The translations under genes were made by a program, and so were the position numbers. A stretch of DNA of 64,000 nucleotides, taken from Lachnospiraceae bacterium. Its GTDB lineage: Bacteria > Bacillota > Clostridia > Lachnospirales > Lachnospiraceae. The stretch is from the NCBI GenBank assembly GCA_900168235.1, contig FUZG01000001.1:1-64000 (forward strand), in the 5' to 3' direction. The notes beneath the pieces were generated by a model that did not search any database, was not told the DNA's origin, and saw only the letters and a program-made list of their open reading frames with translations. Shown piece by piece: positions 1-64,000 of this stretch (positions are counted from its first letter, which is position 1; every line of letters begins with the position of its first letter).

Positions 1-140
1 TTTTATTGCATTTCTGAAATTTCGTTTTGAATTTTCAGGGTTGCATTGCTGTTTGTTTGTCAAGGTTCAGTTCTGTCGGACCGCTTGTTAATTGAGCCTT
101 TCGAGCTGTTTCGCTCGTGTCTCTCGCGGCGACAAATGAT

Positions 141-169
141 ATATTAGCACCTGATAAAGACGCCGTCAA
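141..169 (-). promoter_or_regulatory. Strong leftward promoter with rRNA-type leader
   Basis: Read on the minus strand there is TTGACG (164-169), a 17-bp spacer and TAATAT (141-146) with an extended TG motif just upstream of the -10, preceded by very A/T-rich DNA. Transcription would start near 134 and run off the left edge. The leader holds a small hairpin (CGAGC/GCTCG) and the string ACCTTGACAAACAAACAG, which resembles the CTTTGAAAACT-type antitermination sequences before Firmicute rRNA genes. The rRNA assignment is inference because no rRNA gene lies inside the window. The remaining stretch, 170-490, shows no convincing gene. Confidence 0.5.
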
Positions 170-493
170 CAATAATTTTGAAAAAATATACAATTTTTAT
201 CATCAGAATATTTATACATCAATTTTTACGCCTTTTTTCACTCTATCCACTGTAAATTCACGCAATATAAATTGTCATGCACATGCACAATTTCGCCTCA
301 TACTGGTCAGTCATTTAAATGTATAACTGCATAATTATTCATTATTCTTATTCAAAAACCGCCAGATGTCATTTTTATGTACATCCACTGCTATATTTCA
401 TAAACAAACTATTTTCACCATTTTAAGCCCTTGAGTCACAAAACAGCCTTCCGCCTACGCATCATCCGCATCCTCGCGGAGCGTTTTTTGATT

Positions 494-530
494 CATAAAA
501 AAGGAACCAGAACTATCTGTCCTGATTCCT
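494..530 (-). terminator. Rho-independent terminator of the msrC-like gene
   Basis: On the minus strand a 9-bp stem AGGAATCAG/CTGGTTCCT (one G-T pair) with an 11-nt loop is followed directly by a run of T. It lies just after the stop codon of the methionine sulfoxide reductase gene. Confidence 0.8.
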
Positions 531-539
531 CTCTGCTTC

Positions 540-1001
540 TTATTCCCAATCAATGCACTCTTCCAATGCTTTTGCAAGGATTTCAAACCCTTCCCGGTCT
601 GCTTCATCAAAGCGTCCGATTGTAGGGCTGTCTATATCAAGTACCCCCACAACTTTCCCGCTTTTAGGATCATGGAGGGGAACAACTATTTCTGAATTAG
701 ATGCACCATCACAGGCGATATGTCCTGCAAATTCATGTACATTCTTAACAAGCTGGGTTTTGTCCTGTTCCCATGCTGTGCCACATACACCCTTGCCGGA
801 TGCTATATGGATACATGCAACTTTACCCTGAAAAGGACCAAGGACCAGCTTATCATCACGCACGAGGTAAAAGCCTGCCCAGTTCAGATCTTCTATAGTT
901 TCGTAGATCAGCGCTGATGCATTGCTAAGTACCGGAATAAACTGTCTGTCCTCTTCCGCTAATGCCTTTACCTGCTCTGCCATTAATGTATAATCGCTCA
1001 T
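540..1001 (-). CDS. msrC: Free methionine-(R)-sulfoxide reductase (GAF-type)
   Basis: Cytosolic enzyme of 153 residues that reduces free L-methionine-(R)-S-oxide. The whole protein is one GAF domain with the family signature in order: NWAGFYL (40-46), LGPFQGK, then three conserved cysteines at C63, C73 (GVCGTA) and C97 (HIACD), and SNSEIVVP and VLDIDSP near the C terminus. The cysteines match the catalytic/resolving trio known from E. coli fRMsr, so the enzyme should be active. It is a single gene with its own terminator. Its neighbour, also on the minus strand, is the methionine importer metNIQ, which makes a methionine salvage or repair theme likely, but the two are separated by a terminator and a repeat and are probably not cotranscribed. 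Confidence 0.9.
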   Translation of the reverse strand: MSDYTLMAEQVKALAEEDRQFIPVLSNASALIYETIEDLNWAGFYLVRDDKLVLGPFQGKVACIHIASGKGVCGTAWEQDKTQLVKNVHEFAGHIACDGASNSEIVVPLHDPKSGKVVGVLDIDSPTIGRFDEADREGFEILAKALEECIDWE

Positions 1002-1050
1002 TTTTTCTCTTTCTAATTAATAAATACTGTACTGAAATGTTGATGATCAG

Positions 1051-1145
1051 CAAAACAAATATCACTAGGCTCGATAAGACCTCGCCAAGTGAATTTGCAT
1101 GGCACGCGCTAAGCTCGAAAAAACCTCGCTAAGTGCTCCGCACAA
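1051..1145 (-). repeat. Dispersed repeat, two diverged units
   Basis: Minus-strand unit 1 (1145 down to 1107) begins TTGTGCGGAGCACTTAGCG; unit 2 (1091 down to 1051) reads CACTTGGCGAGGTCTTATCG and continues to CCTAGTGATATTTGTT. A near-identical single copy lies at 7453-7503 on the plus strand, which combines the start of unit 1 with the end of unit 2. No ORF is conserved across copies. The repeat sits in the gap between metQ and msrC, just past the metQ terminator. Confidence 0.75.
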
Positions 1146-1178
1146 TCAAAAATGTTTCGGAGCTTTCACCCCGAAACA
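1146..1178 (-). terminator. Terminator of metNIQ
   Basis: Minus-strand stem TGTTTCGG/CCGAAACA with a 10-nt loop followed by TTTTTGATT. It is 28 bases beyond the metQ stop codon. Confidence 0.85.
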
Positions 1179-1206
1179 CTTTTATATACTGTAAGCTTTA
1201 CAACTA

Positions 1207-2145
1207 TTACTGAATAGGGATAACTCCGCCTTCGTAATTGTCGTTGATATACTTCTGGATTTCTTCTGACTGAAGAACTTCAACAAGCTTTGCAGCCCAT
1301 TCAGCATCCTTATTTGCATCAGATACAGCTATTACGTTTGCAAAAGTCTGTGCTGCGTCAGAGCTGGGGTCTTCCTGAACAAGCGCATCAGACGGCTTAA
1401 AGCCTGCTTCGATAGCATAGTTTCCGTTCATGCATGCGAAATCTACAGAATCAACAGATCTGGGAATCTGAGCTGCCTCAACCTCAAGAATCTCGATGTT
1501 ATGAGGGTTCTCAACAATATCCTGCTTTGTAGCCTCAAGACCTACACCATCCTTAAGAGTGATGATGCCGTTGTCCTGAAGAAGCTGGAGTGCACGTGCT
1601 TCATTAGTTGTGTCATTCGGAACTGCTATCTGTGCACCATCTGCGATATTTGCGATATCGTTGGACTTTCCTGCATAGAGACCAAACGGCTCATAATGGA
1701 TCTTTCCAACGGAAGAGATCTTTGTTCCATGCTCGCCATTGAAATCATCAAGGTACGGCTGATGCTGGAAATAGTTTGCATCAAGCTCACCCTCATCTAC
1801 TGCGAGATTCGGCTGAACATAATCATTATATGTAATGATCTCGATATTTACACCAGCTACTGCGAGCTGATCTTTTGCTGCCTCAAGTATCTCTGCATGC
1901 GGGCTTGCAGATGCGCCGATCTTGATATCAACTGACTCTGCAAGAGGCTCGACGCTTCCTGCCGCTGCCGCCTCTGATGAAGATGCTTCTGATGCAGGAG
2001 CCTCAGATGCTGTTTCAGGTGCTGTTTCAGGTGCCTCAGTCGCTGCTGCAGATGCTGCGGGCGCTGCTGACTGTGATGAACCGCAAGCTGCAAGTGATGC
2101 TGCTGCGATTACTGCTGCAAGTGTTACTGCAAGATTCTTTTTCAT
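1207..2145 (-). CDS. metQ: Methionine ABC transporter substrate-binding lipoprotein
   Basis: Lipoprotein of 312 residues, NlpA/MetQ family, that captures methionine outside the membrane and delivers it to MetNI. A signal peptide ends in the lipobox LAAC with the lipidated cysteine at 21. Residues about 24-68 form an Ala/Ser/Glu-rich linker. The mature part carries the family features KIGASASPHAEIL, YNDYVQPN and YFQHQPYLD. A GGAGG motif precedes the start codon. It is the last gene of metN-metI-metQ, separated from metI by about 150 bp that includes a perfect small hairpin. A strong terminator follows. No SAM or T-box riboswitch was found upstream of the operon. Confidence 0.93.
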   Translation of the reverse strand: MKKNLAVTLAAVIAAASLAACGSSQSAAPAASAAATEAPETAPETASEAPASEASSSEAAAAGSVEPLAESVDIKIGASASPHAEILEAAKDQLAVAGVNIEIITYNDYVQPNLAVDEGELDANYFQHQPYLDDFNGEHGTKISSVGKIHYEPFGLYAGKSNDIANIADGAQIAVPNDTTNEARALQLLQDNGIITLKDGVGLEATKQDIVENPHNIEILEVEAAQIPRSVDSVDFACMNGNYAIEAGFKPSDALVQEDPSSDAAQTFANVIAVSDANKDAEWAAKLVEVLQSEEIQKYINDNYEGGVIPIQ

Positions 2146-2177
2146 AACTTATCCTCCTCTTTAGTTACATGATAGAC

Positions 2178-2195
2178 GCAGGACGAAAATCCTGC
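2178..2195 (-). promoter_or_regulatory. Intercistronic hairpin upstream of metQ
   Basis: Perfect 6-bp stem GCAGGA/TCCTGC with a 6-nt loop on the minus strand, between metI and metQ and without a T-run. It may be an RNA-processing or stabilising element that sets the level of the binding protein relative to the membrane complex. Function is inferred. Confidence 0.4.
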
Positions 2196-2299
2196 TGACC
2201 ATGACCGCCAAACCCGGGATATGACAGTCTGCTGCCTTTATGTAATAGCTCTTCCCGGTCAAGACCGCGTTGAGCATTGCATAACAAATTTTTGCATAT

Positions 2300-2962
2300 T
2301 CAATTTCTTGCTCTTTTATCCGTTGCTCTTGCGAGACGCATCCAAAATTCCTGTATGATCTGAACAAGGATCACAAGAATGATAACGGAGATCATCATGA
2401 TATCCGTCTGATATCTGTAATAACCATAGTTGAGGGCGATAGCTCCGAGGCCGCCTCCTCCGACAAATCCTGCCATAGCTGAATAGCTGAGGATGGTCGT
2501 AATGCATATTGCTGCACCCACAAGGAGACTCGGTCGTGCTTCCGGCAGAAGTACTTTGTAGATTATCTGCCAGTTTGTGGCTCCCATGGATTTAGCCGCT
2601 TCGATCACGCCTGCATTCACTTCCTTAAGTGATGATTCCACCATTCGTCCGATATACGGCGCTGATGCAAAGATAAGCGGCGGAATGATAGCCTTCGGTC
2701 CGAGAGTTGTATGGACCATGAACTTTGTAATAGGAAGTACCATTACCAAAAGTATCAGGAACGGTATGGACCTGAAAATATTAATGAAAACTCCAAGTAC
2801 TGTATGAACGGGTCTGCATGGCGCGATGCCGTCTTTATCTGTTACTACCAGTATCACTCCGAGAGGAATACCTATCATATATGAAATAGCACTGGAGATA
2901 AGCGTCATATAAATGGTTGCCCATGTTTCTTCTAAATACATGCTGATAGATGATGCATCCAT
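2300..2962 (-). CDS. metI: Methionine ABC transporter permease
   Basis: Inner-membrane subunit of 220 residues of the MetNIQ importer, with about five transmembrane helices. It carries the MetI hallmarks FRSIPFLILL near residue 85, the EAA-type coupling loop EAAKSMGATNWQI around 145-157, and AGFVGGGGLGAIALNYGY near 185, all typical of the family in sequence and length. Start is ATG with GAGGTG upstream, 2 bases after the metN stop, so the two genes are translationally close. A longer out-of-frame reading (2161-2367) in the gap to metQ is not a gene. Confidence 0.93.
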   Translation of the reverse strand: MDASSISMYLEETWATIYMTLISSAISYMIGIPLGVILVVTDKDGIAPCRPVHTVLGVFINIFRSIPFLILLVMVLPITKFMVHTTLGPKAIIPPLIFASAPYIGRMVESSLKEVNAGVIEAAKSMGATNWQIIYKVLLPEARPSLLVGAAICITTILSYSAMAGFVGGGGLGAIALNYGYYRYQTDIMMISVIILVILVQIIQEFWMRLARATDKRARN

Positions 2963-2964
2963 AT

Positions 2965-3987
2965 TTACCGCACCTCCTCAAAAGTGATCTCGTTATCTCT
3001 AAGATATCCGGTTATCTGATCAGCTTCTGTATGATCATCAGGAAGTTCCACTACCATCTGACCTACTGCTTTTCCTTCAACTTCTCTAGTATTGGCAAAA
3101 AGAATATTTACCGGAACCTTACACGCCAGGGTCATTTCTGAAATAACCGGCTTATATGCTGATAAACCGTCAAAAACTATACGAATTTTTTTCTTTGTAC
3201 TGTCACCAAATGTGATCGGGGTCTCATTAATATCCCCGTTTCCAAGTATCAGTTTTCTTCCGATATCAGTTTTCGGATTTGCAAAAATTTCTGAAACCGG
3301 ACCGCTTTCTGCGATATGACTGTGATCAATGATAGCTACCGAATCACATATTGCTTCTATAACAGACATCTGATGTGTGATAACGATAACTGTAACGCCC
3401 AGTTCCTTATTGATCTTTTTCAGAAGATCAAGGATCTGTGCTGTAGTTTTTGGATCAAGTGCGCTTGTTGCTTCATCGCAAAGGAGAACCTTTGGATTTG
3501 TGGCAAGAGCGCGGGCAATAGCAACTCTCTGCTTCTGACCGCCTGAAAGCTGTGCCGGATAATTCTTTACCCTGTCTTCAAGACCTACAAGTCTTAAAAG
3601 CTCCATCGCTCTGTCTTTTGCGATTTTTCCGCTAATACCTGAAATTTCAAGCGGAAATGTGACATTTTTCAGGAGATTTCTCTGATCCAGCAGATTGAAC
3701 TGCTGAAAGATCATTCCCATCTTTTTCCTTGCCTCGCGAACTTCGGCGTCTGTCATATCTCCGAGAGACTGACCTTCAAAAAGAACCTGACCGCTGGTCG
3801 GGACCTCAAGATAGTTTATACATCGAACAAGCGTCGATTTTCCTGCGCCTGAGAGTCCGATTATTCCCTGTATGGAACCTTCTTTTATATCAAGATTAAT
3901 GTCATCAAGTGCCTTTACGTCACCGGAATCCGTGTGAAACGTTTTCCCCATATGAACCAGGCGGACAATATTGTCACCCTTTGCCAT
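2965..3987 (-). CDS. metN: Methionine ABC transporter ATPase
   Basis: Cytoplasmic ATPase of 340 residues energising MetNIQ. Walker A is GLSGAGKST (44-52), signature LSGGQ (147-151), Walker B LLCDEATSALD (168-178) and H-loop VITHQM. The last 75 residues form the NIL ligand-binding domain that inhibits uptake when methionine is abundant, as in characterised MetN proteins. First gene of the operon, with GGAGG before ATG. About 70-110 bases upstream there is a possible promoter, TTGATT with 17 bp to TTTAAT. No S-box or T-box leader was recognised, so transcriptional control is unknown. Confidence 0.95.
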   Translation of the reverse strand: MAKGDNIVRLVHMGKTFHTDSGDVKALDDINLDIKEGSIQGIIGLSGAGKSTLVRCINYLEVPTSGQVLFEGQSLGDMTDAEVREARKKMGMIFQQFNLLDQRNLLKNVTFPLEISGISGKIAKDRAMELLRLVGLEDRVKNYPAQLSGGQKQRVAIARALATNPKVLLCDEATSALDPKTTAQILDLLKKINKELGVTVIVITHQMSVIEAICDSVAIIDHSHIAESGPVSEIFANPKTDIGRKLILGNGDINETPITFGDSTKKKIRIVFDGLSAYKPVISEMTLACKVPVNILFANTREVEGKAVGQMVVELPDDHTEADQITGYLRDNEITFEEVR

Positions 3988-4195
3988 TCTATTCCTCCAA
4001 AAAGGTTTGGAACCTTGTATTTTTTTAATGTTTTCCTTGCTTTCATATTAAAACAACTTAAATAAAAAAAATCAATCGCTTTTTCCCTTTACCTCGATAA
4101 ATCTTTTCTATCACTGGCGATAAATTATTTGTCTATGGTATAGTTTTCAAAAGGAAATCTACATAATTAACGTATCACTGAAAGGTTATTTATAT

Positions 4196-4903
4196 ATGAA
4201 CGCGATCATTTTTGACATTGACGATACAATGTATGACCTATGCTGGCCTTTTGCCATGGCTGTACATGAAGTGTTTGGAAGCAGGTATAGCAGCATCATC
4301 GAAAACGTATATATAAGAAGCCGTGTAAGAAGCGACGAGGTTTTTGAGGATTGGAATGATGGAAAGATCACTTCTGATGATATGTATGCATATCGAAATA
4401 AGAACGCTTTTGAAGATAACGGAATAGAGATAAGTCGTGAACAGGCGCTTCTAATCCAAAGTTTCTATAAAAAGTATCAAAAAAAGATCAGCGTTACGCC
4501 GACAGTCCGATCTATGCTTACCGAATTAAAGAACAAAAAAGTGACCATAGGCCTGATTTCAAACGGTGGAAGTGACAATCAATGGGCAAAAGTCCATACT
4601 CTCGGGCTTACCGAATGGATCCCCGAGGAAAATATCATTATTTCCGGTGATGTGGGGATTTCAAAGCCCGACCCCCGTATCTACGATATTGCCCGTGAAA
4701 AAATAGGCATCAGCGTTGAAAATGCATGGTATATAGGTGACACTTATATTAATGATATAGAAGCATCAAAAAAAGCAGGCTGGAACTCTGTCTGGTTCAA
4801 TCGCCGTAATAATACGATTCCCGAGAATGGTCCGATGCCTGACTATGAAATACATACGGAAGAAGAAATGGCATCCATCGTAAAAAAATTGATCATGTCA
4901 TGA
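4196..4903 (+). CDS. HAD-superfamily hydrolase
   Basis: Soluble 235-residue phosphatase-like protein. HAD motif I is FDIDDTMYD with nucleophile D7 and D9, motif II is LISNGGS, motif III the lysine of SKPDPRIYDIA, and motif IV GDTYINDIEAS. The helical cap between motifs I and II places it with the C1-cap phosphatases (phosphoglycolate phosphatase and YjjG-like enzymes). Substrate cannot be deduced from sequence. It is a single gene divergent from metN, with GAAAGG 12 bases before ATG, and is followed by a clear terminator that separates it from the hemerythrin gene. Confidence 0.85.
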   Translation: MNAIIFDIDDTMYDLCWPFAMAVHEVFGSRYSSIIENVYIRSRVRSDEVFEDWNDGKITSDDMYAYRNKNAFEDNGIEISREQALLIQSFYKKYQKKISVTPTVRSMLTELKNKKVTIGLISNGGSDNQWAKVHTLGLTEWIPEENIIISGDVGISKPDPRIYDIAREKIGISVENAWYIGDTYINDIEASKKAGWNSVWFNRRNNTIPENGPMPDYEIHTEEEMASIVKKLIMS

Positions 4904-4917
4904 CGTTTCTAAACATT

Positions 4918-4963
4918 AACACAGATATTTCCGATATAGCATAGGGGAATATCTGTGTTTTTT
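4918..4963 (+). terminator. Terminator after the HAD hydrolase gene
   Basis: Perfect 12-bp stem AACACAGATATT/AATATCTGTGTT followed by T residues. It overlaps the first bases of a longer open frame of the next gene, which argues that the hemerythrin gene starts later, at 4982. Confidence 0.85.
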
Positions 4964-4981
4964 ACGTTGGGAGGGGATGTT

Positions 4982-5806
4982 ATGGCACTTGATTTTACAG
5001 AAGATTGTATGACCGGGATTCCGCACATTGATGAAGAACACCGCATGCTTTTTCAGCTTGTTAATGATGTAAACCTGGATCTTAAAGACGGGTTTGACGT
5101 AAAGGAGATACTGAAATCCTTACTGCCGCAGCTGGTGACATACGCCGACTTCCATTTTAAGGATGAGGAGGCATATATGGACAGCATTGACGACCCGGAA
5201 CTTCCTATTCAGATACAGGAGCACAATGCGTTCCGCGAAAAAGTATCCTCTATATCTTTTGAAAATCTGTCGGATGAGGAAGCACGTACAGCCATGCAGG
5301 ACCTTATGCAGTATATCTCCAGATGGCTCTACCACCACATCCTCGGAAGCGACATCATGATCGGCAAAATGCAGGTGATCCCTGCCAAGGGAACTGCATC
5401 AGAAGACGATGATCCTTTTGCTTTTACAGAAAAATATCTGACCGGAATAGGTTTTGTTGATAAAGAGCATGAAAAACTTTTTGAGATAATCCGAAATGCT
5501 GATGAACTTATCCAGGATGATGACCGTTTCGATAAATATGACCAGATCGTCGCTATTATCAATGAACTTAAAGATTACACCGAAAAACATTTTTCGGATG
5601 AAGAAGAATATATGAAGCGGATCCATTATGATGACCTCGAGACCCAGAAACATGCTCACGAAGCTTTTGTTGAAAAAATAAAGAGCATAAATCTAGAAGA
5701 ACTGGACGAGAATCAGACCGAGTATCTTCAAAAACTTATTGAGTTTCTTTTAAGCTGGCTTTCAAATCATATATTAAAATTGGACAAGCAAATTCCATCA
5801 ACCTAA
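4982..5806 (+). CDS. Tandem bacteriohemerythrin (two domains)
   Basis: Soluble protein of 274 residues made of two complete hemerythrin domains that each bind a non-heme di-iron centre for O2. Domain 1 has HIDEEH, HFKDEE, the QEH motif and HHILGSD; domain 2 has VDKEH, HFSDEEEYM, QKHAHEAF and NHILKLD, matching the usual His/Glu/Asp ligand pattern (H, HxxxE, H, HxxxxD). Start ATG 4982 is chosen because GGGAGGGG lies just before it; the in-frame ATG at 4955 sits inside a terminator. Duplicated hemerythrins occur in anaerobes, where O2 storage, scavenging or sensing for chemotaxis is proposed. Single gene; the preceding terminator isolates it. Confidence 0.9.
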   Translation: MALDFTEDCMTGIPHIDEEHRMLFQLVNDVNLDLKDGFDVKEILKSLLPQLVTYADFHFKDEEAYMDSIDDPELPIQIQEHNAFREKVSSISFENLSDEEARTAMQDLMQYISRWLYHHILGSDIMIGKMQVIPAKGTASEDDDPFAFTEKYLTGIGFVDKEHEKLFEIIRNADELIQDDDRFDKYDQIVAIINELKDYTEKHFSDEEEYMKRIHYDDLETQKHAHEAFVEKIKSINLEELDENQTEYLQKLIEFLLSWLSNHILKLDKQIPST

Positions 5807-5833
5807 TTTCATTAAACTAATTCACAATCCTCC

Positions 5834-5888
5834 TTTCTGTCTATATAATAAGCTGGTTGGGTTTTCCCTTATATTATTTAGACAGAAA
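5834..5888 (+). promoter_or_regulatory. Hairpin before the NSS transporter start
   Basis: Inverted repeat TTTCTGTCTA (5834-5843) / TAGACAGAAA (5879-5888), extended after one mismatch by six more A/T pairs. The 3' arm ends just before the AGAGG ribosome binding site of the transporter. It could be a weak terminator of the hemerythrin gene or a translational control element; there is no T-run. Confidence 0.45.
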
Positions 5889-5902
5889 AGAGGTATTTTA
5901 TT

Positions 5903-7399
5903 ATGGAACAGACAGGGAAAAGGGAGAAATTTGGTTCCCGTCTCGGCTTTATCCTGGTTTCAGCAGGATGTGCGATAGGAATCGGAAACGTTTGGAAATT
6001 CCCGTATCTTTGCGGACAGTATGGCGGAGCTGCTTTTATCCTGCTCTACCTTATATTTTTATTTGTCCTCGGTATCCCCGTTCTTGTATGTGAATTTTCT
6101 ATAGGCCGCGCCAGCAAGCGCAGTGCTGCTAAATGTTTTGAAGCTCTTGAGCCTCAGGGTTCTTCCTGGCACTGGCTCAAATATATAAGCATCCTTGGAT
6201 GTTATCTCCTGATGATGTACTACACAACAGTCTGCGGATGGATGCTGAATTACTGTGCGAAGCATATGGGCGGTGAATTTATCGGTAAAGACGCTGACTT
6301 CATAACCGCTGATTTTACAGGCATGCTTTCAAATGCACCTACTATGCTGTTTTGGACTGTTCTTTCATGCGTTATCGGATTCGTTATCTGCTTTTTCGGT
6401 GTTCAGAAAGGCGTAGAGCGAGTATCAAAATACATGATGTCCTCTCTGTTGATCCTCATGATCATACTTGCGGTACATTCCGTGTTCCTTAAGGGCGCAG
6501 GTGAGGGTATCCGTTTCTATCTCATTCCTAACTTCGCAAACATGGTTGAAAAAGGTGTGGGAAATGTGATCTTCGCCGCTATGAGCCAGGCTTTCTTCAC
6601 ACTCTCTATCGGAATCGGCGCCATGCTTATCTTTGGTTCCTACCTTAGAAAAGACAGAAGCCTTTCAGGCGAAGCCATCACTGTTACGGTTTTGGATACA
6701 TGTGTAGCTCTTATGGCAGGTTTTATCATTATCCCTGCATGTTTTGCATACGGCATTGAGCCTGATGCAGGTCCGAGCCTCATTTTCCTTACGATACCGA
6801 ACCTCTTCACCATGATGCCGGGCGGACGTATCTGGGGCGCTTTATTCTTCTGCTTCCTTTCATTTGCTGCCCTCTCTACCGTGGTTGCTGTTTTTGAAAA
6901 TATCATTGCTTTCGATATGGATCTTTTTGGATGGAGCCGCAGAAAGAGCGTTGTTATCAGCGCAGTGCTCATCATCCTTTTAAGCATTCCCTGCGTGCTC
7001 GGATATAATGTTTGGAGCGGATTTGAACCGCTTGGTGCAGGTTCTGCTGTTCTGGATTTGGAAGATTTTATCGTATCAAATAATCTGCTCCCTCTCGGAA
7101 GCCTCGCATTTGTGCTTTTCTGTACAATGAAAACAGGCTGGGGATGGGATGGATTTATCCGTGAAGCTGATGCAGGTGACGGCATAAAGTTCCCTACAGG
7201 GCTTAAAAATTACGTTTCTTTTGTCCTTCCTGCAATAATCACGATCATATATCTTAAGGGATACTACGATATGTTCTCTCCGATGGGAATAAAAACTCTG
7301 ATCTTCTGGATGTGCATAGCTTTCCTGTTCCTCGGATTTATATTTTTCTGTGCTCTCAGAGCTCCGCGTACCCGTAAGACTGAAATGACTACCGATTAA
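5903..7399 (+). CDS. Sodium-dependent neurotransmitter:sodium symporter family transporter
   Basis: Polytopic membrane protein of 498 residues (11-12 predicted helices) of the NSS/SNF family, which imports amino acids or amines with Na+. The N-terminal signature GCAIGIGNVWKFPYL with QYGG, then LGIPVLVCEFSIGR, is diagnostic; the unwound helix 1 (AIGIGNVW) contributes to the Na+ and substrate site. Length agrees with bacterial homologues such as LeuT, MhsT and TnaT. The substrate is not predictable. Start ATG follows AGAGG. It has its own terminator and sits between unrelated genes. Confidence 0.9.
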   Translation: MEQTGKREKFGSRLGFILVSAGCAIGIGNVWKFPYLCGQYGGAAFILLYLIFLFVLGIPVLVCEFSIGRASKRSAAKCFEALEPQGSSWHWLKYISILGCYLLMMYYTTVCGWMLNYCAKHMGGEFIGKDADFITADFTGMLSNAPTMLFWTVLSCVIGFVICFFGVQKGVERVSKYMMSSLLILMIILAVHSVFLKGAGEGIRFYLIPNFANMVEKGVGNVIFAAMSQAFFTLSIGIGAMLIFGSYLRKDRSLSGEAITVTVLDTCVALMAGFIIIPACFAYGIEPDAGPSLIFLTIPNLFTMMPGGRIWGALFFCFLSFAALSTVVAVFENIIAFDMDLFGWSRRKSVVISAVLIILLSIPCVLGYNVWSGFEPLGAGSAVLDLEDFIVSNNLLPLGSLAFVLFCTMKTGWGWDGFIREADAGDGIKFPTGLKNYVSFVLPAIITIIYLKGYYDMFSPMGIKTLIFWMCIAFLFLGFIFFCALRAPRTRKTEMTTD

Positions 7400-7420
7400 A
7401 CCAAATCAATACGACGTTTT

Positions 7421-7453
7421 CAGGCAGAGGCATCATGTCTCTGCCTGTTTTGT
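7421..7453 (+). terminator. Terminator of the NSS transporter gene
   Basis: Stem CAGGCAGAG/CTCTGCCTG with a 9-nt loop followed by TTTTGTTG. Confidence 0.8.
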
Positions 7454-7503
7454 TGTGCGGAGTACTTAGCGAGGTTTTATCGAGCCTAGTGATATTTGTT
7501 ATG
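7453..7503 (+). repeat. Second copy of the dispersed repeat
   Basis: Starts TTGTGCGGAGTACTTAGCG and ends CCTAGTGATATTTGTTATG; nearly identical to parts of the minus-strand copy at 1051-1145. In both places the copy directly follows a transcription terminator. Confidence 0.75.
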
Positions 7504-7648
7504 TTACTGTTCAGAGGCAAACTGCGCACTACGCTGCGCAGTTATGCCCCAATAACGAAGGCGAGCCATTGGATTTTGCCCATCGCCAGAGGCGATTTAA
7601 TTGGCAAAATCCGTTACTGGAGCGAGCTGTAAGCGAGTGAACAGTAAC
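7503..7648. repeat. Nested palindromic intergenic element
   Basis: Terminal inverted repeats GTTACTGTTC (7503-7512) and GAACAGTAAC (7639-7648) enclose two more hairpins: AACTGCGCA/TGCGCAGTT (7520-7543) and GGATTTTGCC..ATCGCC/GGCGAT..GGCAAAATCC (7571-7612). The second is flanked by a further near-perfect pair CCAATAACG (7549-7557) / CGTTACTGG (7612-7620). No ORF. It could be a MITE-like element, a REP-type element or a structured RNA. Confidence 0.7.
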
Positions 7649-7687
7649 TTTGTTATCTAAAAACCCCTTTACATTTCCTATTTTCAC

Positions 7688-7715
7688 TTGACAAAAAATA
7701 AACACACGTTATACT
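7688..7715 (+). promoter_or_regulatory. Promoter of panDC
   Basis: TTGACA (7688-7693), 16-bp spacer, TATACT (7710-7715). The transcript would begin near 7722 and carry a leader of about 140 bases before panD. Confidence 0.7.
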
Positions 7716-7812
7716 TGCCGTGGAGATAGTATTTTTCCGGTCGTGATCATCACTGACTGAAAAAACTGTACTCTGCAAAAAAGCATAGTTATTTCATTTT
7801 GTCTGATAGGAC

Positions 7813-7843
7813 TGTACCCAGCCTCACAGGAAGGCGGGTAACA
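7813..7843 (+). ncRNA. Pan-motif-like leader hairpin of panDC
   Basis: The leader folds as TGTACCC, bulged A7820, GCCT, a 7-nt loop, AGGC, GGGT, bulged A7840, ACA. All other bases of the two arms pair. A hairpin with two bulged adenosines in the leader of panB/panC/panD genes is the description of the pan RNA motif, a candidate cis-regulatory RNA known in Firmicutes. I recognise it by structure and context only; the consensus was not searched. A second tandem copy, common for that motif, was not found. Confidence 0.5.
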
Positions 7844-7865
7844 CTCGATGAAAGGAGGCAAGGAA

Positions 7866-8258
7866 ATGACACTTGATATGCTTAAGGGAAAAATCCACCG
7901 TGCCACTGTAACACAGGCTGCGCTTGATTACGTAGGAAGCATCACTATAGATGAAGACCTCATGAAAGCTTCCGGTATCCGCGAGTACGAAAAGGTTCAT
8001 ATCGCTGATGTTGATAACGGAAGCAGATTTGAAACTTATGTGATCGCAGGAGAAGCAGGAAGCGGAGTTATCTGCCTTAATGGTGCAGCAGCCAGATGTG
8101 TCAGCACAGGTGATAAAGTCATCATCATGTCTTATGCATCCATGACACCTGAAGAAGCCGATACACATAAGCCCCAGGTTGTTTTTGTGGATGACGACAA
8201 TCACATCAGCCGTATCACTACATACGAAAAGCATGGTCTTTTATGTGATATGGACTAA
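7866..8258 (+). CDS. panD: Aspartate 1-decarboxylase
   Basis: Pyruvoyl-dependent enzyme of 130 residues making beta-alanine from L-aspartate for pantothenate and CoA synthesis. ATG 7866 is chosen because AAAGGAGG lies just upstream (an earlier in-frame ATG at 7848 precedes the ribosome binding site). With this start the self-cleavage site falls at the canonical G24-S25 in YVGSITID, so S25 becomes the pyruvoyl group. [20 protein letters not shown] and [17 protein letters not shown] are also typical. It is followed by panC after 118 bp, with no terminator between them. A promoter and a pan-motif-like hairpin precede it. A partial inactive copy is unlikely given full length. Confidence 0.95.
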
Positions 8259-8376
8259 CTTCCGTCGTAGTTCCGGCAACACTCACTGAAATAATTTTGC
8301 AAGCTATGCAGATTCACTATCTTCATATATTTCTATTGCGCCGCGGTACTATTGACTGCAGGCAGAAGGAGAAAAC

Positions 8377-9219
8377 ATGAAGACAGCAAATACAGTAAAT
8401 GAAGTTCGCTCCATCGTAAGAGAATGGAAAAAGCAGGGACTTTCTGTTGGTCTCGTTCCCACAATGGGTTTCCTTCACGAAGGACACGCAAGCCTTATCA
8501 AGCGTGCACATGAAGAAAATGACAGAGTCGTTGTATCTGACTTTGTAAACCCTACTCAGTTTGGTCCTAACGAAGATCTCGAGTCTTATCCCCGCGATTT
8601 TGAAAGAGACTGCAGACTCTCCGAAGAAATGGGTGCAGATCTGGTATTCCATCCCGAACCGTCCGAAATGTACCATGATCCTCACACATATGTGACTATC
8701 GATACATTATCCGAGACACTCTGCGGTGTTACCCGCCCTATCCATTTCCGTGGTGTGTGTACCGTTGTTTCAAAGCTTTTCAATATCGTAACCCCTGACC
8801 GCGCATATTTCGGTCAGAAAGATGCCCAGCAGCTCGCTATCATCAGAAAGATGGTCCTCGATATGAATTATGGTATCGAGATCGTGGGATGCCCTATTAT
8901 CCGTGAAGAGGACGGTCTTGCAAAATCTTCCAGAAATACATACCTTTCTGAAGAAGAGAGAAAGGCTGCACTCTGCCTCTCCCGCGCTGTAAAGAAAGGT
9001 CAGGAAGTGATTTCTGCCGGATGCAGCAGTGAATCAGTTCTCAGCGCCATGAAGAAGATCATCGAAGCTGAACCTCTTGCAAAGATCGACTATGTTTCAG
9101 TCGTAGATGCTCTTGATATGCAGCCTGTAGATAAGGTTGAAAAAGATGTTCTGGTCGCAATGGCTGTTTATATCGGAAAGACTCGTCTTATCGATAATTT
9201 CAGTTTTGAAGTAGCCTGA
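8377..9219 (+). CDS. panC: Pantothenate synthetase
   Basis: Cytosolic ATP-dependent ligase of 280 residues joining pantoate and beta-alanine to pantothenate. PTMGFLHEGHASL (28-40) is the nucleotide-binding HIGH-type region with H34 and H37; NPTQFGPNEDL, YFGQKDAQQL, and the KSSRNTYLS loop that replaces KMSKS are all present. AGAAGGAGA precedes ATG. It forms an operon with panD; panB is not in this window. The 118-bp gap before it holds no recognised feature. A strong terminator lies right after the stop. Confidence 0.95.
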   Translation: MKTANTVNEVRSIVREWKKQGLSVGLVPTMGFLHEGHASLIKRAHEENDRVVVSDFVNPTQFGPNEDLESYPRDFERDCRLSEEMGADLVFHPEPSEMYHDPHTYVTIDTLSETLCGVTRPIHFRGVCTVVSKLFNIVTPDRAYFGQKDAQQLAIIRKMVLDMNYGIEIVGCPIIREEDGLAKSSRNTYLSEEERKAALCLSRAVKKGQEVISAGCSSESVLSAMKKIIEAEPLAKIDYVSVVDALDMQPVDKVEKDVLVAMAVYIGKTRLIDNFSFEVA

Positions 9220-9224
9220 ATCTA

Positions 9225-9280
9225 AAAAAGTCCCATGAGAAAGTGATCATTACGTTCACTATCCTCATGGGACTATTTTT
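9225..9280. terminator. Bidirectional terminator between panC and the GH32 gene
   Basis: Stem AGTCCCATGAG/CTCATGGGACT enclosing a smaller hairpin, with A-run upstream and T-run downstream, so it can stop both converging transcripts. Confidence 0.85.
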
Positions 9281-9287
9281 ATATAGT

Positions 9288-10685
9288 TTATTCAAAAATT
9301 TCGGCTGTTACATTTCCCTTAACTGACACTCTGTCATAGTTTTTCTCAGGAAAAGCGAATAATGTAGCGGGTGTTAATCCGTTATCCGCTTCTATCTCAA
9401 GCACACTGTGATCCCAAATTAGTTTAAGATTTCCGCTTTTTGACTGCCTTGGAATCCTGAATATTCCTAAGCGCTCCTCAGCGTATTTTTCATTGAAATC
9501 CATCCTGCCTGAATTACTTCGGTCAATTATATAATCTGTTTCAGTAATCTTTACGGAGATATCATGCGTTCCGTTTCCAATGATGATCTCACCTTCGCCG
9601 CCTGCTGAAGCCCTTAAAACAAGCGCTCCTGCATTAATATCAGCTGTTTCATCTGATACTTTTCTGCTCTTCTTAAAGCCTATATTTTCTGTAAGGATCT
9701 CAGTTTTGAGCCTTAAACCTTCCTCTGTCTTTACAAGACTGAGTTTCCTCGGTAGAGACATCACACCGCGGAACTCCTCCTCAGATGTAGGAAGATCTGC
9801 GGAATACTCCCAGTTTCCAAGCCAGCCCACTGACAGCGGATAGTCAACATTAGAGAAAACCACACCGGCATAAAAGTCTGTGCCGTAATCTACCAAAAGA
9901 GGGACATCCGCTTTTTCTGTATCATGGAATGTCTTGCCGTCAAAATCTCCTACATAATACTGCATTACATAGCCGCTTTTGTTGTATACAGAAAGCGTTT
10001 TCTTCCGCTCCTCTTCTGTAAGGATCATGCTTATCATCAGCACCCATTTCTCACCCTCAGAGGTTTCTGTACGGAAGAGACACGGACACTCACAGATACC
10101 TGACAGTCCGCTTTCTCCCGGTGCGAAGGAACCGCTCATCTCCCAATGGATGAGATCCTCGGAATGATAAAATGCGATCCGCTCCTCCTCTGTAAGGATC
10201 ATTGTAAAACCGCCTATGATATCATTTCTGATAACCTCAGGATCCCGGCGGTTACTGTGTTCAGGTCCGGGGATTATAGGGTTTCCGTCATATTTTGTAA
10301 AATTTACCCTGTCATGACTATAGGCTACACACTGCTGTTCCTGATGGGTTGTTGCTTCATTCGAGGTATAGAATGCAAGTACAGGAGCTTCACCGTCCTT
10401 GCCAAATCCGCTTATATTCTCTTTATCAAGGATACAGCTTCCTGAAAATATATAACCCATATCATCAGGATAAAGAGCTATAGGAAGTTCCTTCCAGTGT
10501 ATAAGGTCTTCTGATACAGCGTGTCCCCAGTGCATGGGCCCCCATGATGTTCCCTCGGGATAATACTGAAAAAACATATGATACTCATCATCAAGCTTTA
10601 TCAGTCCGTTGGGATCATTTAACCAGCCGTAATTCGGTGAAAAATGTACCTCTGGACGCCATACGGCTTCTTTCTTGTGTTCCAT
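9288..10685 (-). CDS. Glycoside hydrolase family 32 (sucrose-6-phosphate hydrolase/fructanase)
   Basis: Intracellular enzyme of 465 residues (no signal peptide) that cleaves beta-fructosidic bonds in sucrose, sucrose-phosphate or fructo-oligosaccharides. The five-bladed propeller motifs are present: WLNDPNG with nucleophile D24, then FQYYP, WGHAVSEDLIHW, the RDP motif in RRDPEVI, and the acid/base glutamate in CECPCLF. A C-terminal beta-sandwich follows. It is 57 bases downstream of the GH13 gene on the same strand and probably cotranscribed. No PTS gene is nearby, so phosphorylated versus free substrate remains open. Confidence 0.9.
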   Translation of the reverse strand: MEHKKEAVWRPEVHFSPNYGWLNDPNGLIKLDDEYHMFFQYYPEGTSWGPMHWGHAVSEDLIHWKELPIALYPDDMGYIFSGSCILDKENISGFGKDGEAPVLAFYTSNEATTHQEQQCVAYSHDRVNFTKYDGNPIIPGPEHSNRRDPEVIRNDIIGGFTMILTEEERIAFYHSEDLIHWEMSGSFAPGESGLSGICECPCLFRTETSEGEKWVLMISMILTEEERKKTLSVYNKSGYVMQYYVGDFDGKTFHDTEKADVPLLVDYGTDFYAGVVFSNVDYPLSVGWLGNWEYSADLPTSEEEFRGVMSLPRKLSLVKTEEGLRLKTEILTENIGFKKSRKVSDETADINAGALVLRASAGGEGEIIIGNGTHDISVKITETDYIIDRSNSGRMDFNEKYAEERLGIFRIPRQSKSGNLKLIWDHSVLEIEADNGLTPATLFAFPEKNYDRVSVKGNVTAEIFE

Positions 10686-10742
10686 TATATTATATAATCC
10701 TTAAACTTATTATCAGCAAATATTATTGATCAACACGATTTA

Positions 10743-12353
10743 TTATCTTATAACTACCGCGCTCTGAGCTCCAAGTACAAGTTCGCCGTTATTAACAGTA
10801 GTTTCACCAAGCTCAAAGAGCTTTTCTGCTGAATCGTTTACTGCATCTGCCTTAACAGTGATCTCTTTTCCGGATGTATTCAGACCGATCACAATGCTTC
10901 CTCTCTTATATACGAAAACAGGTCCCTCTGCATACAGCACTTCAAGATTAGGTTCGGATTTCAGATCGTCTGTAGTATTTCTGAGCTTCAAAAGCTCACG
11001 GATTTCTGCATAGATCGAGTCAGGATCAGCCATAGCAGTTTCTACCGTAGGTGCATCTGATGCACTGTCAACAGGGAGATACAGCTCTGACGCATCCGCA
11101 TCTGAAAATCCGAGATTCTTACCCTTATTCCACTGCATAGGAGTTCGGGTTCCTGTTCTGAAGTATCCGCCTTCCTTTGAAGGGATATTCTGATAACGCA
11201 TACCAATCTCATCACCGTAGTACAGGAACGGAACGCCGGGCATTGTAAACAGGAACGCGTAGAAAAGACCGAGTTCACGCTTATCCAGTGTATATGAAAG
11301 ACGAACAGTATCATGATTACAGCTTACGATACTTATATAACCGCCGTCCTTCGTATATTTATACATATCAAGGTAGGAATCTAGGAAACGGTTGATGTCA
11401 CCGCCTGCATCCTTCTTAAAAAAGCTGTGGTCTTCAAGAGACGGCATTGGTTTCCCATCTCCTGTGAATCCTTCTGCACCCATTACTTTCTGGAAACCGC
11501 CATTATGATTTACATAGTCACGGACAAGCGTACTGTAACCGCTTCCCGCATCATTAAGCAGAAAATCCATATGGAATCCTGCCTTAATGGAGATCTTAGG
11601 ATCACTCCATTCTGAAAGAAGGGCGCACTCCGGATATTCTGTATCAAACATTTTTCTGATATCATGCCAAACTTCTGAAGTACCTGTCTTTTTCTCATCA
11701 TCGTTCTTTACAAGAGATGCTGCCATGTCTACACGGAAACCATCACACCCGTGATCCATCCAATAACGCATGACATCTTTCATTGATTCTCTTGTTGCGA
11801 TAGCCGCGGGATCATTTATACCATTCTGCCAGGGTGCTTCAGGATTCAGGAAACCATAGTTCAGTGCCGGCTGACACTTATAGAAATTGACAACATATGC
11901 TCCTGAACGCTCACTTTCTCCTGCAACAAAATTGTATGAGCTTCTCTGCATACCCTCAAAACAGAACTGTGTCCAGATAAAACGATCTGTATATTCGTTC
12001 TTTTCCTGCTTCTGGCTCATACGGAACCACTCATGTTCCTCAGATGTATGACCTGCAACAAGATCAAGGAATACATGCATCCCTCTCTTATGAGCCTCTT
12101 CAAAAAGATTGAAAAGATCTTCATTATTTCCATATCTCGGTGCAACTTTTTTGTAATCACGGACATCATATCCTGCATCCCTGAAAGGTGAATCAAAACA
12201 GGGATTGAGCCAGATAGCGTTGCATCCAAGCTCTTTTATATAATCCAGTTTCTCTGTGATACCGTTTATATCCCCGATACCATCACCATTTGTATCATTA
12301 AAAGACTGCGGATATATTTCATAGAACACAGCATCCTTCAGCCATTCTGCCAT
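10743..12353 (-). CDS. Glycoside hydrolase family 13 alpha-glucosidase
   Basis: Intracellular (beta/alpha)8 enzyme of 536 residues, likely oligo-1,6-glucosidase or related alpha-glucosidase acting on short alpha-glucosides or sucrose-type sugars. It shows YEIYPQSFNDTNGDGIGD near the N terminus, DLVAGHTS (region I), DGFRVDMA with the nucleophile Asp (region II), LLSEWSDP with the acid Glu (region III) and SCNHDT (region IV). Start ATG 12353 lies 9 bases after AAGGAGG; a TTG three codons earlier abuts the ribosome binding site and is unlikely. First gene of an operon with the GH32 gene, suggesting use of imported gluco-fructosides. Confidence 0.88.
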   Translation of the reverse strand: MAEWLKDAVFYEIYPQSFNDTNGDGIGDINGITEKLDYIKELGCNAIWLNPCFDSPFRDAGYDVRDYKKVAPRYGNNEDLFNLFEEAHKRGMHVFLDLVAGHTSEEHEWFRMSQKQEKNEYTDRFIWTQFCFEGMQRSSYNFVAGESERSGAYVVNFYKCQPALNYGFLNPEAPWQNGINDPAAIATRESMKDVMRYWMDHGCDGFRVDMAASLVKNDDEKKTGTSEVWHDIRKMFDTEYPECALLSEWSDPKISIKAGFHMDFLLNDAGSGYSTLVRDYVNHNGGFQKVMGAEGFTGDGKPMPSLEDHSFFKKDAGGDINRFLDSYLDMYKYTKDGGYISIVSCNHDTVRLSYTLDKRELGLFYAFLFTMPGVPFLYYGDEIGMRYQNIPSKEGGYFRTGTRTPMQWNKGKNLGFSDADASELYLPVDSASDAPTVETAMADPDSIYAEIRELLKLRNTTDDLKSEPNLEVLYAEGPVFVYKRGSIVIGLNTSGKEITVKADAVNDSAEKLFELGETTVNNGELVLGAQSAVVIR

Positions 12354-12379
12354 ATTTACCAACCTCCTTTTACCTGAAC

Positions 12380-12406
12380 CCGAAATAAGTTGTACTGGTT
12401 CGCGAA
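12380..12406 (-). promoter_or_regulatory. Possible operator before the GH13-GH32 operon
   Basis: The 8-bp palindrome TTCGCGAA (12399-12406) with adjacent GAACC/GGTTC half-sites lies in the leader between a TATACT-like element and the GH13 ribosome binding site. No regulator gene is adjacent; this is a weak call. Confidence 0.25.
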
Positions 12407-12553
12407 TAGACTAATGATATCACCTGAAATAGTGCTAGTATATTGTAATTTTTTATCAACATTTTCGGAATTATCCGTCGATTTTTACTGCCGGAAAAGT
12501 ATATTTAGCTAATGTCCATATTCCATTGACTAAAGGATATCAAAACAGAAAGG

Positions 12554-12581
12554 TTTAAAATATGAAAAGATAGTGTATAAT
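12554..12581 (+). promoter_or_regulatory. Promoter of the nucleotidyltransferase gene
   Basis: Consensus TATAAT (12576-12581) preceded 16 bases upstream by a poor -35, TTTAAA. Confidence 0.45.
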
Positions 12582-12622
12582 AAACGGTGCAATATTGAAA
12601 AGAAACAGAGGGAGCTTTAAGT

Positions 12623-13558
12623 ATGAAAACAAGTTTAGTAATCATGGCTGCCGGTATCGGCTCACGTTTTGGTGAGGGTATCAAACAGCTTTCGCCCGTT
12701 GGACCGAACGGTGAGATCATCATGGATTATTCTATCCACGACGCGATCGAGGCTGGTTTCAATAAGATCATTTTCATCATCCGTAAGGATATCGAGAAGG
12801 ATTTCCGTGAGATCATCGGCGATCGTATTGAAAAGGTTTGTAAGGAAGCAAATGTTGAAGTTGAGTACGCTTTCCAGAGCCTTGACGATCTTCCGGATGG
12901 ATATGAGGTTCCTGCAGGACGTACAAAGCCTTGGGGAACAGGCCAGGCTGTTCTTGCATGCCGCGGCATGATCCACGAGCCTTTCTGTGTACTGAACGCA
13001 GATGACTATTATGGAAAGAAAGCATTTAAGGTTATTCACGAGTGGCTCGTAAATAATTACGACGCATCACGTCCCGCAGACTTCTGCATGGCCGGTTTCT
13101 TCCTGAAGAATACTCTCAGCGAAAACGGCGGTGTTACAAGAGGCGTATGCCAGGTTGATGACCAGAACTACCTCGTAACAGTAAATGAGACTTCTGATAT
13201 CGTTAAGACTGCTGACGGTGCAGAGACAAATGGCCAGAAGATCGATGTAAATTCCCACGTTTCAATGAACATGTGGGGACTTACACCGGAGTTCATGGAT
13301 ACTCTTGAGAAGGGCTTCGTTGATTTCCTTGCTGATGTAAAGGCAGGAAACGGAAACCCTCAGAAGGCCGAGTATCTGATCCCGATCTTTATCGGCGATC
13401 TCCTTGCTGATAAAAAGGCTACTGTAAAGGTTCTTGAGACATCCGATAAGTGGTTTGGAATGACTTATCAGGAAGACCGTCCGGTTGTTCAGGATTCCTT
13501 CAAGCAGCTTATCGCTGACGGCGTTTACAACGCAGAGCTTTTCAGCGATCTGAAATAA
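12623..13558 (+). CDS. Sugar-phosphate nucleotidyltransferase
   Basis: Cytosolic protein of 311 residues with a GT-A type nucleotidyltransferase fold. The N-terminal signature MAAGIGSRFGEGIKQL binds the NTP; PVGPNGEIIMDYSIHDAI follows, GTGQAVL and the metal-binding LNADDYYG are seen mid-protein. It resembles clostridial proteins annotated as UTP- or NTP-glucose-1-phosphate transferases, but the exact sugar is not determinable. GAGGGAG precedes the start. Single gene divergent from the GH13 operon, with a strong terminator embedded in the 3' end of the converging gene. Confidence 0.85.
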   Translation: MKTSLVIMAAGIGSRFGEGIKQLSPVGPNGEIIMDYSIHDAIEAGFNKIIFIIRKDIEKDFREIIGDRIEKVCKEANVEVEYAFQSLDDLPDGYEVPAGRTKPWGTGQAVLACRGMIHEPFCVLNADDYYGKKAFKVIHEWLVNNYDASRPADFCMAGFFLKNTLSENGGVTRGVCQVDDQNYLVTVNETSDIVKTADGAETNGQKIDVNSHVSMNMWGLTPEFMDTLEKGFVDFLADVKAGNGNPQKAEYLIPIFIGDLLADKKATVKVLETSDKWFGMTYQEDRPVVQDSFKQLIADGVYNAELFSDLK

Positions 13559-13559
13559 T

Positions 13560-14264
13560 TCATATCCGGCATCCGATTCCCTCTGCCGTTGGCATTTCCT
13601 CCGGCAGGGGGTTTTTTATATACGGTTTACAATCGATCGGCTTCGTACAGCCAAGTCCTGCTGCAGTTTTCTCTGCAAGACCCTTTGCCAATGTCTTGAA
13701 CATTAAGCCCAGCATCAGGCGTATAGGAAGTGAAAATACTTCCGGGCCGGTAAATTTGATACAGTCGTCAGAGAAAAAGTCACCGTCTCTGCTGAAAACT
13801 GCTCCCATTTCTTTATAGATTCCTGTTCTTCTTTCTCTTTCCCGTTCGTCAGCAAATCTGATGTAAAAATTATCTCCTTTGACTAAAGTTCCGCCATATG
13901 AACAGCCAAGCTCCTTTGTCAGTATCTTCATATAGTCCTGACCGCATCTAAGCTGTGAACCTTCTGCAAAACCGCCCTGAAGGATGTATGAGATCTGAGT
14001 ATACTCATTTTTCGGCGTAAGTGTTTCCAAAAACTCCATGAGCAGTCCAGGAACACATTCTACATATAACGGCAGGGCTATTATGATGTTGAAATTATTG
14101 TAGTACGCTTTTCTTGCGTCATCCCACTCTCTTCTGTCGGATATTGAATAAAGTTCATAGGTATTGCCGTCCCTGCAGAAGCCCTCTGCAAACTTTGATA
14201 TTATCTTATCTGTATTGCTGAACTGCTTTACTCTCGGACTGCCGTTGATTATCACTGCATGCAT
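13560..14264 (-). CDS. Flavodoxin-like/NAD(P)H oxidoreductase
   Basis: Cytosolic protein of 234 residues starting with the FMN phosphate-binding signature MHAVIINGSPRV, a flavodoxin fold, with ALPLYVECVPG and the later segment GGTLVKGDNFYIRF. It is probably an FMN-dependent reductase; the electron acceptor is unknown. Its start overlaps the end of the upstream flavodoxin-like gene by 13 bases, so they are translationally coupled and may act together. Only 1 base separates its stop codon from that of the converging nucleotidyltransferase, whose terminator lies within this gene's last codons. Confidence 0.75.
   Translation of the reverse strand: MHAVIINGSPRVKQFSNTDKIISKFAEGFCRDGNTYELYSISDRREWDDARKAYYNNFNIIIALPLYVECVPGLLMEFLETLTPKNEYTQISYILQGGFAEGSQLRCGQDYMKILTKELGCSYGGTLVKGDNFYIRFADERERERRTGIYKEMGAVFSRDGDFFSDDCIKFTGPEVFSLPIRLMLGLMFKTLAKGLAEKTAAGLGCTKPIDCKPYIKNPLPEEMPTAEGIGCRI
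13579..13617 (+). terminator. Terminator inside the end of the converging gene
   Basis: Stem CCCTCTGCCG/CGGCAGGGGG (one G-T pair) followed by six T. It lies wholly within the last 60 bases of the minus-strand flavodoxin-like gene. Confidence 0.85.
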
Positions 14265-14758
14265 GCTGCTACCTCCTTAAGCTCCCAGAAAGGATATGCT
14301 CCAAGTGCCCTGCTTCCTAAATTCAATGCACAGCGCTTCGTCCACTGATCCAGATAATCCCTGTTTCCTTCACCGAGGTAGATTATCCCGAGATCAGCGC
14401 ATTTGTCATATCGCATGACATGCCTCATTTCATCTCCCCTAAATTCAAGATTCATGGTAACAAGAGGCATTATCCTGTCGATGATATTCTTTCCTTTGTG
14501 ATCTATAAAGCCAAGCGCCGTATCGGATACGATCCACACCTGATCTGCGTTTATCATCTTGACCAGTATCCCTTCATAATCATCTTTGATGGTGCAAGTT
14601 CCCGGTGTTTTTAACCAGCAGAAATTACAGCCAAGACAAGGTGATATGTTCATCGAATCTGCTTCTACTATTTCAAATTCTGTATTTCTCTCCGTGAGCA
14701 TCCTTTTTAATTCCTGCGAAAGCTCTTTTGTTGATGTTGTATTGATTATTAAGACCAT
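14252..14758 (-). CDS. Flavodoxin family/iron-sulfur flavoprotein-like oxidoreductase
   Basis: Protein of 168 residues. VLIINTTSTKEL starts a flavodoxin-type fold, and PCLGCNFCWLKTPGTCTIKDD carries the CxxCxxC-like cysteine cluster common in NADPH-dependent FMN reductases and iron-sulfur flavoproteins. ATG 14758 is chosen because GGAGGAG precedes it; the open frame extends 13 codons upstream without a ribosome binding site. First gene of a two-gene operon with the flavodoxin-like protein downstream. Redox partner and substrate cannot be told from the sequence. The 280-bp divergent gap to sstT carries the sstT promoter. Confidence 0.75.
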   Translation of the reverse strand: MVLIINTTSTKELSQELKRMLTERNTEFEIVEADSMNISPCLGCNFCWLKTPGTCTIKDDYEGILVKMINADQVWIVSDTALGFIDHKGKNIIDRIMPLVTMNLEFRGDEMRHVMRYDKCADLGIIYLGEGNRDYLDQWTKRCALNLGSRALGAYPFWELKEVAACMQ

Positions 14759-14965
14759 AACTCCTCCTTCCGTGTTCAACTGAACACAAAATAACATACG
14801 TCAAAAATCACCCGCCTTTTTTCACTGATTTAGTTCTGCTTTACACAGCTTTGAAAATATTCAAATACTTGTCGTAATAAACAACCGTCAACCTATAAAA
14901 CATCAATAAAAACTGTGAACTATGCCCAAAATTTAGATTTTCTTAATATTTCTTGATGTATTATA

Positions 14966-14995
14966 TTGCTTTAACGTATTAACGCATTGTATAAT
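14966..14995 (+). promoter_or_regulatory. Promoter of sstT
   Basis: TTGCTT (14966-14971), 18-bp spacer, TATAAT (14990-14995). Confidence 0.6.
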
Positions 14996-15010
14996 TGACG
15001 CAAACAATAA

Positions 15011-15024
15011 AGTGCACATGCACT
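15011..15024 (+). promoter_or_regulatory. Palindromic operator candidate for sstT
   Basis: Perfect inverted repeat AGTGCA-CA-TGCACT placed about 10 bases after the predicted transcription start and upstream of the ribosome binding site, a position fitting a repressor site. Confidence 0.45.
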
Positions 15025-15040
15025 GTGAAAGAGGTATAAA

Positions 15041-16306
15041 ATGAATTTCTTAAAATCCATCTGTAATGCCTATAACAATGTCAGCCTGATCGTCAGGATC
15101 CTCTGCGGACTTGTTCTTGGTGTGATCCTTGCTCTCGTATTTCCGACAGCAAGCGGTATAAGCATCTTCGGAAGCATCTTCGTTGGTGCTCTTAAGGGTG
15201 TAGCTCCCGTTCTGGTATTTGTCCTCATCACATCTGCTCTTACACACGGCTCCGGAAAGCTTGATAAGCGTTTCGGTCTCGTGATCGGACTGTACCTTAC
15301 AACTACATTCCTTGCTTCATTTATTGCAGTTACTGCAAGTTTCCTTTTCCCGACAACTCTTGTCCTGAAAGATAAGGCTACTTCCGATACTATCCCTACA
15401 GGAGTCGGTGAGGTTCTCGGTAACCTTCTCACAAACGCTGTTTCCAATCCGGTTGCATCTCTTGTAAATGCAAACTACATCGGTATCCTCTTCTGGGCTA
15501 TCCTTACAGGTATCGCTCTGAATAAGGTTGCACACGATGCAACAAAGGCTGTTCTCCTGAACGCAGCAGAGGCTGTTTCCCAGTGCGTACGCTGGATCAT
15601 CAACCTTGCTCCTTTCGGTATCATGGGACTTGTTTATGAGAACGTTTCAACAAACGGTCTTTCAATCTTCAGCGACTACGGTAAGCTCCTTGCAGTTCTT
15701 GTAGGATGTATGCTCTTCGTTGCTCTTGTGATCAACCCGCTCGTTGCATTTATCGTTCTCAGAAGAAATCCGTATCCGCTTGTATGGCGCTGCCTGAAGA
15801 ACAGCGGACTCACAGCATTCTTCACAAGAAGCTCTGCTGCAAATATCCCTGTAAATATGAATCTCTGCAAGAAGCTTGGTCTTGATGAGGATGTTTACTC
15901 TGTATCCATCCCTCTCGGCGCTACTATCAACATGGACGGCGCAGCCATCACGATCGCGGTTATGACACTTGCAGCGGCACATACTGTTGGAGTTACAGTT
16001 GACTTCCCTTCAGCACTTATCCTTTCTGTTCTCGCAACTCTCGCAGCTTGCGGAGCATCAGGTGTTGCAGGCGGTTCTCTGCTCCTTATCCCTATGGCAT
16101 GCTCACTCTTCGGCATCACAAATGATGTTGCAATGCAGGTTGTTGCCGTTGGATTTATCATCGGTGTTGTACAGGATTCTGTAGAAACTGCTCTGAACTC
16201 TGCAGGCGACGTAATGTTCGCAGCAACTGCCGAGTACGCTCAGTGGCAGAGACACGGTAAAGATCTTCCTTACTTCCTTGGCGGAAATAAGCAGGTTGAG
16301 ATCTAA
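15041..16306 (+). CDS. sstT: Serine/threonine:sodium symporter
   Basis: Inner-membrane protein of 421 residues of the dicarboxylate/amino acid:cation symporter (DAACS) family. The N-terminal pattern SLIVRILCGLVLGVILAL, followed by FGSIFVGALKGVAPVLVFVL, closely follows SstT; LGATINMDGAAI and the glycine-rich ACGASGVAGGSLLL hairpin form the substrate and Na+ site. Length fits the family (about 410). AGAGG precedes ATG. It is a single gene with its own promoter, a palindrome in the leader and a strong terminator. Confidence 0.92.
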   Translation: MNFLKSICNAYNNVSLIVRILCGLVLGVILALVFPTASGISIFGSIFVGALKGVAPVLVFVLITSALTHGSGKLDKRFGLVIGLYLTTTFLASFIAVTASFLFPTTLVLKDKATSDTIPTGVGEVLGNLLTNAVSNPVASLVNANYIGILFWAILTGIALNKVAHDATKAVLLNAAEAVSQCVRWIINLAPFGIMGLVYENVSTNGLSIFSDYGKLLAVLVGCMLFVALVINPLVAFIVLRRNPYPLVWRCLKNSGLTAFFTRSSAANIPVNMNLCKKLGLDEDVYSVSIPLGATINMDGAAITIAVMTLAAAHTVGVTVDFPSALILSVLATLAACGASGVAGGSLLLIPMACSLFGITNDVAMQVVAVGFIIGVVQDSVETALNSAGDVMFAATAEYAQWQRHGKDLPYFLGGNKQVEI

Positions 16307-16325
16307 TAGGTATCAAACATAACGA

Positions 16326-16355
16326 ACCCCGAGGCACTCAAGCCTCGGGGTTTTT
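16326..16355 (+). terminator. Terminator of sstT
   Basis: Stem ACCCCGAGGC/GCCTCGGGGT followed by TTTTTAAT. It may also help stop the converging GGDEF gene, though the minus-side T-run is poor. Confidence 0.85.
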
Positions 16356-16364
16356 AATAGAAAC

Positions 16365-17543
16365 TTATTCTGATCCGTCTTTTTCTTTATTTTCTCTTAT
16401 CCTTCTTCTATCCAATTCAGGATGTTTTTCATAAAACAAAGCCTTATTCTTATTTAACCTGTATTCCAGCACTTTTTCTATATCTTCAAAACTTTCACTA
16501 TCCGGATCATATCCCTTTAATCCATAAGAAAAGCTGATCTCATACTGCCTTTCAGTATCCATTTCCGAGTGTTCGAGTTCTTTCCTTAATTCCATAACTA
16601 TCTGCTCCAGAAGCTTTTCTTTTCCCAAACGACTGAAAAGCAAAAATTCATCTCCTGTATACCGAACTGCAAAACCGTACCTCTGCGCTATCCTCTGGAC
16701 TACTTTTCCAAAATCTCTTAAAACAACGTCCCCCTCTTTATGCCCAAAGGTAGAATTAATATACTTAAATCTGTCAATATCGAGCATAATGACACCGCTA
16801 ACTCTCTTATACGGCTTCGTATTTAATAGAAATGAACGGTTTACAAGTCCTGTTACATTGTCAACATAGGATATCTCGCTTTGGAGCGATATCATTATTC
16901 CGCTTAGGGATATGGCAAGTGAAGCCCATCCAAGAGAAATTCCGTAGATGAACATCTGAAGCGTATAGCCTATAGCAGAAGGTATCAGGAATACTCCGAT
17001 AGGGAAAAACCGTACAAATCCTTCTGTTTTTCGATAATCGTAGTAATAGATGATACTGTAGATCATAAGTGCCGCTACTATGAACACAAGACCATATCCG
17101 GGGATGAGTCTCGTATAGACATTTTCCTCATCAACGGTAAACAGGAATGGAATGAACAGATTTAGCGTAAGCAAGGCTGTCACTGCTCCTGCTATACCAT
17201 AAAAAAACTTCATCTGCGAATCGATTTCTTTTTTTTCTCCATACAGATGATACCGCAAAAAGCCGATCCACATGACGCTGACCCAGATATTTGATACAGA
17301 TGCAAATGTCCTGCATAAAAGGATTATCATGCGGACTATCTCTCCCCTGGATGTACTCAGGGAATACATCAGCATGTCAACAAAAAAACCCACTACATCA
17401 AACGCTGTCGCAACCTGAACCATCCTGATATCTTTGTCTCTGTAATTCTCAACTATTGCATTTGTACAGAACCGAACCACAAAAAGTATCGCTATACCAA
17501 TAGCATTTGCGATAATAACTGCCGGCACATTTACAGAATACAT
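16365..17543 (-). CDS. Membrane GGDEF-domain protein with a degenerate motif
   Basis: 392 residues: seven to eight hydrophobic helices over about residues 5-220, then a GGDEF domain. The domain has LDIDRFKYIN with a metal-site D255, and FGHKEGDVVL, but the signature reads TGDEF (296-300) rather than GGDEF, and the RxxD inhibitory site is missing. It may still make c-di-GMP (the first Gly is the least strict position) or be a degenerate sensor. It lies 11 bases downstream of an uncharacterised acidic/basic protein on the same strand. GGGGAG precedes the ATG. No EAL domain. Confidence 0.85.
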   Translation of the reverse strand: MYSVNVPAVIIANAIGIAILFVVRFCTNAIVENYRDKDIRMVQVATAFDVVGFFVDMLMYSLSTSRGEIVRMIILLCRTFASVSNIWVSVMWIGFLRYHLYGEKKEIDSQMKFFYGIAGAVTALLTLNLFIPFLFTVDEENVYTRLIPGYGLVFIVAALMIYSIIYYYDYRKTEGFVRFFPIGVFLIPSAIGYTLQMFIYGISLGWASLAISLSGIMISLQSEISYVDNVTGLVNRSFLLNTKPYKRVSGVIMLDIDRFKYINSTFGHKEGDVVLRDFGKVVQRIAQRYGFAVRYTGDEFLLFSRLGKEKLLEQIVMELRKELEHSEMDTERQYEISFSYGLKGYDPDSESFEDIEKVLEYRLNKNKALFYEKHPELDRRRIRENKEKDGSE

Positions 17544-17554
17544 ATTTAACTCCC

Positions 17555-18073
17555 CTACAGTATTGACGAAATGTTTTCGACTGAATCTGCTATTGAATCT
17601 TCAACCTCGTCTGTTTCCAGATCATCATCCGTCTGCTCTTCTGATTCTTCCTCTATGCGTTCTTCATCTTTTTCACGCTTCTTCCTTTTTACGGTCATTC
17701 CGATCGCAACCGCTATCCGGTAAAGCTCGGGAAACATCTCCATCAGAAGGATCCTGTCCTTCATTGATACTTTCTTTCCCTGTGCGATCTTTTGCGCAGT
17801 TTTTAAGCATCTGGCTATATTTTTCAGCGACTTTATCTTAGTATTACCACTGCTGCTATTCCTAGAATTCTGAACTATCTTGCTGCACATATCATTAAAC
17901 TTTCGAATATTTTCTGCAAGTTCATCCTGTGCTTCTTCAAGAGTTTTAGGCTTTTCTTTCTCCTGTTCATTATCTTTTTCGTCATAAAAAATGATAGTTT
18001 TCTTTGGCAAATTGTTATACCGCAGAGGATTGCTGTATGAACTTCCGGTCTTCGATATCTTGTTCACTTCCAT
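17555..18073 (-). CDS. Uncharacterised charged protein
   Basis: 172 residues with no signal peptide, no membrane helix and no domain that I recognise. The N terminus is polar and Tyr/Asn-rich; the middle (about 50-120) is helical with KSLKNIARCLKTAQKIAQG; a KRKKREK cluster is followed by a strongly acidic tail of about 40 residues. Start ATG 18073 is chosen for GAGGTG just upstream, in preference to a site 10 codons earlier without one. It probably shares a transcript with the GGDEF gene 11 bases downstream, so a link with c-di-GMP signalling is possible but not shown. Confidence 0.7.
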   Translation of the reverse strand: MEVNKISKTGSSYSNPLRYNNLPKKTIIFYDEKDNEQEKEKPKTLEEAQDELAENIRKFNDMCSKIVQNSRNSSSGNTKIKSLKNIARCLKTAQKIAQGKKVSMKDRILLMEMFPELYRIAVAIGMTVKRKKREKDEERIEEESEEQTDDDLETDEVEDSIADSVENISSIL

Positions 18074-18160
18074 AACGCACCTCACTTGATAAACACGATC
18101 CATATGGGCACACTTAGCCCTTCATTTGTTTATATCGACAATTTGCAAAATTTGAAACAG

Positions 18161-18188
18161 AAAAGCCGGACAGATTTTTCTGTCCGAC
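18161..18188 (-). terminator. Terminator after the DegT aminotransferase gene
   Basis: Minus-strand stem GTCGGACAGA/TCTGTCCGGC with a 4-nt loop and TTTT afterwards. Confidence 0.85.
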
Positions 18189-18214
18189 TTAATGATCAAT
18201 TATTATGACGATTT

Positions 18215-19513
18215 TTACTCAAAACAAGCTCTGATAACTTCGATAATCCGATCCTGTTCCTCAGGAGTCATCTTATTGTCACTCGGAAGGCAAAGTCCTC
18301 TGTGGAAAATATCCATTCCAACATCAAGAGGTTTTCCGTCCCTGCCTACCGAACCACCTGCAATATAAGCATTTGTCTTTGCTCTGCCGCTGCCCTCACG
18401 GGTAAAGAAAGCATTTGCTCTGTAAATAGGCTGAGCATGCATAGGTTTCCATATCGGACGTCCCTCTGCATTGATCGATGAAATAGCTTCAAGGATCTCT
18501 GTAGGGCAGCTCTTTCCATGCTCAGGAATAAATAAAGCTTCTGCATCTCCTCTAACCTGACTGCACATAGCATCAGGATCGATGATCATACAGCTGAGCC
18601 AGTAGTTCGGCACACTGTTTTCAGCATCAAAAGGATTCATACTAACAGGAAGACCCTTGAGTCCCTCTTTATATCGCTCATACACAGCTTTTTTCTGCGC
18701 GATATGCTCTTCAAGATGAGGCATCTGACCACGGATGACACCTGCAATGACATTGCTCATGCGATAGTTATAGCCGATCTCTTCATGCTGATACCAGGGA
18801 GCATTTTCTCTGGACTGAGTTGACCACTTACGAACCTGATCCGCATCCTCTTTAGAATCAGTAAGGAACATTCCGCCTGATGAACCTGTTATTATCTTAT
18901 TTCCGTTAAAGGAGATCGCATTGTAATTTCCGAAATCTCCTGTCTGCTTTCCCTTGTACTCTGCGCCGAAGGATTCAGCTGCGTCCTCAACGATAAGTGC
19001 ATTGTGAGCATCTGCTATAGCCTTTATCTCATCAATTTTTCCCGGAGTTCCGTAAAGGTGGGCAATAATTATGAGCTTAACATCAGGATATGTCTCAAAA
19101 GCGCGTTCCAGAGCCTTCGGATCCATATTCCAGGTATCGTACTCTGTATCGATAAATACTGCTTCTCCGCCTTCGTATGCAACAGGATTGATCGTCGCAT
19201 CAAATGTCATGTCTGAGCAGAAAACCTTGTGTCCCTGCAGGCTTCCTACATTTGCAGGATGTGTTCCGTAAAGCTTTTCTCCTGCAAGTCTTGTGGCAAG
19301 GTGAAGTGCTGCTGTTCCTGCTGAAAGTGCCACCGCATATTTACAGCCGACTTTTTCAGAAACAAGTCTCTCAAGTTCGTTGAGATTTGCACCAACAGTA
19401 GACATCCAGTTTGTTTCGTATGCTTCCTGCACATACTTTATCTCTTCTCCGTGCATTGTCGGAGTTGATAACCATACTTTTTTCTCAAAGGGTTCAAATT
19501 TCTTAGAAAACAT
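18215..19513 (-). CDS. DegT/DnrJ/EryC1/StrS family sugar aminotransferase
   Basis: PLP-dependent enzyme of 432 residues, normally transferring an amino group to a nucleotide-linked keto-sugar for surface glycan synthesis. N-terminal LSTPTMHGEE and NWMSTVG, cofactor-binding SAGTAALHLA, VEDAAESFGA with the pyridine-contacting Asp, and SFNGNKIITGSSGG with the Schiff-base lysine are all present. It is the last gene of a run zinc ribbon, DUF4178, PAP2 on the minus strand (20-bp gap to the zinc-ribbon gene). No partner sugar dehydratase is nearby, so the substrate is unknown. Confidence 0.88.
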   Translation of the reverse strand: MFSKKFEPFEKKVWLSTPTMHGEEIKYVQEAYETNWMSTVGANLNELERLVSEKVGCKYAVALSAGTAALHLATRLAGEKLYGTHPANVGSLQGHKVFCSDMTFDATINPVAYEGGEAVFIDTEYDTWNMDPKALERAFETYPDVKLIIIAHLYGTPGKIDEIKAIADAHNALIVEDAAESFGAEYKGKQTGDFGNYNAISFNGNKIITGSSGGMFLTDSKEDADQVRKWSTQSRENAPWYQHEEIGYNYRMSNVIAGVIRGQMPHLEEHIAQKKAVYERYKEGLKGLPVSMNPFDAENSVPNYWLSCMIIDPDAMCSQVRGDAEALFIPEHGKSCPTEILEAISSINAEGRPIWKPMHAQPIYRANAFFTREGSGRAKTNAYIAGGSVGRDGKPLDVGMDIFHRGLCLPSDNKMTPEEQDRIIEVIRACFE

Positions 19514-19533
19514 TTAATCCATCTCCTTAAATA

Positions 19534-19848
19534 TCAAGGTCTCTCTGTCGGATTCAGATCCGCATAATTACGCTCTGAAACCGTTTTCTCTGCACCACAG
19601 TTCGGGCAGTACAGAGCATCACTGCTGTTGTAAGCTCCGCAATACGCACAGAGCCAGTCAGGACCGTTACTTATATGATGTTTTGATTCATCCACTGCAT
19701 TATTTATGCTGAGATCCTCCGGAGGATAAAATCTCACATCCTCTCCTCTTGGACTCCCGCACCTTGGACAGTGCATGTATCTTCCTCTGTTTCCCTTTGT
19801 GCCGCAGAACGGGCAGTCCCACAGCGCTTCTATTTTGTAAGCAGACAT
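19534..19848 (-). CDS. Double zinc-ribbon protein
   Basis: 104 residues with two rubredoxin-like knuckle pairs: CPFC with CPRC in the first half and CAYC with CPNC in the second, each suited to one Zn2+. Between them is a non-conserved acidic segment. No other domain is visible. It is 11 bases downstream of the DUF4178 gene and 20 bases upstream of the DegT gene, so the three are likely cotranscribed. Pairing of zinc ribbons with DUF4178 proteins hints at a protein-protein adaptor, but no function is established here. Confidence 0.75.
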   Translation of the reverse strand: MSAYKIEALWDCPFCGTKGNRGRYMHCPRCGSPRGEDVRFYPPEDLSINNAVDESKHHISNGPDWLCAYCGAYNSSDALYCPNCGAEKTVSERNYADLNPTERP

Positions 19849-19859
19849 TTTTTTCTCCG

Positions 19860-20960
19860 TTATTTACCGCTGCTGATGCCGCCGGAATCTGAATTTCTGG
19901 CATCAATACTTGCCTGTCGGACGCTTCCCGAATATGTATCGAGATAACCGTTTCCAAGGTCCTGTATGATAGGTCCGTCATAAGTTTCATAAGCTGACGG
20001 TGTCTTTTTCCACTTTGCTGAATCCGACGAATAAGCGCCGCTGTAGTAGGAATTTCTGTACCAGCCGGAAGTAATACGGCTCGCCCTGTAAGGACTGCTG
20101 TTTGAAGTATAGTTGTACTTTCTGTCGGAAATCTGAACATAAATATCATCTATACCGTCCCCATTCACATCACCATCTTCCGGTACATAAATTAAACAAT
20201 ACTCTTTCTTGGTCTGAATGGAAACAGACGAATCATCCGTACTCTCAGTTATGAGCTGTGTATTTCCTTCAACTCCGTCTATGATGTCCTTTGCCACATC
20301 TTCCGTGGTATTCATATACCCATCATATTCATAAACGTCAGCCTTTTGCTTCTCCTGCCCGGTTATTGACGTCATGTATGTATAATTACTGCTTTTTTCA
20401 AGATATGACGAGATCTTTTTATTACTTGGGAGAGATGATAATACTTCCATCAACACTCCTACCATGATCAATCCTGCCCACAAAAAAACTGCACCAACAG
20501 CAGTTCCGGCAGCCGACTTGCTTTTGGGCGGTTTTTTGAATCCAGTTACGCGGATATCTTTTGTATCAACGTAATGTCCCTCAGAAACCTCGGTTCCGTC
20601 TGACCACATTTCAAGCGAGAGCGTTTTCTCTTCTGTCGAATCTTCAAATTCTGCAAATGATGCGCGTTCGCCGGGATCAACGTCCACATCGCCTTCACTT
20701 CTGACAACTACCTGGGTTCCTTCATCAACTTTATGCCACTCAGGTCCGATGCGGTTTGCTTTGATACGTGTGGGAGCTGATATACTATACTCCCTGTACA
20801 CATCATCTGCACTGAACCAGCGCTCCCCGGATTTTGTCTTTAACCTGTATTCTGTCCACTTTTTATTGCCGTCATCAGGATTTTTATAAACTATAAAACC
20901 TATTACCTGACACGAAAGACCCTCGATATCGAGGATCGTACCAACTTCAATCTTCGCCAA
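19860..20960 (-). CDS. DUF4178-like membrane-anchored protein
   Basis: 366 residues. The N terminus (1-140) resembles DUF4178 (WTEYRLKTKSGERWFSADD and a second short beta domain). One transmembrane helix lies at about 152-174, and the outer part holds DVNGDGIDD (264-272), a calcium-loop-like sequence as in dockerin/FG-GAP repeats, then a Ser/Tyr-rich tail. Function is unknown; in other bacteria DUF4178 proteins accompany zinc-ribbon and membrane-remodelling proteins. Next downstream is the zinc-ribbon gene, 11 bases away. Confidence 0.6.
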   Translation of the reverse strand: MAKIEVGTILDIEGLSCQVIGFIVYKNPDDGNKKWTEYRLKTKSGERWFSADDVYREYSISAPTRIKANRIGPEWHKVDEGTQVVVRSEGDVDVDPGERASFAEFEDSTEEKTLSLEMWSDGTEVSEGHYVDTKDIRVTGFKKPPKSKSAAGTAVGAVFLWAGLIMVGVLMEVLSSLPSNKKISSYLEKSSNYTYMTSITGQEKQKADVYEYDGYMNTTEDVAKDIIDGVEGNTQLITESTDDSSVSIQTKKEYCLIYVPEDGDVNGDGIDDIYVQISDRKYNYTSNSSPYRASRITSGWYRNSYYSGAYSSDSAKWKKTPSAYETYDGPIIQDLGNGYLDTYSGSVRQASIDARNSDSGGISSGK

Positions 20961-21053
20961 GCTCTATACTCTCCTTGCTAAATCCTGCTTTGCACAGAAT
21001 TGTCTTAATATATATACATTCGTGATTAAGTTTAGATTACTTAATTCTGCATG

Positions 21054-21590
21054 TCAAATTATGAATAACACACAGCCTGACAGTACACCTACTATGAATC
21101 CGACCGCTACATCTCCCGGGTAATGCACTCCTCCGATAACGCGGACAAATGCTGCTCCTACTGTAACTGCCATACAGAATATTCCCAGTGGGACATTTAT
21201 CGCCAGAGCGCACATAGAGATCACCGCCGATGAAAAAACATGACGGCTCGGCATGGAACGGCCCTTTTTTTCCTTATGGATAAGAGGATCGATATCATAT
21301 TCCTCGTAAGGCCTTTTCCGACTGAGAAGGTTTCGGACGATGCTCAAAATAACAAAGCTCACTCCGGGTACGAGTACAAACGGAAGCGTTGCTTTTACAC
21401 TGCCTATAAGTGTTCCTCCGTCTCTCAAAAATCCCGAAAAAACCCACAAAAGGAGCAAAGGATAGATCACAAAAATAATGCGGGTAAGTATCTTATCCGC
21501 TATGTTCACCATCCTTCTGCCGTAACGTATCCTTCGTATTTTTGCCGTGATACGTGCATAAAATTTTTCGTATTTTTTCTTTTCTGACAT
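21054..21590 (-). CDS. PAP2-family membrane phosphatase
   Basis: 178 residues, about five helices, of the phosphatidic acid phosphatase type 2 family that dephosphorylates lipid phosphates such as undecaprenyl pyrophosphate or phosphatidate. The three catalytic motifs are present: KRP (92-94), PSRH (114-117) and RxxxxxHxxxD with R150, H156 and D160. The active site faces outward in the family. A weak ribosome binding site precedes ATG. The gap to the DUF4178 gene is 93 bases; a terminator upstream separates it from the acidic lipoprotein gene. Confidence 0.88.
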   Translation of the reverse strand: MSEKKKYEKFYARITAKIRRIRYGRRMVNIADKILTRIIFVIYPLLLLWVFSGFLRDGGTLIGSVKATLPFVLVPGVSFVILSIVRNLLSRKRPYEEYDIDPLIHKEKKGRSMPSRHVFSSAVISMCALAINVPLGIFCMAVTVGAAFVRVIGGVHYPGDVAVGFIVGVLSGCVLFII

Positions 21591-21604
21591 ACTTCATATA
21601 ATAC

Positions 21605-21634
21605 CAAAAGTGCCCCGTTATAAACAGGGGCACT
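21605..21634 (-). terminator. Terminator after the acidic lipoprotein gene
   Basis: Minus-strand stem AGTGCCCC/GGGGCACT with a 10-nt loop followed by TTTTGG, 22 bases beyond the stop codon. Confidence 0.8.
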
Positions 21635-21656
21635 TCCGTCAGTTTTTTATCAGTTA

Positions 21657-23003
21657 TTATTTTGCTCCGATAGCGTCCAGTGAGAAGCCTGTTGCCTTGC
21701 CATCTTTCTCCTTAACATAAAGAGATACACCATCTTTTCTATAAGTTACACTCTTTCCGACATTATCATACTCAATACCGTCAGAATCGAGATCATCCTT
21801 GATATTACTTATCTTATCACCGTCTGTAAATCCACCCCATACTTCAAAGTTTACATCTGATGCATCAACAACAAGAGTGACCGCATCCTTGATATCCACT
21901 GTACTCTTCTGATCATTCTTTACATGAAGTCTTAAACTCATGTCACCCTTTACAAGAATTGCAGAACCCTTATCTCCTGCATCGACCTGGTTATCGGTGT
22001 TTACACCTTCCTCAAGCTCCCATCCATTATCAAGAAATGCACTTACAGGTGCTCCTACAGAATAAAGCTCTCCATCGAGCTCGAAATCTGTGATATCAGA
22101 TATCTTCTTCGGCTTTGAATAGTCGATATCAACGTCTTCTGAATCAAGAGTGTCTACCTCTGCTTCAGGAGCTCCCTGATAATCGCTTTCATTATTGACA
22201 AATGCATAGATCTGCATTGCATTTACTTTTTCTGTTTTCTTATCAGTTCCGATATCGATCTGGGCATCATTACTCTTTATTTCAAAAAGATCATAATAAG
22301 TGCTGTAATCATCCTGAAGATCGTAGTCAATGTCATTATCTTTTAATGCATCCTTGATATCATCCTTTTCCATGCTGCTGTCGATTCCCGCCGGAAGATA
22401 CATCTGTATATTGTAATCATCCTGAATCGCTACACCTGTGACAGTCGCATCTTTTGTCTCAATCGTATAATCGTCAAAATTTTGTACTTCGAGATACAGG
22501 ATCTTCTTTCCGTTTTTCAGGATAACATGTCCGAGTCTTTCCGCATCAAGGTACTCGTCTGTATTGGTTTCGTCGATCTCCCAACCGTTTTTCTCGAACT
22601 GCGAAACTTTTGCCGGAAGCTCGTAAACTGCGTCTTCGATACCACACTTTGCAGAATCCATGTCATCTCCGAGCTTCTTTCTGATTTCTTTCTCACTCAG
22701 GCCTGCTGACTCATTATCGTCATCATCCTCATCTTCTTTATCATCCTTCTTGTCTTCTTTGTCGTCCTTGTCCTTGTCCTCATCGTCATCTTCTTCGTCT
22801 TTATCGTCCTTATCATCTTTTTCTTCATCTTCATCATCGTCTTTGTCATGATCTTTCTTGTCATCATCCTTTGATGAAGATACTTCAAAAAGGCTCTTGT
22901 AATCATCAGCTTTTGCTGCGGCTGATGAAATTCCTGAACATCCTATAGTGCTCATTGCTACGATAAGTGTGAGGGCTACTGTTAAAAGTTTACGATTTAC
23001 CAT
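21657..23003 (-). CDS. Lipoprotein with long Asp/Lys/Glu tract
   Basis: 448 residues. Signal peptide with lipobox STIGC, C22 lipidated. Residues 45-98 are almost solely D, K and E (54 residues), followed by about 350 residues with two related modules, marked by VSQFEKNGWEID near 130-145 and VSAFLDNGWELEE further on. No enzymatic motif. The tract may be a cation-binding or wall-spanning spacer. It lies 61 bases downstream of the C11 protease gene without a terminator between, so the two are probably one transcript; it might be the protease's partner or substrate, which is inference. Confidence 0.8.
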   Translation of the reverse strand: MVNRKLLTVALTLIVAMSTIGCSGISSAAAKADDYKSLFEVSSSKDDDKKDHDKDDDEDEEKDDKDDKDEEDDDEDKDKDDKEDKKDDKEDEDDDDNESAGLSEKEIRKKLGDDMDSAKCGIEDAVYELPAKVSQFEKNGWEIDETNTDEYLDAERLGHVILKNGKKILYLEVQNFDDYTIETKDATVTGVAIQDDYNIQMYLPAGIDSSMEKDDIKDALKDNDIDYDLQDDYSTYYDLFEIKSNDAQIDIGTDKKTEKVNAMQIYAFVNNESDYQGAPEAEVDTLDSEDVDIDYSKPKKISDITDFELDGELYSVGAPVSAFLDNGWELEEGVNTDNQVDAGDKGSAILVKGDMSLRLHVKNDQKSTVDIKDAVTLVVDASDVNFEVWGGFTDGDKISNIKDDLDSDGIEYDNVGKSVTYRKDGVSLYVKEKDGKATGFSLDAIGAK

Positions 23004-23064
23004 TTTTTCTCTCCTTTAATTATGCCTTGTTATTTGTTTGCAAAATAATACTGATGGCGGCTTT

Positions 23065-25122
23065 TTATGAAAATGCTTCCTGATATACTGTCTCGCCGTT
23101 TGATTTTTTGCCGTCTGTGTGGATATCGATATAATTTGTATAGTGGTTCTTTCCCTTTGTGTCACGGATATTGAAAAGTCCTAAAAAGTCATGTTCCAGT
23201 TCCGGCTTTTCAAAGTTCACTCCAAGCTCGCCTGTTATATCGATCGATGCACCGATGAAGGATGAAACTTCCCATGTATCGAAGGGCTCTACTGAGCCGT
23301 TATCATCAAACTTTATATTTCTTGCAAAATAAGTAACATTGATGTGATCACCGTCTCCCAGCTGATCCACCTTTTTGTCCGGGTAACTTAGATTATTGCC
23401 GCTGACCTGCCTGTACATTCCTGTGATGACACCTGTTGGATGATCCTTATCAACTCTGATGTGAATATCAATATTGTGGATATCCTCATCCCCGAGATCT
23501 CCCTTCATCACGGATGTGACATATTCTGAATAATCATCCGAGGATTCCTTCTGAATTGCATAAACAGGTATTTTGGCACCACTTTCATCTGTTAAGTAAA
23601 AGATCTTTCCGTCAAAATCTGTACTCAGGTTTCCGTTATCATCAAGGGATGTATTCATACTATCAATCCAGAAAATATAGCTTTCACCTTTTTCATCATT
23701 GGCATTCTTCTCCCAGATGGATGAATAACCCTTTGCAAAATTTTGTACTTCATCTTCTGTGAGCTTTACGGAATATCCTGTACTGCTTTCGCCGGACTTA
23801 GCGGGTTCGGACTCAATAACTTTCCACTCTGTATCATCTTCACCATGAAGTCTTTCTGCAAAATCATTTATAAAGGAAGTGTATTCGTCATTGAAATTTC
23901 CCTCGTATGACTCGACCATCTTGTCCATTGAGCCAATATTTTCATACGGGAAATAAACTGAAATGCCGCTTGCCCTGCTGATATTTGTTACGTTATGGAC
24001 TACGCAGTTTTCTACTGCATCCTCTATATTTTCAGCTTCATCAGGATAAATATCTTCTATCTGTTTTGAGAAACAGCCGAGATCTATATAGTCATATAAA
24101 CTTGACTTTCCTGTTCCACCAAATGCTTTCGTATTGTCACGTGCCTTGGCGATCTTTGAATAATCCCCCTTGACCAGTGCTCCATCTGCCTTTTTGGCGA
24201 AATCCGTGATTGCTTCCGTCACATCGCCTACCTTTGACAGATCCACGCAGGAAAGCGTGTAATCCGGAACATAATGATAATTTTCGTCATAGTATCTTCC
24301 GAAGGATTCCGTGATGATCTCACCTGCTTCTTCGCCGTCATACGCACCTTTATCTGTGAGTTCTCCCAGTGCACTGTAATTCCATCCGTCCTGAGCCTCT
24401 ACTTCCTCTGATGCGATCATGTAATCTGCACTGTCCTTCAGCGCGTCGGCGACCTCGATCATTCCCATCATGCAGGCATCAAATCCGATCCACTCAAATT
24501 TTCCGTCATCACAGACATCTGAACTTTCCACAGCCTTTCCGAGCTGTGCTACCGACAGCATTTCGTTATTGTGATTTTCATCTACTCCGTAACCCATGAC
24601 AGCTCCGCCTCCGTGATTCCAGAGTAAAAGTGAATAGCTGTCTGCCGGATATTCCTCTTTTGCTTCATTGATGAACTCTGTGAGCGTGTCCGGATCTACC
24701 ATGTTTTCACCCTTCATCTCGTACACCGGGACAATGTCTTCATCTTCCATGATGTACATTGAAAGCTCATCACCCTGAACGGATGTGTTCCACCACTTGC
24801 TTGCGCCTCCGGCACATACGACTACGTTCAGTTCATCAGGATCATATCCGCTCAATGCCATTTCCTGCAGGTCATGTGTCGCAGCACCTATCTGCGATTC
24901 CAGATCTGATCCTACCATGTAGACCATCAACGTCTGCTTCCGGTCACATTCTTTTCTGTGTGACTCTTTTCTTTCTGTTTTTGCCGACGCCTCAGTCCGG
25001 GATGCTTCAACTCCGCTTAGTATTGCTCCGACAGTTCGTGCCGTGGTAATGGCACTGCATCCTGTTGCGGAAAAGACCATTGAGGCTGCTAGTGCGGCCA
25101 GTACTAATTTTTTCCTTCTCAT
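23065..25122 (-). CDS. Clostripain-type (C11) cysteine peptidase, lipoprotein
   Basis: 685 residues. A lipoprotein signal ends in SATGC (C22), so the enzyme is displayed on the outer face of the membrane. The caspase-like fold has LMVYMVGSDLES at its start, the catalytic His in LLWNHGGGA and the catalytic Cys in GFDACMMG, followed by YMIASEE; this matches the C11/clostripain family. About 300 residues of C-terminal beta-rich sequence follow. AAAGGAGC precedes ATG. It is the first gene of a two-gene operon with the Asp-rich lipoprotein; upstream lies the 168-bp tandem repeat. Confidence 0.88.
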   Translation of the reverse strand: MRRKKLVLAALAASMVFSATGCSAITTARTVGAILSGVEASRTEASAKTERKESHRKECDRKQTLMVYMVGSDLESQIGAATHDLQEMALSGYDPDELNVVVCAGGASKWWNTSVQGDELSMYIMEDEDIVPVYEMKGENMVDPDTLTEFINEAKEEYPADSYSLLLWNHGGGAVMGYGVDENHNNEMLSVAQLGKAVESSDVCDDGKFEWIGFDACMMGMIEVADALKDSADYMIASEEVEAQDGWNYSALGELTDKGAYDGEEAGEIITESFGRYYDENYHYVPDYTLSCVDLSKVGDVTEAITDFAKKADGALVKGDYSKIAKARDNTKAFGGTGKSSLYDYIDLGCFSKQIEDIYPDEAENIEDAVENCVVHNVTNISRASGISVYFPYENIGSMDKMVESYEGNFNDEYTSFINDFAERLHGEDDTEWKVIESEPAKSGESSTGYSVKLTEDEVQNFAKGYSSIWEKNANDEKGESYIFWIDSMNTSLDDNGNLSTDFDGKIFYLTDESGAKIPVYAIQKESSDDYSEYVTSVMKGDLGDEDIHNIDIHIRVDKDHPTGVITGMYRQVSGNNLSYPDKKVDQLGDGDHINVTYFARNIKFDDNGSVEPFDTWEVSSFIGASIDITGELGVNFEKPELEHDFLGLFNIRDTKGKNHYTNYIDIHTDGKKSNGETVYQEAFS

Positions 25123-25176
25123 CTTTTTATGCTCCTTTTTTGTTTTCCCCTACTGCGATGACATTGATAAAAATTA

Positions 25177-25563
25177 TCCTCATCGTGCAAGCACGTTCGG
25201 CTTTGGACTTTTTAACCCTGTCATCAGTTTTTACTAAAATGACAAAGATTAATACGCTACTTATGCAGCTCTCGCAATCCTAGGGCCCTCGCACTTCGCG
25301 TTTTCACGCTTCGTGCTCGCGTCCTGCGGGTTCCAAAGTCCTAATCCTCATCGTGCAAGCACGTTCGGATTTGGACTTTTTAACCCTGTCATCAGTTTTT
25401 CCTATGATGACACGGATTGCTCCGCTGCTTATGCAGCTCTCGCAATCCTAGGGCCCTCGCACTTCGCGTTTTCACGCTTCGTGCTCGCGTCCTGCGGGTT
25501 CCAAAGTCCTAATCCTCATCGTGCAAGCACGTTCGGCTTTGGACTTTTTAACCCTGTCATCAT
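25177..25563. repeat. 168-bp tandem repeat, 2.3 copies
   Basis: Copies begin at 25177, 25345 and 25513, exactly 168 bp apart; the third is cut after about 51 bp. Each contains the palindrome CGTGC-AA-GCACG, a GC-rich part (TTCGCGTTTTCACGC, AGGGCCCT) and, at copy junctions, a 14-bp inverted repeat (25328-25341 with 25373-25386, 12 of 14 pairs). Copy 2 also has TGTCATC/GATGACA and GGATTGC/GCAATCC. The period is a multiple of three, so frames stay open through it, but coding use is not supported. It occupies nearly all of the 492-bp gap 25123-25614. Confidence 0.9.
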
Positions 25564-25614
25564 AGGTATTACGATTGAGGTCGCTGTTTTGTGGCAAATT
25601 TTTTGAAAAAATTT

Positions 25615-26286
25615 TCAAAAATTTTTCAGGTACTCTTTAAGGAGCTTCAAAAATGCCTTACTTCCGCTGCATTTCGCGGTTAAAAAATAGCTCACTCCAT
25701 TTTCTTCTCCAGTCGCGTAAAAGTTGTTGTCGTCTTTGGCAAGGGTGACTTCGTGACCGTCTATTTGATTTTTCTCTATCTCCTTCATACTTTCCGGTGT
25801 GAGATCTTCTGAATCTGACAGGCTAAGTGACACTTCCATATCATCGTTGCCAAAATAGAAAGTCCCCTTATCTTCCTCGATACTGCACTTCTCAAAACCT
25901 GCGGACTTTATCAGTTCTCGCCCGTTAATACCGATTCTTGCCGTAAACTCTGCCTCTGTCAGAACACTATTTTCATTGTTCTCCGTAAAAAGTCCCGGAA
26001 TGTCTCCGGATCTAACCTCTACCTGATCTACTTCCGTAATGGTAAGGTGACTTGTATCCATCATGTTGGTATTTACAAAAATAAGCACAGCCGCTGCAGA
26101 AGCCATCGCAAAAGTTGTGAACTTAATGATCTTTCTGCTGTCCATTTTCTTAACAGGCTTTTCAGTTTCTTTTACCTCTTCTGAACCTGCCTTTTTCTTC
26201 TCCTCTTCGATCCTTAAAAGCGTTTTATTTATCAATTCTTCTGATACATGGATATTATCAAGATCGTTTTTATACTCATCCATCAT
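25615..26286 (-). CDS. Probable anti-sigma factor
   Basis: 223 residues: a cytoplasmic charged N terminus (about 1-50), one transmembrane helix near residues 53-70, and an outer domain of about 150 residues of unknown type. Placed 4 bases after the ECF sigma gene with AGGAGG before ATG, so cotranscribed and probably coupled. The arrangement is the standard one for a membrane-spanning anti-sigma factor holding its ECF sigma until an outside signal arrives. No zinc-binding anti-sigma motif (HxxxCxxC) is visible. The stop codon overlaps an A/T-rich inverted repeat. Confidence 0.65.
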   Translation of the reverse strand: MMDEYKNDLDNIHVSEELINKTLLRIEEEKKKAGSEEVKETEKPVKKMDSRKIIKFTTFAMASAAAVLIFVNTNMMDTSHLTITEVDQVEVRSGDIPGLFTENNENSVLTEAEFTARIGINGRELIKSAGFEKCSIEEDKGTFYFGNDDMEVSLSLSDSEDLTPESMKEIEKNQIDGHEVTLAKDDNNFYATGEENGVSYFLTAKCSGSKAFLKLLKEYLKNF

Positions 26287-26290
26287 TTTC

Positions 26291-26791
26291 TCAATCCTCC
26301 TTTACAAAAAATTCCAACATTCGTCTGCCTCTTGTAAGCCTTGACCTTGTCGCAGTTTCATCCTCTCCGAGTATTTCCGCAATTTCTTTTGTTGTATACT
26401 CTTCATAATAGAAAAGATGTATCACCTGCCGATACTTATATGGCAAATTCAGAACAGCTTTCGTGACGTCCGACTGATTTTCAACCGCTTCATAATCTCT
26501 TCCCGATCTTTCATCCGCCACATCGATTTTTTCACCAAATCCGTCTGTATTCTTATTCCAATATGATTTTGTATGATCCCTGCATAACCGGACTGTGACC
26601 TGCATGAGCCAGTTTTTTAAATGTTCCTCACAGGTAATACGATTGAGAATCTCATTTTGTGACAAAAAAAGTTTTAAAAATACTTCCTGAAAAATATCCT
26701 CCGCTTCCGCCCTGTTTTTTGTATTGACTATCGCAAGACGCAAAACAGAATCTCCATAAGTCCTCATGGACTTTTCTATATCTATTTCCAT
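26291..26791 (-). CDS. ECF-type RNA polymerase sigma factor
   Basis: 166 residues. Region 2 has AEDIFQEVFLKLF; region 4 has LPYKYRQVIHLFYYEEYTT, EIAEILGEDETATRSRLTRGRRML as a helix-turn-helix. This is a complete sigma-70 family ECF protein. Followed by its probable anti-sigma gene. The 280-bp upstream gap to the divergent chemoreceptor holds possible promoter elements but no clear ECF -35 AAC motif for autoregulation, so the trigger and regulon are unknown. Confidence 0.9.
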   Translation of the reverse strand: MEIDIEKSMRTYGDSVLRLAIVNTKNRAEAEDIFQEVFLKLFLSQNEILNRITCEEHLKNWLMQVTVRLCRDHTKSYWNKNTDGFGEKIDVADERSGRDYEAVENQSDVTKAVLNLPYKYRQVIHLFYYEEYTTKEIAEILGEDETATRSRLTRGRRMLEFFVKED

Positions 26792-26985
26792 TCTCGTTCC
26801 CCTTCTGATCTTTATATTTGGAATTTTCTATGAACAATTAGACATGCGTATTTTGTATGCAAATCAATGCAAGATTATATCACAGACATGAAGCCTATCT
26901 TCAAAGGGGGCTTAATACTAAAGATTTCAGCCGAAAAACTTAAAACAAATTTAATTTTTTATTTAAACGGATATCACATGGCCTC

Positions 26986-27011
26986 CAAAAAACTATCAAT
27001 TCTTCCGATAA
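26986..27011 (+). promoter_or_regulatory. Possible sigma-28 promoter of the chemoreceptor gene
   Basis: CAAA, 14 bases, TCCGATAA, close to the flagellar/chemotaxis sigma consensus TAAA-N15-GCCGATAA, about 60 bases upstream of the start. Confidence 0.35.
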
Positions 27012-27071
27012 AAGATAAATAGAAATCAGTTTTCATGTTTTTTAATAATGACTTACGGGAGACGCAGTAAT

Positions 27072-29201
27072 ATGAGTGAGAAACCAAAGAAGGTTCATAA
27101 AAACGGTCAAGTCCGGAGAACAAAAAAAGGTGCCGGATCTAAGTCAGGAACTGCTAAAAAAGCTGCAGCAAAAGGGAAGCAGATCAAACAAAACGGTCGC
27201 AAAAATTACATAGGTTTGTCTAAACTGATCCTACTGAATGTGATCCCAATCCTGACGGTCGTGATACTTGTCATTTTTTCCATAGTTTTTGTAAACGTTC
27301 AGAAGTATGTCACGGAACAGATAAACCAAAGGCTGCACGGCAGCACCGAAAGCGTCTGCAGAAAGATCGAAGTATGGAGCACTCAATGTCTGTCAGCACT
27401 GGAGCTTATCGCCAATCAGTATGAAACCGGCTATCTGGGCGACAAAGATAATTACACAGCCTATATGGAAGAATGGGCCGAAACTATCATGCCCGGAAGC
27501 GAAGGCATTTATATCGTTTATGATGACGGAAAAGGAACGACGCTTTCCCATGACGGAAAGGAAGAATGGCCTGAATTTGTTGGTGCCGACTGGTTTGAAT
27601 TTGGTCTTACCTGTGATACGCCCCAGTTTGATAAGTGTTCGTACTTTGAAACCGATACTGACTACACCGTAACATGTGCCAAAAATCTGAAAGACCGCAG
27701 CGGAAAAGTCATCGGAATAGCAGCATCTGATCTTCATTTTGACACGATCAGGGACACCGTGACCGAGGAAAGCAAAGATCTCGATTCATCATTCCTCATG
27801 ATAGACAATAAGAGCGGAATGGTTATCGCTGCAAGCAACAAAGACTACTGCGGAAAAACAAAAGCAGATGCGAAAGATCAGTTCCTGATCGATCTTTTGG
27901 ATAAATTCAATACCAATGTACAGAATGCAACTGTAAATACTTCCATGGGAAAATATGTTATCAACGTACATGGAATAACCGGAACCGATTGGTACTTAAT
28001 GATCTATGAGGATTATGGCAGAGCTTATGCTACTCTTAATATAGTTTTTGTAGCATTCCTTATCGGTACGGTGGTATGTATCCTCTGCCTTTCCGCTCTT
28101 ATAACCTTTACCGTAAACAGACTGATGAAAAACCTGAAAAAATCATCTGAAGGCATCATCAAAATATCAAACGGTAATCTGAGAGTTAAATTTGAAGCAA
28201 CAAAGGGCGGCCTAGAAAATGAGATCACAGATATCAATAATAACCTGCATTTTTACATGTCAAAGCTGACATCCATCATATCTGATGTAGAAACAACTTC
28301 AGGAATACTTCAGGATGATGCTATAGAATTTGACAATATGGCAGGTGACTTGAACGATGCAACGATCGCTGAAAAAATGTCACTGGATAACCTGTCCGAC
28401 GACATCGAAAGCATCAGCGATTCTATCCAGAGTCTTTCTGAAGATTCCAAAAATCTGTCCATGATCGCAGAAGATGCATCGGAATGCAGCAAAGAAGCCA
28501 AAACCCACATGGAGGCTGTCAGAGCAGATTCGGAAGCAACTGCAGTGAACCTGAATAAAGTCGCAGAATCCATGCATATAGCACAAGGTTCTATAAATGA
28601 ACTGGTGTCTCACGTTACAAATGTAGAAAACTCAGCAGAGCAGATATCCTCTATCACATCCGTGATAAAAGATATTGCTTCACAGACAAATCTCCTGTCG
28701 CTAAACGCATCCATCGAGGCTGCGAGAGCCGGAGAAGTCGGAAAAGGCTTTGCTGTTGTAGCCGAAGAGATAAAGCAGCTTGCTGATACCAGTAACGAAA
28801 ATGCTGAAATGATTGAAAATCTCATCAACAACATCTCAGAGCTTATGTCCAAGACCGGTGATGCGACGAGAAGAAGCGCCGAAGATATCACGAAAGGTGT
28901 GGAAGTCCTTGAAAGCATAGTTGATTCCTATGGAGATACCGTGAATCAGGTCAAGGCGACCAGCGAGCAGATAGACAGGATGCTTGAAAATTCCAAGGAA
29001 GTTGACGAGATTTCAGGAAGGATGGCCGAAGTTGCAGAAGTACAGTCAACCGGTACCAAGACCATTCTGATGAGCGCAAATGACTTAGGACAGATGGTAG
29101 ACAATGCAGAAACTCAGAGTTCAAAGTTAAAAGACGGTGCAGAAAATCTGAAAGAGATCGCAGAAAAACTGCACAGGCAGATGGGATTCTTCAAACTTTA
29201 A
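27072..29201 (+). CDS. Methyl-accepting chemotaxis protein
   Basis: 709 residues: very basic N-terminal tail of about 45 residues (KKAAAKGKQIKQNGR), a first membrane helix, an extracellular dCache-type sensor (about 80-330), a second helix, HAMP region, and a cytoplasmic signalling coiled coil with the hairpin tip [18 protein letters not shown]. Start 27072 is chosen for GGGAG just upstream; an earlier ATG at 27048 lacks one. The long Lys/Arg tail before the first helix is unusual. The sensed ligand is unknown. Single gene followed by a strong terminator. Confidence 0.9.
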   Translation: MSEKPKKVHKNGQVRRTKKGAGSKSGTAKKAAAKGKQIKQNGRKNYIGLSKLILLNVIPILTVVILVIFSIVFVNVQKYVTEQINQRLHGSTESVCRKIEVWSTQCLSALELIANQYETGYLGDKDNYTAYMEEWAETIMPGSEGIYIVYDDGKGTTLSHDGKEEWPEFVGADWFEFGLTCDTPQFDKCSYFETDTDYTVTCAKNLKDRSGKVIGIAASDLHFDTIRDTVTEESKDLDSSFLMIDNKSGMVIAASNKDYCGKTKADAKDQFLIDLLDKFNTNVQNATVNTSMGKYVINVHGITGTDWYLMIYEDYGRAYATLNIVFVAFLIGTVVCILCLSALITFTVNRLMKNLKKSSEGIIKISNGNLRVKFEATKGGLENEITDINNNLHFYMSKLTSIISDVETTSGILQDDAIEFDNMAGDLNDATIAEKMSLDNLSDDIESISDSIQSLSEDSKNLSMIAEDASECSKEAKTHMEAVRADSEATAVNLNKVAESMHIAQGSINELVSHVTNVENSAEQISSITSVIKDIASQTNLLSLNASIEAARAGEVGKGFAVVAEEIKQLADTSNENAEMIENLINNISELMSKTGDATRRSAEDITKGVEVLESIVDSYGDTVNQVKATSEQIDRMLENSKEVDEISGRMAEVAEVQSTGTKTILMSANDLGQMVDNAETQSSKLKDGAENLKEIAEKLHRQMGFFKL

Positions 29202-29221
29202 CCGAAACAGTCGCTATTACA

Positions 29222-29259
29222 AAAACGTCCGCCCGGGATAAACCTCATCCCGGGCGGAC
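29222..29259. terminator. Bidirectional terminator, chemoreceptor/transketolase
   Basis: Perfect 13-bp stem GTCCGCCCGGGAT/ATCCCGGGCGGAC with a 7-nt loop. On the minus strand GTTTTTG follows, so it serves the converging transketolase operon best. Confidence 0.85.
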
Positions 29260-29262
29260 ATT

Positions 29263-30204
29263 TCACTTCCTCTCTATGATTTTCTTTGCTTTCTCCGCTA
29301 TGTTTTCTGCGGTGAGTCCGAATTTCTCAAGCAGCTCATCGGGATGACCGGAGTGACCGAATACGTCATTCACGCCGATCCGTTCTACGGGAACGGGATA
29401 CTCTGACGCGATCACCTCTGACACTGCACTTCCGAGACCGCCTATCACGTTATGCTCTTCTGCTGTAACGATGGCACCCGTCTCTTTTGCAGCCTTGAGG
29501 ATGATGTCACGGTCTATAGGCTTGATGGTGTGCATATCGATCACTCTTGCCGAGATGCCTTCTTTTTCAAGGATTTTCTGAGCGTTGAGTGCTCTCTGGA
29601 CCATGAGGCCGCATGCTATTATCGTTACATCGTTTCCATCGGTCAGCTGAACTCCCTTTCCCAGTTCAAATTTATACCCGTCAAATGTATCCGTTACGGA
29701 TTCAACTGCAGGTCTTCCTGTTCTAAGGTAGCACGGACCTTTCTTTTCAAGTATTGCCTTGACCGCGAGCCTTGTTTCATTCGCATCGCTTGGCACGACC
29801 ACCGTCATTCCGGGGATAGTTCTCATGAGACTTATGTCTTCCAGCGCCTGATGTGTAGCGCCGTCTTCTCCTACTGTGAGTCCCGCGTGGCTTCCTACTA
29901 CCTTTACATTGAGTCCCGGATATGCCACATCATTACGCACCTGATCGTATACCCGCCCTGCCGCAAATATCGCAAAAGTATGTACCAGCGAAGTTGCTCC
30001 GCAGGCTGCCATTCCGGCACCTATTCCTACCATATTTGACTCTGCGATACCTACATTGAAAAATCTCTCAGGATATTTATCCGCAAAATACTTTGTCATG
30101 GTGCAGCTTTTTAGATCTGAATCGATCACATAGATACTGCTGTCACCGCCAAACTCTTCCAGTGCACGGCCATAGGCTTCTCTTGTAGATATATTTCTCT
30201 CCAT
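29263..30204 (-). CDS. Transketolase, C-terminal subunit
   Basis: 313 residues covering the pyrimidine-binding and C-terminal domains of transketolase: STREAYGRAL, VGIAESNMVGIGAGMAACG and VKVVGSHAGLTVGEDGATHQALEDI. ATG 30204 (GGAGGGC before it) is chosen because it lies 1 base past the N-subunit stop; the open frame upstream is out of context. With the N-subunit it would shuttle two-carbon units between sugar phosphates, including D-erythrose 4-phosphate and xylulose 5-phosphate. Last gene of the ribose-type ABC operon, followed by a strong terminator. Confidence 0.92.
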   Translation of the reverse strand: MERNISTREAYGRALEEFGGDSSIYVIDSDLKSCTMTKYFADKYPERFFNVGIAESNMVGIGAGMAACGATSLVHTFAIFAAGRVYDQVRNDVAYPGLNVKVVGSHAGLTVGEDGATHQALEDISLMRTIPGMTVVVPSDANETRLAVKAILEKKGPCYLRTGRPAVESVTDTFDGYKFELGKGVQLTDGNDVTIIACGLMVQRALNAQKILEKEGISARVIDMHTIKPIDRDIILKAAKETGAIVTAEEHNVIGGLGSAVSEVIASEYPVPVERIGVNDVFGHSGHPDELLEKFGLTAENIAEKAKKIIERK

Positions 30205-30205
30205 A

Positions 30206-31045
30206 TCAGCCCTCCAATCCTGCGATACGCTGATCGATTTCTCTAAATGCTGTCTGCCACTCTTCCTCTGTAGGCTGTCCTCCGTGGAAACGTACCTGAC
30301 CTTCAAATACAGAAACACCTTTGCCCTTTACGGTCTCTGCAACAATCATGGTAGGTCTGCCTTTCTGCTCTTTTGCCAGCTCTACTGCATCCCCGACCTG
30401 AGCCACATCGTTTCCGTCTACCTTTATCACGTTCCAGCCAAAAGCTTCAAATTTCCTGTCGATAGGATACGGTGACATTACTTCTTCAAGTGTTCCGTCT
30501 AGCTGGAGCTTGTTGTTGTCAACGAATCCTATGAGATTATCTACTTTATAAAAGCCTGCACACATGGCAGCTTCCCATATCTGACCTTCCTGTATCTCTC
30601 CGTCACCAAGGATCGCATAGACGTAGTTATCATATTTTTGGGTTTTACTATAAAGCGCCATTCCGAGCGCTACAGAAAGTCCCTGTCCGAGAGACCCTGT
30701 AGACATATCTACACCGGGAACATGAATCTCAACATGACCTGACAGGTCGCTGTCGATCTTTCGGAAAGTCTTTAGATGTTCCAGCGGGAAAAATCCTTTG
30801 AGCGCCAGTGCTGAGTAAAGTGCCGGAGAACAGTGTCCCTTTGAAAGCACCAGACGGTCGCGATCCTCTCTTTCAGGATCTGTCACTGTCACATCCATCT
30901 CATCAAAGTAAAGAACTGAAAGCATCTCAGCAATGGACATTGATCCGCCTATATGTCCCGAGCCTGCATTTTTTATAGTTTCCAAAGCTGTTTTTCTGAT
31001 CTTGTCAGCCCATAAAGACAGCTCTTTTTTCTTATCTTTATTCAT
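30206..31045 (-). CDS. Transketolase, N-terminal subunit
   Basis: 279 residues with the thiamine pyrophosphate domain: GSGHIGGSMSIAEML, SKGHCSPALYSAL, STGSLGQGLSVALGMAL, and the Mg2+/TPP motif ILGDGEIQEGQIWEA ending in NN. Split transketolases are common in Clostridia. It sits 20 bases downstream of the sugar permease gene and 1 base from the C-subunit, which indicates that the transported sugar feeds the non-oxidative pentose phosphate pathway. A dedicated catabolic copy seems likelier than the housekeeping one, by context. Confidence 0.92.
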   Translation of the reverse strand: MNKDKKKELSLWADKIRKTALETIKNAGSGHIGGSMSIAEMLSVLYFDEMDVTVTDPEREDRDRLVLSKGHCSPALYSALALKGFFPLEHLKTFRKIDSDLSGHVEIHVPGVDMSTGSLGQGLSVALGMALYSKTQKYDNYVYAILGDGEIQEGQIWEAAMCAGFYKVDNLIGFVDNNKLQLDGTLEEVMSPYPIDRKFEAFGWNVIKVDGNDVAQVGDAVELAKEQKGRPTMIVAETVKGKGVSVFEGQVRFHGGQPTEEEWQTAFREIDQRIAGLEG

Positions 31046-31066
31046 TTTCGTCTCCCTTTACGATAA

Positions 31067-32050
31067 TCATGCTGCATTTTGTCTCTTCTGCTTCAGTCTG
31101 TCTGTGTAGACCGCAACGATGATGATCACGCCTTTCAGGACAAACTGCCAATACGAATTTACATGCATGAGGTTCAGACCATTTGAAATAGTTCCAATGA
31201 TAAGTACACCGATTATCAGTCCGCCAACGGATCCTGTTCCTCCGAAGAAGGAAGTTCCGCCAAGTACCGATGCGGCGATAGCATCTGTTTCATATCCTTC
31301 ACCTGTTGATGGCTGTCCTGATGACATTCTGGCAGCCAGTATCACTCCGCAGAAACCTGCCATGGCACCGCTAACTGTCCATACAAAAATTTTTACCCTG
31401 TTAAGATTGATGCCGGAGAACTTTGCCGCCAGCTCATTTCCTCCAACAGCATAAATACTCCGCCCCATCTGTGTTTTATTTAATGTGAAGAAATCGACGA
31501 TGAGAAAGACCGTCATATATACCACCGGAAGCGGTATAGGTCCAAACGAGCCTGTTCCGACTACGCCAAAGGATCTTTCTGTCGTAGTGACAGGAGAACC
31601 GTTTGCAAAAAGATATGCTGCACCCCGGCAGATAGACTGCATCGCAAGAGTCACTACAAAGGGATGGATACCCGTATAAGTGATGATCGATCCATTTGCA
31701 AATCCCACTATCATTCCGAGGACAACTCCCACCAGTATCCCCATCCATATAGGAAGACCTGCATTTTCGAAAGTCATGACGCAGAGAACACCGCTCAATG
31801 CTGCAAGAGCTCCGCCTGTCAGGTCGATTCCTGCAAGGATTATTGCCATCTGAACACCTATTGCGAGATAGCAGTTTGTTGCACATGTCCTAAGGAGATT
31901 CAGGATATTTGTCTTTGTCAGAAAGTTGTTTCCAAAGATCGTGAAGAACACGCACATGACAAGAAACGCCAGAAGGATTCCATAATTCTGCTTAAAATAT
32001 GCCTTTACCGGCTGCATGAAAATATTTGATCCTGAAGATTTTTTATCCAT
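31067..32050 (-). CDS. Sugar ABC transporter permease (RbsC type)
   Basis: 327 residues with 8-10 helices of the ribose/xylose/galactose permease family: ILAGIDLTGGALAALSGVL (Walker-like pore helix signature), VGLIIGVLIIGTISNGLNL near the C terminus and AAKFSGINL in the middle. It forms the homodimeric pore paired with the CUT2 ATPase whose stop overlaps its ATG by one base. Sugar identity unknown; operon with split transketolase suggests a pentose or four-carbon sugar. Confidence 0.9.
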   Translation of the reverse strand: MDKKSSGSNIFMQPVKAYFKQNYGILLAFLVMCVFFTIFGNNFLTKTNILNLLRTCATNCYLAIGVQMAIILAGIDLTGGALAALSGVLCVMTFENAGLPIWMGILVGVVLGMIVGFANGSIITYTGIHPFVVTLAMQSICRGAAYLFANGSPVTTTERSFGVVGTGSFGPIPLPVVYMTVFLIVDFFTLNKTQMGRSIYAVGGNELAAKFSGINLNRVKIFVWTVSGAMAGFCGVILAARMSSGQPSTGEGYETDAIAASVLGGTSFFGGTGSVGGLIIGVLIIGTISNGLNLMHVNSYWQFVLKGVIIIVAVYTDRLKQKRQNAA

Positions 32051-33543
32051 TAGTTTGCTACTCCCATTCCAAGCGACAGGATGGCTTCCTGCGTATACTC
32101 TGACCGATTGAGTTCCCCTGTTATACGACCTTCGCTCATGACTATCATCCGGTCACTCATGTTCATGACTTCCGGCATTTCTGATGAGATCAGAACTATC
32201 GCCATTCCGGCTTTTGCAAGATCATTTATTATGGAATAGATTTCTGCTTTTGCTCCTACATCTATGCCTCGCGTTGGTTCATCGAGTATCAGTACCTTCG
32301 GGTCTGTCGCAAGCCATTTTGAAAGGAGAACTTTTTGCTGATTTCCTCCGGATAAAGTGGAGACATTTACGTGACTTGACGGTGCTTTGATCGAGAGTGA
32401 TCTCATACCGTGATCTATGATCGATTCTTCCTTTGCCCTGTTCACATGAAGATGTCCTATAAATTCACGTATGCTTGGCAGAGAAATATTGAATCCTATT
32501 GTGTTATTTAAGAGAAGTCCCTGCGTCTTTCTGCTTTCAGGAACCAGAACCGCTCCGTGCTGCTGCATATAGCTTGGATCATGACGGCTTAATTTTTCTC
32601 CGTTCAGAATCACTTCTCCGCCGTTCATGGGATAAAGCCCCATGACGGATTCCAGAAGTTCTGACCGCCCGGCACCTACCAGCCCGTAAAAACCAAGTAT
32701 TTCTCCGCTTCTTACATAAAAACTGCAATTCACCGCGCGTTTTCCTGCTGTGACGTTTTTTACTTCCAGCATGACCTCACCCGGTTCATTAAAGTTTCTT
32801 ACGTAATAATTTCCAAGATCCCGTCCGACCATCAGCGATATCAGTTTTTGCTCGGAACATTCCTCAGATCTCAGACAGTCCATGTATGCACCGTCACGCA
32901 TGATCGTGACTGCATCGCACAGCTGAAAAACTTCTGCCATCTTATGGGTTATAAATATGATGCCCATTCCCTGCTTTTTCAGTTCACGCACCGTTCTGAA
33001 AAGAACTTCTACTTCTCTCTCAGAGAGGGACGATGTAGGCTCATCAAGGATCAGTATCTTTGCATTGAGCGAAAAAGCTTTTGCGATCTCGACCATCTGC
33101 TGCTGTCCCATGGAAAGCCTTCCGACCATTTCTCTGGGATCGATATCAAGCCCCACTCTTTTCAGATACGGCTGCGCTGCCTCAGCCATTAGATTCTGGC
33201 TCACGAGACCAAAGCGGTTCTTTATGGTGCGCCCGAGAAAAATATTTTCAGCGATGGTGAGATGTGGTTCCAGCGCAAGTTCCTGATGAATGAAAGCCAC
33301 GCCCAGCGCTTGAGATTCATGAACCGAATGAACTTCAACCTTCCTGCCTTCTATATAAATTTCTCCGGAATCCGGCTGATAGATACCGCCCAGGACATTC
33401 ATAAGTGTTGACTTACCTGCACCGTTTTCTCCCATGAAGCCCATTATCTCGCCTTCATGGAGCACCATCCGTGCATTGCTCAGAGCCTTCACACCGGGAA
33501 ATGTCTTGACGATATTTTCCATTCTAAGAAGTTCTTTAGCCAC
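32050..33543 (-). CDS. Sugar ABC transporter ATPase, double domain (RbsA type)
   Basis: 497 residues with two ABC domains. Domain 1: GENGAGKST near 38, LSMGQQQMVEIAKA, LDEPTSSLS. Domain 2: the degenerate GLVGAGRSEL Walker A, and LSGGNQQKVLLSKWL with LDEPTRGIDVGAKAEIY. This is the usual CUT2 arrangement (RbsA/MglA/XylG). GTG start at 33543 with AAAGGAGC upstream. Its stop overlaps the permease start. An intercistronic hairpin separates it from the binding protein gene. Confidence 0.92.
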   Translation of the reverse strand: MAKELLRMENIVKTFPGVKALSNARMVLHEGEIMGFMGENGAGKSTLMNVLGGIYQPDSGEIYIEGRKVEVHSVHESQALGVAFIHQELALEPHLTIAENIFLGRTIKNRFGLVSQNLMAEAAQPYLKRVGLDIDPREMVGRLSMGQQQMVEIAKAFSLNAKILILDEPTSSLSEREVEVLFRTVRELKKQGMGIIFITHKMAEVFQLCDAVTIMRDGAYMDCLRSEECSEQKLISLMVGRDLGNYYVRNFNEPGEVMLEVKNVTAGKRAVNCSFYVRSGEILGFYGLVGAGRSELLESVMGLYPMNGGEVILNGEKLSRHDPSYMQQHGAVLVPESRKTQGLLLNNTIGFNISLPSIREFIGHLHVNRAKEESIIDHGMRSLSIKAPSSHVNVSTLSGGNQQKVLLSKWLATDPKVLILDEPTRGIDVGAKAEIYSIINDLAKAGMAIVLISSEMPEVMNMSDRMIVMSEGRITGELNRSEYTQEAILSLGMGVAN

Positions 33544-33568
33544 TTTTTGCTCCTTTGCCCGGAAAGAG

Positions 33569-33611
33569 GAGATGCCGAAGCTGCATTTTTTTGTACTATC
33601 CCCGGCATCTC
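33569..33611 (-). promoter_or_regulatory. Intercistronic hairpin after the binding-protein gene
   Basis: Perfect 9-bp inverted repeat GAGATGCCG/CGGCATCTC with a 25-nt spacer, between the solute-binding protein and ATPase genes. Only a poor T-run follows, so it probably stabilises the upstream message or partly terminates. Confidence 0.5.
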
Positions 33612-33654
33612 ATCTTATGGATCACGTCCTATTTACAGATCAGACGGTCTTAGA

Positions 33655-34761
33655 TCACTGCCAGTCAGAAATGTCATAGTTACTGATGTTTTCGCCTGTG
33701 ATCAGTTCAACGGGAACAACCACTTCTTTATCAACGGTCTTTCCGTTAATTGCATTGATAGCTTCATCAACCGCAGTTGATCCGATAACTGAAGGCTGCT
33801 GAGCTGCTGATGCTGTTGCAGAACCATCCTTCACATATCCCATGAAATCAGGATTTCCGTCAACGCCGTAGATCAGGATATCGTTTCTTCCGGCTGCTGC
33901 CGCTGCCTGTACGCATCCAAGAGCTCCCATGTCGTTGATGCAGAAGAAAGCACCGAGATCTGCGTCTGCTGTGATGGCATCCTCTGCTACCGGAAGTGTT
34001 GTTGCTGTGTCGCCCTCTGTATCAGATGTTCCGACTATCTCAAATGTATCGCCTACTGTATCACGGAATCCCTGCTCACGCTGTACGCATGCAGCACCGG
34101 ACGGCTGGTTCATGATATAAACCTTTGATCCCGGATCCAGTTTCTCAAGCATATCCTGTGCACAGAGAACACCAGCTGTATAGTTATCAGATGCTACGAT
34201 AGACTCAACGAGATCATTTCTGTCTACGGGAGTATCAACGTTGATGACCGGGATCTTTGCATCTGCACATGCCTGAAGTGCTTCTGTTACAGCAGTCGTA
34301 TCCATCGGAGCGAGGATCACTGCGTCTACCTTCTGGTTGATAAGGTCATAGACAAAATTATTCATCTTTGCCTGGTCACTGTCTGCGTCAACAGTCACAA
34401 GCTGTGTCTCAGGATCCATTCCGAGAGCTTTCATTTCATCTTTGATACCGCCCATCATTGCGGACCAGAACGGATTATTCATGGTTGTAGGAACATAAGC
34501 CAGAGTAAGGTTCTTTACGTCAAGTCCCTCTGTGTCTGCAGCAACCGCTGAAATAGCTTCGTCTGTGGAAGCTGCCCCTTCACTTGCAGCTTCACTTTCT
34601 GCTTCCGGTTTCGCCGGCGCTTCCTCAGCCGGTGCTTCACTCACTGCTTCTGCTTTTTCAGCCGGTGCAGCTGATGCTCCTGTTGATGTTGATCCTCCGC
34701 ATGCTGTCATACTTGCTACCATTACCCCTACTAATGCAACAGACAAAAACTTCTTAAACAT
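33655..34761 (-). CDS. Sugar-binding lipoprotein (RbsB type)
   Basis: 368 residues. Signal peptide ends in MTAC (C21). About 45 residues of Ala/Glu/Pro linker follow, then a type I periplasmic-binding fold (LAYVPTTMNNPFWSAMMGG, VDAVILAPMDTTAV, PVINVDTPVDRND, CINDMGALG, IYGVDGNPDFMGYV). First gene of an operon running to transketolase. The ligand cannot be named from sequence; ribose, xylose or a tetritol are candidates by neighbours. Upstream are a promoter and a ROK-type operator. Confidence 0.9.
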   Translation of the reverse strand: MFKKFLSVALVGVMVASMTACGGSTSTGASAAPAEKAEAVSEAPAEEAPAKPEAESEAASEGAASTDEAISAVAADTEGLDVKNLTLAYVPTTMNNPFWSAMMGGIKDEMKALGMDPETQLVTVDADSDQAKMNNFVYDLINQKVDAVILAPMDTTAVTEALQACADAKIPVINVDTPVDRNDLVESIVASDNYTAGVLCAQDMLEKLDPGSKVYIMNQPSGAACVQREQGFRDTVGDTFEIVGTSDTEGDTATTLPVAEDAITADADLGAFFCINDMGALGCVQAAAAAGRNDILIYGVDGNPDFMGYVKDGSATASAAQQPSVIGSTAVDEAINAINGKTVDKEVVVPVELITGENISNYDISDWQ

Positions 34762-34949
34762 AACTCCTCCTTATTTTTTCAGACCGTTCGTGATTTATAT
34801 CCTGTTTTCGCGCGAGAAAACAATTCGGATCAATTTAAACTGCCGTGCTGTTAAGAAAAGTCTTTATGAATAAAAAAGTTCATTAGTTGAATTATTTATA
34901 CCCCGATTATGAACAATTACAAAAACAATGCTTCGGATCATATTATTTT

Positions 34950-34968
34950 TAGTTCATTCGTTTAACTA
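34950..34968 (-). promoter_or_regulatory. ROK-type operator at the transcription start
   Basis: Inverted repeat TAGTT-N9-AACTA placed right at the +1 of the promoter at 34974-35002. A related direct copy AGTTCATTAGTT (34877-34888) matches AGTTCATTCGTT here at 74 bp distance. This fits repression by the ROK regulator encoded just upstream. Confidence 0.5.
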
Positions 34969-34973
34969 TAATC

Positions 34974-35002
34974 ATTGTAAATTGACTTGTACTATTTTTC
35001 AA
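34974..35002 (-). promoter_or_regulatory. Promoter of the ribose-type ABC/transketolase operon
   Basis: Minus strand TTGAAA (34997-35002), 17-bp spacer, TACAAT (34974-34979). The 365-bp gap also has a perfect palindrome TTAATCGATTAA (35050-35061) upstream of it. Confidence 0.65.
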
Positions 35003-35072
35003 CGCAACACAATTTACATAAATACATGTGCATTTTTGTGAACATACACTTAATCGATTAAACTTAAGCCAC

Positions 35073-35100
35073 AAAAACGGACGGCATTTTTTGCCGTCCG
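35073..35100 (-). terminator. Terminator of the ROK gene
   Basis: Minus-strand stem CGGACGGCA/TGCCGTCCG followed by TTTTTG. Confidence 0.85.
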
Positions 35101-35126
35101 CCATAAACTCTTATGCAATTTTTTGC

Positions 35127-36344
35127 TCAGAAATACTCTCTGCTGACTTCTTCCAGAAGCTGGTCATTCTCATAAAGCTTATCCATTAGGTGATAGTATC
35201 CGCCTATTATAAAAGAGTCTTCCCTGAGCTTCGTGTTTCTAAGTACCAGATTTTTTAAGACGATATCAGGTACGTACTTACTCATGTTTTTCCTGACCAT
35301 TTCTATAAAATCATGATCCTTTGGATAATCAGAACCTATAATGATGCAGTCGGGATTTATGAGATAGACCATGCTGGACAGACCGTACGCCAGCATCCTT
35401 GCAAGTTTTTCTATGACCCACACAGCAAGCGGATCCCGATTATCGTACTGCACAAGGATATCATCGTAACTGCTGTTTTCCGTCAATGGACTATCAGGAA
35501 ATTCTATCAGACGTTCGCACATATACTTTACTGCGCTGTCTGTTCCGGCATTTGCTTCAAACGAACCGTCCTCAGGATCACGGGTGTTGAAATTTATCCC
35601 CATGTGACCGACTTCCCCTGCGATGCCAAGCTGCCCCTGAACTATCTTTCCGTTTATGACCATTCCGCATCCGATGCCGAATCCTCTGGACCTGACCGCC
35701 ACGATGCTCACGTTGCTGTTCTCTTTTACTTCCTCTGCCTTCTGCCACTCAGCATAGGCTGACAGCTTTGCGTCATGCATTATCACGATCTTACGATTCA
35801 ACGCATCTTCCAGCTCACGCCGTATATCCACGTCATTCCACTGAGGAAATTCCGAGATCATGTAGGTTTCTTTTCCTGTTTCATCATCACGGATATAGAG
35901 CCCCGGAACCGCAAGACATGCTCCAAGAATTGTATCGCTCCCATACTTTTCCTGTATCTCCGAAACATCCCCGGTCATTTTTTTGACAGCATCAGAAAAA
36001 GCTTCCCGGTCTCCGAACCTGTATCGGTTCCACTCCTGAAGTCTCCCATCCAGAGTGTAGACTGCTATATCGTATCCCACTCTGGTGATACCCATAGAGA
36101 TCAGAAATCTGCCCTCGATCCGCAGGCTCAGTTTCTCGCCTCTCTTACCCGAGGGGATATCACCGTCTCCCGTAAGGATCTCCATCTGCACAAATTCATT
36201 GATGATATTGGTTATGGTAGCCTTCTGAAGCCCGAGTTCAGAAGCAAGTTCTGCCCGCGTAGCTGACCCCTTTTCAATAAGCGTTTTGAAAACAAGGATC
36301 CTGTTCCGCTTCAGCATTTCAGTGCTGTTTAATCCGCGTTTCAA
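35127..36344 (-). CDS. ROK-family transcriptional repressor (XylR/NagC type)
   Basis: 405 residues: an N-terminal winged helix-turn-helix (RAELASELGLQKATITNIINEF, about 30-51) fused to a ROK sugar-binding domain (GEVGHMGINF). The usual zinc cluster CxCGxxGC after that motif is absent; RDPEDGSFEANAGT stands there instead. TTG start at 36344 with GGAGG five bases upstream. Likely represses the ribose-type ABC/transketolase operon downstream; inducer unknown. It follows the DeoR gene by 63 bp, with a hairpin in between. Confidence 0.85.
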   Translation of the reverse strand: MKRGLNSTEMLKRNRILVFKTLIEKGSATRAELASELGLQKATITNIINEFVQMEILTGDGDIPSGKRGEKLSLRIEGRFLISMGITRVGYDIAVYTLDGRLQEWNRYRFGDREAFSDAVKKMTGDVSEIQEKYGSDTILGACLAVPGLYIRDDETGKETYMISEFPQWNDVDIRRELEDALNRKIVIMHDAKLSAYAEWQKAEEVKENSNVSIVAVRSRGFGIGCGMVINGKIVQGQLGIAGEVGHMGINFNTRDPEDGSFEANAGTDSAVKYMCERLIEFPDSPLTENSSYDDILVQYDNRDPLAVWVIEKLARMLAYGLSSMVYLINPDCIIIGSDYPKDHDFIEMVRKNMSKYVPDIVLKNLVLRNTKLREDSFIIGGYYHLMDKLYENDQLLEEVSREYF

Positions 36345-36372
36345 AGTACCCTCCTGATCTCCTCTGCTGTTC

Positions 36373-36399
36373 CGTTACTGCTGTGTCTGAACAGTAACG
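36373..36399. repeat. Short hairpin related to the 7.5-kb nested element
   Basis: Stem CGTTACTG/CAGTAACG between the DeoR and ROK genes. On the minus strand it starts GTTACTGTTCAGA, identical over 13 bases to the left end of the element at 7503. Confidence 0.45.
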
Positions 36400-36407
36400 A
36401 TAATCTG

Positions 36408-37166
36408 TCAGCACACCAGATTTACTCCCAGCTCCTTTGCACATTTCACCTGTTCTTCGTTTATACCGTCATCAGTGATGATACGGGAAATATCTGTGAG
36501 CGGACATACCACACTTAAGTATCCACCGCCGAATTTAGAACTGTCTGCAAGTACCGTTACTTCGTCCGCAGCCTTGATGATAGCTTTCTTTATCTCCATC
36601 TGTGATGATCCGATGGATGTAAGCCCTATTTCCAAATTTACGCCGTGAGCACCGATAAATGCCTTGTTCACATGAGCATGCTCAAGTGTTTCCAGTGTCA
36701 TATTTCCAACTGTTGCGGAAAGTGTTCCGCTCACGTGCCCTCCAACGATATTTAGATTCACGTGAGGGATTCCTGCAAGTTCATACGCTGTGAGCAGTGA
36801 ATTAGTAACGATAGTCACATTTTTTTCACTATGATCTCTTATATAACATCCAAGATAATAGCAGGTCGACGAATCATCAAGTATTATCATGTCCTGATTA
36901 TTTATATACTCGTATGCCTTCTCTGCTATCTTCTTTTTCTGCTCCACATGAAGCCTCAGTACCGGGATCTTGTCTTTTACAGAGCCTTCTTTTTCAAGCC
37001 TTACCGCACCGCCGTGGACACGGGTGAGCTTGCCGGCTTTTTCCAGTTCTCTTATATCTGTACGGATGGTCACTGCGGAACAATTAAGCTCCCGGCTCAA
37101 TTCATTCACACGGACACTTCCGTTATCTTCCAGTTTATCAAGGATCATCTGACGCCTGTTTTCCAT
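36408..37166 (-). CDS. DeoR-family transcriptional regulator
   Basis: 252 residues. N-terminal helix-turn-helix VRVNELSRELNCSAVTIRTDIRELEKAGKLTRVHGG is the DeoR signature (split here: VNELSRELN, then TIRTDIRELE); the C-terminal sugar-phosphate sensor has IILDDSSTCYYLG and VTNSLLTAYEL with the phosphate-binding serines, and LADSSKFG. Such proteins repress sugar-phosphate regulons and respond to a phosphorylated intermediate. Its own leader carries an inverted repeat with CTTTCG cores, and similar CTTTCGTTT sites precede pdxA2, the rpiB-like and tpi-like genes, making it their likely regulator. Confidence 0.9.
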   Translation of the reverse strand: MENRRQMILDKLEDNGSVRVNELSRELNCSAVTIRTDIRELEKAGKLTRVHGGAVRLEKEGSVKDKIPVLRLHVEQKKKIAEKAYEYINNQDMIILDDSSTCYYLGCYIRDHSEKNVTIVTNSLLTAYELAGIPHVNLNIVGGHVSGTLSATVGNMTLETLEHAHVNKAFIGAHGVNLEIGLTSIGSSQMEIKKAIIKAADEVTVLADSSKFGGGYLSVVCPLTDISRIITDDGINEEQVKCAKELGVNLVC

Positions 37167-37182
37167 AAGTATTTCACCCCTT

Positions 37183-37230
37183 CCGAAAGGTAAATGCTAT
37201 TCCTTTCGGTATTTTTCTCTCATAATTATA
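37183..37230 (-). promoter_or_regulatory. Promoter and autoregulatory operator of the DeoR gene
   Basis: TATAAT on the minus strand (37225-37230) with a weak -35; just downstream of the expected start lies the perfect inverted repeat CCGAAAGG (37183-37190) / CCTTTCGG (37202-37209), 19 bp centre to centre. Confidence 0.5.
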
Positions 37231-37254
37231 AGCACAAATATCCGAAAATGAAAG

Positions 37255-37303
37255 AAGACTTTCCGAAAACAGCCACTTAAATGACCATATTCCGGAAAGT
37301 CTT
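37255..37303 (-). terminator. Terminator of the pdxA2-dtnK-kdgT operon
   Basis: Minus-strand 11-bp stem AAGACTTTCCG/CGGAAAGTCTT with a 27-nt loop, then CTTTCATTTTC. Eight bases after the last stop codon. Confidence 0.6.
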
Positions 37304-37310
37304 GTGAGTA

Positions 37311-37814
37311 TTATATAAGTCTCATTTTCTGACGTCCGAGCTGTCTCGCGATCATCATGAAAATGGCATTGAAGCTGTCACCAAAATCAGTCTTCGGAAT
37401 CACTATAGCTTCTTCCTCTGAAATATAAACGGCAATAGTCTTTGGCGTAACAGCAGCTTTGACCACCTTATCCCATGAAGTGACTGTCTGCTTTCCGCCC
37501 TGTGACCTCACAATTCCGTCAGTATCAGAAAAAGTCATGTCTATCGGCTCCTGATAATAGGGCACGCGCTTCACGGCATTTGCTGCCCTGAGTTTCAGAG
37601 AGACCGGTGTGTAGCATAAAAGTATCAATGAAAATACTACGTACAGACCGCATACCGCTCCTCCTATCTTTCCCGTGCCATAGGAGAAAGCCCCTATAAA
37701 GAAAACCGATAATCCCAGTACGTTTACCAGAAATCCGCTGAGCTTTGAATATGCGTGATAAAGAAAGAAATCGTACAGAGATTCTTTTGTCATTTTAACC
37801 GTGATCTTTTCCAT
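37311..37814 (-). CDS. YcxB-like small membrane protein
   Basis: 167 residues with two membrane helices near residues 27-45 and 52-70, then a cytoplasmic beta-rich part containing YQEPIDMTFSDTDGIV and the SWDKVVKAAVTPKTIAVYI segment that recalls YcxB-family proteins (function unknown). Only 5 bases after the kdgT-like gene, so it is the last member of the tetronate operon. Its role there is unknown; it may simply ride along. Confidence 0.65.
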   Translation of the reverse strand: MEKITVKMTKESLYDFFLYHAYSKLSGFLVNVLGLSVFFIGAFSYGTGKIGGAVCGLYVVFSLILLCYTPVSLKLRAANAVKRVPYYQEPIDMTFSDTDGIVRSQGGKQTVTSWDKVVKAAVTPKTIAVYISEEEAIVIPKTDFGDSFNAIFMMIARQLGRQKMRLI

Positions 37815-37819
37815 GAATC

Positions 37820-38884
37820 TTAAACCCTTGCCATTGGCTGTTCGTTTTCAACTGCGTACTGAAGACCTTTTTCGTATGCCCATCCTTCCGGACTGTAGAT
37901 ACCGAGCTGGTGCTTCATCATATATTTATCAAAAAATGCTGTGATGAACGGGCAGAGGAACAGAGTGATGATAGATGCTGTCGCACACTGTGCTGTTGCC
38001 ATCGGAACATAATCCGCAAGAGTAGGATCTGCTTCTCCGACTGCTGCAGGAGTCATTGCAGAGTTAAGAGCTGTTGTACCGATAGCGCATCCCATAGCGT
38101 TTCTTTCCTTCTTCGGAAGGAATACATTTACGATAAAGAAGAACAGAACTGCGGTAGATGCAGAGATAAGACCAAGAATGATACCTGCTGCGCCTGCTGT
38201 GATGATAGTCTTCACATCAGTCTTTGCACCGATGGAGATCGTCATGAAGAAAGTAACGATAGGCTGTGCTGTCTTGCAGGCTTTTCTGAATCCGCTGTCC
38301 AGATTTCCCCATGCAAATCCGATAAGAAGCGGAACTACAACTGCGATAAGAGACTTTATCGGAATATTTGCAAGACCTGTTGCACCAAGCGCGATCAGTG
38401 TGAAGAACGGTCCGTCATTTAATGACAGAACTGAGATCGCACCTGTATCAGTCGCATTACCAAACTGTGATGAAAGTGAGATATAAAGTGAGCCGTTAGA
38501 ATTAGTGATGGTTGCGATAAATGCGAATGGTGCGATGCCGAGGAAACCTGCAGGTCCGCAGATTTTTCCTACCAGTACGCCGAGGATCACACCTAAAAGG
38601 AACTTTACGCCTGTCATCATCGCGCCTTTATAAAGAGGCATGCCGACCTGCTTTATATTTATCATAGAGCCGCACACGATCAGGAAAAATCCCATCATAC
38701 ATGCGTTTCCTTCATAGAAAAGTGCTGTAACATAACCGCCTATCTGAAAAGCCTGCGGACAAAAAGTTGCAATGAGAACTGCGATGACGAGCGGAATGAT
38801 AACGAGACCGCCGGGCAGCTCACCCATTTTTTTCAATATCTGAAAATCCTTGCTGTTGTCAGGTGCCTTCATTTCTTCACTCAT
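37820..38884 (-). CDS. kdgT: KdgT-like permease (probable tetronate transporter)
   Basis: 354 residues, about ten helices, of the 2-keto-3-deoxygluconate permease family. LPGGLVIIPLVIAVLIATFCPQ, TNSNGSLYISLSSQFG and LSLNDGPFFTLIALGATG parallel E. coli KdgT segments. Next to dtnK and pdxA2 its substrate is more likely D-threonate or D-erythronate than a deoxygluconate; that is inference from context. GGAGAGAGG precedes ATG. The gap to dtnK is 20 bases, to the YcxB-like gene 5 bases. Confidence 0.82.
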   Translation of the reverse strand: MSEEMKAPDNSKDFQILKKMGELPGGLVIIPLVIAVLIATFCPQAFQIGGYVTALFYEGNACMMGFFLIVCGSMINIKQVGMPLYKGAMMTGVKFLLGVILGVLVGKICGPAGFLGIAPFAFIATITNSNGSLYISLSSQFGNATDTGAISVLSLNDGPFFTLIALGATGLANIPIKSLIAVVVPLLIGFAWGNLDSGFRKACKTAQPIVTFFMTISIGAKTDVKTIITAGAAGIILGLISASTAVLFFFIVNVFLPKKERNAMGCAIGTTALNSAMTPAAVGEADPTLADYVPMATAQCATASIITLFLCPFITAFFDKYMMKHQLGIYSPEGWAYEKGLQYAVENEQPMARV

Positions 38885-38904
38885 ATTAATATCCTCTCTC
38901 CTTT

Positions 38905-40260
38905 TCAGTAATCTGTGCGCGCAGCTTCTTTCAGAAGTCTGTTTACTATATCCACTGCAGTATGATCATTTCCTGTAAGCCCTCCCTTTCCGACAACAGG
39001 AAGTCCGTCATACGCTCCGACTAATCGGCTGAGATCTGTCTGTGGGATAACATAGTCCACGACCTGGAGACATTCCACGCCAAGGGCTCTGCAGACATAG
39101 ACCATCGTGTCGCCGCCGGTGCAGTAAAGCGCCGCTATTTTTTCAGTTCCCTGTGTTTGAAGGAGCTCTGCTATGATGATGCCAAGGCCGCCGTTTATAC
39201 GGTTTGCTGCTTCACCATTCTCATACCCCCGCTTTCTCTCTTCTTTGCCAAGGTCCAGCAGAGTTCCGTGAAGTGCTGTTTCAAAAAGGATCGCTTTTGG
39301 AACAGACTCTTTTGCCATGTGCTTTTCAGCCAGTCCGATGACCCGTTTTGTTTCCAGATAAGCAGACTCTCCGCCGTCAATCAGCTTCACAGGATCCACT
39401 TCTATATGGATAACCTTGTCTCCCTCTTCATCACAGAGGACTTCCATCTGCTTTTTGGTGACAGGAGTTGCGGAACCTGCACATATGAGTACAGTCTTTC
39501 CCTCAACCGGAGCTTCATCCGGCACGTTCGGCTGCTCTATCCCTATCTGCTTTCTCACATATGCGAGCTTTGCGGTAAACGGACCGGGATCTACTGCCAG
39601 CACGTCTCTATTCAGTGCCACTGACGCTATGGCGATTTCCTCAACATCCTCGATCGTAATGGCATCCACCACAATGACTCCTGTTCCGTCCGCGATCACT
39701 TTTCTCATTTCAGCTTCGATCGCTTCATGTCCATCGAGAACTGTGTCCAGTGTTATGAGTGATACCTTTCTTTTTGTCTGACCCGCTAAAAGCCTCGGTA
39801 TATGATTTTCTCTTACAGGTGTCCTGACATCCTGCGCCACAGGAGTACGGATGAGCGCCACACCGTCGATCACCGAATAACCGCCCACCAGTATACGTCT
39901 TGACTGAGGCATCGCCGGAACTACCACTGCGATAGCATCATCAGATAACTGATCCATCATGGCATCGATCTCAAATCCTATACCGCCGCGGCATGTCGTA
40001 TCGATCCTCTTTGAGAAAAATCTGACTCCCATCTGTTTTAATGCGATGGTCGCTTCCCTTACCTTGCTGTAAGCTTCTTCCGGCGGAAGCGGTCGTGAAT
40101 TGCTGCTGATAAGTATCGCATCCATCCGCGAACTTCCTTCAGCTTTTACAGCAGCTTCTTCATTAAAGAAAACTGCGGTTTTTGCCTGAGATCTGGCAAG
40201 GAGCACCCCCGTTGTTGTCGCTCCCGTAAGATCGTCAGCTACTGCTCCGATTACAGGCAT
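38905..40260 (-). CDS. dtnK: Four-carbon acid sugar kinase (DUF1537)
   Basis: 451 residues. N-terminal IGAVADDLTGATTTGVLL (D9, D10) and the C-terminal GGDTMVYVCRALG with GKGGLTGNDH are signatures of the DUF1537 kinases, which phosphorylate four-carbon acid sugars (D-threonate, D-erythronate) at O4. In the characterised pathway DtnK works with PdxA2, whose gene lies 20 bases upstream here, giving D-threonate-4-phosphate for oxidation. D-threonate versus D-erythronate cannot be settled without the matching dehydrogenase test. Full length for the family. Confidence 0.88.
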   Translation of the reverse strand: MPVIGAVADDLTGATTTGVLLARSQAKTAVFFNEEAAVKAEGSSRMDAILISSNSRPLPPEEAYSKVREATIALKQMGVRFFSKRIDTTCRGGIGFEIDAMMDQLSDDAIAVVVPAMPQSRRILVGGYSVIDGVALIRTPVAQDVRTPVRENHIPRLLAGQTKRKVSLITLDTVLDGHEAIEAEMRKVIADGTGVIVVDAITIEDVEEIAIASVALNRDVLAVDPGPFTAKLAYVRKQIGIEQPNVPDEAPVEGKTVLICAGSATPVTKKQMEVLCDEEGDKVIHIEVDPVKLIDGGESAYLETKRVIGLAEKHMAKESVPKAILFETALHGTLLDLGKEERKRGYENGEAANRINGGLGIIIAELLQTQGTEKIAALYCTGGDTMVYVCRALGVECLQVVDYVIPQTDLSRLVGAYDGLPVVGKGGLTGNDHTAVDIVNRLLKEAARTDY

Positions 40261-40280
40261 ATTTCCTTCTCCTTATCCCT

Positions 40281-41312
40281 TTATGAAATCTTTCTTTCCC
40301 TTAACATCTCATGTCGCCGCACTGCATATTCCACACAGACTTTTGTGGATTCGATGAGACTGATGCAGCTCGCTATTCCCTTACCTGCGATATCAAATGC
40401 TGTTCCGTGATCCACCGATCCTCTGATAAAAGGAAGTCCCCAAGTGATGGTCACAGACTTATCAAAATCAAGTGTTTTGCATGCGATATGACCCTGATCA
40501 TGATACATGGAAAGGATCGCGTCGAACTCACCCTTCTTTCCTCTCATAAAGATCGAATCCGCAGGGATCGGACCAACTACATTCACGCCTTCTGCCTGAA
40601 GTTCCTTAACTGCCGGGAAAAGCTCCGTCATTTCCTCTGTACCGAAGAGACCGTTATCTCCATTATGAGGATTGATACCTGCAACCGCGATCTTCGGATT
40701 CATGACGCCGACATTCTGAAGCTCCCTGTTTATCCAGTGCACATACTCCACAACATTGTCCTTTGTCGCATAGTGCACTGCATCGAGGAGTGAAACATGG
40801 CGGCTCAGGAAAAATACTCTGAGCTTATGACATGAAAACATTGTCAGTGCATATGGCGAATCGGTTTCATTCTGATAGATCTCTGTGTGTCCCGGTTCTT
40901 TAACACCTACAAGCTTGATCGACTGCTTATTTATAGGTGTTGTTGAAACCGCATCGATCTTTCCTTCTTTTCCGAGCTCAATGGATTTCAGGATAAAATC
41001 ATATGCCATCTGTCCTGCAAGCTCCTGAACTTCGCCCCACTTAATGGAATCCGTATCGTAATCGCCCGTTTCTATGACGTCGATCACACCGTATTCATAT
41101 CCGGCTTCCGAAGGATCGTTTATCTTATTAAACTTCACCTCTTTATGAAGCACTTCCGCTGCCCTCTCCAAAATAGCGATGCTTCCGATGACAAAAGCAC
41201 GGCAGCTATCCATCAATTCCTTATCAAGCATTGTACCTATGACCGTTTCCGGTCCGATGCCTGCCGGATCCCCCATAGTGATCGCTGTAACAGGCTTAAA
41301 TGTTCCCGACAT
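40281..41312 (-). CDS. pdxA2: PdxA2-type 4-phospho-D-threonate dehydrogenase
   Basis: 343 residues, related to PdxA of vitamin B6 synthesis. MGDPAGIGPE (13-22), STTPINK with the following GHTEIYQ histidine, MYHDQGHIACK and RGSVDHGTAFDIAGKG supply metal and NAD sites. Context with dtnK and a KdgT permease marks it as PdxA2, which oxidises and decarboxylates D-threonate-4-phosphate to dihydroxyacetone phosphate with NAD+. First gene of the operon; AAAGGGG before ATG overlaps a CTTTCGTTT operator. Confidence 0.88.
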   Translation of the reverse strand: MSGTFKPVTAITMGDPAGIGPETVIGTMLDKELMDSCRAFVIGSIAILERAAEVLHKEVKFNKINDPSEAGYEYGVIDVIETGDYDTDSIKWGEVQELAGQMAYDFILKSIELGKEGKIDAVSTTPINKQSIKLVGVKEPGHTEIYQNETDSPYALTMFSCHKLRVFFLSRHVSLLDAVHYATKDNVVEYVHWINRELQNVGVMNPKIAVAGINPHNGDNGLFGTEEMTELFPAVKELQAEGVNVVGPIPADSIFMRGKKGEFDAILSMYHDQGHIACKTLDFDKSVTITWGLPFIRGSVDHGTAFDIAGKGIASCISLIESTKVCVEYAVRRHEMLRERKIS

Positions 41313-41323
41313 TATATGTACCC

Positions 41324-41358
41324 CTTTCGTTTTATTCTTTCAAATCTTTCGTTTTATT
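41324..41358 (-). promoter_or_regulatory. Paired operators in the pdxA2 leader
   Basis: Two exact copies of CTTTCGTTTTATT at 41324-41336 and 41346-41358, 22 bp apart (two helix turns), downstream of the pdxA2 transcription start and overlapping its ribosome binding site. Further TTATCGTTTTG and CTTTTCGATTCGA variants follow. Direct repeats of this kind are typical DeoR-family sites. Confidence 0.6.
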
Positions 41359-41388
41359 ATCGTTTTGCTTTTCGATTCGATGTACTAA

Positions 41389-41417
41389 ATTCTATACTAT
41401 TACGTTTGTTTTTTCAA
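41389..41417 (-). promoter_or_regulatory. Promoter of the pdxA2 operon
   Basis: Minus strand TTGAAA (41412-41417), 17-bp spacer, TAGAAT (41389-41394). Confidence 0.6.
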
Positions 41418-41498
41418 CCCAAAGTATCATTTTTGTCTAATAAGATGAATTGCTCTATGCAAAAACTGTACATTTTCCACATAGAATTGAGCTTTTTA

Positions 41499-41544
41499 CT
41501 TTCATTTGCTTTCGTTTAATCAAATTTAAGCACTTTCGTTTAAT
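41499..41544 (+). promoter_or_regulatory. Operator array upstream of the rpiB-like gene
   Basis: CTTTCATTTG (41499), CTTTCGTTTAAT (41509-41520) and CTTTCGTTTAAT (41533-41544). A reversed relative, ATCGAAAACGAAG (41621-41633), lies between the -10 and the start codon. Confidence 0.55.
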
Positions 41545-41585
41545 TTATTATTGTTTTCTTTTTCGACAATATTCTTTTATTTATC

Positions 41586-41614
41586 TTGTGTTTTTATTTT
41601 TTCGATACTATAAT
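41586..41614 (+). promoter_or_regulatory. Promoter of the rpiB-like gene
   Basis: TTGTGT (41586-41591), 17-bp spacer, TATAAT (41609-41614). Confidence 0.6.
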
Positions 41615-41686
41615 GTCGTTATCGAAAACGAAGAGTTTTATTTTCATTTACAAAAATACAGGTACTTATCACAGGAGGGTGTACTG

Positions 41687-42142
41687 ATGAGAATTGCTAT
41701 TGGATGCGATCCTAACGCGCAGGAATGTAAGGAAGAAGTGATCGGGATCATCACAAAACACGGATATGGAGATGTGACGGATTTTGGAAGCGATGATGTC
41801 ATCTACGCTCACGTTGCACAGAAAGTCGGCGAAGCAGTTGCTTCCGGCGAATATGATCAGGGTGTTTTGATCTGCGGAACAGGTCTCGGCGTTTCTATCG
41901 CAGTTAATAAAGTGAAAGGTGCTTACGGCGCTCTTTGTGATAACGTATATGCAGCTCAGCGCGCACACCTGAGCAACGACGCGAACGTACTCTGCATGGG
42001 AGCTTTCACCACAGGACCGAAGGTTCGCGAGACCATCGTAGAAGCATATTTTGAAAATAATTTTGAACCTGAAAATTCTTCGAAGAGCTCTGTTCCGAAG
42101 GTTCAGGCATTCCGCGAATACGAGATGGAACACATGAAGTAA
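41687..42142 (+). CDS. RpiB/LacAB-family isomerase, probably tetrulose-phosphate specific
   Basis: 151 residues. Catalytic cysteine C63 in LICGTGLGVSIAVNK and the phosphate-contact region SNDANVLCMGA are conserved; however the N-terminal substrate loop reads GCDPNAQECK instead of the DHAG-type loop of ribose-5-phosphate isomerase B. ATG 41687 is chosen because of AGGAGGG upstream; the open frame extends 79 codons further but has no start context. Together with the TPI-like gene it resembles D-erythrulose-4-phosphate isomerases (EryI/DerI type) producing D-erythrose 4-phosphate. Regulated by the shared CTTTCGTTT sites. Confidence 0.8.
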   Translation: MRIAIGCDPNAQECKEEVIGIITKHGYGDVTDFGSDDVIYAHVAQKVGEAVASGEYDQGVLICGTGLGVSIAVNKVKGAYGALCDNVYAAQRAHLSNDANVLCMGAFTTGPKVRETIVEAYFENNFEPENSSKSSVPKVQAFREYEMEHMK

Positions 42143-42164
42143 CATGTTTCTGCTCACTCACCTC

Positions 42165-42206
42165 AAAACCCCTGCCGATCAGTTATATCTGATCAGCAGG
42201 GGTTTT
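42165..42206. terminator. Bidirectional terminator, rpiB-like/tpi-like
   Basis: Long stem AAAACCCCTGC/GCAGGGGTTTT with an inner GATCAG/CTGATC stem; A and T runs on both sides. Confidence 0.85.
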
Positions 42207-42209
42207 ATC

Positions 42210-43004
42210 TTACGCCTTATCGGCACATTTTTTTGCACTTTCCATTGCACTGCGTATCAGTGCATCAAACTTATCTGCATCCCATGCAGCGCGTCCCGTG
42301 AATAGTCCGTCGATTCCGGGCTGTACTATAAGCGCATCTGCATTTCCGGGATTCACAGAACCACCGTAGAGTGCAGGTATCTTATCTCCCGCTTCTCCGA
42401 ATATCTCACGAAGTGCCATGTGAATGACTTCATGCATCTCTGCTGCATATTCAGGAGATGCAGGCGTTCCATTTACACCGATAGACCATACCGGTTCATA
42501 GGCAACCCATATCTTATCAGCATACTTCGGATCGACATCATGGAAACCTATCTTTAACTGAGAACGGAGCACCTCTGCACTGATGCCATACTCTTTCTGC
42601 TCTGCGGTCTCTCCTATACAGAGAAGTGCAGTCATGCCATGTTCCAGCGCTGACTTCACTTTTTTATTCTCTTCTATATCTGATTCGCCAAAAACATGAC
42701 GCCTCTCCGAGTGCCCGATCATCACCAGATCAATCCCCAGCTCCTTCAGCATCAGAGGTGATATCTCTCCCGTAAACTGTCCCTGTTCTTCCCAGCACAT
42801 ATTCTGCGCCCCGATACGGACAAATTCACGATCCACCTTTTCAGTAGCGCTCTGCAATGTCGTATACGAAGGAATGATAAAAAGTTCGATCTCATCCCTG
42901 CTGATATCCTTTGTATTCGAGACCAGCTTATTCAGGTAATCAACTGTATCACTGATACCCTTATACATTTTCAGGTTACTGCCAAAATATAGTTTTTTTC
43001 CCAT
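42210..43004 (-). CDS. TPI-like isomerase, probably L-erythrulose-1-phosphate isomerase
   Basis: 264 residues with the complete triose-phosphate isomerase active site: N10 and K12 (SNLKM), H98 (GHSERR) and E170 (AYEPVW). Loop 6, normally AIGTGKTA, reads SIGVNGTPAS, and the C-terminal phosphate loop is YGGSVNPGNA with DGLFTGRAAW. These differences match my recollection of the L-erythrulose-1-phosphate isomerases of tetritol catabolism rather than glycolytic TPI. It stands opposite the rpiB-like gene and carries the same CTTTCGTTT operator. A second glycolytic TPI should exist elsewhere on the chromosome. Confidence 0.8.
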   Translation of the reverse strand: MGKKLYFGSNLKMYKGISDTVDYLNKLVSNTKDISRDEIELFIIPSYTTLQSATEKVDREFVRIGAQNMCWEEQGQFTGEISPLMLKELGIDLVMIGHSERRHVFGESDIEENKKVKSALEHGMTALLCIGETAEQKEYGISAEVLRSQLKIGFHDVDPKYADKIWVAYEPVWSIGVNGTPASPEYAAEMHEVIHMALREIFGEAGDKIPALYGGSVNPGNADALIVQPGIDGLFTGRAAWDADKFDALIRSAMESAKKCADKA

Positions 43005-43040
43005 TTCCCTCTCCCGATTTTAGGTTTTTTAGCTAAATCA

Positions 43041-43111
43041 CTTTCGTTTTTTGCGTTTTTTCTTTCATATACCCGCTATTTCATTATATTACCGCAAAAT
43101 TCGAAAATCAA
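43041..43111 (-). promoter_or_regulatory. Promoter and operator of the TPI-like gene
   Basis: Minus strand TTGATT (43106-43111), 17-bp spacer, TATAAT (43083-43088). Downstream of the start is CTTTCGTTTTTT (43041-43052), the site shared with the pdxA2 and rpiB-like promoters. Confidence 0.65.
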
Positions 43112-43204
43112 GACATCATAAGTCACGGCACAGACATGAGCATTATCATACACACGAGCACGTCGTCTCGTCGTCAGCTCTCCGCTTCCGTCACCCCCAC
43201 ACGA

Positions 43205-43243
43205 CAAAAGCTCCCGCCCCCGGCAAATGCCGGTTGCAGGAGC
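43205..43243 (-). terminator. Terminator of the rbr-dfx operon
   Basis: Minus-strand hairpin GCTCCTGC..CCGGC/GCCGG..GCGGGAGC followed by TTTTG. Confidence 0.75.
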
Positions 43244-43288
43244 CCTATAAAAATCGTCAAAATCCGATATGTAAACTAAATCTCGATA

Positions 43289-43666
43289 TCAGATATCTGC
43301 CTTCCAAAGACCGTGAAGATTGCAGTACTCGTATGCAGAAACCGCTTTCTCGCCGTCTGTGAGTACAAAAGTAGCCTCCGGCTTTTCACCCGGTTTCAGA
43401 TCCTTCTTCTGGAATCCCTTTGTGGTCTCGAGGATGATCCACTGGATATAGTGCTCATCAAGCATAGGGTGATCAACACTTCCAACCTTAACAGTCACTG
43501 TTGAGCCATCTACAGTAACCACAGGAACATGCTTCTCGGTTGCGCCGTCAGAAGTATTGCCCTTAAGCTCAGTCATTTCCTCACCGCAGCACTTCGGTGT
43601 GCAAGGTTTCTTTTCGTCAACGAAAACAACAAAGTTACCACACTTCATACATCTGTAAAACTGCAT
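43289..43666 (-). CDS. dfx: Desulfoferrodoxin (superoxide reductase)
   Basis: 125 residues. The N-terminal desulforedoxin domain carries the C6-x2-C9 and C26-C27 iron ligands; the superoxide-reductase centre has the histidines of EKHVP, DHPM and DEHYIQW and the Cys/His of EYCNLHGLW. It reduces superoxide to hydrogen peroxide without making O2, the usual strategy in anaerobes. It is 29 bases after the rubrerythrin gene, and the pair forms an oxidative-stress operon. AGGAGG precedes ATG. Confidence 0.95.
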   Translation of the reverse strand: MQFYRCMKCGNFVVFVDEKKPCTPKCCGEEMTELKGNTSDGATEKHVPVVTVDGSTVTVKVGSVDHPMLDEHYIQWIILETTKGFQKKDLKPGEKPEATFVLTDGEKAVSAYEYCNLHGLWKADI

Positions 43667-43695
43667 ATAGATTCCTCCTGATTTATATTTGATAT

Positions 43696-44244
43696 TTAAA
43701 ACTCTTCTGACTTTATCTCAAAGTATGCCTTCGGATGAGCGCATACCGGACAAACCTCCGGCGCCTTTGTTCCTACGATGATATGTCCGCAGTTCCTGCA
43801 CTCCCATACCTTGACTTCACTCTTCTCGAAAACTTCCTTATTTTCAACATTCTTTAGAAGCTCTCTGTATCTCTCTTCATGGTGCTTCTCAATCTCAGCT
43901 ACCATGCGGAACTTTGCAGCAAGTGCCGGGAAACCCTCTTTTTCAGCAGTCTCTGCAAACTCAGCGTACATATCTGTCCACTCGTAGTTTTCTCCATCTG
44001 CCGCATCAGAAAGATTCTCTGCAGTATCTCCGATACCGTTCAGTTCCTTGAACCAGATCTTTGCATGCTCTTTCTCATTGTCAGCTGTTTTAAGGAACAT
44101 TGCAGCGATCTGCTCGTAACCTTCTTTCTTAGCCTTTGATGCAAAATAGGTATACTTGTTTCTTGCCTGAGACTCTCCTGCAAATGCAGCCAGCAGATTC
44201 TTCTCAGTCTGAGTTCCTGCGTAAGGGTTTGTTCTTTCAGCCAT
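43696..44244 (-). CDS. rbr: Rubrerythrin
   Basis: 182 residues: a ferritin-like four-helix di-iron domain ([28 protein letters not shown]) and a C-terminal rubredoxin-type iron site, ECRNCGHII ... EVCPVCAHP. It reduces hydrogen peroxide to water using NAD(P)H-derived electrons, complementing the superoxide reductase encoded downstream. AAAGGAGG lies before ATG. The promoter region carries two inverted repeats. Complete and typical in length. Confidence 0.95.
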
Positions 44245-44254
44245 GATTCCTCCT

Positions 44255-44286
44255 TTGATGTGTGCATCAAGTTCTAAAATTAGAAC
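44255..44286 (-). promoter_or_regulatory. Two inverted repeats before rbr
   Basis: TTGATG-TGTG-CATCAA (44255-44270) and, directly adjoining, GTTCTAA-AA-TTAGAAC (44271-44286). The second is a perfect 16-bp palindrome and a good operator candidate for an oxidative-stress regulator; it does not match the PerR box TTATAAT-N-ATTATAA well. Confidence 0.5.
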
Positions 44287-44423
44287 AAATAGTCAAATCC
44301 CCTCCGGTTGTTATATCGACAATTTTTTGTATTTTCATAGCTCCCCGGCACGATTAAACTCGTTATTTTTCCGTATACATAATACATTTTATATCCTTTT
44401 GCCCTATTCATCAGAAAATTTGT

Positions 44424-44431
44424 GCCGATAT
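44424..44431 (+). promoter_or_regulatory. Possible sigma-28 -10 element
   Basis: Exact GCCGATAT, the chemotaxis sigma -10, about 110 bases before the chemoreceptor start, but no TAAA -35 at the proper distance. Confidence 0.25.
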
Positions 44432-44538
44432 AGATAACAGGATGTAATGTACATAAAACGTGCGATTTATTGTACAAAGGTTGCAGTTCAGACAAATCCA
44501 AAAATGATCAGACCGCAATCTGCACAGGAGGGGTAAAA

Positions 44539-46548
44539 ATGAGTAAAGAAAAAAATCAACCTAAAAAAAGAGGAAGTATCAGTACCGTGCTTCTGACGAT
44601 CCTTCTGCCTATAACCGCTCTCGGAATAGCCGTCATCATCTTTTTCCTGGTCGGACAGGCACAGACTCAGATCCTTGATCTAACAAAAGAAAACCTCATA
44701 TCTGAAACAAGCGAAAACGCCAACAAGATCGGCGTTAATTTCAAGATGCTCACAGCAAAATTCGGACAGTACGCAGACACTCTGGAAAATGTGCATTTTG
44801 AAGACCACGATGCAATACTTGAATATATCAAACCATCAGTCTCCTATCAGCCGATCGAAAACTCAGGTATCTATCTCGGTTTCCCTGATGACAGTTACCT
44901 TTTCGCAAACGGAACTGTTCAGGCTGATACATGGAAACCAACCGAACGTGATTGGTATAAAGAAGGTATCAAACATGAAACCTTTGTAAACTATTCTCCT
45001 TACAAAGATTCATCAACCAACGAATGGTGCATCACATATTCCCGCAAGGTCGATTTCAATAATGCCGAACCCGGTGTTATGGGTATGGATATCACTCTTA
45101 CAACCATCCTTAATACCACTGCCGAGATCAAACCTATGGAAGCCGGCGATTCTTTCATCGTTGACGATGCCGGATATCTCATCGCCTATAACGATGAAGC
45201 AAAGATCGGAACATCCTTTAAGGAGTCCGACCCTACTCTTTATGCGCTTTTCACTGCAGGTATTGACGGCGTTGGAGAAAATCGCGGGTCCGACGGAAAA
45301 CTATATTACGTAGCAACAGCTCCTATACCGGGAACAACATGGACTCTCATATCCTCCGTACCTGAAAAGCACATTTTTGCTAAGATAAATAAATTCAGAG
45401 CTATTGCATTATCCATGATGGTATTCATAATCGCAGTACTCGTTGTTGCGATCCTTATTACCGTAAATCGCGTGATCAAAACTCCGCTGCACGGTCTCTC
45501 AGAACAGATCACAACCCTTGCAACAGGAGACTTCACAGTTCAGCTTCCTAAGGGAAAGAATAATGAGATCGGACTCATTCAGGATGAGCTGAAGATCTTT
45601 ATTGAAAAAATGCGGAAAGCAATGTCACGTATCCAGAACAGCGCTTCACAGTTACAGACAGAAGCCGCTGACAGCCGTGAGATCGCTGCCGCAATGACCG
45701 GAGAGACACAGGAACAGTCGCATTCAGTCTCACAGATCCGCGATGCACTGTCAGGTATCTCAAATGCAGTAACAGAGATCGCAAACGATGCAACCTCTCT
45801 TGCCGGCGCTGTAGCAGATCTTACAGAACAGAGTAACGATGCGGGATCTATAGCAGGACAGCTCATCACAAGCGCCGATGCAGGAAAGACCGACATGAAG
45901 GCTGTAGCACGCAGTATGGATGATATCAGCAATTCCATGGATGACATGAACACTTCTGTCATCACAGTCGGCGAATCTGCAGCAAAGATAAACGACATCA
46001 TCGAGATGATAAGCTCCATTGCAGATCAGACAAATCTCCTGTCCCTGAACGCTTCCATCGAAGCCGCAAGAGCCGGAGAAGCAGGTCGCGGATTTGCAGT
46101 AGTTGCCAGCGAGATCGCAGCTCTTGCAACGAGCAGTGCAGAATCTTCACAGAAGATCGCAGCGATCATCACAGATATCACGAGGCAGATACAGGATCTT
46201 TCTGATAAGTCAAAGGCAAATGTTGATACCATCGAAAAGAGTAACAAGGCTGTAATGACTGCCGAAGAAACCTTTGCAAAGCTCGTAACAGGTCTTGAAA
46301 ATGTAGGCGAAGCAATGAAGGGTATCGATGACAAGATGATAAGTGTTGACGAGATCGCATCAAATCTCGCAGCTATTTCCGAAGAACAGTCTGCAAGCAC
46401 GCAGGAGATCCTTGCCACAGTTGAACATCTGTCTGACAGTGCAGATCAGATCGCTCAGAGCAGCCATGATGTAGACAATGGTGCAAACACTGTTTCCTCC
46501 TCCGCTACAGACATCGCTAATGACCTGTCAGTCTTCAAGATCGACTGA
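44539..46548 (+). CDS. Methyl-accepting chemotaxis protein
   Basis: 669 residues. Short charged N terminus, first helix (about 18-40), an extracellular dCache-type sensor (about 40-295) with [12 protein letters not shown] and [20 protein letters not shown], second helix, HAMP, and the conserved signalling tip [21 protein letters not shown] 44539 is chosen for AGGAGGGG just upstream; 23 earlier codons lack a ribosome binding site. The YSPYKDSS segment is typical of dCache ligands such as amino acids or amines; exact ligand unknown. Followed by a moderate terminator. Confidence 0.9.
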
Positions 46549-46578
46549 TCATAATACAAACTACCTTTCCTTTCTTTT

Positions 46579-46612
46579 GAGGGCGCCGGTCTTAAGCCGG
46601 CGTTCTCTTGCA
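46579..46612 (+). terminator. Moderate terminator after the chemoreceptor
   Basis: 11-bp stem GAGGGCGCCGG/CCGGCGTTCTC with two G-T pairs; only TTG follows. Confidence 0.5.
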
Positions 46613-46648
46613 TAAGTGACAATATTTCAACAGGCAAGGAGGCACAGC

Positions 46649-47557
46649 ATGCAGATCTATCATTATTGCAGTCTTGAAACACTGAATGCAATCCTTAAGC
46701 ACAAGACTTTGAGGCTCACAAACATTCTTAACTCTAATGATTCTGCTGAGATCGCGTGGATCACGCGCTACCTCGATGCCGCCTTTGCCAAGTGCTACCG
46801 TGAAGCAAGCGATCAACTGAGAAAATATATATCTCCGATCACGCTTGAAGGTTTTGTGCGTCTTTTCACCGACGAATTTTTTAACGACCGCTACTCCGTA
46901 TATCGATTTTATGTAACATGCTTTTCTGACGGAGGGGATGTCCTGAGCCAGTGGCGAGGCTATGCCGATGACGGTAAAGGTGTATCCATCGGATTTGATG
47001 CGGATATGCTTAAAAAAATCTGCTCGGTAAAGACTCCCGAAGGACGAAAGCAGGTTTCACTGCATCACATCATCTATTCTGAAGATGCACAGAAAAAGAA
47101 AGCCGACAAACTGATCGCAGCACTTTTTAGTCAGCTTGAAAAGCTTTTTGCAGATGTTACGACAGAGCAGGAAGCATTGGAATATAACGACGAGGTGCTG
47201 GAAGTTTTTGAGAACACTTTCCTTACTCTCTTCCAAAACTCCGTTTATATGAAAAACCCGTTCTTCCACGAAGAACGGGAGATCCGTATGTGCTATTTTG
47301 TGCTGAAAAACCATATGGCAAAGGAAAACCTCCCTCTCGCCTTTGATACACGGCTCTTCAACTACAACTACTACGTAAAAGAGAACCAGTTGGTTTCATA
47401 TGTGGACTTTGATTTTTCATCCTGTATCGACAAGATAATCCGTGAACTGGTAATAGGCCCTAAGTGCATAACCAATATCGAAAGCATGAACTACTATCTC
47501 CACACTTTCGGAATAACCGACTGCACCATAAGAAAATCTGCCGGAACATACAGATAA
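46649..47557 (+). CDS. DUF2971 protein
   Basis: 302 residues, cytosolic. The order YHYCSLETLNAILKHKTLRLTNI, then CFSDGGDVLSQWRGYADDGKGVSIGF, is the DUF2971 pattern (function unknown; members occur singly and near mobile or defence genes). ATG 46649 is chosen for AGGAGG six bases upstream. It lies after a chemoreceptor terminator and converges on the sugar ABC operon, 3 bases from the small membrane protein stop. No mobile-element signs nearby. Confidence 0.75.
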   Translation: MQIYHYCSLETLNAILKHKTLRLTNILNSNDSAEIAWITRYLDAAFAKCYREASDQLRKYISPITLEGFVRLFTDEFFNDRYSVYRFYVTCFSDGGDVLSQWRGYADDGKGVSIGFDADMLKKICSVKTPEGRKQVSLHHIIYSEDAQKKKADKLIAALFSQLEKLFADVTTEQEALEYNDEVLEVFENTFLTLFQNSVYMKNPFFHEEREIRMCYFVLKNHMAKENLPLAFDTRLFNYNYYVKENQLVSYVDFDFSSCIDKIIRELVIGPKCITNIESMNYYLHTFGITDCTIRKSAGTYR

Positions 47558-47560
47558 ACT

Positions 47561-47674
47561 CTAATCCTTAAACAGACTGCGGATTATGGAGATAATATTC
47601 CAGACAGATCCCCATATCTGCCACACTAAAAGAAGCAACAATGCTATCGAGATAATGCTCAGTATAATAATCAT
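47561..47674 (-). CDS. Small single-helix membrane protein at the end of the ABC operon
   Basis: 37 residues, start ATG 47674 behind a full AGGAGGATAAGG ribosome binding site, 13 bases after the preceding ATPase stop. The sequence is one hydrophobic helix (MIIILSIISIALLLLLV) then a short amphipathic tail with two Trp and a basic end (RSLFKD). It is too short for standard gene finders; a longer frame in the same phase covers the same end but lacks a start signal. It may be a small regulatory or accessory subunit of the transporter. Confidence 0.6.
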   Translation of the reverse strand: MIIILSIISIALLLLLVWQIWGSVWNIISIIRSLFKD

Positions 47675-47687
47675 CCTTATCCTCCTG

Positions 47688-48809
47688 TCAGGCTTTCTCT
47701 CGTATCCTGTCGCCTGTTTCGATGTCAAAGAGATGAGTCTTTTCACCGCGCACTTCGAGCTTAATGATGTCTCCTCTCTTATACCGTTTTTCATCTTCGG
47801 TAATGAGCATCATTAGAACATCACCTACACGGATGCCTATCCTTCTCTCATCACCGAGATTTTCAAATGTTGCGATCTCCTCCGGCGTTCCCTTGGAATC
47901 CGCCCCGCCGATCATCACATCCATAGGACGTACACCCATCCTGCACCTGAATCCATCGCTCACAACGCTGTAATATCTTTTAGGAACAGCTATCTGTAAG
48001 TTAGAACCATCAAATGTAAAGAAAAATGTACCATCTTTATTGATTATGGTAGTAGTCATAATGTTCATTGGAGGCTCGCCGATAAAAGAAGCAACAAATT
48101 CGTTTGCCGGATCGTCATACACTTCTGTCGGTGTACCAAACTGCTGGAGCACTCCAAAATTTATGATAGCGATCTTGTCCGCGAGAGACATTGCTTCCAA
48201 CTGATCATGAGTCACATAGACCGTGGTGCACTTTATCTTGTTTATAAGACGCTTTATTTCAACACGCATTGCCTGACGGGCTTTTCCGTCAAGATGAGAC
48301 AGCGGTTCATCCATAAGAAGGAGCTCCGGCTCACGGATTATCGCTCTAGCGATATTCACTCTCTGTTTCTGTCCGCCGGAAAGCTTTACAGGCATCTTAT
48401 CAAGTATGTCATCTATCTGCATTAGCGGCGCAAGCTCCCGCACCTTTTTATCGATAGTTTCTTTATCCACACCTTTCGCCCTGAGGTTAAATGCAACATT
48501 TCCATATACGTTAAGCGGCGGATACATGGCATAGTCTTCAAAGGCGAGACCTATATTTCTGTCTTTAGGATGCAGGTCATTTACAAGTCTTTCGCCTATA
48601 TAGATCTTTCCGTCCGTTATCTCTTCGAGTCCTGCTATCATCCGCAGAGTCGTGGTTTTTCCGCATCCGGAGGGACCGAGCAGTGCTATAAATTCTCCAT
48701 GCTCACACACGAGGTTCAGGTCCTTTACTGCAAAATCATTCTTTATTTTTTTCTTTTTTCCGGAATTGTCATATCTTTTATAAAGATGCTCCAGTGTCAG
48801 ACCTGCCAT
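47688..48809 (-). CDS. Sugar/polyol ABC transporter ATPase, second copy
   Basis: 373 residues of the MalK/UgpC class. Walker A GPSGCGKT (45-52), signature LSGGQ, Walker B LLMDEPLSHLD, and an OB-type regulatory C-terminal domain. The Q-loop reads AFEDYAMYP, with Glu where nearly all homologues have Gln. Its ATG overlaps the preceding ATPase stop by one base. Two different ATPases in one operon suggest a heterodimer, as in the GlpS/GlpT glycerol transporter. Confidence 0.88.
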   Translation of the reverse strand: MAGLTLEHLYKRYDNSGKKKKIKNDFAVKDLNLVCEHGEFIALLGPSGCGKTTTLRMIAGLEEITDGKIYIGERLVNDLHPKDRNIGLAFEDYAMYPPLNVYGNVAFNLRAKGVDKETIDKKVRELAPLMQIDDILDKMPVKLSGGQKQRVNIARAIIREPELLLMDEPLSHLDGKARQAMRVEIKRLINKIKCTTVYVTHDQLEAMSLADKIAIINFGVLQQFGTPTEVYDDPANEFVASFIGEPPMNIMTTTIINKDGTFFFTFDGSNLQIAVPKRYYSVVSDGFRCRMGVRPMDVMIGGADSKGTPEEIATFENLGDERRIGIRVGDVLMMLITEDEKRYKRGDIIKLEVRGEKTHLFDIETGDRIREKA

Positions 48810-49972
48810 TATTTTTCCTCCTGAGATGCTGCAAATGCTGTAAAACCTGCCTCATCATAGCGAATTATATAATCCTTTGTCTCCGCATCAAAAAACATCG
48901 CATGATCTATCTCAAGTCTGATATAGATTTCACTGTCGATAGCCACATTTAATCCGTTCGGAGCTATCATCCGTAGCTGGAACCCTCCACATTCAGCGAC
49001 AATAACAGACTTATTTCCGATACTTTCATAACTGTATACCGTAGTCTTAAAATAACCTTCCTTTGGTTCAAATGAATACTTCACATTTTGAGGACGTATA
49101 CCGCAGTCAACATTCTCCAGCCGGAGGTCATGAAGCTTTGAATAAACCCCCTCATCATACGGAAGATCAACTGAGATCCTTTCACCATTTACATCAAAAT
49201 CCAGAATATATTTATTTGACCCTACGAGTGGTCTTGCGGTAAAAATATTGATCTCCGGTTCTCCCATGAGCTGAGCCGTAAACTCATTACACGGCATGTA
49301 ATAAATCTCATCACCCGTGCCTATCTGAACGATTTTCCCTTTATTTATGATCGCGATCCTGTCTCCCAGTGCCATGGCTTCCATAAAATCATGTGTCACA
49401 TAGATACATGTCGAACCGAGATTTTCCTGCATTTCTTTAAGCTCGGTACGCATAGAATTTCTAAGTTTTGCATCGAGATGCGCGAGCGGCTCATCCATCA
49501 GAAATACATTTGGTTCGCGGACAAGCGCACGACCCATGGCAACTCTCTGCTTCTGTCCGTTTGATAACTGGCCCGGAAGACGTTCAAGCAGATTATCCAT
49601 CTTCATCACACCCGCTGCCCACTCAATTCTCTTCTTTATCTCAGCTTCATCAGTTTTATAGAGCTTACTCCTAAGCGCCGATGCCATATTGTCATAAACC
49701 GTCATCTGCGGATACAGCGCATAATTTTCAAAAACCATCGCCACATTCCTATGCGCCGGATCTGTAAGATTCATAATATTGTCATCAAACGAGATCATTC
49801 CTTCTTCCGGCATAGAGATGCCTGCGATACAGTTAAGGATCGTTGTTTTTCCTGCCCCCGCAGGACCGAACAATACAAAAAATTCCTTATCTTTAACGTC
49901 TATCGTCACCCCGTCAAGTGCCCTTACTTTTCCAAAGGTTTTTCTGACATTTTCAATCTTTATTCTAGCCAT
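48809..49972 (-). CDS. Sugar/polyol ABC transporter ATPase, first copy
   Basis: 387 residues. Walker A GPAGAGKT (36-43), H-loop VTHDFMEA and the MalK-type C-terminal domain are intact, but the signature is LSNGQ rather than LSGGQ, and the Q-loop is VFENYALYP with Glu for Gln. It may be the weaker partner of a heterodimeric ATPase with the protein encoded next. 8 bases after the MalG-type permease gene. Confidence 0.88.
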   Translation of the reverse strand: MARIKIENVRKTFGKVRALDGVTIDVKDKEFFVLFGPAGAGKTTILNCIAGISMPEEGMISFDDNIMNLTDPAHRNVAMVFENYALYPQMTVYDNMASALRSKLYKTDEAEIKKRIEWAAGVMKMDNLLERLPGQLSNGQKQRVAMGRALVREPNVFLMDEPLAHLDAKLRNSMRTELKEMQENLGSTCIYVTHDFMEAMALGDRIAIINKGKIVQIGTGDEIYYMPCNEFTAQLMGEPEINIFTARPLVGSNKYILDFDVNGERISVDLPYDEGVYSKLHDLRLENVDCGIRPQNVKYSFEPKEGYFKTTVYSYESIGNKSVIVAECGGFQLRMIAPNGLNVAIDSEIYIRLEIDHAMFFDAETKDYIIRYDEAGFTAFAASQEEK

Positions 49973-49980
49973 AGCTCTCC

Positions 49981-50805
49981 TTATCCTTTCACGGCACCAA
50001 AGCTAAGTCCACGAACCAGATGTTTCTGGATACACAATGCAAATATCACAGCAGGCAGTGCCGATACTGTGGATGCCACCGCAAGCTGTCCGTAATGAGC
50101 ACTGTCCGTACCCAGATATTTCATGATGGCGACAGTTACCGGATACACTTTATTGCTGGATAATATCAGAGGAAAAGTAAACGAGTTCCACGCAAAGATA
50201 AAAGCAAGAAGTGCCGACGATACGAGTCCCGGCTTTATAAGAGGTACAAGCATCTTGAAAAAGATCTGATACCAGCTGTACCCGTCAACCTGCGCAGCGT
50301 ACTCGATCTCAACAGAAATATCTTCAAAATATCCCCTGACGACCCATATAAGGAGCGGCAGCGATATAAGCTGATAAACCCATATGAGACCAAGATAACT
50401 GTCATAGAGACCAATTTTCTGATAGATCATGAAAAGAGGAAGAACAACGAGGATCTCCGGCGCAAACTTATACGAAAGTATCTGAAAAGCAAGTTCTTCT
50501 TTTCTCGGAAAGCTGTATCTTGCAAGAGCATATGCCGCAGGAACTCCGACAATTATGGATACAAGCACTGCTCCACCCGATACAATGACACTATCAAGGA
50601 TATATCTTCCGTAATCGGATCTCAGGAGAACCTCCTGATAATTGGATAATGTAGGATGAAATGCAAATGTTGTCGTAAACACTTCTGTGTCGGACTTAAA
50701 AGAAATGAGCACCATCCAGACAAGAGGAAACAATGCAAAGACGGCATAGATCAGCAGCAAAAAATTCATGAGTATATTCAGTGCTTTTTGTTTTCCGGTC
50801 TTCAT
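49981..50805 (-). CDS. Sugar/polyol ABC permease, MalG type
   Basis: 274 residues with six helices and the EAA loop around YAAQVDGYSWYQIFFKMLVPLIKPG, the contact to an ATPase. CUT1 family (MalG/UgpE). 12 bases after the MalF-type gene. A GGGGAG lies before ATG. Partner of the preceding permease to form a heterodimeric pore. Confidence 0.9.
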   Translation of the reverse strand: MKTGKQKALNILMNFLLLIYAVFALFPLVWMVLISFKSDTEVFTTTFAFHPTLSNYQEVLLRSDYGRYILDSVIVSGGAVLVSIIVGVPAAYALARYSFPRKEELAFQILSYKFAPEILVVLPLFMIYQKIGLYDSYLGLIWVYQLISLPLLIWVVRGYFEDISVEIEYAAQVDGYSWYQIFFKMLVPLIKPGLVSSALLAFIFAWNSFTFPLILSSNKVYPVTVAIMKYLGTDSAHYGQLAVASTVSALPAVIFALCIQKHLVRGLSFGAVKG

Positions 50806-50817
50806 TTTTCTCCCCCT

Positions 50818-51750
50818 TTAATCTTCCAGTCCCGCAGCCTGTTTCTGAGCAGCTCTCTGAAGATTTACGATACGTTTTGCAGCGATATTTATTATCAGCC
50901 ATAAAACCAGGATAAAAGGTATCGCCGCCCCAAATTTCTGGAACTTAAAGCCCTTCTGGTAAGCCGTGAGCGACAGGGACATAAGTGAATCTCCCGGGCC
51001 TCCCTTTGTGAGTGCAAAGATCACCGCATACTCCTGAAGCGCTGCCATAAGTCTAAAAAGCAGAGCGATATAGAGACTTGGCTTCAGCATCGGCAGAGTT
51101 AAATTCGTAAAATTAAACCATGCACTTCCGCCATCAATTTTTGCAGATTCAAAAGGAGATTTCGGAAGGGACTGAAGACCTGCCAGCACCAAAAGAATGA
51201 TAAACGCCGTATTTATCCATACGTCTATGATGACTACCGTCATAAGAGCAGTTCCCGGTGCCGCAGCCCAGGGAAAGTTATATACGCCAAACAGGTTCAG
51301 GAGCTTTTCAACAATTCCTACAGAACTATTCAGCATAAGCTGCCACACGATGGTAGCAGTTACAGGCGCGATCATGAGCGGGAATACCAGAAGTACACGG
51401 AGTACTTTTGACAGTCCGTTATTCAGGTTATTTAAGAGGAGCGCAACTCCGACACCTATCAGCATCTCAAGTGCAGTCGTGATGATGCCGTATAAAAGCG
51501 ATATCTTTACCGCTCCCCAAAATGAAGCATCACCCAGCATATTTACCCAGTTAGCTATGCCTATAAATTTATGACTCGGCAGCTTAAATGAATAATTTGT
51601 CAGAGAATACCATATCGCCATCATAAACGGGACCATGATACCGATAGTGATGATAAGCGAGGGCGCAACGATAAGATAAGGACGGACCCTCATTGAAAAC
51701 GGCACTTTATTCAGATCTGATCTATCGTTGTTTTTATTTTTTTCAGCCAT
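50818..51750 (-). CDS. Sugar/polyol ABC permease, MalF type
   Basis: 310 residues with six helices; EAA loop ESAKIDGGSAWFNFTNLTLPMLKP. CUT1 family (MalF/UgpA). ATG 51750 (MAEKNK) is chosen because it follows GAGGTAAAAAG; the frame runs 15 codons upstream across an intercistronic hairpin. Operon position between binding protein and second permease. Confidence 0.9.
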   Translation of the reverse strand: MAEKNKNNDRSDLNKVPFSMRVRPYLIVAPSLIITIGIMVPFMMAIWYSLTNYSFKLPSHKFIGIANWVNMLGDASFWGAVKISLLYGIITTALEMLIGVGVALLLNNLNNGLSKVLRVLLVFPLMIAPVTATIVWQLMLNSSVGIVEKLLNLFGVYNFPWAAAPGTALMTVVIIDVWINTAFIILLVLAGLQSLPKSPFESAKIDGGSAWFNFTNLTLPMLKPSLYIALLFRLMAALQEYAVIFALTKGGPGDSLMSLSLTAYQKGFKFQKFGAAIPFILVLWLIINIAAKRIVNLQRAAQKQAAGLED

Positions 51751-51769
51751 CTTTTTACCTCTTACCTCC

Positions 51770-51812
51770 CGCCCTAAAAGGGAAGGAAAAACCACCTCCT
51801 TCCCTTAAGGCG
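51770..51812 (-). promoter_or_regulatory. Intercistronic hairpin after the binding-protein gene
   Basis: Minus-strand arms CGCCTTAAGGGAAGGA and TCCTTCCCTTTTAGGGCG, a 16-bp stem with small imperfections, between the solute-binding protein and MalF genes. No T-run. Same position as the hairpin at 33569-33611. Confidence 0.6.
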
Positions 51813-51828
51813 AGTTAAAATTGAGCGC

Positions 51829-53319
51829 TTATTCCACTTCGAGATCAGACACAAGCTCATCCATTGTTTCTTTCAGCTGGTCCATTGCTTCCTGAACAGA
51901 TGAATATTTATCCGTTGTAACAAGATCCTGAAGAGTCTTTGCCCATTCTGTAGTTGTCTCTGTGAAGTAAGGCTGAGCGGTGAAGAATATGCTCGCATCC
52001 TTAGAGATAGTTGAGAATGCTTCGTAGTAGCCTTCTGCTCCTGCTACAGATTCTTTATATGCATCACTGTTAAGTACGGATGTACGAGGAGTATCTGTAC
52101 AAGCCTTTTCAACACCTGACCAGAGCATAAACTCAGGACTTGTGAAATACTGCATGAAGTACCATGCTGCCTCTTTCTTTGCAGAGTCTGCATTCATAGC
52201 CATTGACCATACCCAGAGATTTGATTTCATATCAGCTTCTGTCTTTCCTGCTGATTCAGGATAAGGCACCATTCCAAATGCCAGATTTCCGGCTTCATTT
52301 GATGATCCGGGTGTATTCTGTGTATATCCGCCTCTATCTGCATCCCACATCATAGCTGCTTTTCCTGCACCGAGGTCTGCGCCGCACATTTCCCATCCGT
52401 AGGTTGCCCACTGAGGAGCACCGCCGTTCTTTACCAGATCTACCCAGTACTCTGTCATTGCTACGGCTTCCGGTGAATTTACTTTACTTACGAGCTTTCC
52501 GTTTTCGATCTCAAAATCCTTTGCGCCCCATGTGGAGTACATTGACATATATGCAGGATGGATCGTTCCCCAGTCAGGAAGTCCGCGGACTGCAAGTCCA
52601 TAAGAACCGCTGCCGTCAAATTCCTTAAGTGCCTTTGATGCTTCGAGAAGTTCTTCCGCTGTCTTCGGAGGTTTGATACCCTTTTCCTCCAGAATCCGCT
52701 TATTGTAAGTCAGGATATTTACTTCCCATCCCATAGGAAGTGCCCACTGGGAACCGCTTCCAACAGGATGCCCCGGAACCAGATCCCACTTCAGCGCATC
52801 GATAACTGCCGGGATAAAGTCATCATAATTCCAGTCAGGACTTGTAAGATCTGTCCCGATATAATTTTCCAGCGGTTCCAGATTACCAGCTGTTGCATAC
52901 TCCCATGACTGATATGCACCTGTCATGAAAACATCGATCGAACCAGAATGACTGCTGAGTTCGACATTTAACTTTTCAAAATAGTTCCCCTCCGGCATCG
53001 ATGAGTAATTTACTTTGATACCTGTTTTCTCAGTAAATTCACCGAGCTTTTCCTCTACTGCATCCGCATAGGTGTGTTCACTGAAAAGAACCGTTATCTC
53101 TTCGCCATCAAATTTTTTCCAGTCAAATTCGCCTGACGAGGCAGCAGGTGTTTCTGACGCCTTTGCCCCCGCATCAGCAGAACCGGCTTCTTCCGCTGCC
53201 TTTGATCCCGCATCAGCTCCAGTTCCTGTTCCTGCCGGCTGACCGCCGGAGCTTCCGCATCCTGCCAGCGCGCTTGCTGCGATCAATGTTGCCATCATGA
53301 CCGATAGTAGCTTTCTCAT
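51829..53319 (-). CDS. Extracellular sugar/polyol-binding lipoprotein
   Basis: 496 residues, family 1 solute-binding protein. Signal ends in ALAGC (C21), then a Gly/Ala/Ser linker of about 45 residues. EEITVLFSEHTYADAVEEKL starts the mature fold, and the ligand-site region MTGAYQSWEYATAGNLEPLE follows, related to MalE/UgpB. With eltD upstream a polyol ligand (erythritol, threitol) is plausible; that is inference. 31 bases after the dehydrogenase gene, no terminator between. Confidence 0.88.
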   Translation of the reverse strand: MRKLLSVMMATLIAASALAGCGSSGGQPAGTGTGADAGSKAAEEAGSADAGAKASETPAASSGEFDWKKFDGEEITVLFSEHTYADAVEEKLGEFTEKTGIKVNYSSMPEGNYFEKLNVELSSHSGSIDVFMTGAYQSWEYATAGNLEPLENYIGTDLTSPDWNYDDFIPAVIDALKWDLVPGHPVGSGSQWALPMGWEVNILTYNKRILEEKGIKPPKTAEELLEASKALKEFDGSGSYGLAVRGLPDWGTIHPAYMSMYSTWGAKDFEIENGKLVSKVNSPEAVAMTEYWVDLVKNGGAPQWATYGWEMCGADLGAGKAAMMWDADRGGYTQNTPGSSNEAGNLAFGMVPYPESAGKTEADMKSNLWVWSMAMNADSAKKEAAWYFMQYFTSPEFMLWSGVEKACTDTPRTSVLNSDAYKESVAGAEGYYEAFSTISKDASIFFTAQPYFTETTTEWAKTLQDLVTTDKYSSVQEAMDQLKETMDELVSDLEVE

Positions 53320-53350
53320 AACTATCCTCCTTCATTTTTCTTTTTTCACG

Positions 53351-54439
53351 TTAGTTAAAAGTCAATACGACTTTCAGATCCCCTTCTTTTCCTGTTGCAA
53401 GTTCAAAGCCCTTTTCCCATTCCTCTATAGGAAGGATCGTAGTTATCACGCCCTCCGTTTTCAGATTGCCGTTCTGCATATTTTCTATGATGAAAGGATA
53501 TGCATACGGGCTCAGGTGTGAACCTCTGATATCGAGTTCCTTTCTGTCACCGATTATTGACCAGTCAACCGTAGTTTCTTTTCCAAAAACAGAGAACTCT
53601 ACAAATGTTCCGAGCTTTCGGATTATTGTAAGCCCCTGTACTACGCTCGCAGGATTTCCTGTAGCTTCGATGTAGATATCACATCCATATCCGTCAGTTA
53701 AATCTTTTATCTCTTTATCAATGTCACATTTACCCGGATTAAATATCAGATCCGCACCAAATTTTTTTGCCATTTCAAGACGATTGTCCTGCATATCAAG
53801 GACTATGAGCTTCTTCGGATTTTTCATCCTCGCATAGGTGATCATTCCGAGTCCCAGCGTTCCCGCACCGGAGATCACAACAACATCCTCATTTGTGATC
53901 TCTGCTCTGTCTACCGCGTGCTTAGAGCATCCGTACGGTTCTATAAGAGCCGCCTGCTCCAGCGGCATATCCTTCGGAACCTTGGAGATCACTGATGTCT
54001 TTCCGTATCTCACGTACTCAGCCATGCCTCCGTTTGTATAACTCATAAATCCATACATATCATGAGGCTGACACATCCAATAGCGTCCCGTCTTACAGAA
54101 ACGGCATTTACCGCATGGCACGATCTGGTCGGCCGTGATTTTTTCTCCAAGCTCATACCCTTCCACGTTTTCGCCCATCTGGACTATAGTTCCATAAAAT
54201 TCATGTCCGGGAATGAATGGAGGTTTAACCCACGACGGCTGCACCTCATCTCCCCAGAACATCGCAGCACCATGTTTACATTTCAGATCTCCGGCACAAA
54301 TGCCACACGCTTCTGTCTTGATGATAATGTCATCCGGGCCGCACTCAGGAGTCGGATATTCAAGCTCCAGTCTGTAGTCATCCTTGCTGTAAGCAACCAG
54401 AGCCTTCATAGTTTTTGGAATACTACCTTTAACCGGCAT
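53351..54439 (-). CDS. eltD: Erythritol/L-threitol dehydrogenase homologue
   Basis: 362 residues, zinc-dependent medium-chain dehydrogenase. Catalytic zinc site C48, H79 and E80; structural zinc C109, C112, C115, C123; Rossmann motif GAGTLGLGM; then YIEATGNPASVVQGL, TVDWSIIGDRKELDIRGSHL. The blocks ICAGDLKCKHGAAMFWGDE, QIVPC and MCQPHDMYGF are very like the Mycobacterium smegmatis enzyme that oxidises erythritol and L-threitol to L-erythrulose with NAD+. GGAGG precedes ATG. First gene of a seven-gene operon, divergent from a kinase. Confidence 0.8.
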   Translation of the reverse strand: MPVKGSIPKTMKALVAYSKDDYRLELEYPTPECGPDDIIIKTEACGICAGDLKCKHGAAMFWGDEVQPSWVKPPFIPGHEFYGTIVQMGENVEGYELGEKITADQIVPCGKCRFCKTGRYWMCQPHDMYGFMSYTNGGMAEYVRYGKTSVISKVPKDMPLEQAALIEPYGCSKHAVDRAEITNEDVVVISGAGTLGLGMITYARMKNPKKLIVLDMQDNRLEMAKKFGADLIFNPGKCDIDKEIKDLTDGYGCDIYIEATGNPASVVQGLTIIRKLGTFVEFSVFGKETTVDWSIIGDRKELDIRGSHLSPYAYPFIIENMQNGNLKTEGVITTILPIEEWEKGFELATGKEGDLKVVLTFN

Positions 54440-54507
54440 TACTGTTTACCTCCTATCTTTCTGAAAATTTCACCTTATTATCTGTTGCGCATGACATGTC
54501 ACATCTC

Positions 54508-54533
54508 GTTTTGTAAAACTGTTTTCTATAACG
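54508..54533 (-). promoter_or_regulatory. Tandem operators in the eltD leader
   Basis: Perfect palindrome GTTTT-GT-AAAAC (54508-54519) and the related GTTTTCTATAAC (54521-54532), just downstream of the eltD transcription start. The divergent ROK protein is the likely ligand. Confidence 0.5.
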
Positions 54534-54545
54534 CTTTTCAATGCG

Positions 54546-54574
54546 AATTTATCACCAGTGTATTTTATTGTCAA
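54546..54574 (-). promoter_or_regulatory. Promoter of the eltD-ABC operon
   Basis: Minus strand TTGACA (54569-54574), 17-bp spacer, TAAATT (54546-54551). Transcript start near 54539. Confidence 0.65.
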
Positions 54575-54706
54575 CATGCAATGTTAAAAAACTTTATTCA
54601 AGCCATTCTTTCGTCATTTTATCCGATTATCGCATGTTCATTTTGTGATAATTGTACTGTATCATTGTATTGCGTTTTCCATTTAAGGTGTGATAAGTTA
54701 ATGTCG

Positions 54707-54729
54707 TTATATAAAACCGTTTTATATAA
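54707..54729 (+). promoter_or_regulatory. Perfect 23-bp palindrome before the FGGY kinase
   Basis: Arms TTATATAAAAC (54707-54717) and GTTTTATATAA (54719-54729) around one base, 33 bases before the kinase start. AAAAC/GTTTT half-sites match those in the eltD leader at 54508-54519. Confidence 0.65.
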
Positions 54730-54761
54730 TCTTCCATGAGAAAGTGGGGTTTGATCAAAAT

Positions 54762-56288
54762 ATGAGATATTATCTTGGACTGGATAACGGCGGCACTAAT
54801 ACAAAAGCAGCTCTGTTCACAAAGGATGGTTCACAGGTAGCAGTTGAAAGCATCGCTACCGCTGCCATCACACCTTTTCCTGATTTTGTAGAACGGGACA
54901 TGGATCAGATGTGGGATGATAACTGTACTGTTATAAGAAATCTGATCACGAAAAATAACATCGACCCAAAAGACATCGCAGGTATCGGTCTCTGCGGTCA
55001 CGGAAAGGGTCTGTACCTATGGGGAAAGGACGGTCATCCTGTAAGACGAGGAATCATCTCCTCTGATAACCGCGCATGGAAATATGCTTCTGACTGGAAA
55101 GCTGACGGCACTGAGGCAAAGGCATTTGAACTGTCCTGCCAGCACATCATGGCATGCCAGCCCATCTGTCTACTTGCATGGATCCGTGACAACGAACCGG
55201 AAGCACTGAACAATATCGAATGGATCTTTGAATGTAAAGACTATGTACGTTTCCGCCTCACCGGAGAAGCCCGTGCAGAGATCACAGATTACTCCGGCAC
55301 AGGACTCATGAACCTTCATACTGCATCCTTTGATGCTGAACTTCTGAAGCTTTTCGGCCTCGAAAAACTTATGGATGCTCTGCCTCCGATCTGCACCTCA
55401 ACTGAGATCGCAGGTCACATCACAAAGGAATCTGCATCGGCTACAGGTCTTTTAGAAGGAACTCCTGTCATCGGAGGTATGTTTGATATTAATGCCTGTG
55501 CACTTGCAGTAAACGTTACTAATGAAGACAACATCTGCATGATCGCCGGAACATGGAGCATTAATGAATACCCGCGAAAGACTGCTGTTTTAGACGGCAG
55601 TGTGCAGATGAACTCAATTTTCTGCCTTCCGGATCACTTCCTCATAGAGGAATCCAGCCCGACTTCCGCAGGAAATAATGAATGGTTCATCCGCCAGCTT
55701 CTCCCCGAGTTAAGGGAACAGGCAAAAAAGAACGGTCAAAGTATATATGAGATCATGAACAACTGGTGTGAAGAATTTGAACCAAAAGACTTTGTTCCGG
55801 TCTTTCTGCCGTTCCTCACCGCAAGTAATGTTAATCCTCTTGCGCGCGGCGCTTTCATAGGACTCGATGCATCGCACACGAGACACCACATGCTCCGTGC
55901 AGTCTACGAAGGTATCGTTTTTTCTCACAGATGGCATCTGGACAGGCTGATGAAGACCAGAAACGGAAAAGGAGCGACTATCCGTCTCGCAGGAGGCGCT
56001 GCCAAGTCCAAAGTTTGGACGCAAATGTTTGCAGATGTGATGAATCTTCCGATAGAAACAGTAGATGTGGATGAGACAGGTGCCCTCGGATGTGCTATCG
56101 CTGTAGCTTACGCAGTAGGTGATCACGAAAGTGTCACAGAAGCCGCAGAGCATATGTGCAGGATCAACCCTGCTATCCATCCGAGACAGTGGGCGCACGA
56201 TGAATACGAGAAAAAGTATCAGTTATATAAGAAAGTCATAGCTTCATTAGACGATGTATGGAGCGATATGCAGAAGATAATAAGCTAA
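54762..56288 (+). CDS. FGGY-family carbohydrate kinase
   Basis: 508 residues, ATP-dependent sugar kinase. N-terminal YYLGLDNGGTNTKAAL (D8, GGT) is the ATPase phosphate loop; the C-terminal FGGY part has AVYEGIVFSHRWHLDRL and IRLAGGAAKSKVWTQMFADV. Overall it is closest to the LyxK (L-xylulose kinase) group by segments I recall (GLCGHGKGLYLW, DNRAWKYASDW, FDINACALA). With eltD it may act on L-erythrulose, or L-xylulose. ATG 54762 is preferred over GTG 54744, as GTGGGGT serves as ribosome binding site. Cotranscribed with the ROK gene 78 bases on. Confidence 0.87.
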   Translation: MRYYLGLDNGGTNTKAALFTKDGSQVAVESIATAAITPFPDFVERDMDQMWDDNCTVIRNLITKNNIDPKDIAGIGLCGHGKGLYLWGKDGHPVRRGIISSDNRAWKYASDWKADGTEAKAFELSCQHIMACQPICLLAWIRDNEPEALNNIEWIFECKDYVRFRLTGEARAEITDYSGTGLMNLHTASFDAELLKLFGLEKLMDALPPICTSTEIAGHITKESASATGLLEGTPVIGGMFDINACALAVNVTNEDNICMIAGTWSINEYPRKTAVLDGSVQMNSIFCLPDHFLIEESSPTSAGNNEWFIRQLLPELREQAKKNGQSIYEIMNNWCEEFEPKDFVPVFLPFLTASNVNPLARGAFIGLDASHTRHHMLRAVYEGIVFSHRWHLDRLMKTRNGKGATIRLAGGAAKSKVWTQMFADVMNLPIETVDVDETGALGCAIAVAYAVGDHESVTEAAEHMCRINPAIHPRQWAHDEYEKKYQLYKKVIASLDDVWSDMQKIIS

Positions 56289-56366
56289 TCCGATTTGTAA
56301 AACGCATTAAAAGAATGTATGATATAGTTATTGCTTATGATGGGACAGTAATAATGGAAAACGCTT

Positions 56367-57494
56367 ATGAACAATACTAATCTTGAAAACTTTGATTTCA
56401 ACTTAAAAAAGTTCAATACTTCAAATATCTACTCATATTTTTTGAATCACGAGGCAGCAACCAAGCAGGATCTGGCCTCCGGTCTGAACCTGACGCTCCC
56501 GACCGTTACAAAAAATATCGCCTATCTTTCCGAACGCGGTCTGATACAGATAAGCGGATCCCGCGGTCAGACCGGAGGACGGAGGGCCGCCACCTATTCC
56601 CTTTGTGCAGAAGCAAAGGTCGCACTAGGTCTCGACATCACAAGACACCATGTTGCATGTGTTGCCGTAGACCTGAACGGAAAGATAATATCTTTCAGCA
56701 GAAACAGGCTGGTATTTAAATTTACGGATGATTATTTCAAAAAAGTATCTGTTCTTTTGAATAATTTTATCGAGAGCCATGATATTGAAAATGATAAGAT
56801 CCTTGGCGTAGGAATAGGTATACCTGCTCTTGTCCAGTCAGATAACTGTTCAGTATTTTACAGCAGTATCATAGACATACGCGAAAATACTTATGACATG
56901 TTCCGTAAATATATCCCCTTCGACATCGCTATGTTCAACGATGCAAAGGCAGCGTGCTTTGCAGAAAAATGGGTAAATAAGGATATACTTAATTCCTTTT
57001 ACATCATGCTCAGCAATAACGTAGGCGGATCCATGATAATAAACGGGCAGGTTTATTCCGGCGATAATTTTCGTTCTGCCGAGGTCGGTCATATCACGCT
57101 GGTCCCCCACGGAAGACAATGCTACTGCGGACAGTGCGGCTGCGTAGACCCCTATCTCGCAGCTACCAATCTTTCTCAGGACGACCTCGCCGGTTACTTT
57201 GAAAATCTAAAGACCACGGATGACGAAAAGATTCTGGATAACTGGTCTCAGTATCTGGACTACATGGTTTCTACCGTAAATATCGTGCGCACTATTTTGG
57301 ACTGCGACATTATCCTTGGCGGATATGTGGGTGCTTACCTTGAGCCTTACCTCGACGAGATAAAGAAACGTGCATTAAAGATCAGTACCTTTGACTCCGA
57401 TGCCGAATTTATAAAACTCTGTTCCTACAAACACGAATCTATCGCTGCCGGTGCTGCTTTGCACTATATCTCAGAATTTATCAAAACAGTATAA
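56367..57494 (+). CDS. ROK-family transcriptional repressor
   Basis: 375 residues. Helix-turn-helix at about 30-55 (KQDLASGLNLTLPTVTKNIAYL), then a ROK domain with the zinc cluster CYCGQCGCVDPYL and GIGIPALVQ. The histidine before it (HITLVPHGRQ) completes the site. Probably represses the divergent eltD operon and the kinase through the AAAAC/GTTTT palindromes; a further GTAAAACG half-site lies in the gap before it. The ribosome binding site is weak. Inducer could be the tetritol or a tetrulose. Confidence 0.87.
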   Translation: MNNTNLENFDFNLKKFNTSNIYSYFLNHEAATKQDLASGLNLTLPTVTKNIAYLSERGLIQISGSRGQTGGRRAATYSLCAEAKVALGLDITRHHVACVAVDLNGKIISFSRNRLVFKFTDDYFKKVSVLLNNFIESHDIENDKILGVGIGIPALVQSDNCSVFYSSIIDIRENTYDMFRKYIPFDIAMFNDAKAACFAEKWVNKDILNSFYIMLSNNVGGSMIINGQVYSGDNFRSAEVGHITLVPHGRQCYCGQCGCVDPYLAATNLSQDDLAGYFENLKTTDDEKILDNWSQYLDYMVSTVNIVRTILDCDIILGGYVGAYLEPYLDEIKKRALKISTFDSDAEFIKLCSYKHESIAAGAALHYISEFIKTV

Positions 57495-57501
57495 ACAGAC
57501 G

Positions 57502-57540
57502 AAAAAATCCGATGCCCCAAATCTCAGGCATCGGATTTTT
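57502..57540. terminator. Bidirectional terminator, ROK/chemoreceptor
   Basis: Stem AAAAATCCGATGCC/GGCATCGGATTTTT with A and T runs at both sides. Confidence 0.85.
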
Positions 57541-57561
57541 ATTTTTCTTATCTCTGTATTA

Positions 57562-59544
57562 TCACTTAAAGAACTGTATCTCGTCGTGAAGCTGAAGTGC
57601 AATATCTTTAAGATGCGCTGCAGATCCTGCAAGTGTTGTTACTGTTGCTGACAGCTCCTCAACAGATGCACCTGTCGTTTCTGTCGAAGCAGCATTTTCC
57701 TCTGAAATAGCGGAAAGCGATGTCATCGCATTTGATACAACCGCATTGGAGGATACACATACATCCGCTTCTCCGGCGATCTTTGCCACACTCGTTACAG
57801 TTTCCTTTATATCACCAAGCATTCCCTCTACGGATTTAAGTGTTTCTCCGAGAGCCTTCTGCTGCTCGATATTTCCTGTCATTACCAGATCAGCCGCCTT
57901 AACTGCCTGTTCTGCTTCGGATAACAGCTCATCCATAAGCTTTCTGATTTCTGACGCAAGGTTTTCAGAATCATCTGCAAGAGTTCTGATTTCTTCTGCT
58001 ACTACCGCAAATCCACGGCCTGCATCACCTGCGCGGGCTGCCTCGATAGATGCGTTAAGAGAAAGCAGATTTGTCTGAGCTGCGATTCCTGAAATACCTT
58101 CAACACGGTCATTGATATTTGAAACCGCATTCTGCGTAGAGGAAATTCTTGTAGAGATCTCTTCGATCTTCTTTGTCATCTCGCTGCTTGCTTCCTGTAG
58201 TTTCTCAAGAGAACTGCTGGACTCTTCTGACGCTGTCTTCATCCTGTCTGCCAGAGTTTTCATTTCCTTTGTGGAACCCTGAACACTTTCTACTGCATCA
58301 GTGATCGTGCTTGTGTTTGCTGCAGCTGACTGGATATCCTCTGACTGCTGAACAGCGCCTCCTGCAATTTGCTGGATAGCTGATGCAACGGTTTCTGTTG
58401 TAGCTGCTATCTGATCAGCCATCTCCGAAAGTTCTTCTGATGACTCACCAACATTTCCTGATGTTTCTTTTATATGGCCTACGATAGAAGACAGCTTATC
58501 GATAACTGAATTCGTATTATTAACGATCTGGCCAAACTCATCTTTGCGCTGTGTATACTTATCGATCTTGTTAAATTCACCGCTAGCGAGATGCTCCAAC
58601 GACTCATCAACAGCAATGATCGGCTTTACAAATCCTACAGCAAGGAAATATGAAAAAATACCGCCAATCAGCAGGAGAATAAGACCAAGTATCGTTATTG
58701 TTAATGATGATAACCTTGCCTGAGCTACAACGCCGTCATAGGATGTAGCGATAGCAACTGTTCCGCCTGTTATAGGCTCTTTAACATATGCAACATAATT
58801 ATGACCGGCTACAAAGCTCTCATATACATCAGACTCTTTATCAGAAGTCATATACGGAGACTTGCTGTAATCTACCGGCTCATCATCACCTGAAATCTCG
58901 TACATTGAATGAGCCGCAAGTATTCCGTTTTTATCTACCAGGAATGACTCGCTTCCATCCTCCGCAAGTATTTCATGGATCTGATTCATATCATAGCTTC
59001 TATGAAGTACTCCAATGACTGTTTTTGTTCCGGGCTTATACACAGGAACAGCAATACTCATACTTCTTTTCTTTGTGGAATTACTTACGATAACCGGAGA
59101 AACTGTGACATTGCCCTGCGATGCACCGATCCAGTATTCACGCTTACTGATATCCACACATTTCTTGTCATCACTTCGAAGCACCATCATTCCCTCCATA
59201 TTTGAGAGAACTATCTGGTTACTATCCCCAAACTCTTCATTTACAACCTGAAGCTGAAACTTTGCATTTGTTTCAGATCCTGTTCCTTCCAAAAAATCAA
59301 CGATCACAGATGATGTGGCGAGTGTATTTAAGGAAGATTCTGTTCTTGAATAAAGGTTATTGATCTGAGATTGCAGATACCATGCCTGCCATTCAAGATT
59401 TTCCTTTGCGGTTTCTCTTGCTTTGTTAGTCGACGAGAAAAAATTAATAGCTGTTGCAACTATGAGAGGCACTGCTGCTACTGTAACCATAGCAATTATC
59501 AGCTTTACCTTTATACTCGATAAAAATGATGCTTTTATCTTCAT
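57562..59544 (-). CDS. Methyl-accepting chemotaxis protein, paralogue A
   Basis: 660 residues. First helix after [19 protein letters not shown] (split: [17 protein letters not shown]), dCache-type sensor (about 40-285), second helix, HAMP, and signalling tip [21 protein letters not shown] 59544 is chosen for GGAGG five bases upstream; 17 earlier codons lack one. It is the second of two tandem paralogues; the upstream one is 660 residues as well and similar throughout. The sensor halves diverge more than the signalling parts, suggesting different ligands. Confidence 0.9.
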
Positions 59545-59714
59545 AGCTTCCTCCGTAAATAAATCTAAGTTCCAGTGAACACAAAATAGACACATTTTTC
59601 ACACGAGTCGAAATTATATCATCCAATCCATTGATAGAATGTTTTTTATTACGAACAGCGTCTATTGGTTTTAAAAATATGCAAAACCTTACCGTTCACT
59701 CACGAACAATTACA

Positions 59715-59759
59715 TTTAAAACGCTCTTTGCAGTGTATTCCGTTTCCCGCAAAGAGCGT
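59715..59759 (-). terminator. Terminator of chemoreceptor paralogue B
   Basis: Minus-strand 12-bp stem AACGCTCTTTGC/GCAAAGAGCGTT then TTTAAATG. It sits between the two chemoreceptor genes, so each is its own transcript. Confidence 0.75.
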
Positions 59760-59773
59760 TTCGTTATATTTAT

Positions 59774-61756
59774 TTACTTAAAGAACATTATTTCATCATT
59801 AAGCTGCTCTGCTATTTCCTTTAGATGCGCTGCAGAGCCTGCCAGAGTAGTAACTGTTGCAGACAATTCTTCAACAGATGCACCTGTCGTCTGTGTGGAT
59901 GCTGCATTTTCTTCTGAAATAGCCGAAAGCGACGACATTGCATTTGACACTTCGGAATTTGCAGAAACACAGGTCTCTGCTTCTTCCGAAATCTTAGCTA
60001 CACTAGTAACAGTTTCCTCAATATCGCCGATCATTCCCTCTACTGAACTAAGCGTCTCACCAAGAGCTTTCTGCTGCTCTATATTTCCACTCTTAACCTG
60101 GCTTGCCGCATCTACAGCATGATCTGCTTCTGTCAGAAGTTCGTCCATCAGCTTTCTGATCTCAGATGCAAGGCTTTCCGAATCGTCAGCAAGCTGCCTG
60201 ATCTCCTCTGCAACTACTGCAAATCCCCGTCCGGCTTCTCCTGCACGTGCAGCTTCTATGGAAGCATTCAGGGACAACAGATTGGTCTGAGCGGCTATTC
60301 CGGATATTCCTTCTACTCTTTCATTGATATTTGTTACTGCATTCTGCGTAGAAGAAATCTTTGTCGAGATCAGCTCTATCTTATTTGTCATCTCGCTGCT
60401 TGCAGTCTGAAGAGCTTCAAGAGATGTACTTGAATTCTTTGATGCACTCTTCATGCGGTCTGCAAGGGAGGTCATTTCCTTTGTAGATTCCTGAACACTC
60501 TCTACTGCCTCAGTGATCATACTCGTATTTGATGCTGCCGACTGGATATCATCTGCCTGCTGTACCGCTCCACCTGCAATATGCTGCACAGCAGTTGCCA
60601 CAGTTTCTGTTGTAGCTGCGATCTGCGATGCCATATCAGAAAGTTCCTCTGATGATTCATGCACTGTTGCAGAAGTCTCCTTAATGTGCCCTACTATCGA
60701 AGATAGTTTATCAATAACGTCATTGGTATTATTTACTATCTGACCAAATTCGTCATTTCTATTTGTATATTTACTAATCTTGTTGAATCGACCATTCGCA
60801 AGTTCCGCCAACGATCCATCAACAGCCTGTATCGGTTTTACAAATCCTACTGCAAGTAAATATGAGAATACACCGCCAATGAACAGCAAAATCATTCCGA
60901 GTACAGTTATTGTGAGCGCTGATAACCTAGCTGAGGCAACAACGGAATCATAAGATTTTGCAGAAGCGATAATAAAACCTGTGAGCGGTTCTTTTACATA
61001 AGCTACAAATTTATGACCAACTGCAAAGCTTTCATATACATCATTATCTTTACCGGAAGTCATATATGGAGACTTGCTAAAATCAACCGGTTCGTCTGTA
61101 GCAGCAATCTCATATTGTGAATGTGCTGCCATAATTCCTTCTTTATCGACACAGAAATTTTCTCCTCCGTCTTCCGCAAGGATCTGATGTATCTGGTTGA
61201 GATCATAGTTTCTATGCAGTACGCCTATTACTGTTTTAGTACCGGGTTCAAATACCGGAACTGCATAACATACGCTTCTGACATTTGTTGATGCACTTAC
61301 CATAACATCCGAACAGGTAGGGTTTCCTTTAGATGCTCCGATCCAATAGTCTCTTTCATGGATATCAACAAGTTTGCTTTCATCACTCCTAAGTACCATC
61401 ATTCCCTCAGTATTAGACAGAGTGATCGTATTACCATCACCAAATGCATCATTTACGGTCTGCATCTGTCGTTTCGCGTCATCTCCCGCTTTTCCATCGT
61501 GCAGAAATTCAATGACACTCTTTGAAGCTGCTAAAGTCTCAAGAGCGGTCTTTGTCCTCGAAAAGAGGTTATTTACAGCAGCTTGAATATACCATGCCTG
61601 CCAGTCCAGATTGTCTTTTTCCGTAATGATCGACTTATTAGCCGAAGAAATAAAGTTTATGCTCGTCGCGGCTATAAGCGGAACTGCAGCAACCGAAACC
61701 ATCGCAATTATCAGCTTTACTTTTACACTTGAAAAAATTGATGTCTTTTTCTTCAT
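59774..61756 (-). CDS. Methyl-accepting chemotaxis protein, paralogue B
   Basis: 660 residues, same architecture as paralogue [18 protein letters not shown] first helix, dCache sensor with [18 protein letters not shown], second helix, HAMP and [26 protein letters not shown] precedes ATG. The two genes arose by duplication; large identical blocks in the C-terminal half make recombination between them possible. A possible sigma-28 promoter is upstream (61825-61850). Confidence 0.9.
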
Positions 61757-61824
61757 TTACCCCTCCGTAGAATGATATAAATCCTTTTGCCCTTATCCGA
61801 TGTCATAAAATCCCACCATCTTTT

Positions 61825-61850
61825 TTATCGTCATATTGCGCCTGTTCTTA
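61825..61850 (-). promoter_or_regulatory. Possible sigma-28 promoter of paralogue B
   Basis: Minus strand TAAG, 14 bases, GACGATAA, close to TAAA-N15-GCCGATAA. Confidence 0.3.
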
Positions 61851-61952
61851 TAACTATATATACGAACTTCATTGCATTTTATGGTGTATTTTTGAATAAA
61901 CCTATAAATGATGTAAGGGTCAAAAGTAAATTTTGCCCCTGACATCCTATAA

Positions 61953-62004
61953 ATTAATAAAAGCCATTGTCTACAGAATGATCCAATCACTCCGACAATG
62001 GCTT
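61953..62004 (-). terminator. Terminator of the YgiQ gene
   Basis: Minus-strand 10-bp stem AAGCCATTGT/ACAATGGCTT with a 24-nt loop, then TTATTAATTT. Confidence 0.7.
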
Positions 62005-62017
62005 CTCATAATTTGTT

Positions 62018-63859
62018 CTATTTATTATTTTTTCTGGCAGGCTTTCCTTTTTTCCAAAAAGGCTTCTTAGGCGGTATCAGATACTTTGGACCGTTTCCTA
62101 TAAGATCCACTCTGTTCTCCTGCATGAGCGCTTCCTTAACAAGATCATAATTTTTCGGATCACGATACTGTAATAAAGCTCTCTGCTTCGCCTTTTCATG
62201 AGGATTTCTCTCAACATAAACCTTGTTCATGGTGAGAGGATCTATACCTGTATAGTACATACATGTAGATACAGTTCCCGGTGTCGGATAAAAATCCTGC
62301 ACCTGTTCAGGGTTCAAACGATGATCATGCAGATATACCGCAAGCTCTATCGCTTCTTTCATGGTACTTCCGGGATGCGAGGACATGAGATACGGCACCA
62401 CATACTGCTCCATGCCGATCTTTTTATTAACCTTTTCAAATTCCTTTACAAAAGCATCATAAACAGAGGCAGATGGCTTACCCATTTCCTTAAGCACCGC
62501 ATCCGACACATGCTCCGGTGCAACTCTCAGCTGCCCGCTCACATGATATTTGCAAAGCTCATAAAGAAATTCCTTATTTTTATCCGCCATGAGATAGTCA
62601 AAACGGAATCCGGATCGTACAAAAACTTTCTTTACTCCCGGCAGATCACGAAGCTTTCTTAAGAGCTTCAGATAGTCGCTGTGATCCACCACCAGGTTCG
62701 GACAAGGCTTCGGGAATAGACACTGCCTGTTTACACATGCCCCCTTTGTCAGCTGCTTATCGCATGCCGGACGTCTGAACTCAGATGTAGGACCTCCCAC
62801 ATCATGAATATATCCCTTAAAGTCAGCATCCTCTATCATGCCCTTTGCTTCTTCTATGATAGACTCATGACTTCTCGCCTGAACGATACGCCCCTCATGG
62901 AATGTCAACGCGCAGAAATTACATCCGCCGTAACATCCTCTGTTTGATGTGAGACTGAATTTTATCTCCTTTATCGCAGGGATCCCACCATCCTTGTCAT
63001 AAGAAGGATGGGAAGTTCTCATGTACGGAAGAGCGTATACATCATCCATCTCCATCATTGAGAGCGGCTTTGAGGGCGGATTCTGAACTACAAACATCGC
63101 CCCCGCATATGCTTCGTATATCCTATGAGCCGCAAACGGATCTGTATTCTGATACTGGATATGTACGCTTTCCGCAAAACTCCGGTTATCCTGAAGTATC
63201 TCTTCAAAATCCGGCAGCCTTATCGCATCATAAATATCCTCTTCTTTTCTGGTCTTATATACGGTTCCGTCTATCCAGGTAACATCCCGGATATCCATTC
63301 CCGATGAAAGGGCATCAGCGATCTCTACAATACTGCGCTCACCCATTCCGTAGGAGATCAGATCCGCACCGGACTCCAACAAAATAGAACGGCGCACACT
63401 GTCCGACCAATAGTCGTAATGCGCCATTCTCCGAAGGCTTGCTTCTATTCCGCCGATAATTATAGGCGTCTTCTTGAATGTCCTGCGAATAAGATTGCAG
63501 TAAACTATGACCGCCCGATCCGGGCGCTTACCCATTTCTCCGCCCGGACTATAATAGTCATATTTTCTGTGCTTCTTCGCTACGGTGTAGTGATTCACCA
63601 TGGAATCCATGTTTCCGCTGCTGACAAGAAATCCAAGCCGCGGCTCACCAAATTCCGCGATGCTCTCCGGTTTCTTCCAGTCGGGCTGACAGCACATGAC
63701 TACGCTGTAGCCCCGGGATACCAGTACCCGTGAGATAATCGCACTGCCAAAGCTGGGATGATCAACATACGCATCTCCAACCACATAAACAAAATCAGGC
63801 TGTACAATGCCCTGTTCTTCCATCTCCTGTCTGTTGACAGGTAAAAATCCTGATGCCAT
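62018..63859 (-). CDS. YgiQ-family radical SAM protein
   Basis: 613 residues. Radical SAM cluster CYGGCNFC with C309, C313 and C316; N-terminal PVNRQEMEEQG and YVDHPSFGSAIISR, LGFLVSSGNMDSMVNHYT, and the C-terminal DFYPTPGTVSTCMYYTG are typical of YgiQ, whose function is still not known. The Lys-rich C terminus (KKPFWKKGKPARKNNK) is also usual. It begins 8 bases after the stop of an upstream gene that is cut by the window edge; the GGAG of that stop region serves as ribosome binding site. Confidence 0.9.
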   Translation of the reverse strand: MASGFLPVNRQEMEEQGIVQPDFVYVVGDAYVDHPSFGSAIISRVLVSRGYSVVMCCQPDWKKPESIAEFGEPRLGFLVSSGNMDSMVNHYTVAKKHRKYDYYSPGGEMGKRPDRAVIVYCNLIRRTFKKTPIIIGGIEASLRRMAHYDYWSDSVRRSILLESGADLISYGMGERSIVEIADALSSGMDIRDVTWIDGTVYKTRKEEDIYDAIRLPDFEEILQDNRSFAESVHIQYQNTDPFAAHRIYEAYAGAMFVVQNPPSKPLSMMEMDDVYALPYMRTSHPSYDKDGGIPAIKEIKFSLTSNRGCYGGCNFCALTFHEGRIVQARSHESIIEEAKGMIEDADFKGYIHDVGGPTSEFRRPACDKQLTKGACVNRQCLFPKPCPNLVVDHSDYLKLLRKLRDLPGVKKVFVRSGFRFDYLMADKNKEFLYELCKYHVSGQLRVAPEHVSDAVLKEMGKPSASVYDAFVKEFEKVNKKIGMEQYVVPYLMSSHPGSTMKEAIELAVYLHDHRLNPEQVQDFYPTPGTVSTCMYYTGIDPLTMNKVYVERNPHEKAKQRALLQYRDPKNYDLVKEALMQENRVDLIGNGPKYLIPPKKPFWKKGKPARKNNK

Positions 63860-63867
63860 AAAAATAA

Positions 63868-64000
63868 TTACTCCGCTATATTTTTGATCGCATCAACCAG
63901 AATATCCACGCACTTTTCATACCCAAGCGTACCTGTATTAAGGCTGATGTCACAATCATGATAGTCACCAAAGTGATGACCTGTGTAAGTTTTATAGTAA
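63868..64000 (-). CDS. Cytidylate kinase-like protein, C-terminal fragment
   Basis: Only the last 43 codons are in the window; the gene continues past the right edge. The translation reads YYKTYTGHHFGDYHDC, then DISLNTGTLGYEKCVDILVD, like the C termini of the cytidylate-kinase-like (AAA-type) family of Clostridia. The YgiQ gene follows 8 bases after the stop, so the two are probably cotranscribed. Too short for standard ORF length limits. Confidence 0.6.
   Translation of the reverse strand, partial: YYKTYTGHHFGDYHDCDISLNTGTLGYEKCVDILVDAIKNIAE

Follow-up and report, generated by a model that had tools for sequence, protein, structure and literature searches.

Results

Three probable sugar modules within 28 kb

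NCBIfam and Pfam profile matches located all the genes named in the original prediction between positions 29,263 and 57,494 of the window, the 64-kb stretch of DNA analysed here. This 28-kb interval, originally read as one locus for tetritol and tetronate use, is probably a mosaic of separately controlled sugar modules, not one four-carbon sugar locus. Module A holds a ribose-type importer and a split transketolase; module B holds kdgT-dtnK-pdxA2 together with homologues of TPI (LerI-like, tpiL) and RpiB (DerI-like), as well as the DeoR-family regulator and the YcxB-like membrane protein; module C holds an EltD-family dehydrogenase, an FGGY kinase, a polyol-type importer and the ROK-family regulator at 56367..57494.

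29263..30318, minus strand: tktB, transketolase C-terminal subunit (NCBIfam NF004559, 320 bits, positions 301-625)
30206..31045, minus strand: tktA, transketolase N-terminal subunit (NF004559, 290 bits, positions 12-281)
31067..34761, minus strand: RbsABC-type (ribose-type) ABC importer, comprising permease, ATPase and binding protein (NCBIfam/Pfam)
35127..36344, minus strand: ROK-family regulator (profile match)
36408..37166, minus strand: DeoR-family regulator (profile match), candidate binder of the TTTCGTTT operator
37311..37814, minus strand: YcxB-like membrane protein (Pfam PF14317)
37820..38884, minus strand: kdgT, KdgT-family sugar-acid permease (TIGR00793, 145 bits, below the cut-off of 454)
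38905..40260, minus strand: DUF1537 four-carbon acid sugar kinase, dtnK-like (PF07005/PF17042)
40281..41312, minus strand: pdxA2, PdxA2-type dehydrogenase/decarboxylase (NF002992, 510 bits, above the cut-off of 470)
41313..41686, no strand: divergent pdxA2/rpiB spacer, with four TTTCGTTT copies at 41325, 41347, 41510 and 41534
41687..42142, plus strand: DerI-like RpiB homologue, with Ser96 in place of the ring-opening His, divergent from pdxA2
42210..43004, minus strand: tpiL, TPI homologue of LerI-like type, loop 6 PVWSIGVNGTPA (TIGR00419, 141 over 131)
43042..43049, no strand: TTTCGTTT operator copy, 38 bases before tpiL
47688..53319, minus strand: CUT1 ABC importer, comprising two UgpC-type ATPases, two permeases and a binding protein (profile matches)
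53351..54439, minus strand: zinc dehydrogenase of the EltD family, pentitol-linked clade (profiles, tree, neighbours)
54744..56288, plus strand: FGGY kinase (xylulokinase model TIGR01312, 244 bits, below the cut-off of 380)
56367..57494, plus strand: ROK-family regulator (profile match)

The start of tktB is likelier to be an internal ATG near 30204, since the annotated open reading frame overlaps tktA. Family names are to be read at the level of homology only, because the four equivalog models concerned (D-threonate kinase, D-threonate-4-phosphate dehydrogenase, DerI and xylulokinase) all gave scores below cut-off. The assembly of this genome (3.79 Mb, 99.93% complete) also contains a second split transketolase (G000:C18, 55% identical), a second TPI on contig C11 (38% identical to the window TPI homologue) and a second RpiB on contig C19 (42% identical to the window RpiB homologue). 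The copies on C11 and C19 rule out the window TPI and RpiB as housekeeping genes, the outcome that would have told against the original prediction. G079, the one sampled genome of the same genus, lacks close tpiL, pdxA2, EltD and RpiB-group genes, so that no comparison with the nearest kin was possible. In the accessible portions of the open-access literature on tetritols, PdxA2/threonate, apionate and related enzymes, no description of this gene set was found.

A shared putative operator in module B

Six TTTCGTTT/AAACGAAA sites occur in the 64-kb window, five of them in the pdxA2/rpiB spacer (four) or before tpiL (one); none was found in 28 other AT-rich sub-windows (overlapping). In the spacer, TTTCGTTTWA was found four times against 0.40 expected, a number reached in none of 100 shuffles. 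In relatives, the divergent pdxA2-tpiL spacer contains four copies in G231, six each in G145, G085 and G057, five in G163 and two in G110. Single copies precede rpiB in G231, an rpiB that G057 and G163 each have on a contig apart from pdxA2, and the DeoR gene in G110. The operator is absent within 330 bases of pdxA2 in G080 and G082, from G035 and G128, where the module-B cluster is present, and from 7 of 9 upstream regions of tpiL/rpiB copies lying away from pdxA2 in module-B genomes; G145, G085 and G038 have it at pdxA2, with none before the rpiB copy looked at. The DeoR-family regulator, which is predicted to bind this motif, accompanies pdxA2 in eight of the ten other stretches, the same eight that retain the YcxB-like gene; the regulator is lacking in G080 and in G057, whose contig stops short of it. 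Of the proposed joint locus for tetritols and D-threonate, the link between the isomerases and kdgT-dtnK-pdxA2 is thus borne out by a shared operator. The tetritol half and the single locus are not supported (see below), and the operator is missing from the 330 bases before the window eltD, FGGY kinase and rbsB genes, which argues against one super-locus.

Altered signatures in PdxA2 and the isomerases

The best-scoring model for the DUF1537 kinase is D-threonate kinase (NF047819), at 183 bits against a cut-off of 450; four distant family kinases likewise stay below this cut-off (219-246 bits), and the window kinase reaches only 73 bits with the OiaK model. PdxA2 misses the D-threonate-4-phosphate dehydrogenase model (NF002891; 288 bits, cut-off 583). 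In the alignment its RTS motif is replaced: the window reads RGS and all 10 module-B rows R[S/G]S, against RTS in all 6 distant family rows and in the four solved chains shown; two 55% rows have RCS. We would read RTS as the defining mark of the D-threonate 4-phosphate dehydrogenase family.

The altered signatures that the original prediction attributed to both isomerases are real. The one cut-off that the window RpiB exceeds is that of the general RpiB/LacA/LacB subfamily model (TIGR00689, 97 over 88); it reaches 113 bits with the DerI equivalog NF051858 (cut-off 240), a model that R. etli RpiB, which also carries Ser, passes with 258. Catalytic Cys63 is kept and the ring-opening His is absent (Ser96); we take His at RpiB position 96 to open the ring and its loss to be a mark of DerI. 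Ser occupies this position in 46 of 51 rows, which is not a family frequency because the rows were chosen by similarity to window genes (most rows of the RpiB and TPI alignments come from neighbourhoods fetched in this way). His is present in three rows (the second copy of this genome and two rows grouping with that copy) and in all five other low-scoring RpiBs looked at. A contig scan with the RpiB query gave three loci. At E 1e-3, RpiB matches 283 of 299 genomes; the group cut was therefore set by eye from the match list, at a bit score of 130, and the matches above it form two neighbouring groups in the tree, not one clade. A Ser-type RpiB gene accompanies the cluster, within it or adjacent to it, in three cases (the window, G231 and G128); G110 has one from another RpiB branch as part of the operon. 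The RpiB genes beside module B in G035 and G038 were dropped as support, as they carry the ring-opening His and Val, respectively.

Loop 6 of TpiL is one residue longer than in housekeeping TPI (IGxxGxP versus IGTGKTA). The longer loop is found in 25 of 28 rows, including the window and four alphaproteobacterial plasmid proteins, in an alignment built without a LerI/EryH reference sequence; the TPI motifs with Lys, His and Glu are retained. From these signatures, and from their repeated occurrence with putative routes to erythrulose phosphate, both enzymes look like tetrulose-phosphate isomerases, as originally proposed.

Module B in relatives

In the co-occurrence analysis, every one of the nine other family genomes whose pdxA2 is 71-79% identical has tpiL, whereas the gene is present in 9 of the 289 remaining, in 1 of 18 family genomes with PdxA of 44-49% identity only, and in none of 32 phylum-sample genomes with 44-51% PdxA. 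G261 is counted in both the 18- and the 32-genome set, G082 (pdxA2 65%, no tpiL) belongs to neither the 71-79% nor the 44-49% set, and G128, whose pdxA2 is split into two frames, was left out of the test and used for gene order only. The Fisher tests assume independent genomes, which these are not; a block inherited together would yield the same co-occurrence in nine related genomes. In six of the nine relatives, tpiL is divergent from pdxA2 and adjoins it; the tpiL tree has little resolution, so the number of tpiL-pdxA2 joinings is not countable. Neither dtnK nor kdgT is present in the fetched 20 kb around pdxA2 in G080 (79%, among the two nearest) and G082 (65%). G239 has a kdgT-kinase-PdxA-TPI-RpiB operon with a TPI lacking the LerI-type loop; we dropped it as an independent case after finding a RuBisCO-like gene (39%) 2.8 kb downstream.

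Four of the nine relatives with close pdxA2 also have an EltD homologue (E 1e-90); three of them carry it on a different contig from pdxA2, and in the remaining one the distance is 158 kb or more, which again argues against one super-locus. These are whole-genome positions: absence of eltD from 20-kb stretches was dropped as an argument, because the window eltD sits 12 kb from pdxA2, outside such stretches.

Module C resembles a pentitol pathway

The dehydrogenase, 53.5% identical to a protein that NCBI names EltD, had been taken for the entry to a tetritol route. In a tree that does not include M. smegmatis EltD, it falls in a separate, starred clade of 14 rows, apart from the RpiB/DhaKL-linked EltD homologues. 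The nearest solved chain to the CUT1 binding protein is 4rya, titled sorbitol (E 2e-18). A near-identical cluster in G080 (EltD 93%, FGGY 86% identical, same importer type) contains a 3-epimerase gene adjoining the FGGY kinase gene (TIGR00542, 378, cut-off 272) and an AraD homologue (NF006047, 384, cut-off 257; just below the araD equivalog TIGR00760, 365 of 389). FGGY homologues likewise adjoin a homologue of this 3-epimerase gene in G085 and G170, and L-ribulose-5-phosphate epimerase homologues lie near the counterpart in both, 3- and 4-epimerase in G085 and 3-epimerase in G170. Both epimerases are absent from the window; elsewhere in the genome, on other contigs, are an AraD (73%) and a 3-epimerase homologue (37%). 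Because the G080 cluster carries L-ribulose-5-phosphate 3- and 4-epimerases, module C is more likely a pentitol than a tetritol pathway, and the FGGY kinase is probably an L-xylulose kinase.

Proposed routes and alternatives

Our main reading, which we put at about 50%, is a mosaic in which module B takes a sugar acid through a tetrulose phosphate to erythrose 4-phosphate and module C is a pentitol route; every reaction in it is predicted from sequence. Module B would be one DeoR-type regulon, in which the KdgT-family permease takes up the acid, the DUF1537 kinase phosphorylates its terminal hydroxyl and the PdxA2-type enzyme oxidises C3, the resulting beta-keto acid shedding CO2. The ketone released would be a tetrulose phosphate, L-erythrulose 1-phosphate, from which D-erythrulose 4-phosphate and, as end product, D-erythrose 4-phosphate, usable by transketolase, would be formed. 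We favour a tetrulose phosphate because the LerI-like TPI and DerI-like RpiB homologues carry the same operator, and because conversion of D-threonate to DHAP would not need RpiB. A C5 acid would then be the substrate; our best candidate is a 2-C-hydroxymethyl tetronate of isoapionate type, which is explicitly a guess. Only tentatively do we propose the new route in full, with the odds against it: a PdxA2-type enzyme replaces the RuBisCO-like protein and oxidatively decarboxylates a phosphorylated branched, isoapionate-like C5 acid to L-erythrulose 1-phosphate, which LerI-/DerI-like isomerases convert to erythrose 4-phosphate under one DeoR operator. In module C, the importer would bring in a pentitol (xylitol or L-arabinitol), to be oxidised to L-xylulose and then phosphorylated; the AraD and L-ribulose-5-phosphate 3-epimerase homologues elsewhere in the genome could complete the route to D-xylulose 5-phosphate.

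Module B might instead be an ordinary D-threonate/D-erythronate pathway, in which DtnK and PdxA2 yield DHAP and CO2, the TPI homologue makes glyceraldehyde 3-phosphate and RpiB is an incidental, promoter-sharing neighbour. Salmonella has a kdgT-dtnK-pdxA2 set, the known D-threonate route uses a kinase and a PdxA of these families, and the kinase's best model is D-threonate kinase, even if far below cut-off. A TPI would be useful after DHAP, and TpiL keeps the Lys, His and Glu motifs and passes the general TPI model; the three genomes with the operator at pdxA2 and none before rpiB also fit. However, both D-threonate equivalog cut-offs were missed, the distant PdxA loci do without this TPI (1/18 and 0/32 genomes), loop 6 is of the tetrulose-phosphate type, RpiB without the ring-opening His accompanies module B in four genomes including the window, and in G057 and G163 the operator precedes an rpiB on another contig. 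We consider this reading unlikely, if a serious contender.

A joint C4 regulon, which comes near the original prediction and in which DtnK/PdxA2 take D-threonate to DHAP while erythrulose of separate origin, phosphorylated by the one DAK kinase, encoded on contig C9, reaches erythrose 4-phosphate via TpiL/RpiB, one four-carbon diet inducing both, appears distinctly improbable. The module-B genes do share an operator, the genome has one Dak1 match, a 599 aa frame of DhaK-DhaL size, and kinases of the DAK type are found alongside isomerases like these in three plasmid loci and in G084, G162 and G110. Yet the C9 gene is in an operon with FBA, XylB and rbsABC homologues, and operator sites in the fetched stretches precede pdxA2, tpiL, rpiB and once DeoR, the few others not being traced to a kinase or tetritol dehydrogenase. 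Very improbable, in our view, is the single tetritol-plus-tetronate super-locus feeding transketolase. Coordinated tetritol and tetronate catabolism in Brucella is in print, in the accessible part of PMC10580937; here, all parts lie within 28 kb and the dehydrogenase is of the EltD family. Window-type EltD also shares genomes above expectation with close pdxA2 (3/11, 0.33 expected, p 0.003 if independent), tpiL (4/11) and the RpiB group (4/11), and G133 has a distant PdxA-DtnK pair (39%, 29%) with an EltD homologue (72%) only ~8 kb away. Against this, EltD and close pdxA2 are never near each other in the four relatives with both, there is no shared operator, the EltD clade is separate and the counterpart clusters contain L-ribulose-5-phosphate epimerases.

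Discussion

Our analysis establishes the gene families, the shared motif, the co-occurrence, the signatures and the neighbouring genes. The D-threonate pathway reportedly described by Zhang et al. 2016 uses the DUF1537 kinase DtnK and PdxA2. Module B resembles it in its KdgT-type permease, DUF1537 kinase and PdxA2-type dehydrogenase/decarboxylase, and differs in the missed equivalog cut-offs, in R[S/G]S for RTS and in the operator shared with a LerI-like TPI and a DerI-like RpiB. That work is cited in the portion of PMC7954711 available to us. With the erythritol/threitol pathway, module B would have the last two steps in common, a TPI-like and then an RpiB-like isomerase; it would start with an acid kinase and an oxidative decarboxylase where that pathway has a polyol dehydrogenase and an erythrulose kinase, and the window EltD homologue belongs to another clade and module. 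Huang et al. 2015 are said to have described that pathway, with EltD, LerK, LerI and DerI. The accessible part of PMC10733421 gives the same four enzymes, the TPI-like and then the RpiB-like isomerase leading to erythrose 4-phosphate.

The D-apiose/apionate pathway shares with module B a DUF1537 kinase, the decarboxylation of a C5 acid phosphate predicted here and TPI-like and RpiB-like genes (R. etli p42f); PdxA2 would occupy the place of its RuBisCO-like protein, and the low OiaK score sets the window kinase apart. The product of the RuBisCO-like apionate route is L-erythrulose 1-phosphate. Carter et al. 2018 reportedly described that pathway, with the RuBisCO-like OiaX and the DUF1537 kinase OiaK, both of which appear in the accessible part of PMC6302742. 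The G080 counterpart of module C, with its dehydrogenase, FGGY kinase, 3-epimerase, AraD homologue and same importer, resembles the xylitol/L-arabinitol pathway, from which the window differs in having both epimerases on other contigs and a dehydrogenase of the EltD family. Xylitol and L-arabinitol catabolism via L-xylulose 5-phosphate uses UlaE and AraD/UlaF type epimerases.

If the reading of module B is right, some PdxA2/DUF1537 clusters that would receive a D-threonate pathway annotation do other chemistry, and could be told apart by their neighbouring isomerases and the motif beside the conserved Arg. It would also provide a second way, besides RuBisCO-like proteins, from a sugar acid to erythrulose phosphate. 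If right, these readings would also suggest that TPI-like and RpiB-like pairs act as a plug-in module behind several entry enzymes, and that a gene annotated as EltD may in fact encode a pentitol dehydrogenase.

Gene content and arrangement of the region

The window spans positions 1-64000 of contig C15 in a 28-contig assembly (3.79 Mb, 99.93% complete), and every gene named in the original prediction, which placed a single tetritol-plus-tetronate locus feeding transketolase at 29263-57494, was found in the window. Module A consists of a ribose-type importer and a split transketolase (tktA, tktB), module B of DeoR, a YcxB-like protein, kdgT, the DUF1537 kinase dtnK, pdxA2, an RpiB homologue (rpiB) and a TPI homologue (tpiL), and module C of a CUT1 importer, an EltD-family dehydrogenase, an FGGY kinase and a ROK regulator. 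The tktB reading frame overlaps tktA, and its likelier start is internal, near 30204. At the centre of module B lie:

40281-41312, minus strand, pdxA2
41687-42142, plus strand, RpiB homologue, divergent from pdxA2 and convergent with tpiL
42210-43004, minus strand, tpiL (TPI homologue)

Their opposed orientations indicate three transcription units, not one operon. As second copies of TPI (contig C11, 38% identical), RpiB (C19, 42%) and the split transketolase (C18, 55%) are present elsewhere in the genome, the alternative raised with the original prediction, that these are simply the housekeeping TPI and RpiB genes, does not apply.

Around the modules, four methyl-accepting chemotaxis protein genes flank the sugar genes (27048-29201, 44470-46548, 57562-59595 and 59774-61756). 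The interval between modules B and C contains desulfoferrodoxin and rubrerythrin genes (43289-44244, minus strand), immediately upstream of tpiL. A lone DUF2971 protein is encoded between modules at 46616-47557 (plus strand), and two Clostridiales-1 RNAs (Rfam RF01699, 120 and 100 bits) occur in tandem at 25237-25562 (minus strand).

pdxA2 and tpiL co-occur and share a candidate operator

In a sample of 299 family genomes (thresholds: tpiL, 1e-70; RpiB, >130 bits), tpiL was present in all nine other genomes with pdxA2 at 71-79% identity, compared with 9 of the 289 others (Fisher p 1e-12 on the assumption, which does not hold, that the genomes are independent), and was the divergent neighbour of pdxA2 in six of the nine. 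RpiB passed its threshold in eight; in the ninth, G110 (G numbers denote relatives' genomes), the operon itself contains a Ser-type RpiB belonging to a different branch. Only 1 of 18 family genomes with no PdxA closer than 44-49% carried tpiL. A phylum-wide sample of 388 genomes contained no other PdxA above 51%, and tpiL was found there in none of 32 genomes with a 44-51% PdxA and in four others. G082 (pdxA2 65%) had no tpiL, and the 20 kb fetched at the pdxA2 of G080 (79%) contained neither dtnK nor kdgT. The sole same-genus genome sampled, G079, lacked a close tpiL, pdxA2, EltD or RpiB-group gene, and the set is therefore accessory. Among the fetched stretches, only that of G035 has tktAB homologues (66/71%) close to module B.

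The gene for the YcxB-like membrane protein (37311-37814, minus strand) accompanies pdxA2 in 8 of 10 other stretches. Both dtnK of G231 (locus L043, 6053-7441) and pdxA2 of G128 (L044, 1920-2940) are split into two frames, through either decay or sequencing error. An operon in G239 encodes a KdgT-like protein, a DUF1537 kinase, PdxA (41%), a TPI-family protein and a Ser-type RpiB (gaps of 62, 15, 30 and 33 bases); it was set aside as support for module B because its TPI does not have the altered loop 6 and, 2.8 kb downstream, there is a RuBisCO-like gene.

The window has four copies of the repeat TTTCGTTTWA, all of them within the 374-base pdxA2/rpiB spacer (0.40 expected; 0 of 100 shuffles reached four). 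The core TTTCGTTT/AAACGAAA has six occurrences in 64 kb, four in this spacer, one 38 bases before tpiL and one at position 20, and was absent from 28 other AT-rich, overlapping sub-windows. Among relatives, the pdxA2-tpiL spacer held 4 of the 6 sites in the fetched stretch of G231, 6 of 7 in each of G145, G085 and G057, 5 of 5 in G163 and 2 of 3 in G110, and both sites in the G038 stretch precede pdxA2. An additional site precedes rpiB in G231 and DeoR in G110, and where rpiB lies on another contig a site is found ∼100 bases (G057) or 83 bases (G163) upstream. That G163 contig is short (C160, locus L054, 1-3162) and carries tktA-tktB (68-70% to the window's), a dehydrogenase and the Ser-type rpiB with its operator. 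Across the eight genomes with the motif at pdxA2, tpiL is under the motif in seven (the exception being G038) and a Ser-type rpiB is under it or in the operon in five (the window, G231, G110, G057 and G163). No site was present in the fetched stretches of G080, G035 and G128, within 330 bases of pdxA2 in G082, or in seven of nine regions upstream of tpiL or rpiB copies that are not linked to pdxA2 (two each in G035 and G038, one each in G085, G145 and G080). As controls, six less closely related PdxA/DtnK clusters were scanned in seven upstream regions, none of which had the 8-base core, and it was likewise absent before the window's DeoR, rbsB, eltD or FGGY genes. Motif and co-location partly support module B as one regulon, with DeoR as the candidate protein to bind the motif.

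Both isomerase homologues carry altered signatures

Aligning 51 RpiB homologues from the fetched neighbourhoods and the own genome, we found the catalytic Cys (Cys63 in the window) kept in all rows. The column of window Ser96 held Ser in 46, His in 3, Val in 1 and Gly in 1; the His-bearing rows were the genome's own second copy and two grouping with it, and His was also present in 5/5 further low-scoring RpiBs from the family sample. The role of this His is to open the ribose 5-phosphate furanose ring. Since erythrulose 4-phosphate and erythrose 4-phosphate cannot form a furanose ring, its loss would fit a four-carbon substrate. An R. etli RpiB, also with Ser, passes the NCBI DerI model (258 bits, cut-off 240), and the window protein scores below that cut-off at 113 bits. 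Loop 6 of the window TPI homologue reads PVWSIGVNGTPA, compared with PIWAIGTGKTA in the housekeeping TPI. The IGxxGxP pattern was seen in 25 of 28 TPI-family rows, including four alphaproteobacterial plasmid proteins that adjoin RpiB homologues (three by annotation, the fourth by similarity). The likeness of the two isomerases to LerI/EryH and DerI/EryI of M. smegmatis and Brucella is one of signature, read from these rows of homologues.

Module C and the one-locus reading

The window EltD homologue is 93% identical to that of G080 and 48-59% to the nearest plasmid-borne proteins, one of which NCBI names erythritol/L-threitol dehydrogenase; at three of four plasmid loci the homologue lies with RpiB and DhaKL, and the Providencia one sits with a ribose-type importer. 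The EltD tree places the window protein in a clade apart, of 14 rows and with good support, and the stretches fetched for its 13 other loci contain neither tpiL nor rpiB. The orthologous FGGY gene of G080 stands next to one that passes the L-ribulose-5-phosphate 3-epimerase model, and in that genome the importer operon ends in an AraD homologue; homologues of both epimerase genes occur in G085, and of the 3-epimerase in G170. Neither epimerase is in the window; elsewhere in its genome, AraD (73%) is encoded next to the second split transketolase, and a 3-epimerase homologue (37%) is also present. The nearest solved chain for the binding protein is titled sorbitol. Epimerase genes beside the EltD/FGGY counterparts point to xylitol or L-arabinitol as the module C substrate, via L-xylulose 5-phosphate. 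G085 has EltD-DhaK-DhaL and EltD-FGGY-epimerase sets in one cluster with a common CUT1 importer (C1:3517500-3537400, L100), which suggests a joint tetritol and pentitol locus in that genome.

That the whole region forms one tetritol-plus-tetronate locus feeding transketolase is very improbable, even though window-type EltD shares a genome with close pdxA2 in 3/11 cases (0.33 expected), and with tpiL and the RpiB group in 4/11 each, more than expected (p about 0.003 for each of the three if genomes are independent), and G133 has an EltD homologue ∼8 kb from a distant PdxA-DtnK pair. Four of the nine close-pdxA2 genomes have an EltD homologue at 1e-90: in G080, G038 and G110 it is on a different contig from pdxA2, and in G085 at least 158 kb separate the two. 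The region does not form a single conserved locus. What survives of the four-carbon interpretation is that four-carbon sugar phosphates are probably involved, through the acid module B and not through the EltD/FGGY module.

A putative acid route through PdxA2

Zhang et al. 2016 reportedly found that DtnK and PdxA2 turn D-threonate into DHAP, a route that accounts for TPI and not for RpiB. PdxA chemistry, oxidation at C3 followed by beta-decarboxylation, would turn a C5 acid phosphate into an erythrulose phosphate: a linear pentonate 5-phosphate would give erythrulose 4-phosphate, and a 2-C-hydroxymethyl tetronate 4-phosphate erythrulose 1-phosphate. Because the TPI homologue is tightly linked, this reaction logic favours the 2-C-hydroxymethyl tetronate. 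Arguing from the same logic, we put at about 30% the probability that a PdxA2-type enzyme opens a route by which a C5 acid reaches erythrose 4-phosphate. As a small hint in the sequence, all ten module-B PdxA2 rows read R[S/G]S at a site that is RTS in the four solved PdxA/PdxA2 chains shown and in six rows from distant family members, and RCS in two 55% PdxA paralogues; the Pasteurella PdxA differs altogether. The best model for the window kinase is D-threonate kinase, at 183 bits against a required 450; three module-B-type kinases score 183-191 bits and four distant family kinases 219-246.

The isomerase genes accompany different entry genes

RpiB above threshold was found in 20 other family genomes and tpiL in 18. 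The two genes accompany the kdgT-dtnK-pdxA2 cluster in the window and G231, DhaKL and a split transketolase in G084, and a xylulokinase-FBA-rbsABC operon in G080. An operon of the own genome (C9:19000-36000, L127) comprises an ADP-dependent-kinase-like gene, XylB, rbsABC, FBA and a fused DhaK-DhaL-size gene, and a homologous FBA-kinase-rbsABC set adjoins rpiB-tpiL in G080 and G038. A Pasteurella locus combines PdxA (29% identical), DhaKL, RpiB, Tal, Tkt and a TPI 58% identical to the window's.

A RuBisCO-like protein is encoded within 5 kb of tpiL and the RpiB homologue in G038, G208 (C35), G109, G015, G033 and G133, and on R. etli p42f the pair comes after OiaX and a DUF1537 kinase. Decarboxylation of 3-oxo-isoapionate 4-phosphate yields L-erythrulose 1-phosphate. 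PMC6302742 describes such RuBisCO-like proteins as decarboxylating 3-oxo-isoapionate 4-phosphate. In G038 (L046, 3226-8084), lactonase, UPF0261, class II aldolase, GntR and RuBisCO-like genes stand beside tpiL-rpiB, the RuBisCO-like protein scoring 193 bits, below the OiaX cut-off of 700; this cluster is possibly another acid route to erythrulose phosphate. On C30 of G208 (L049, 3991-10186), tpiL and rpiB lie with lactonase, UPF0261, class II aldolase, GntR and kdgT homologues in a stretch without a RuBisCO-like gene, and an aldolase-type acid route may therefore feed the same two isomerases. Overall, the TPI-like and RpiB-like genes look like a movable pair, found with different entry genes.
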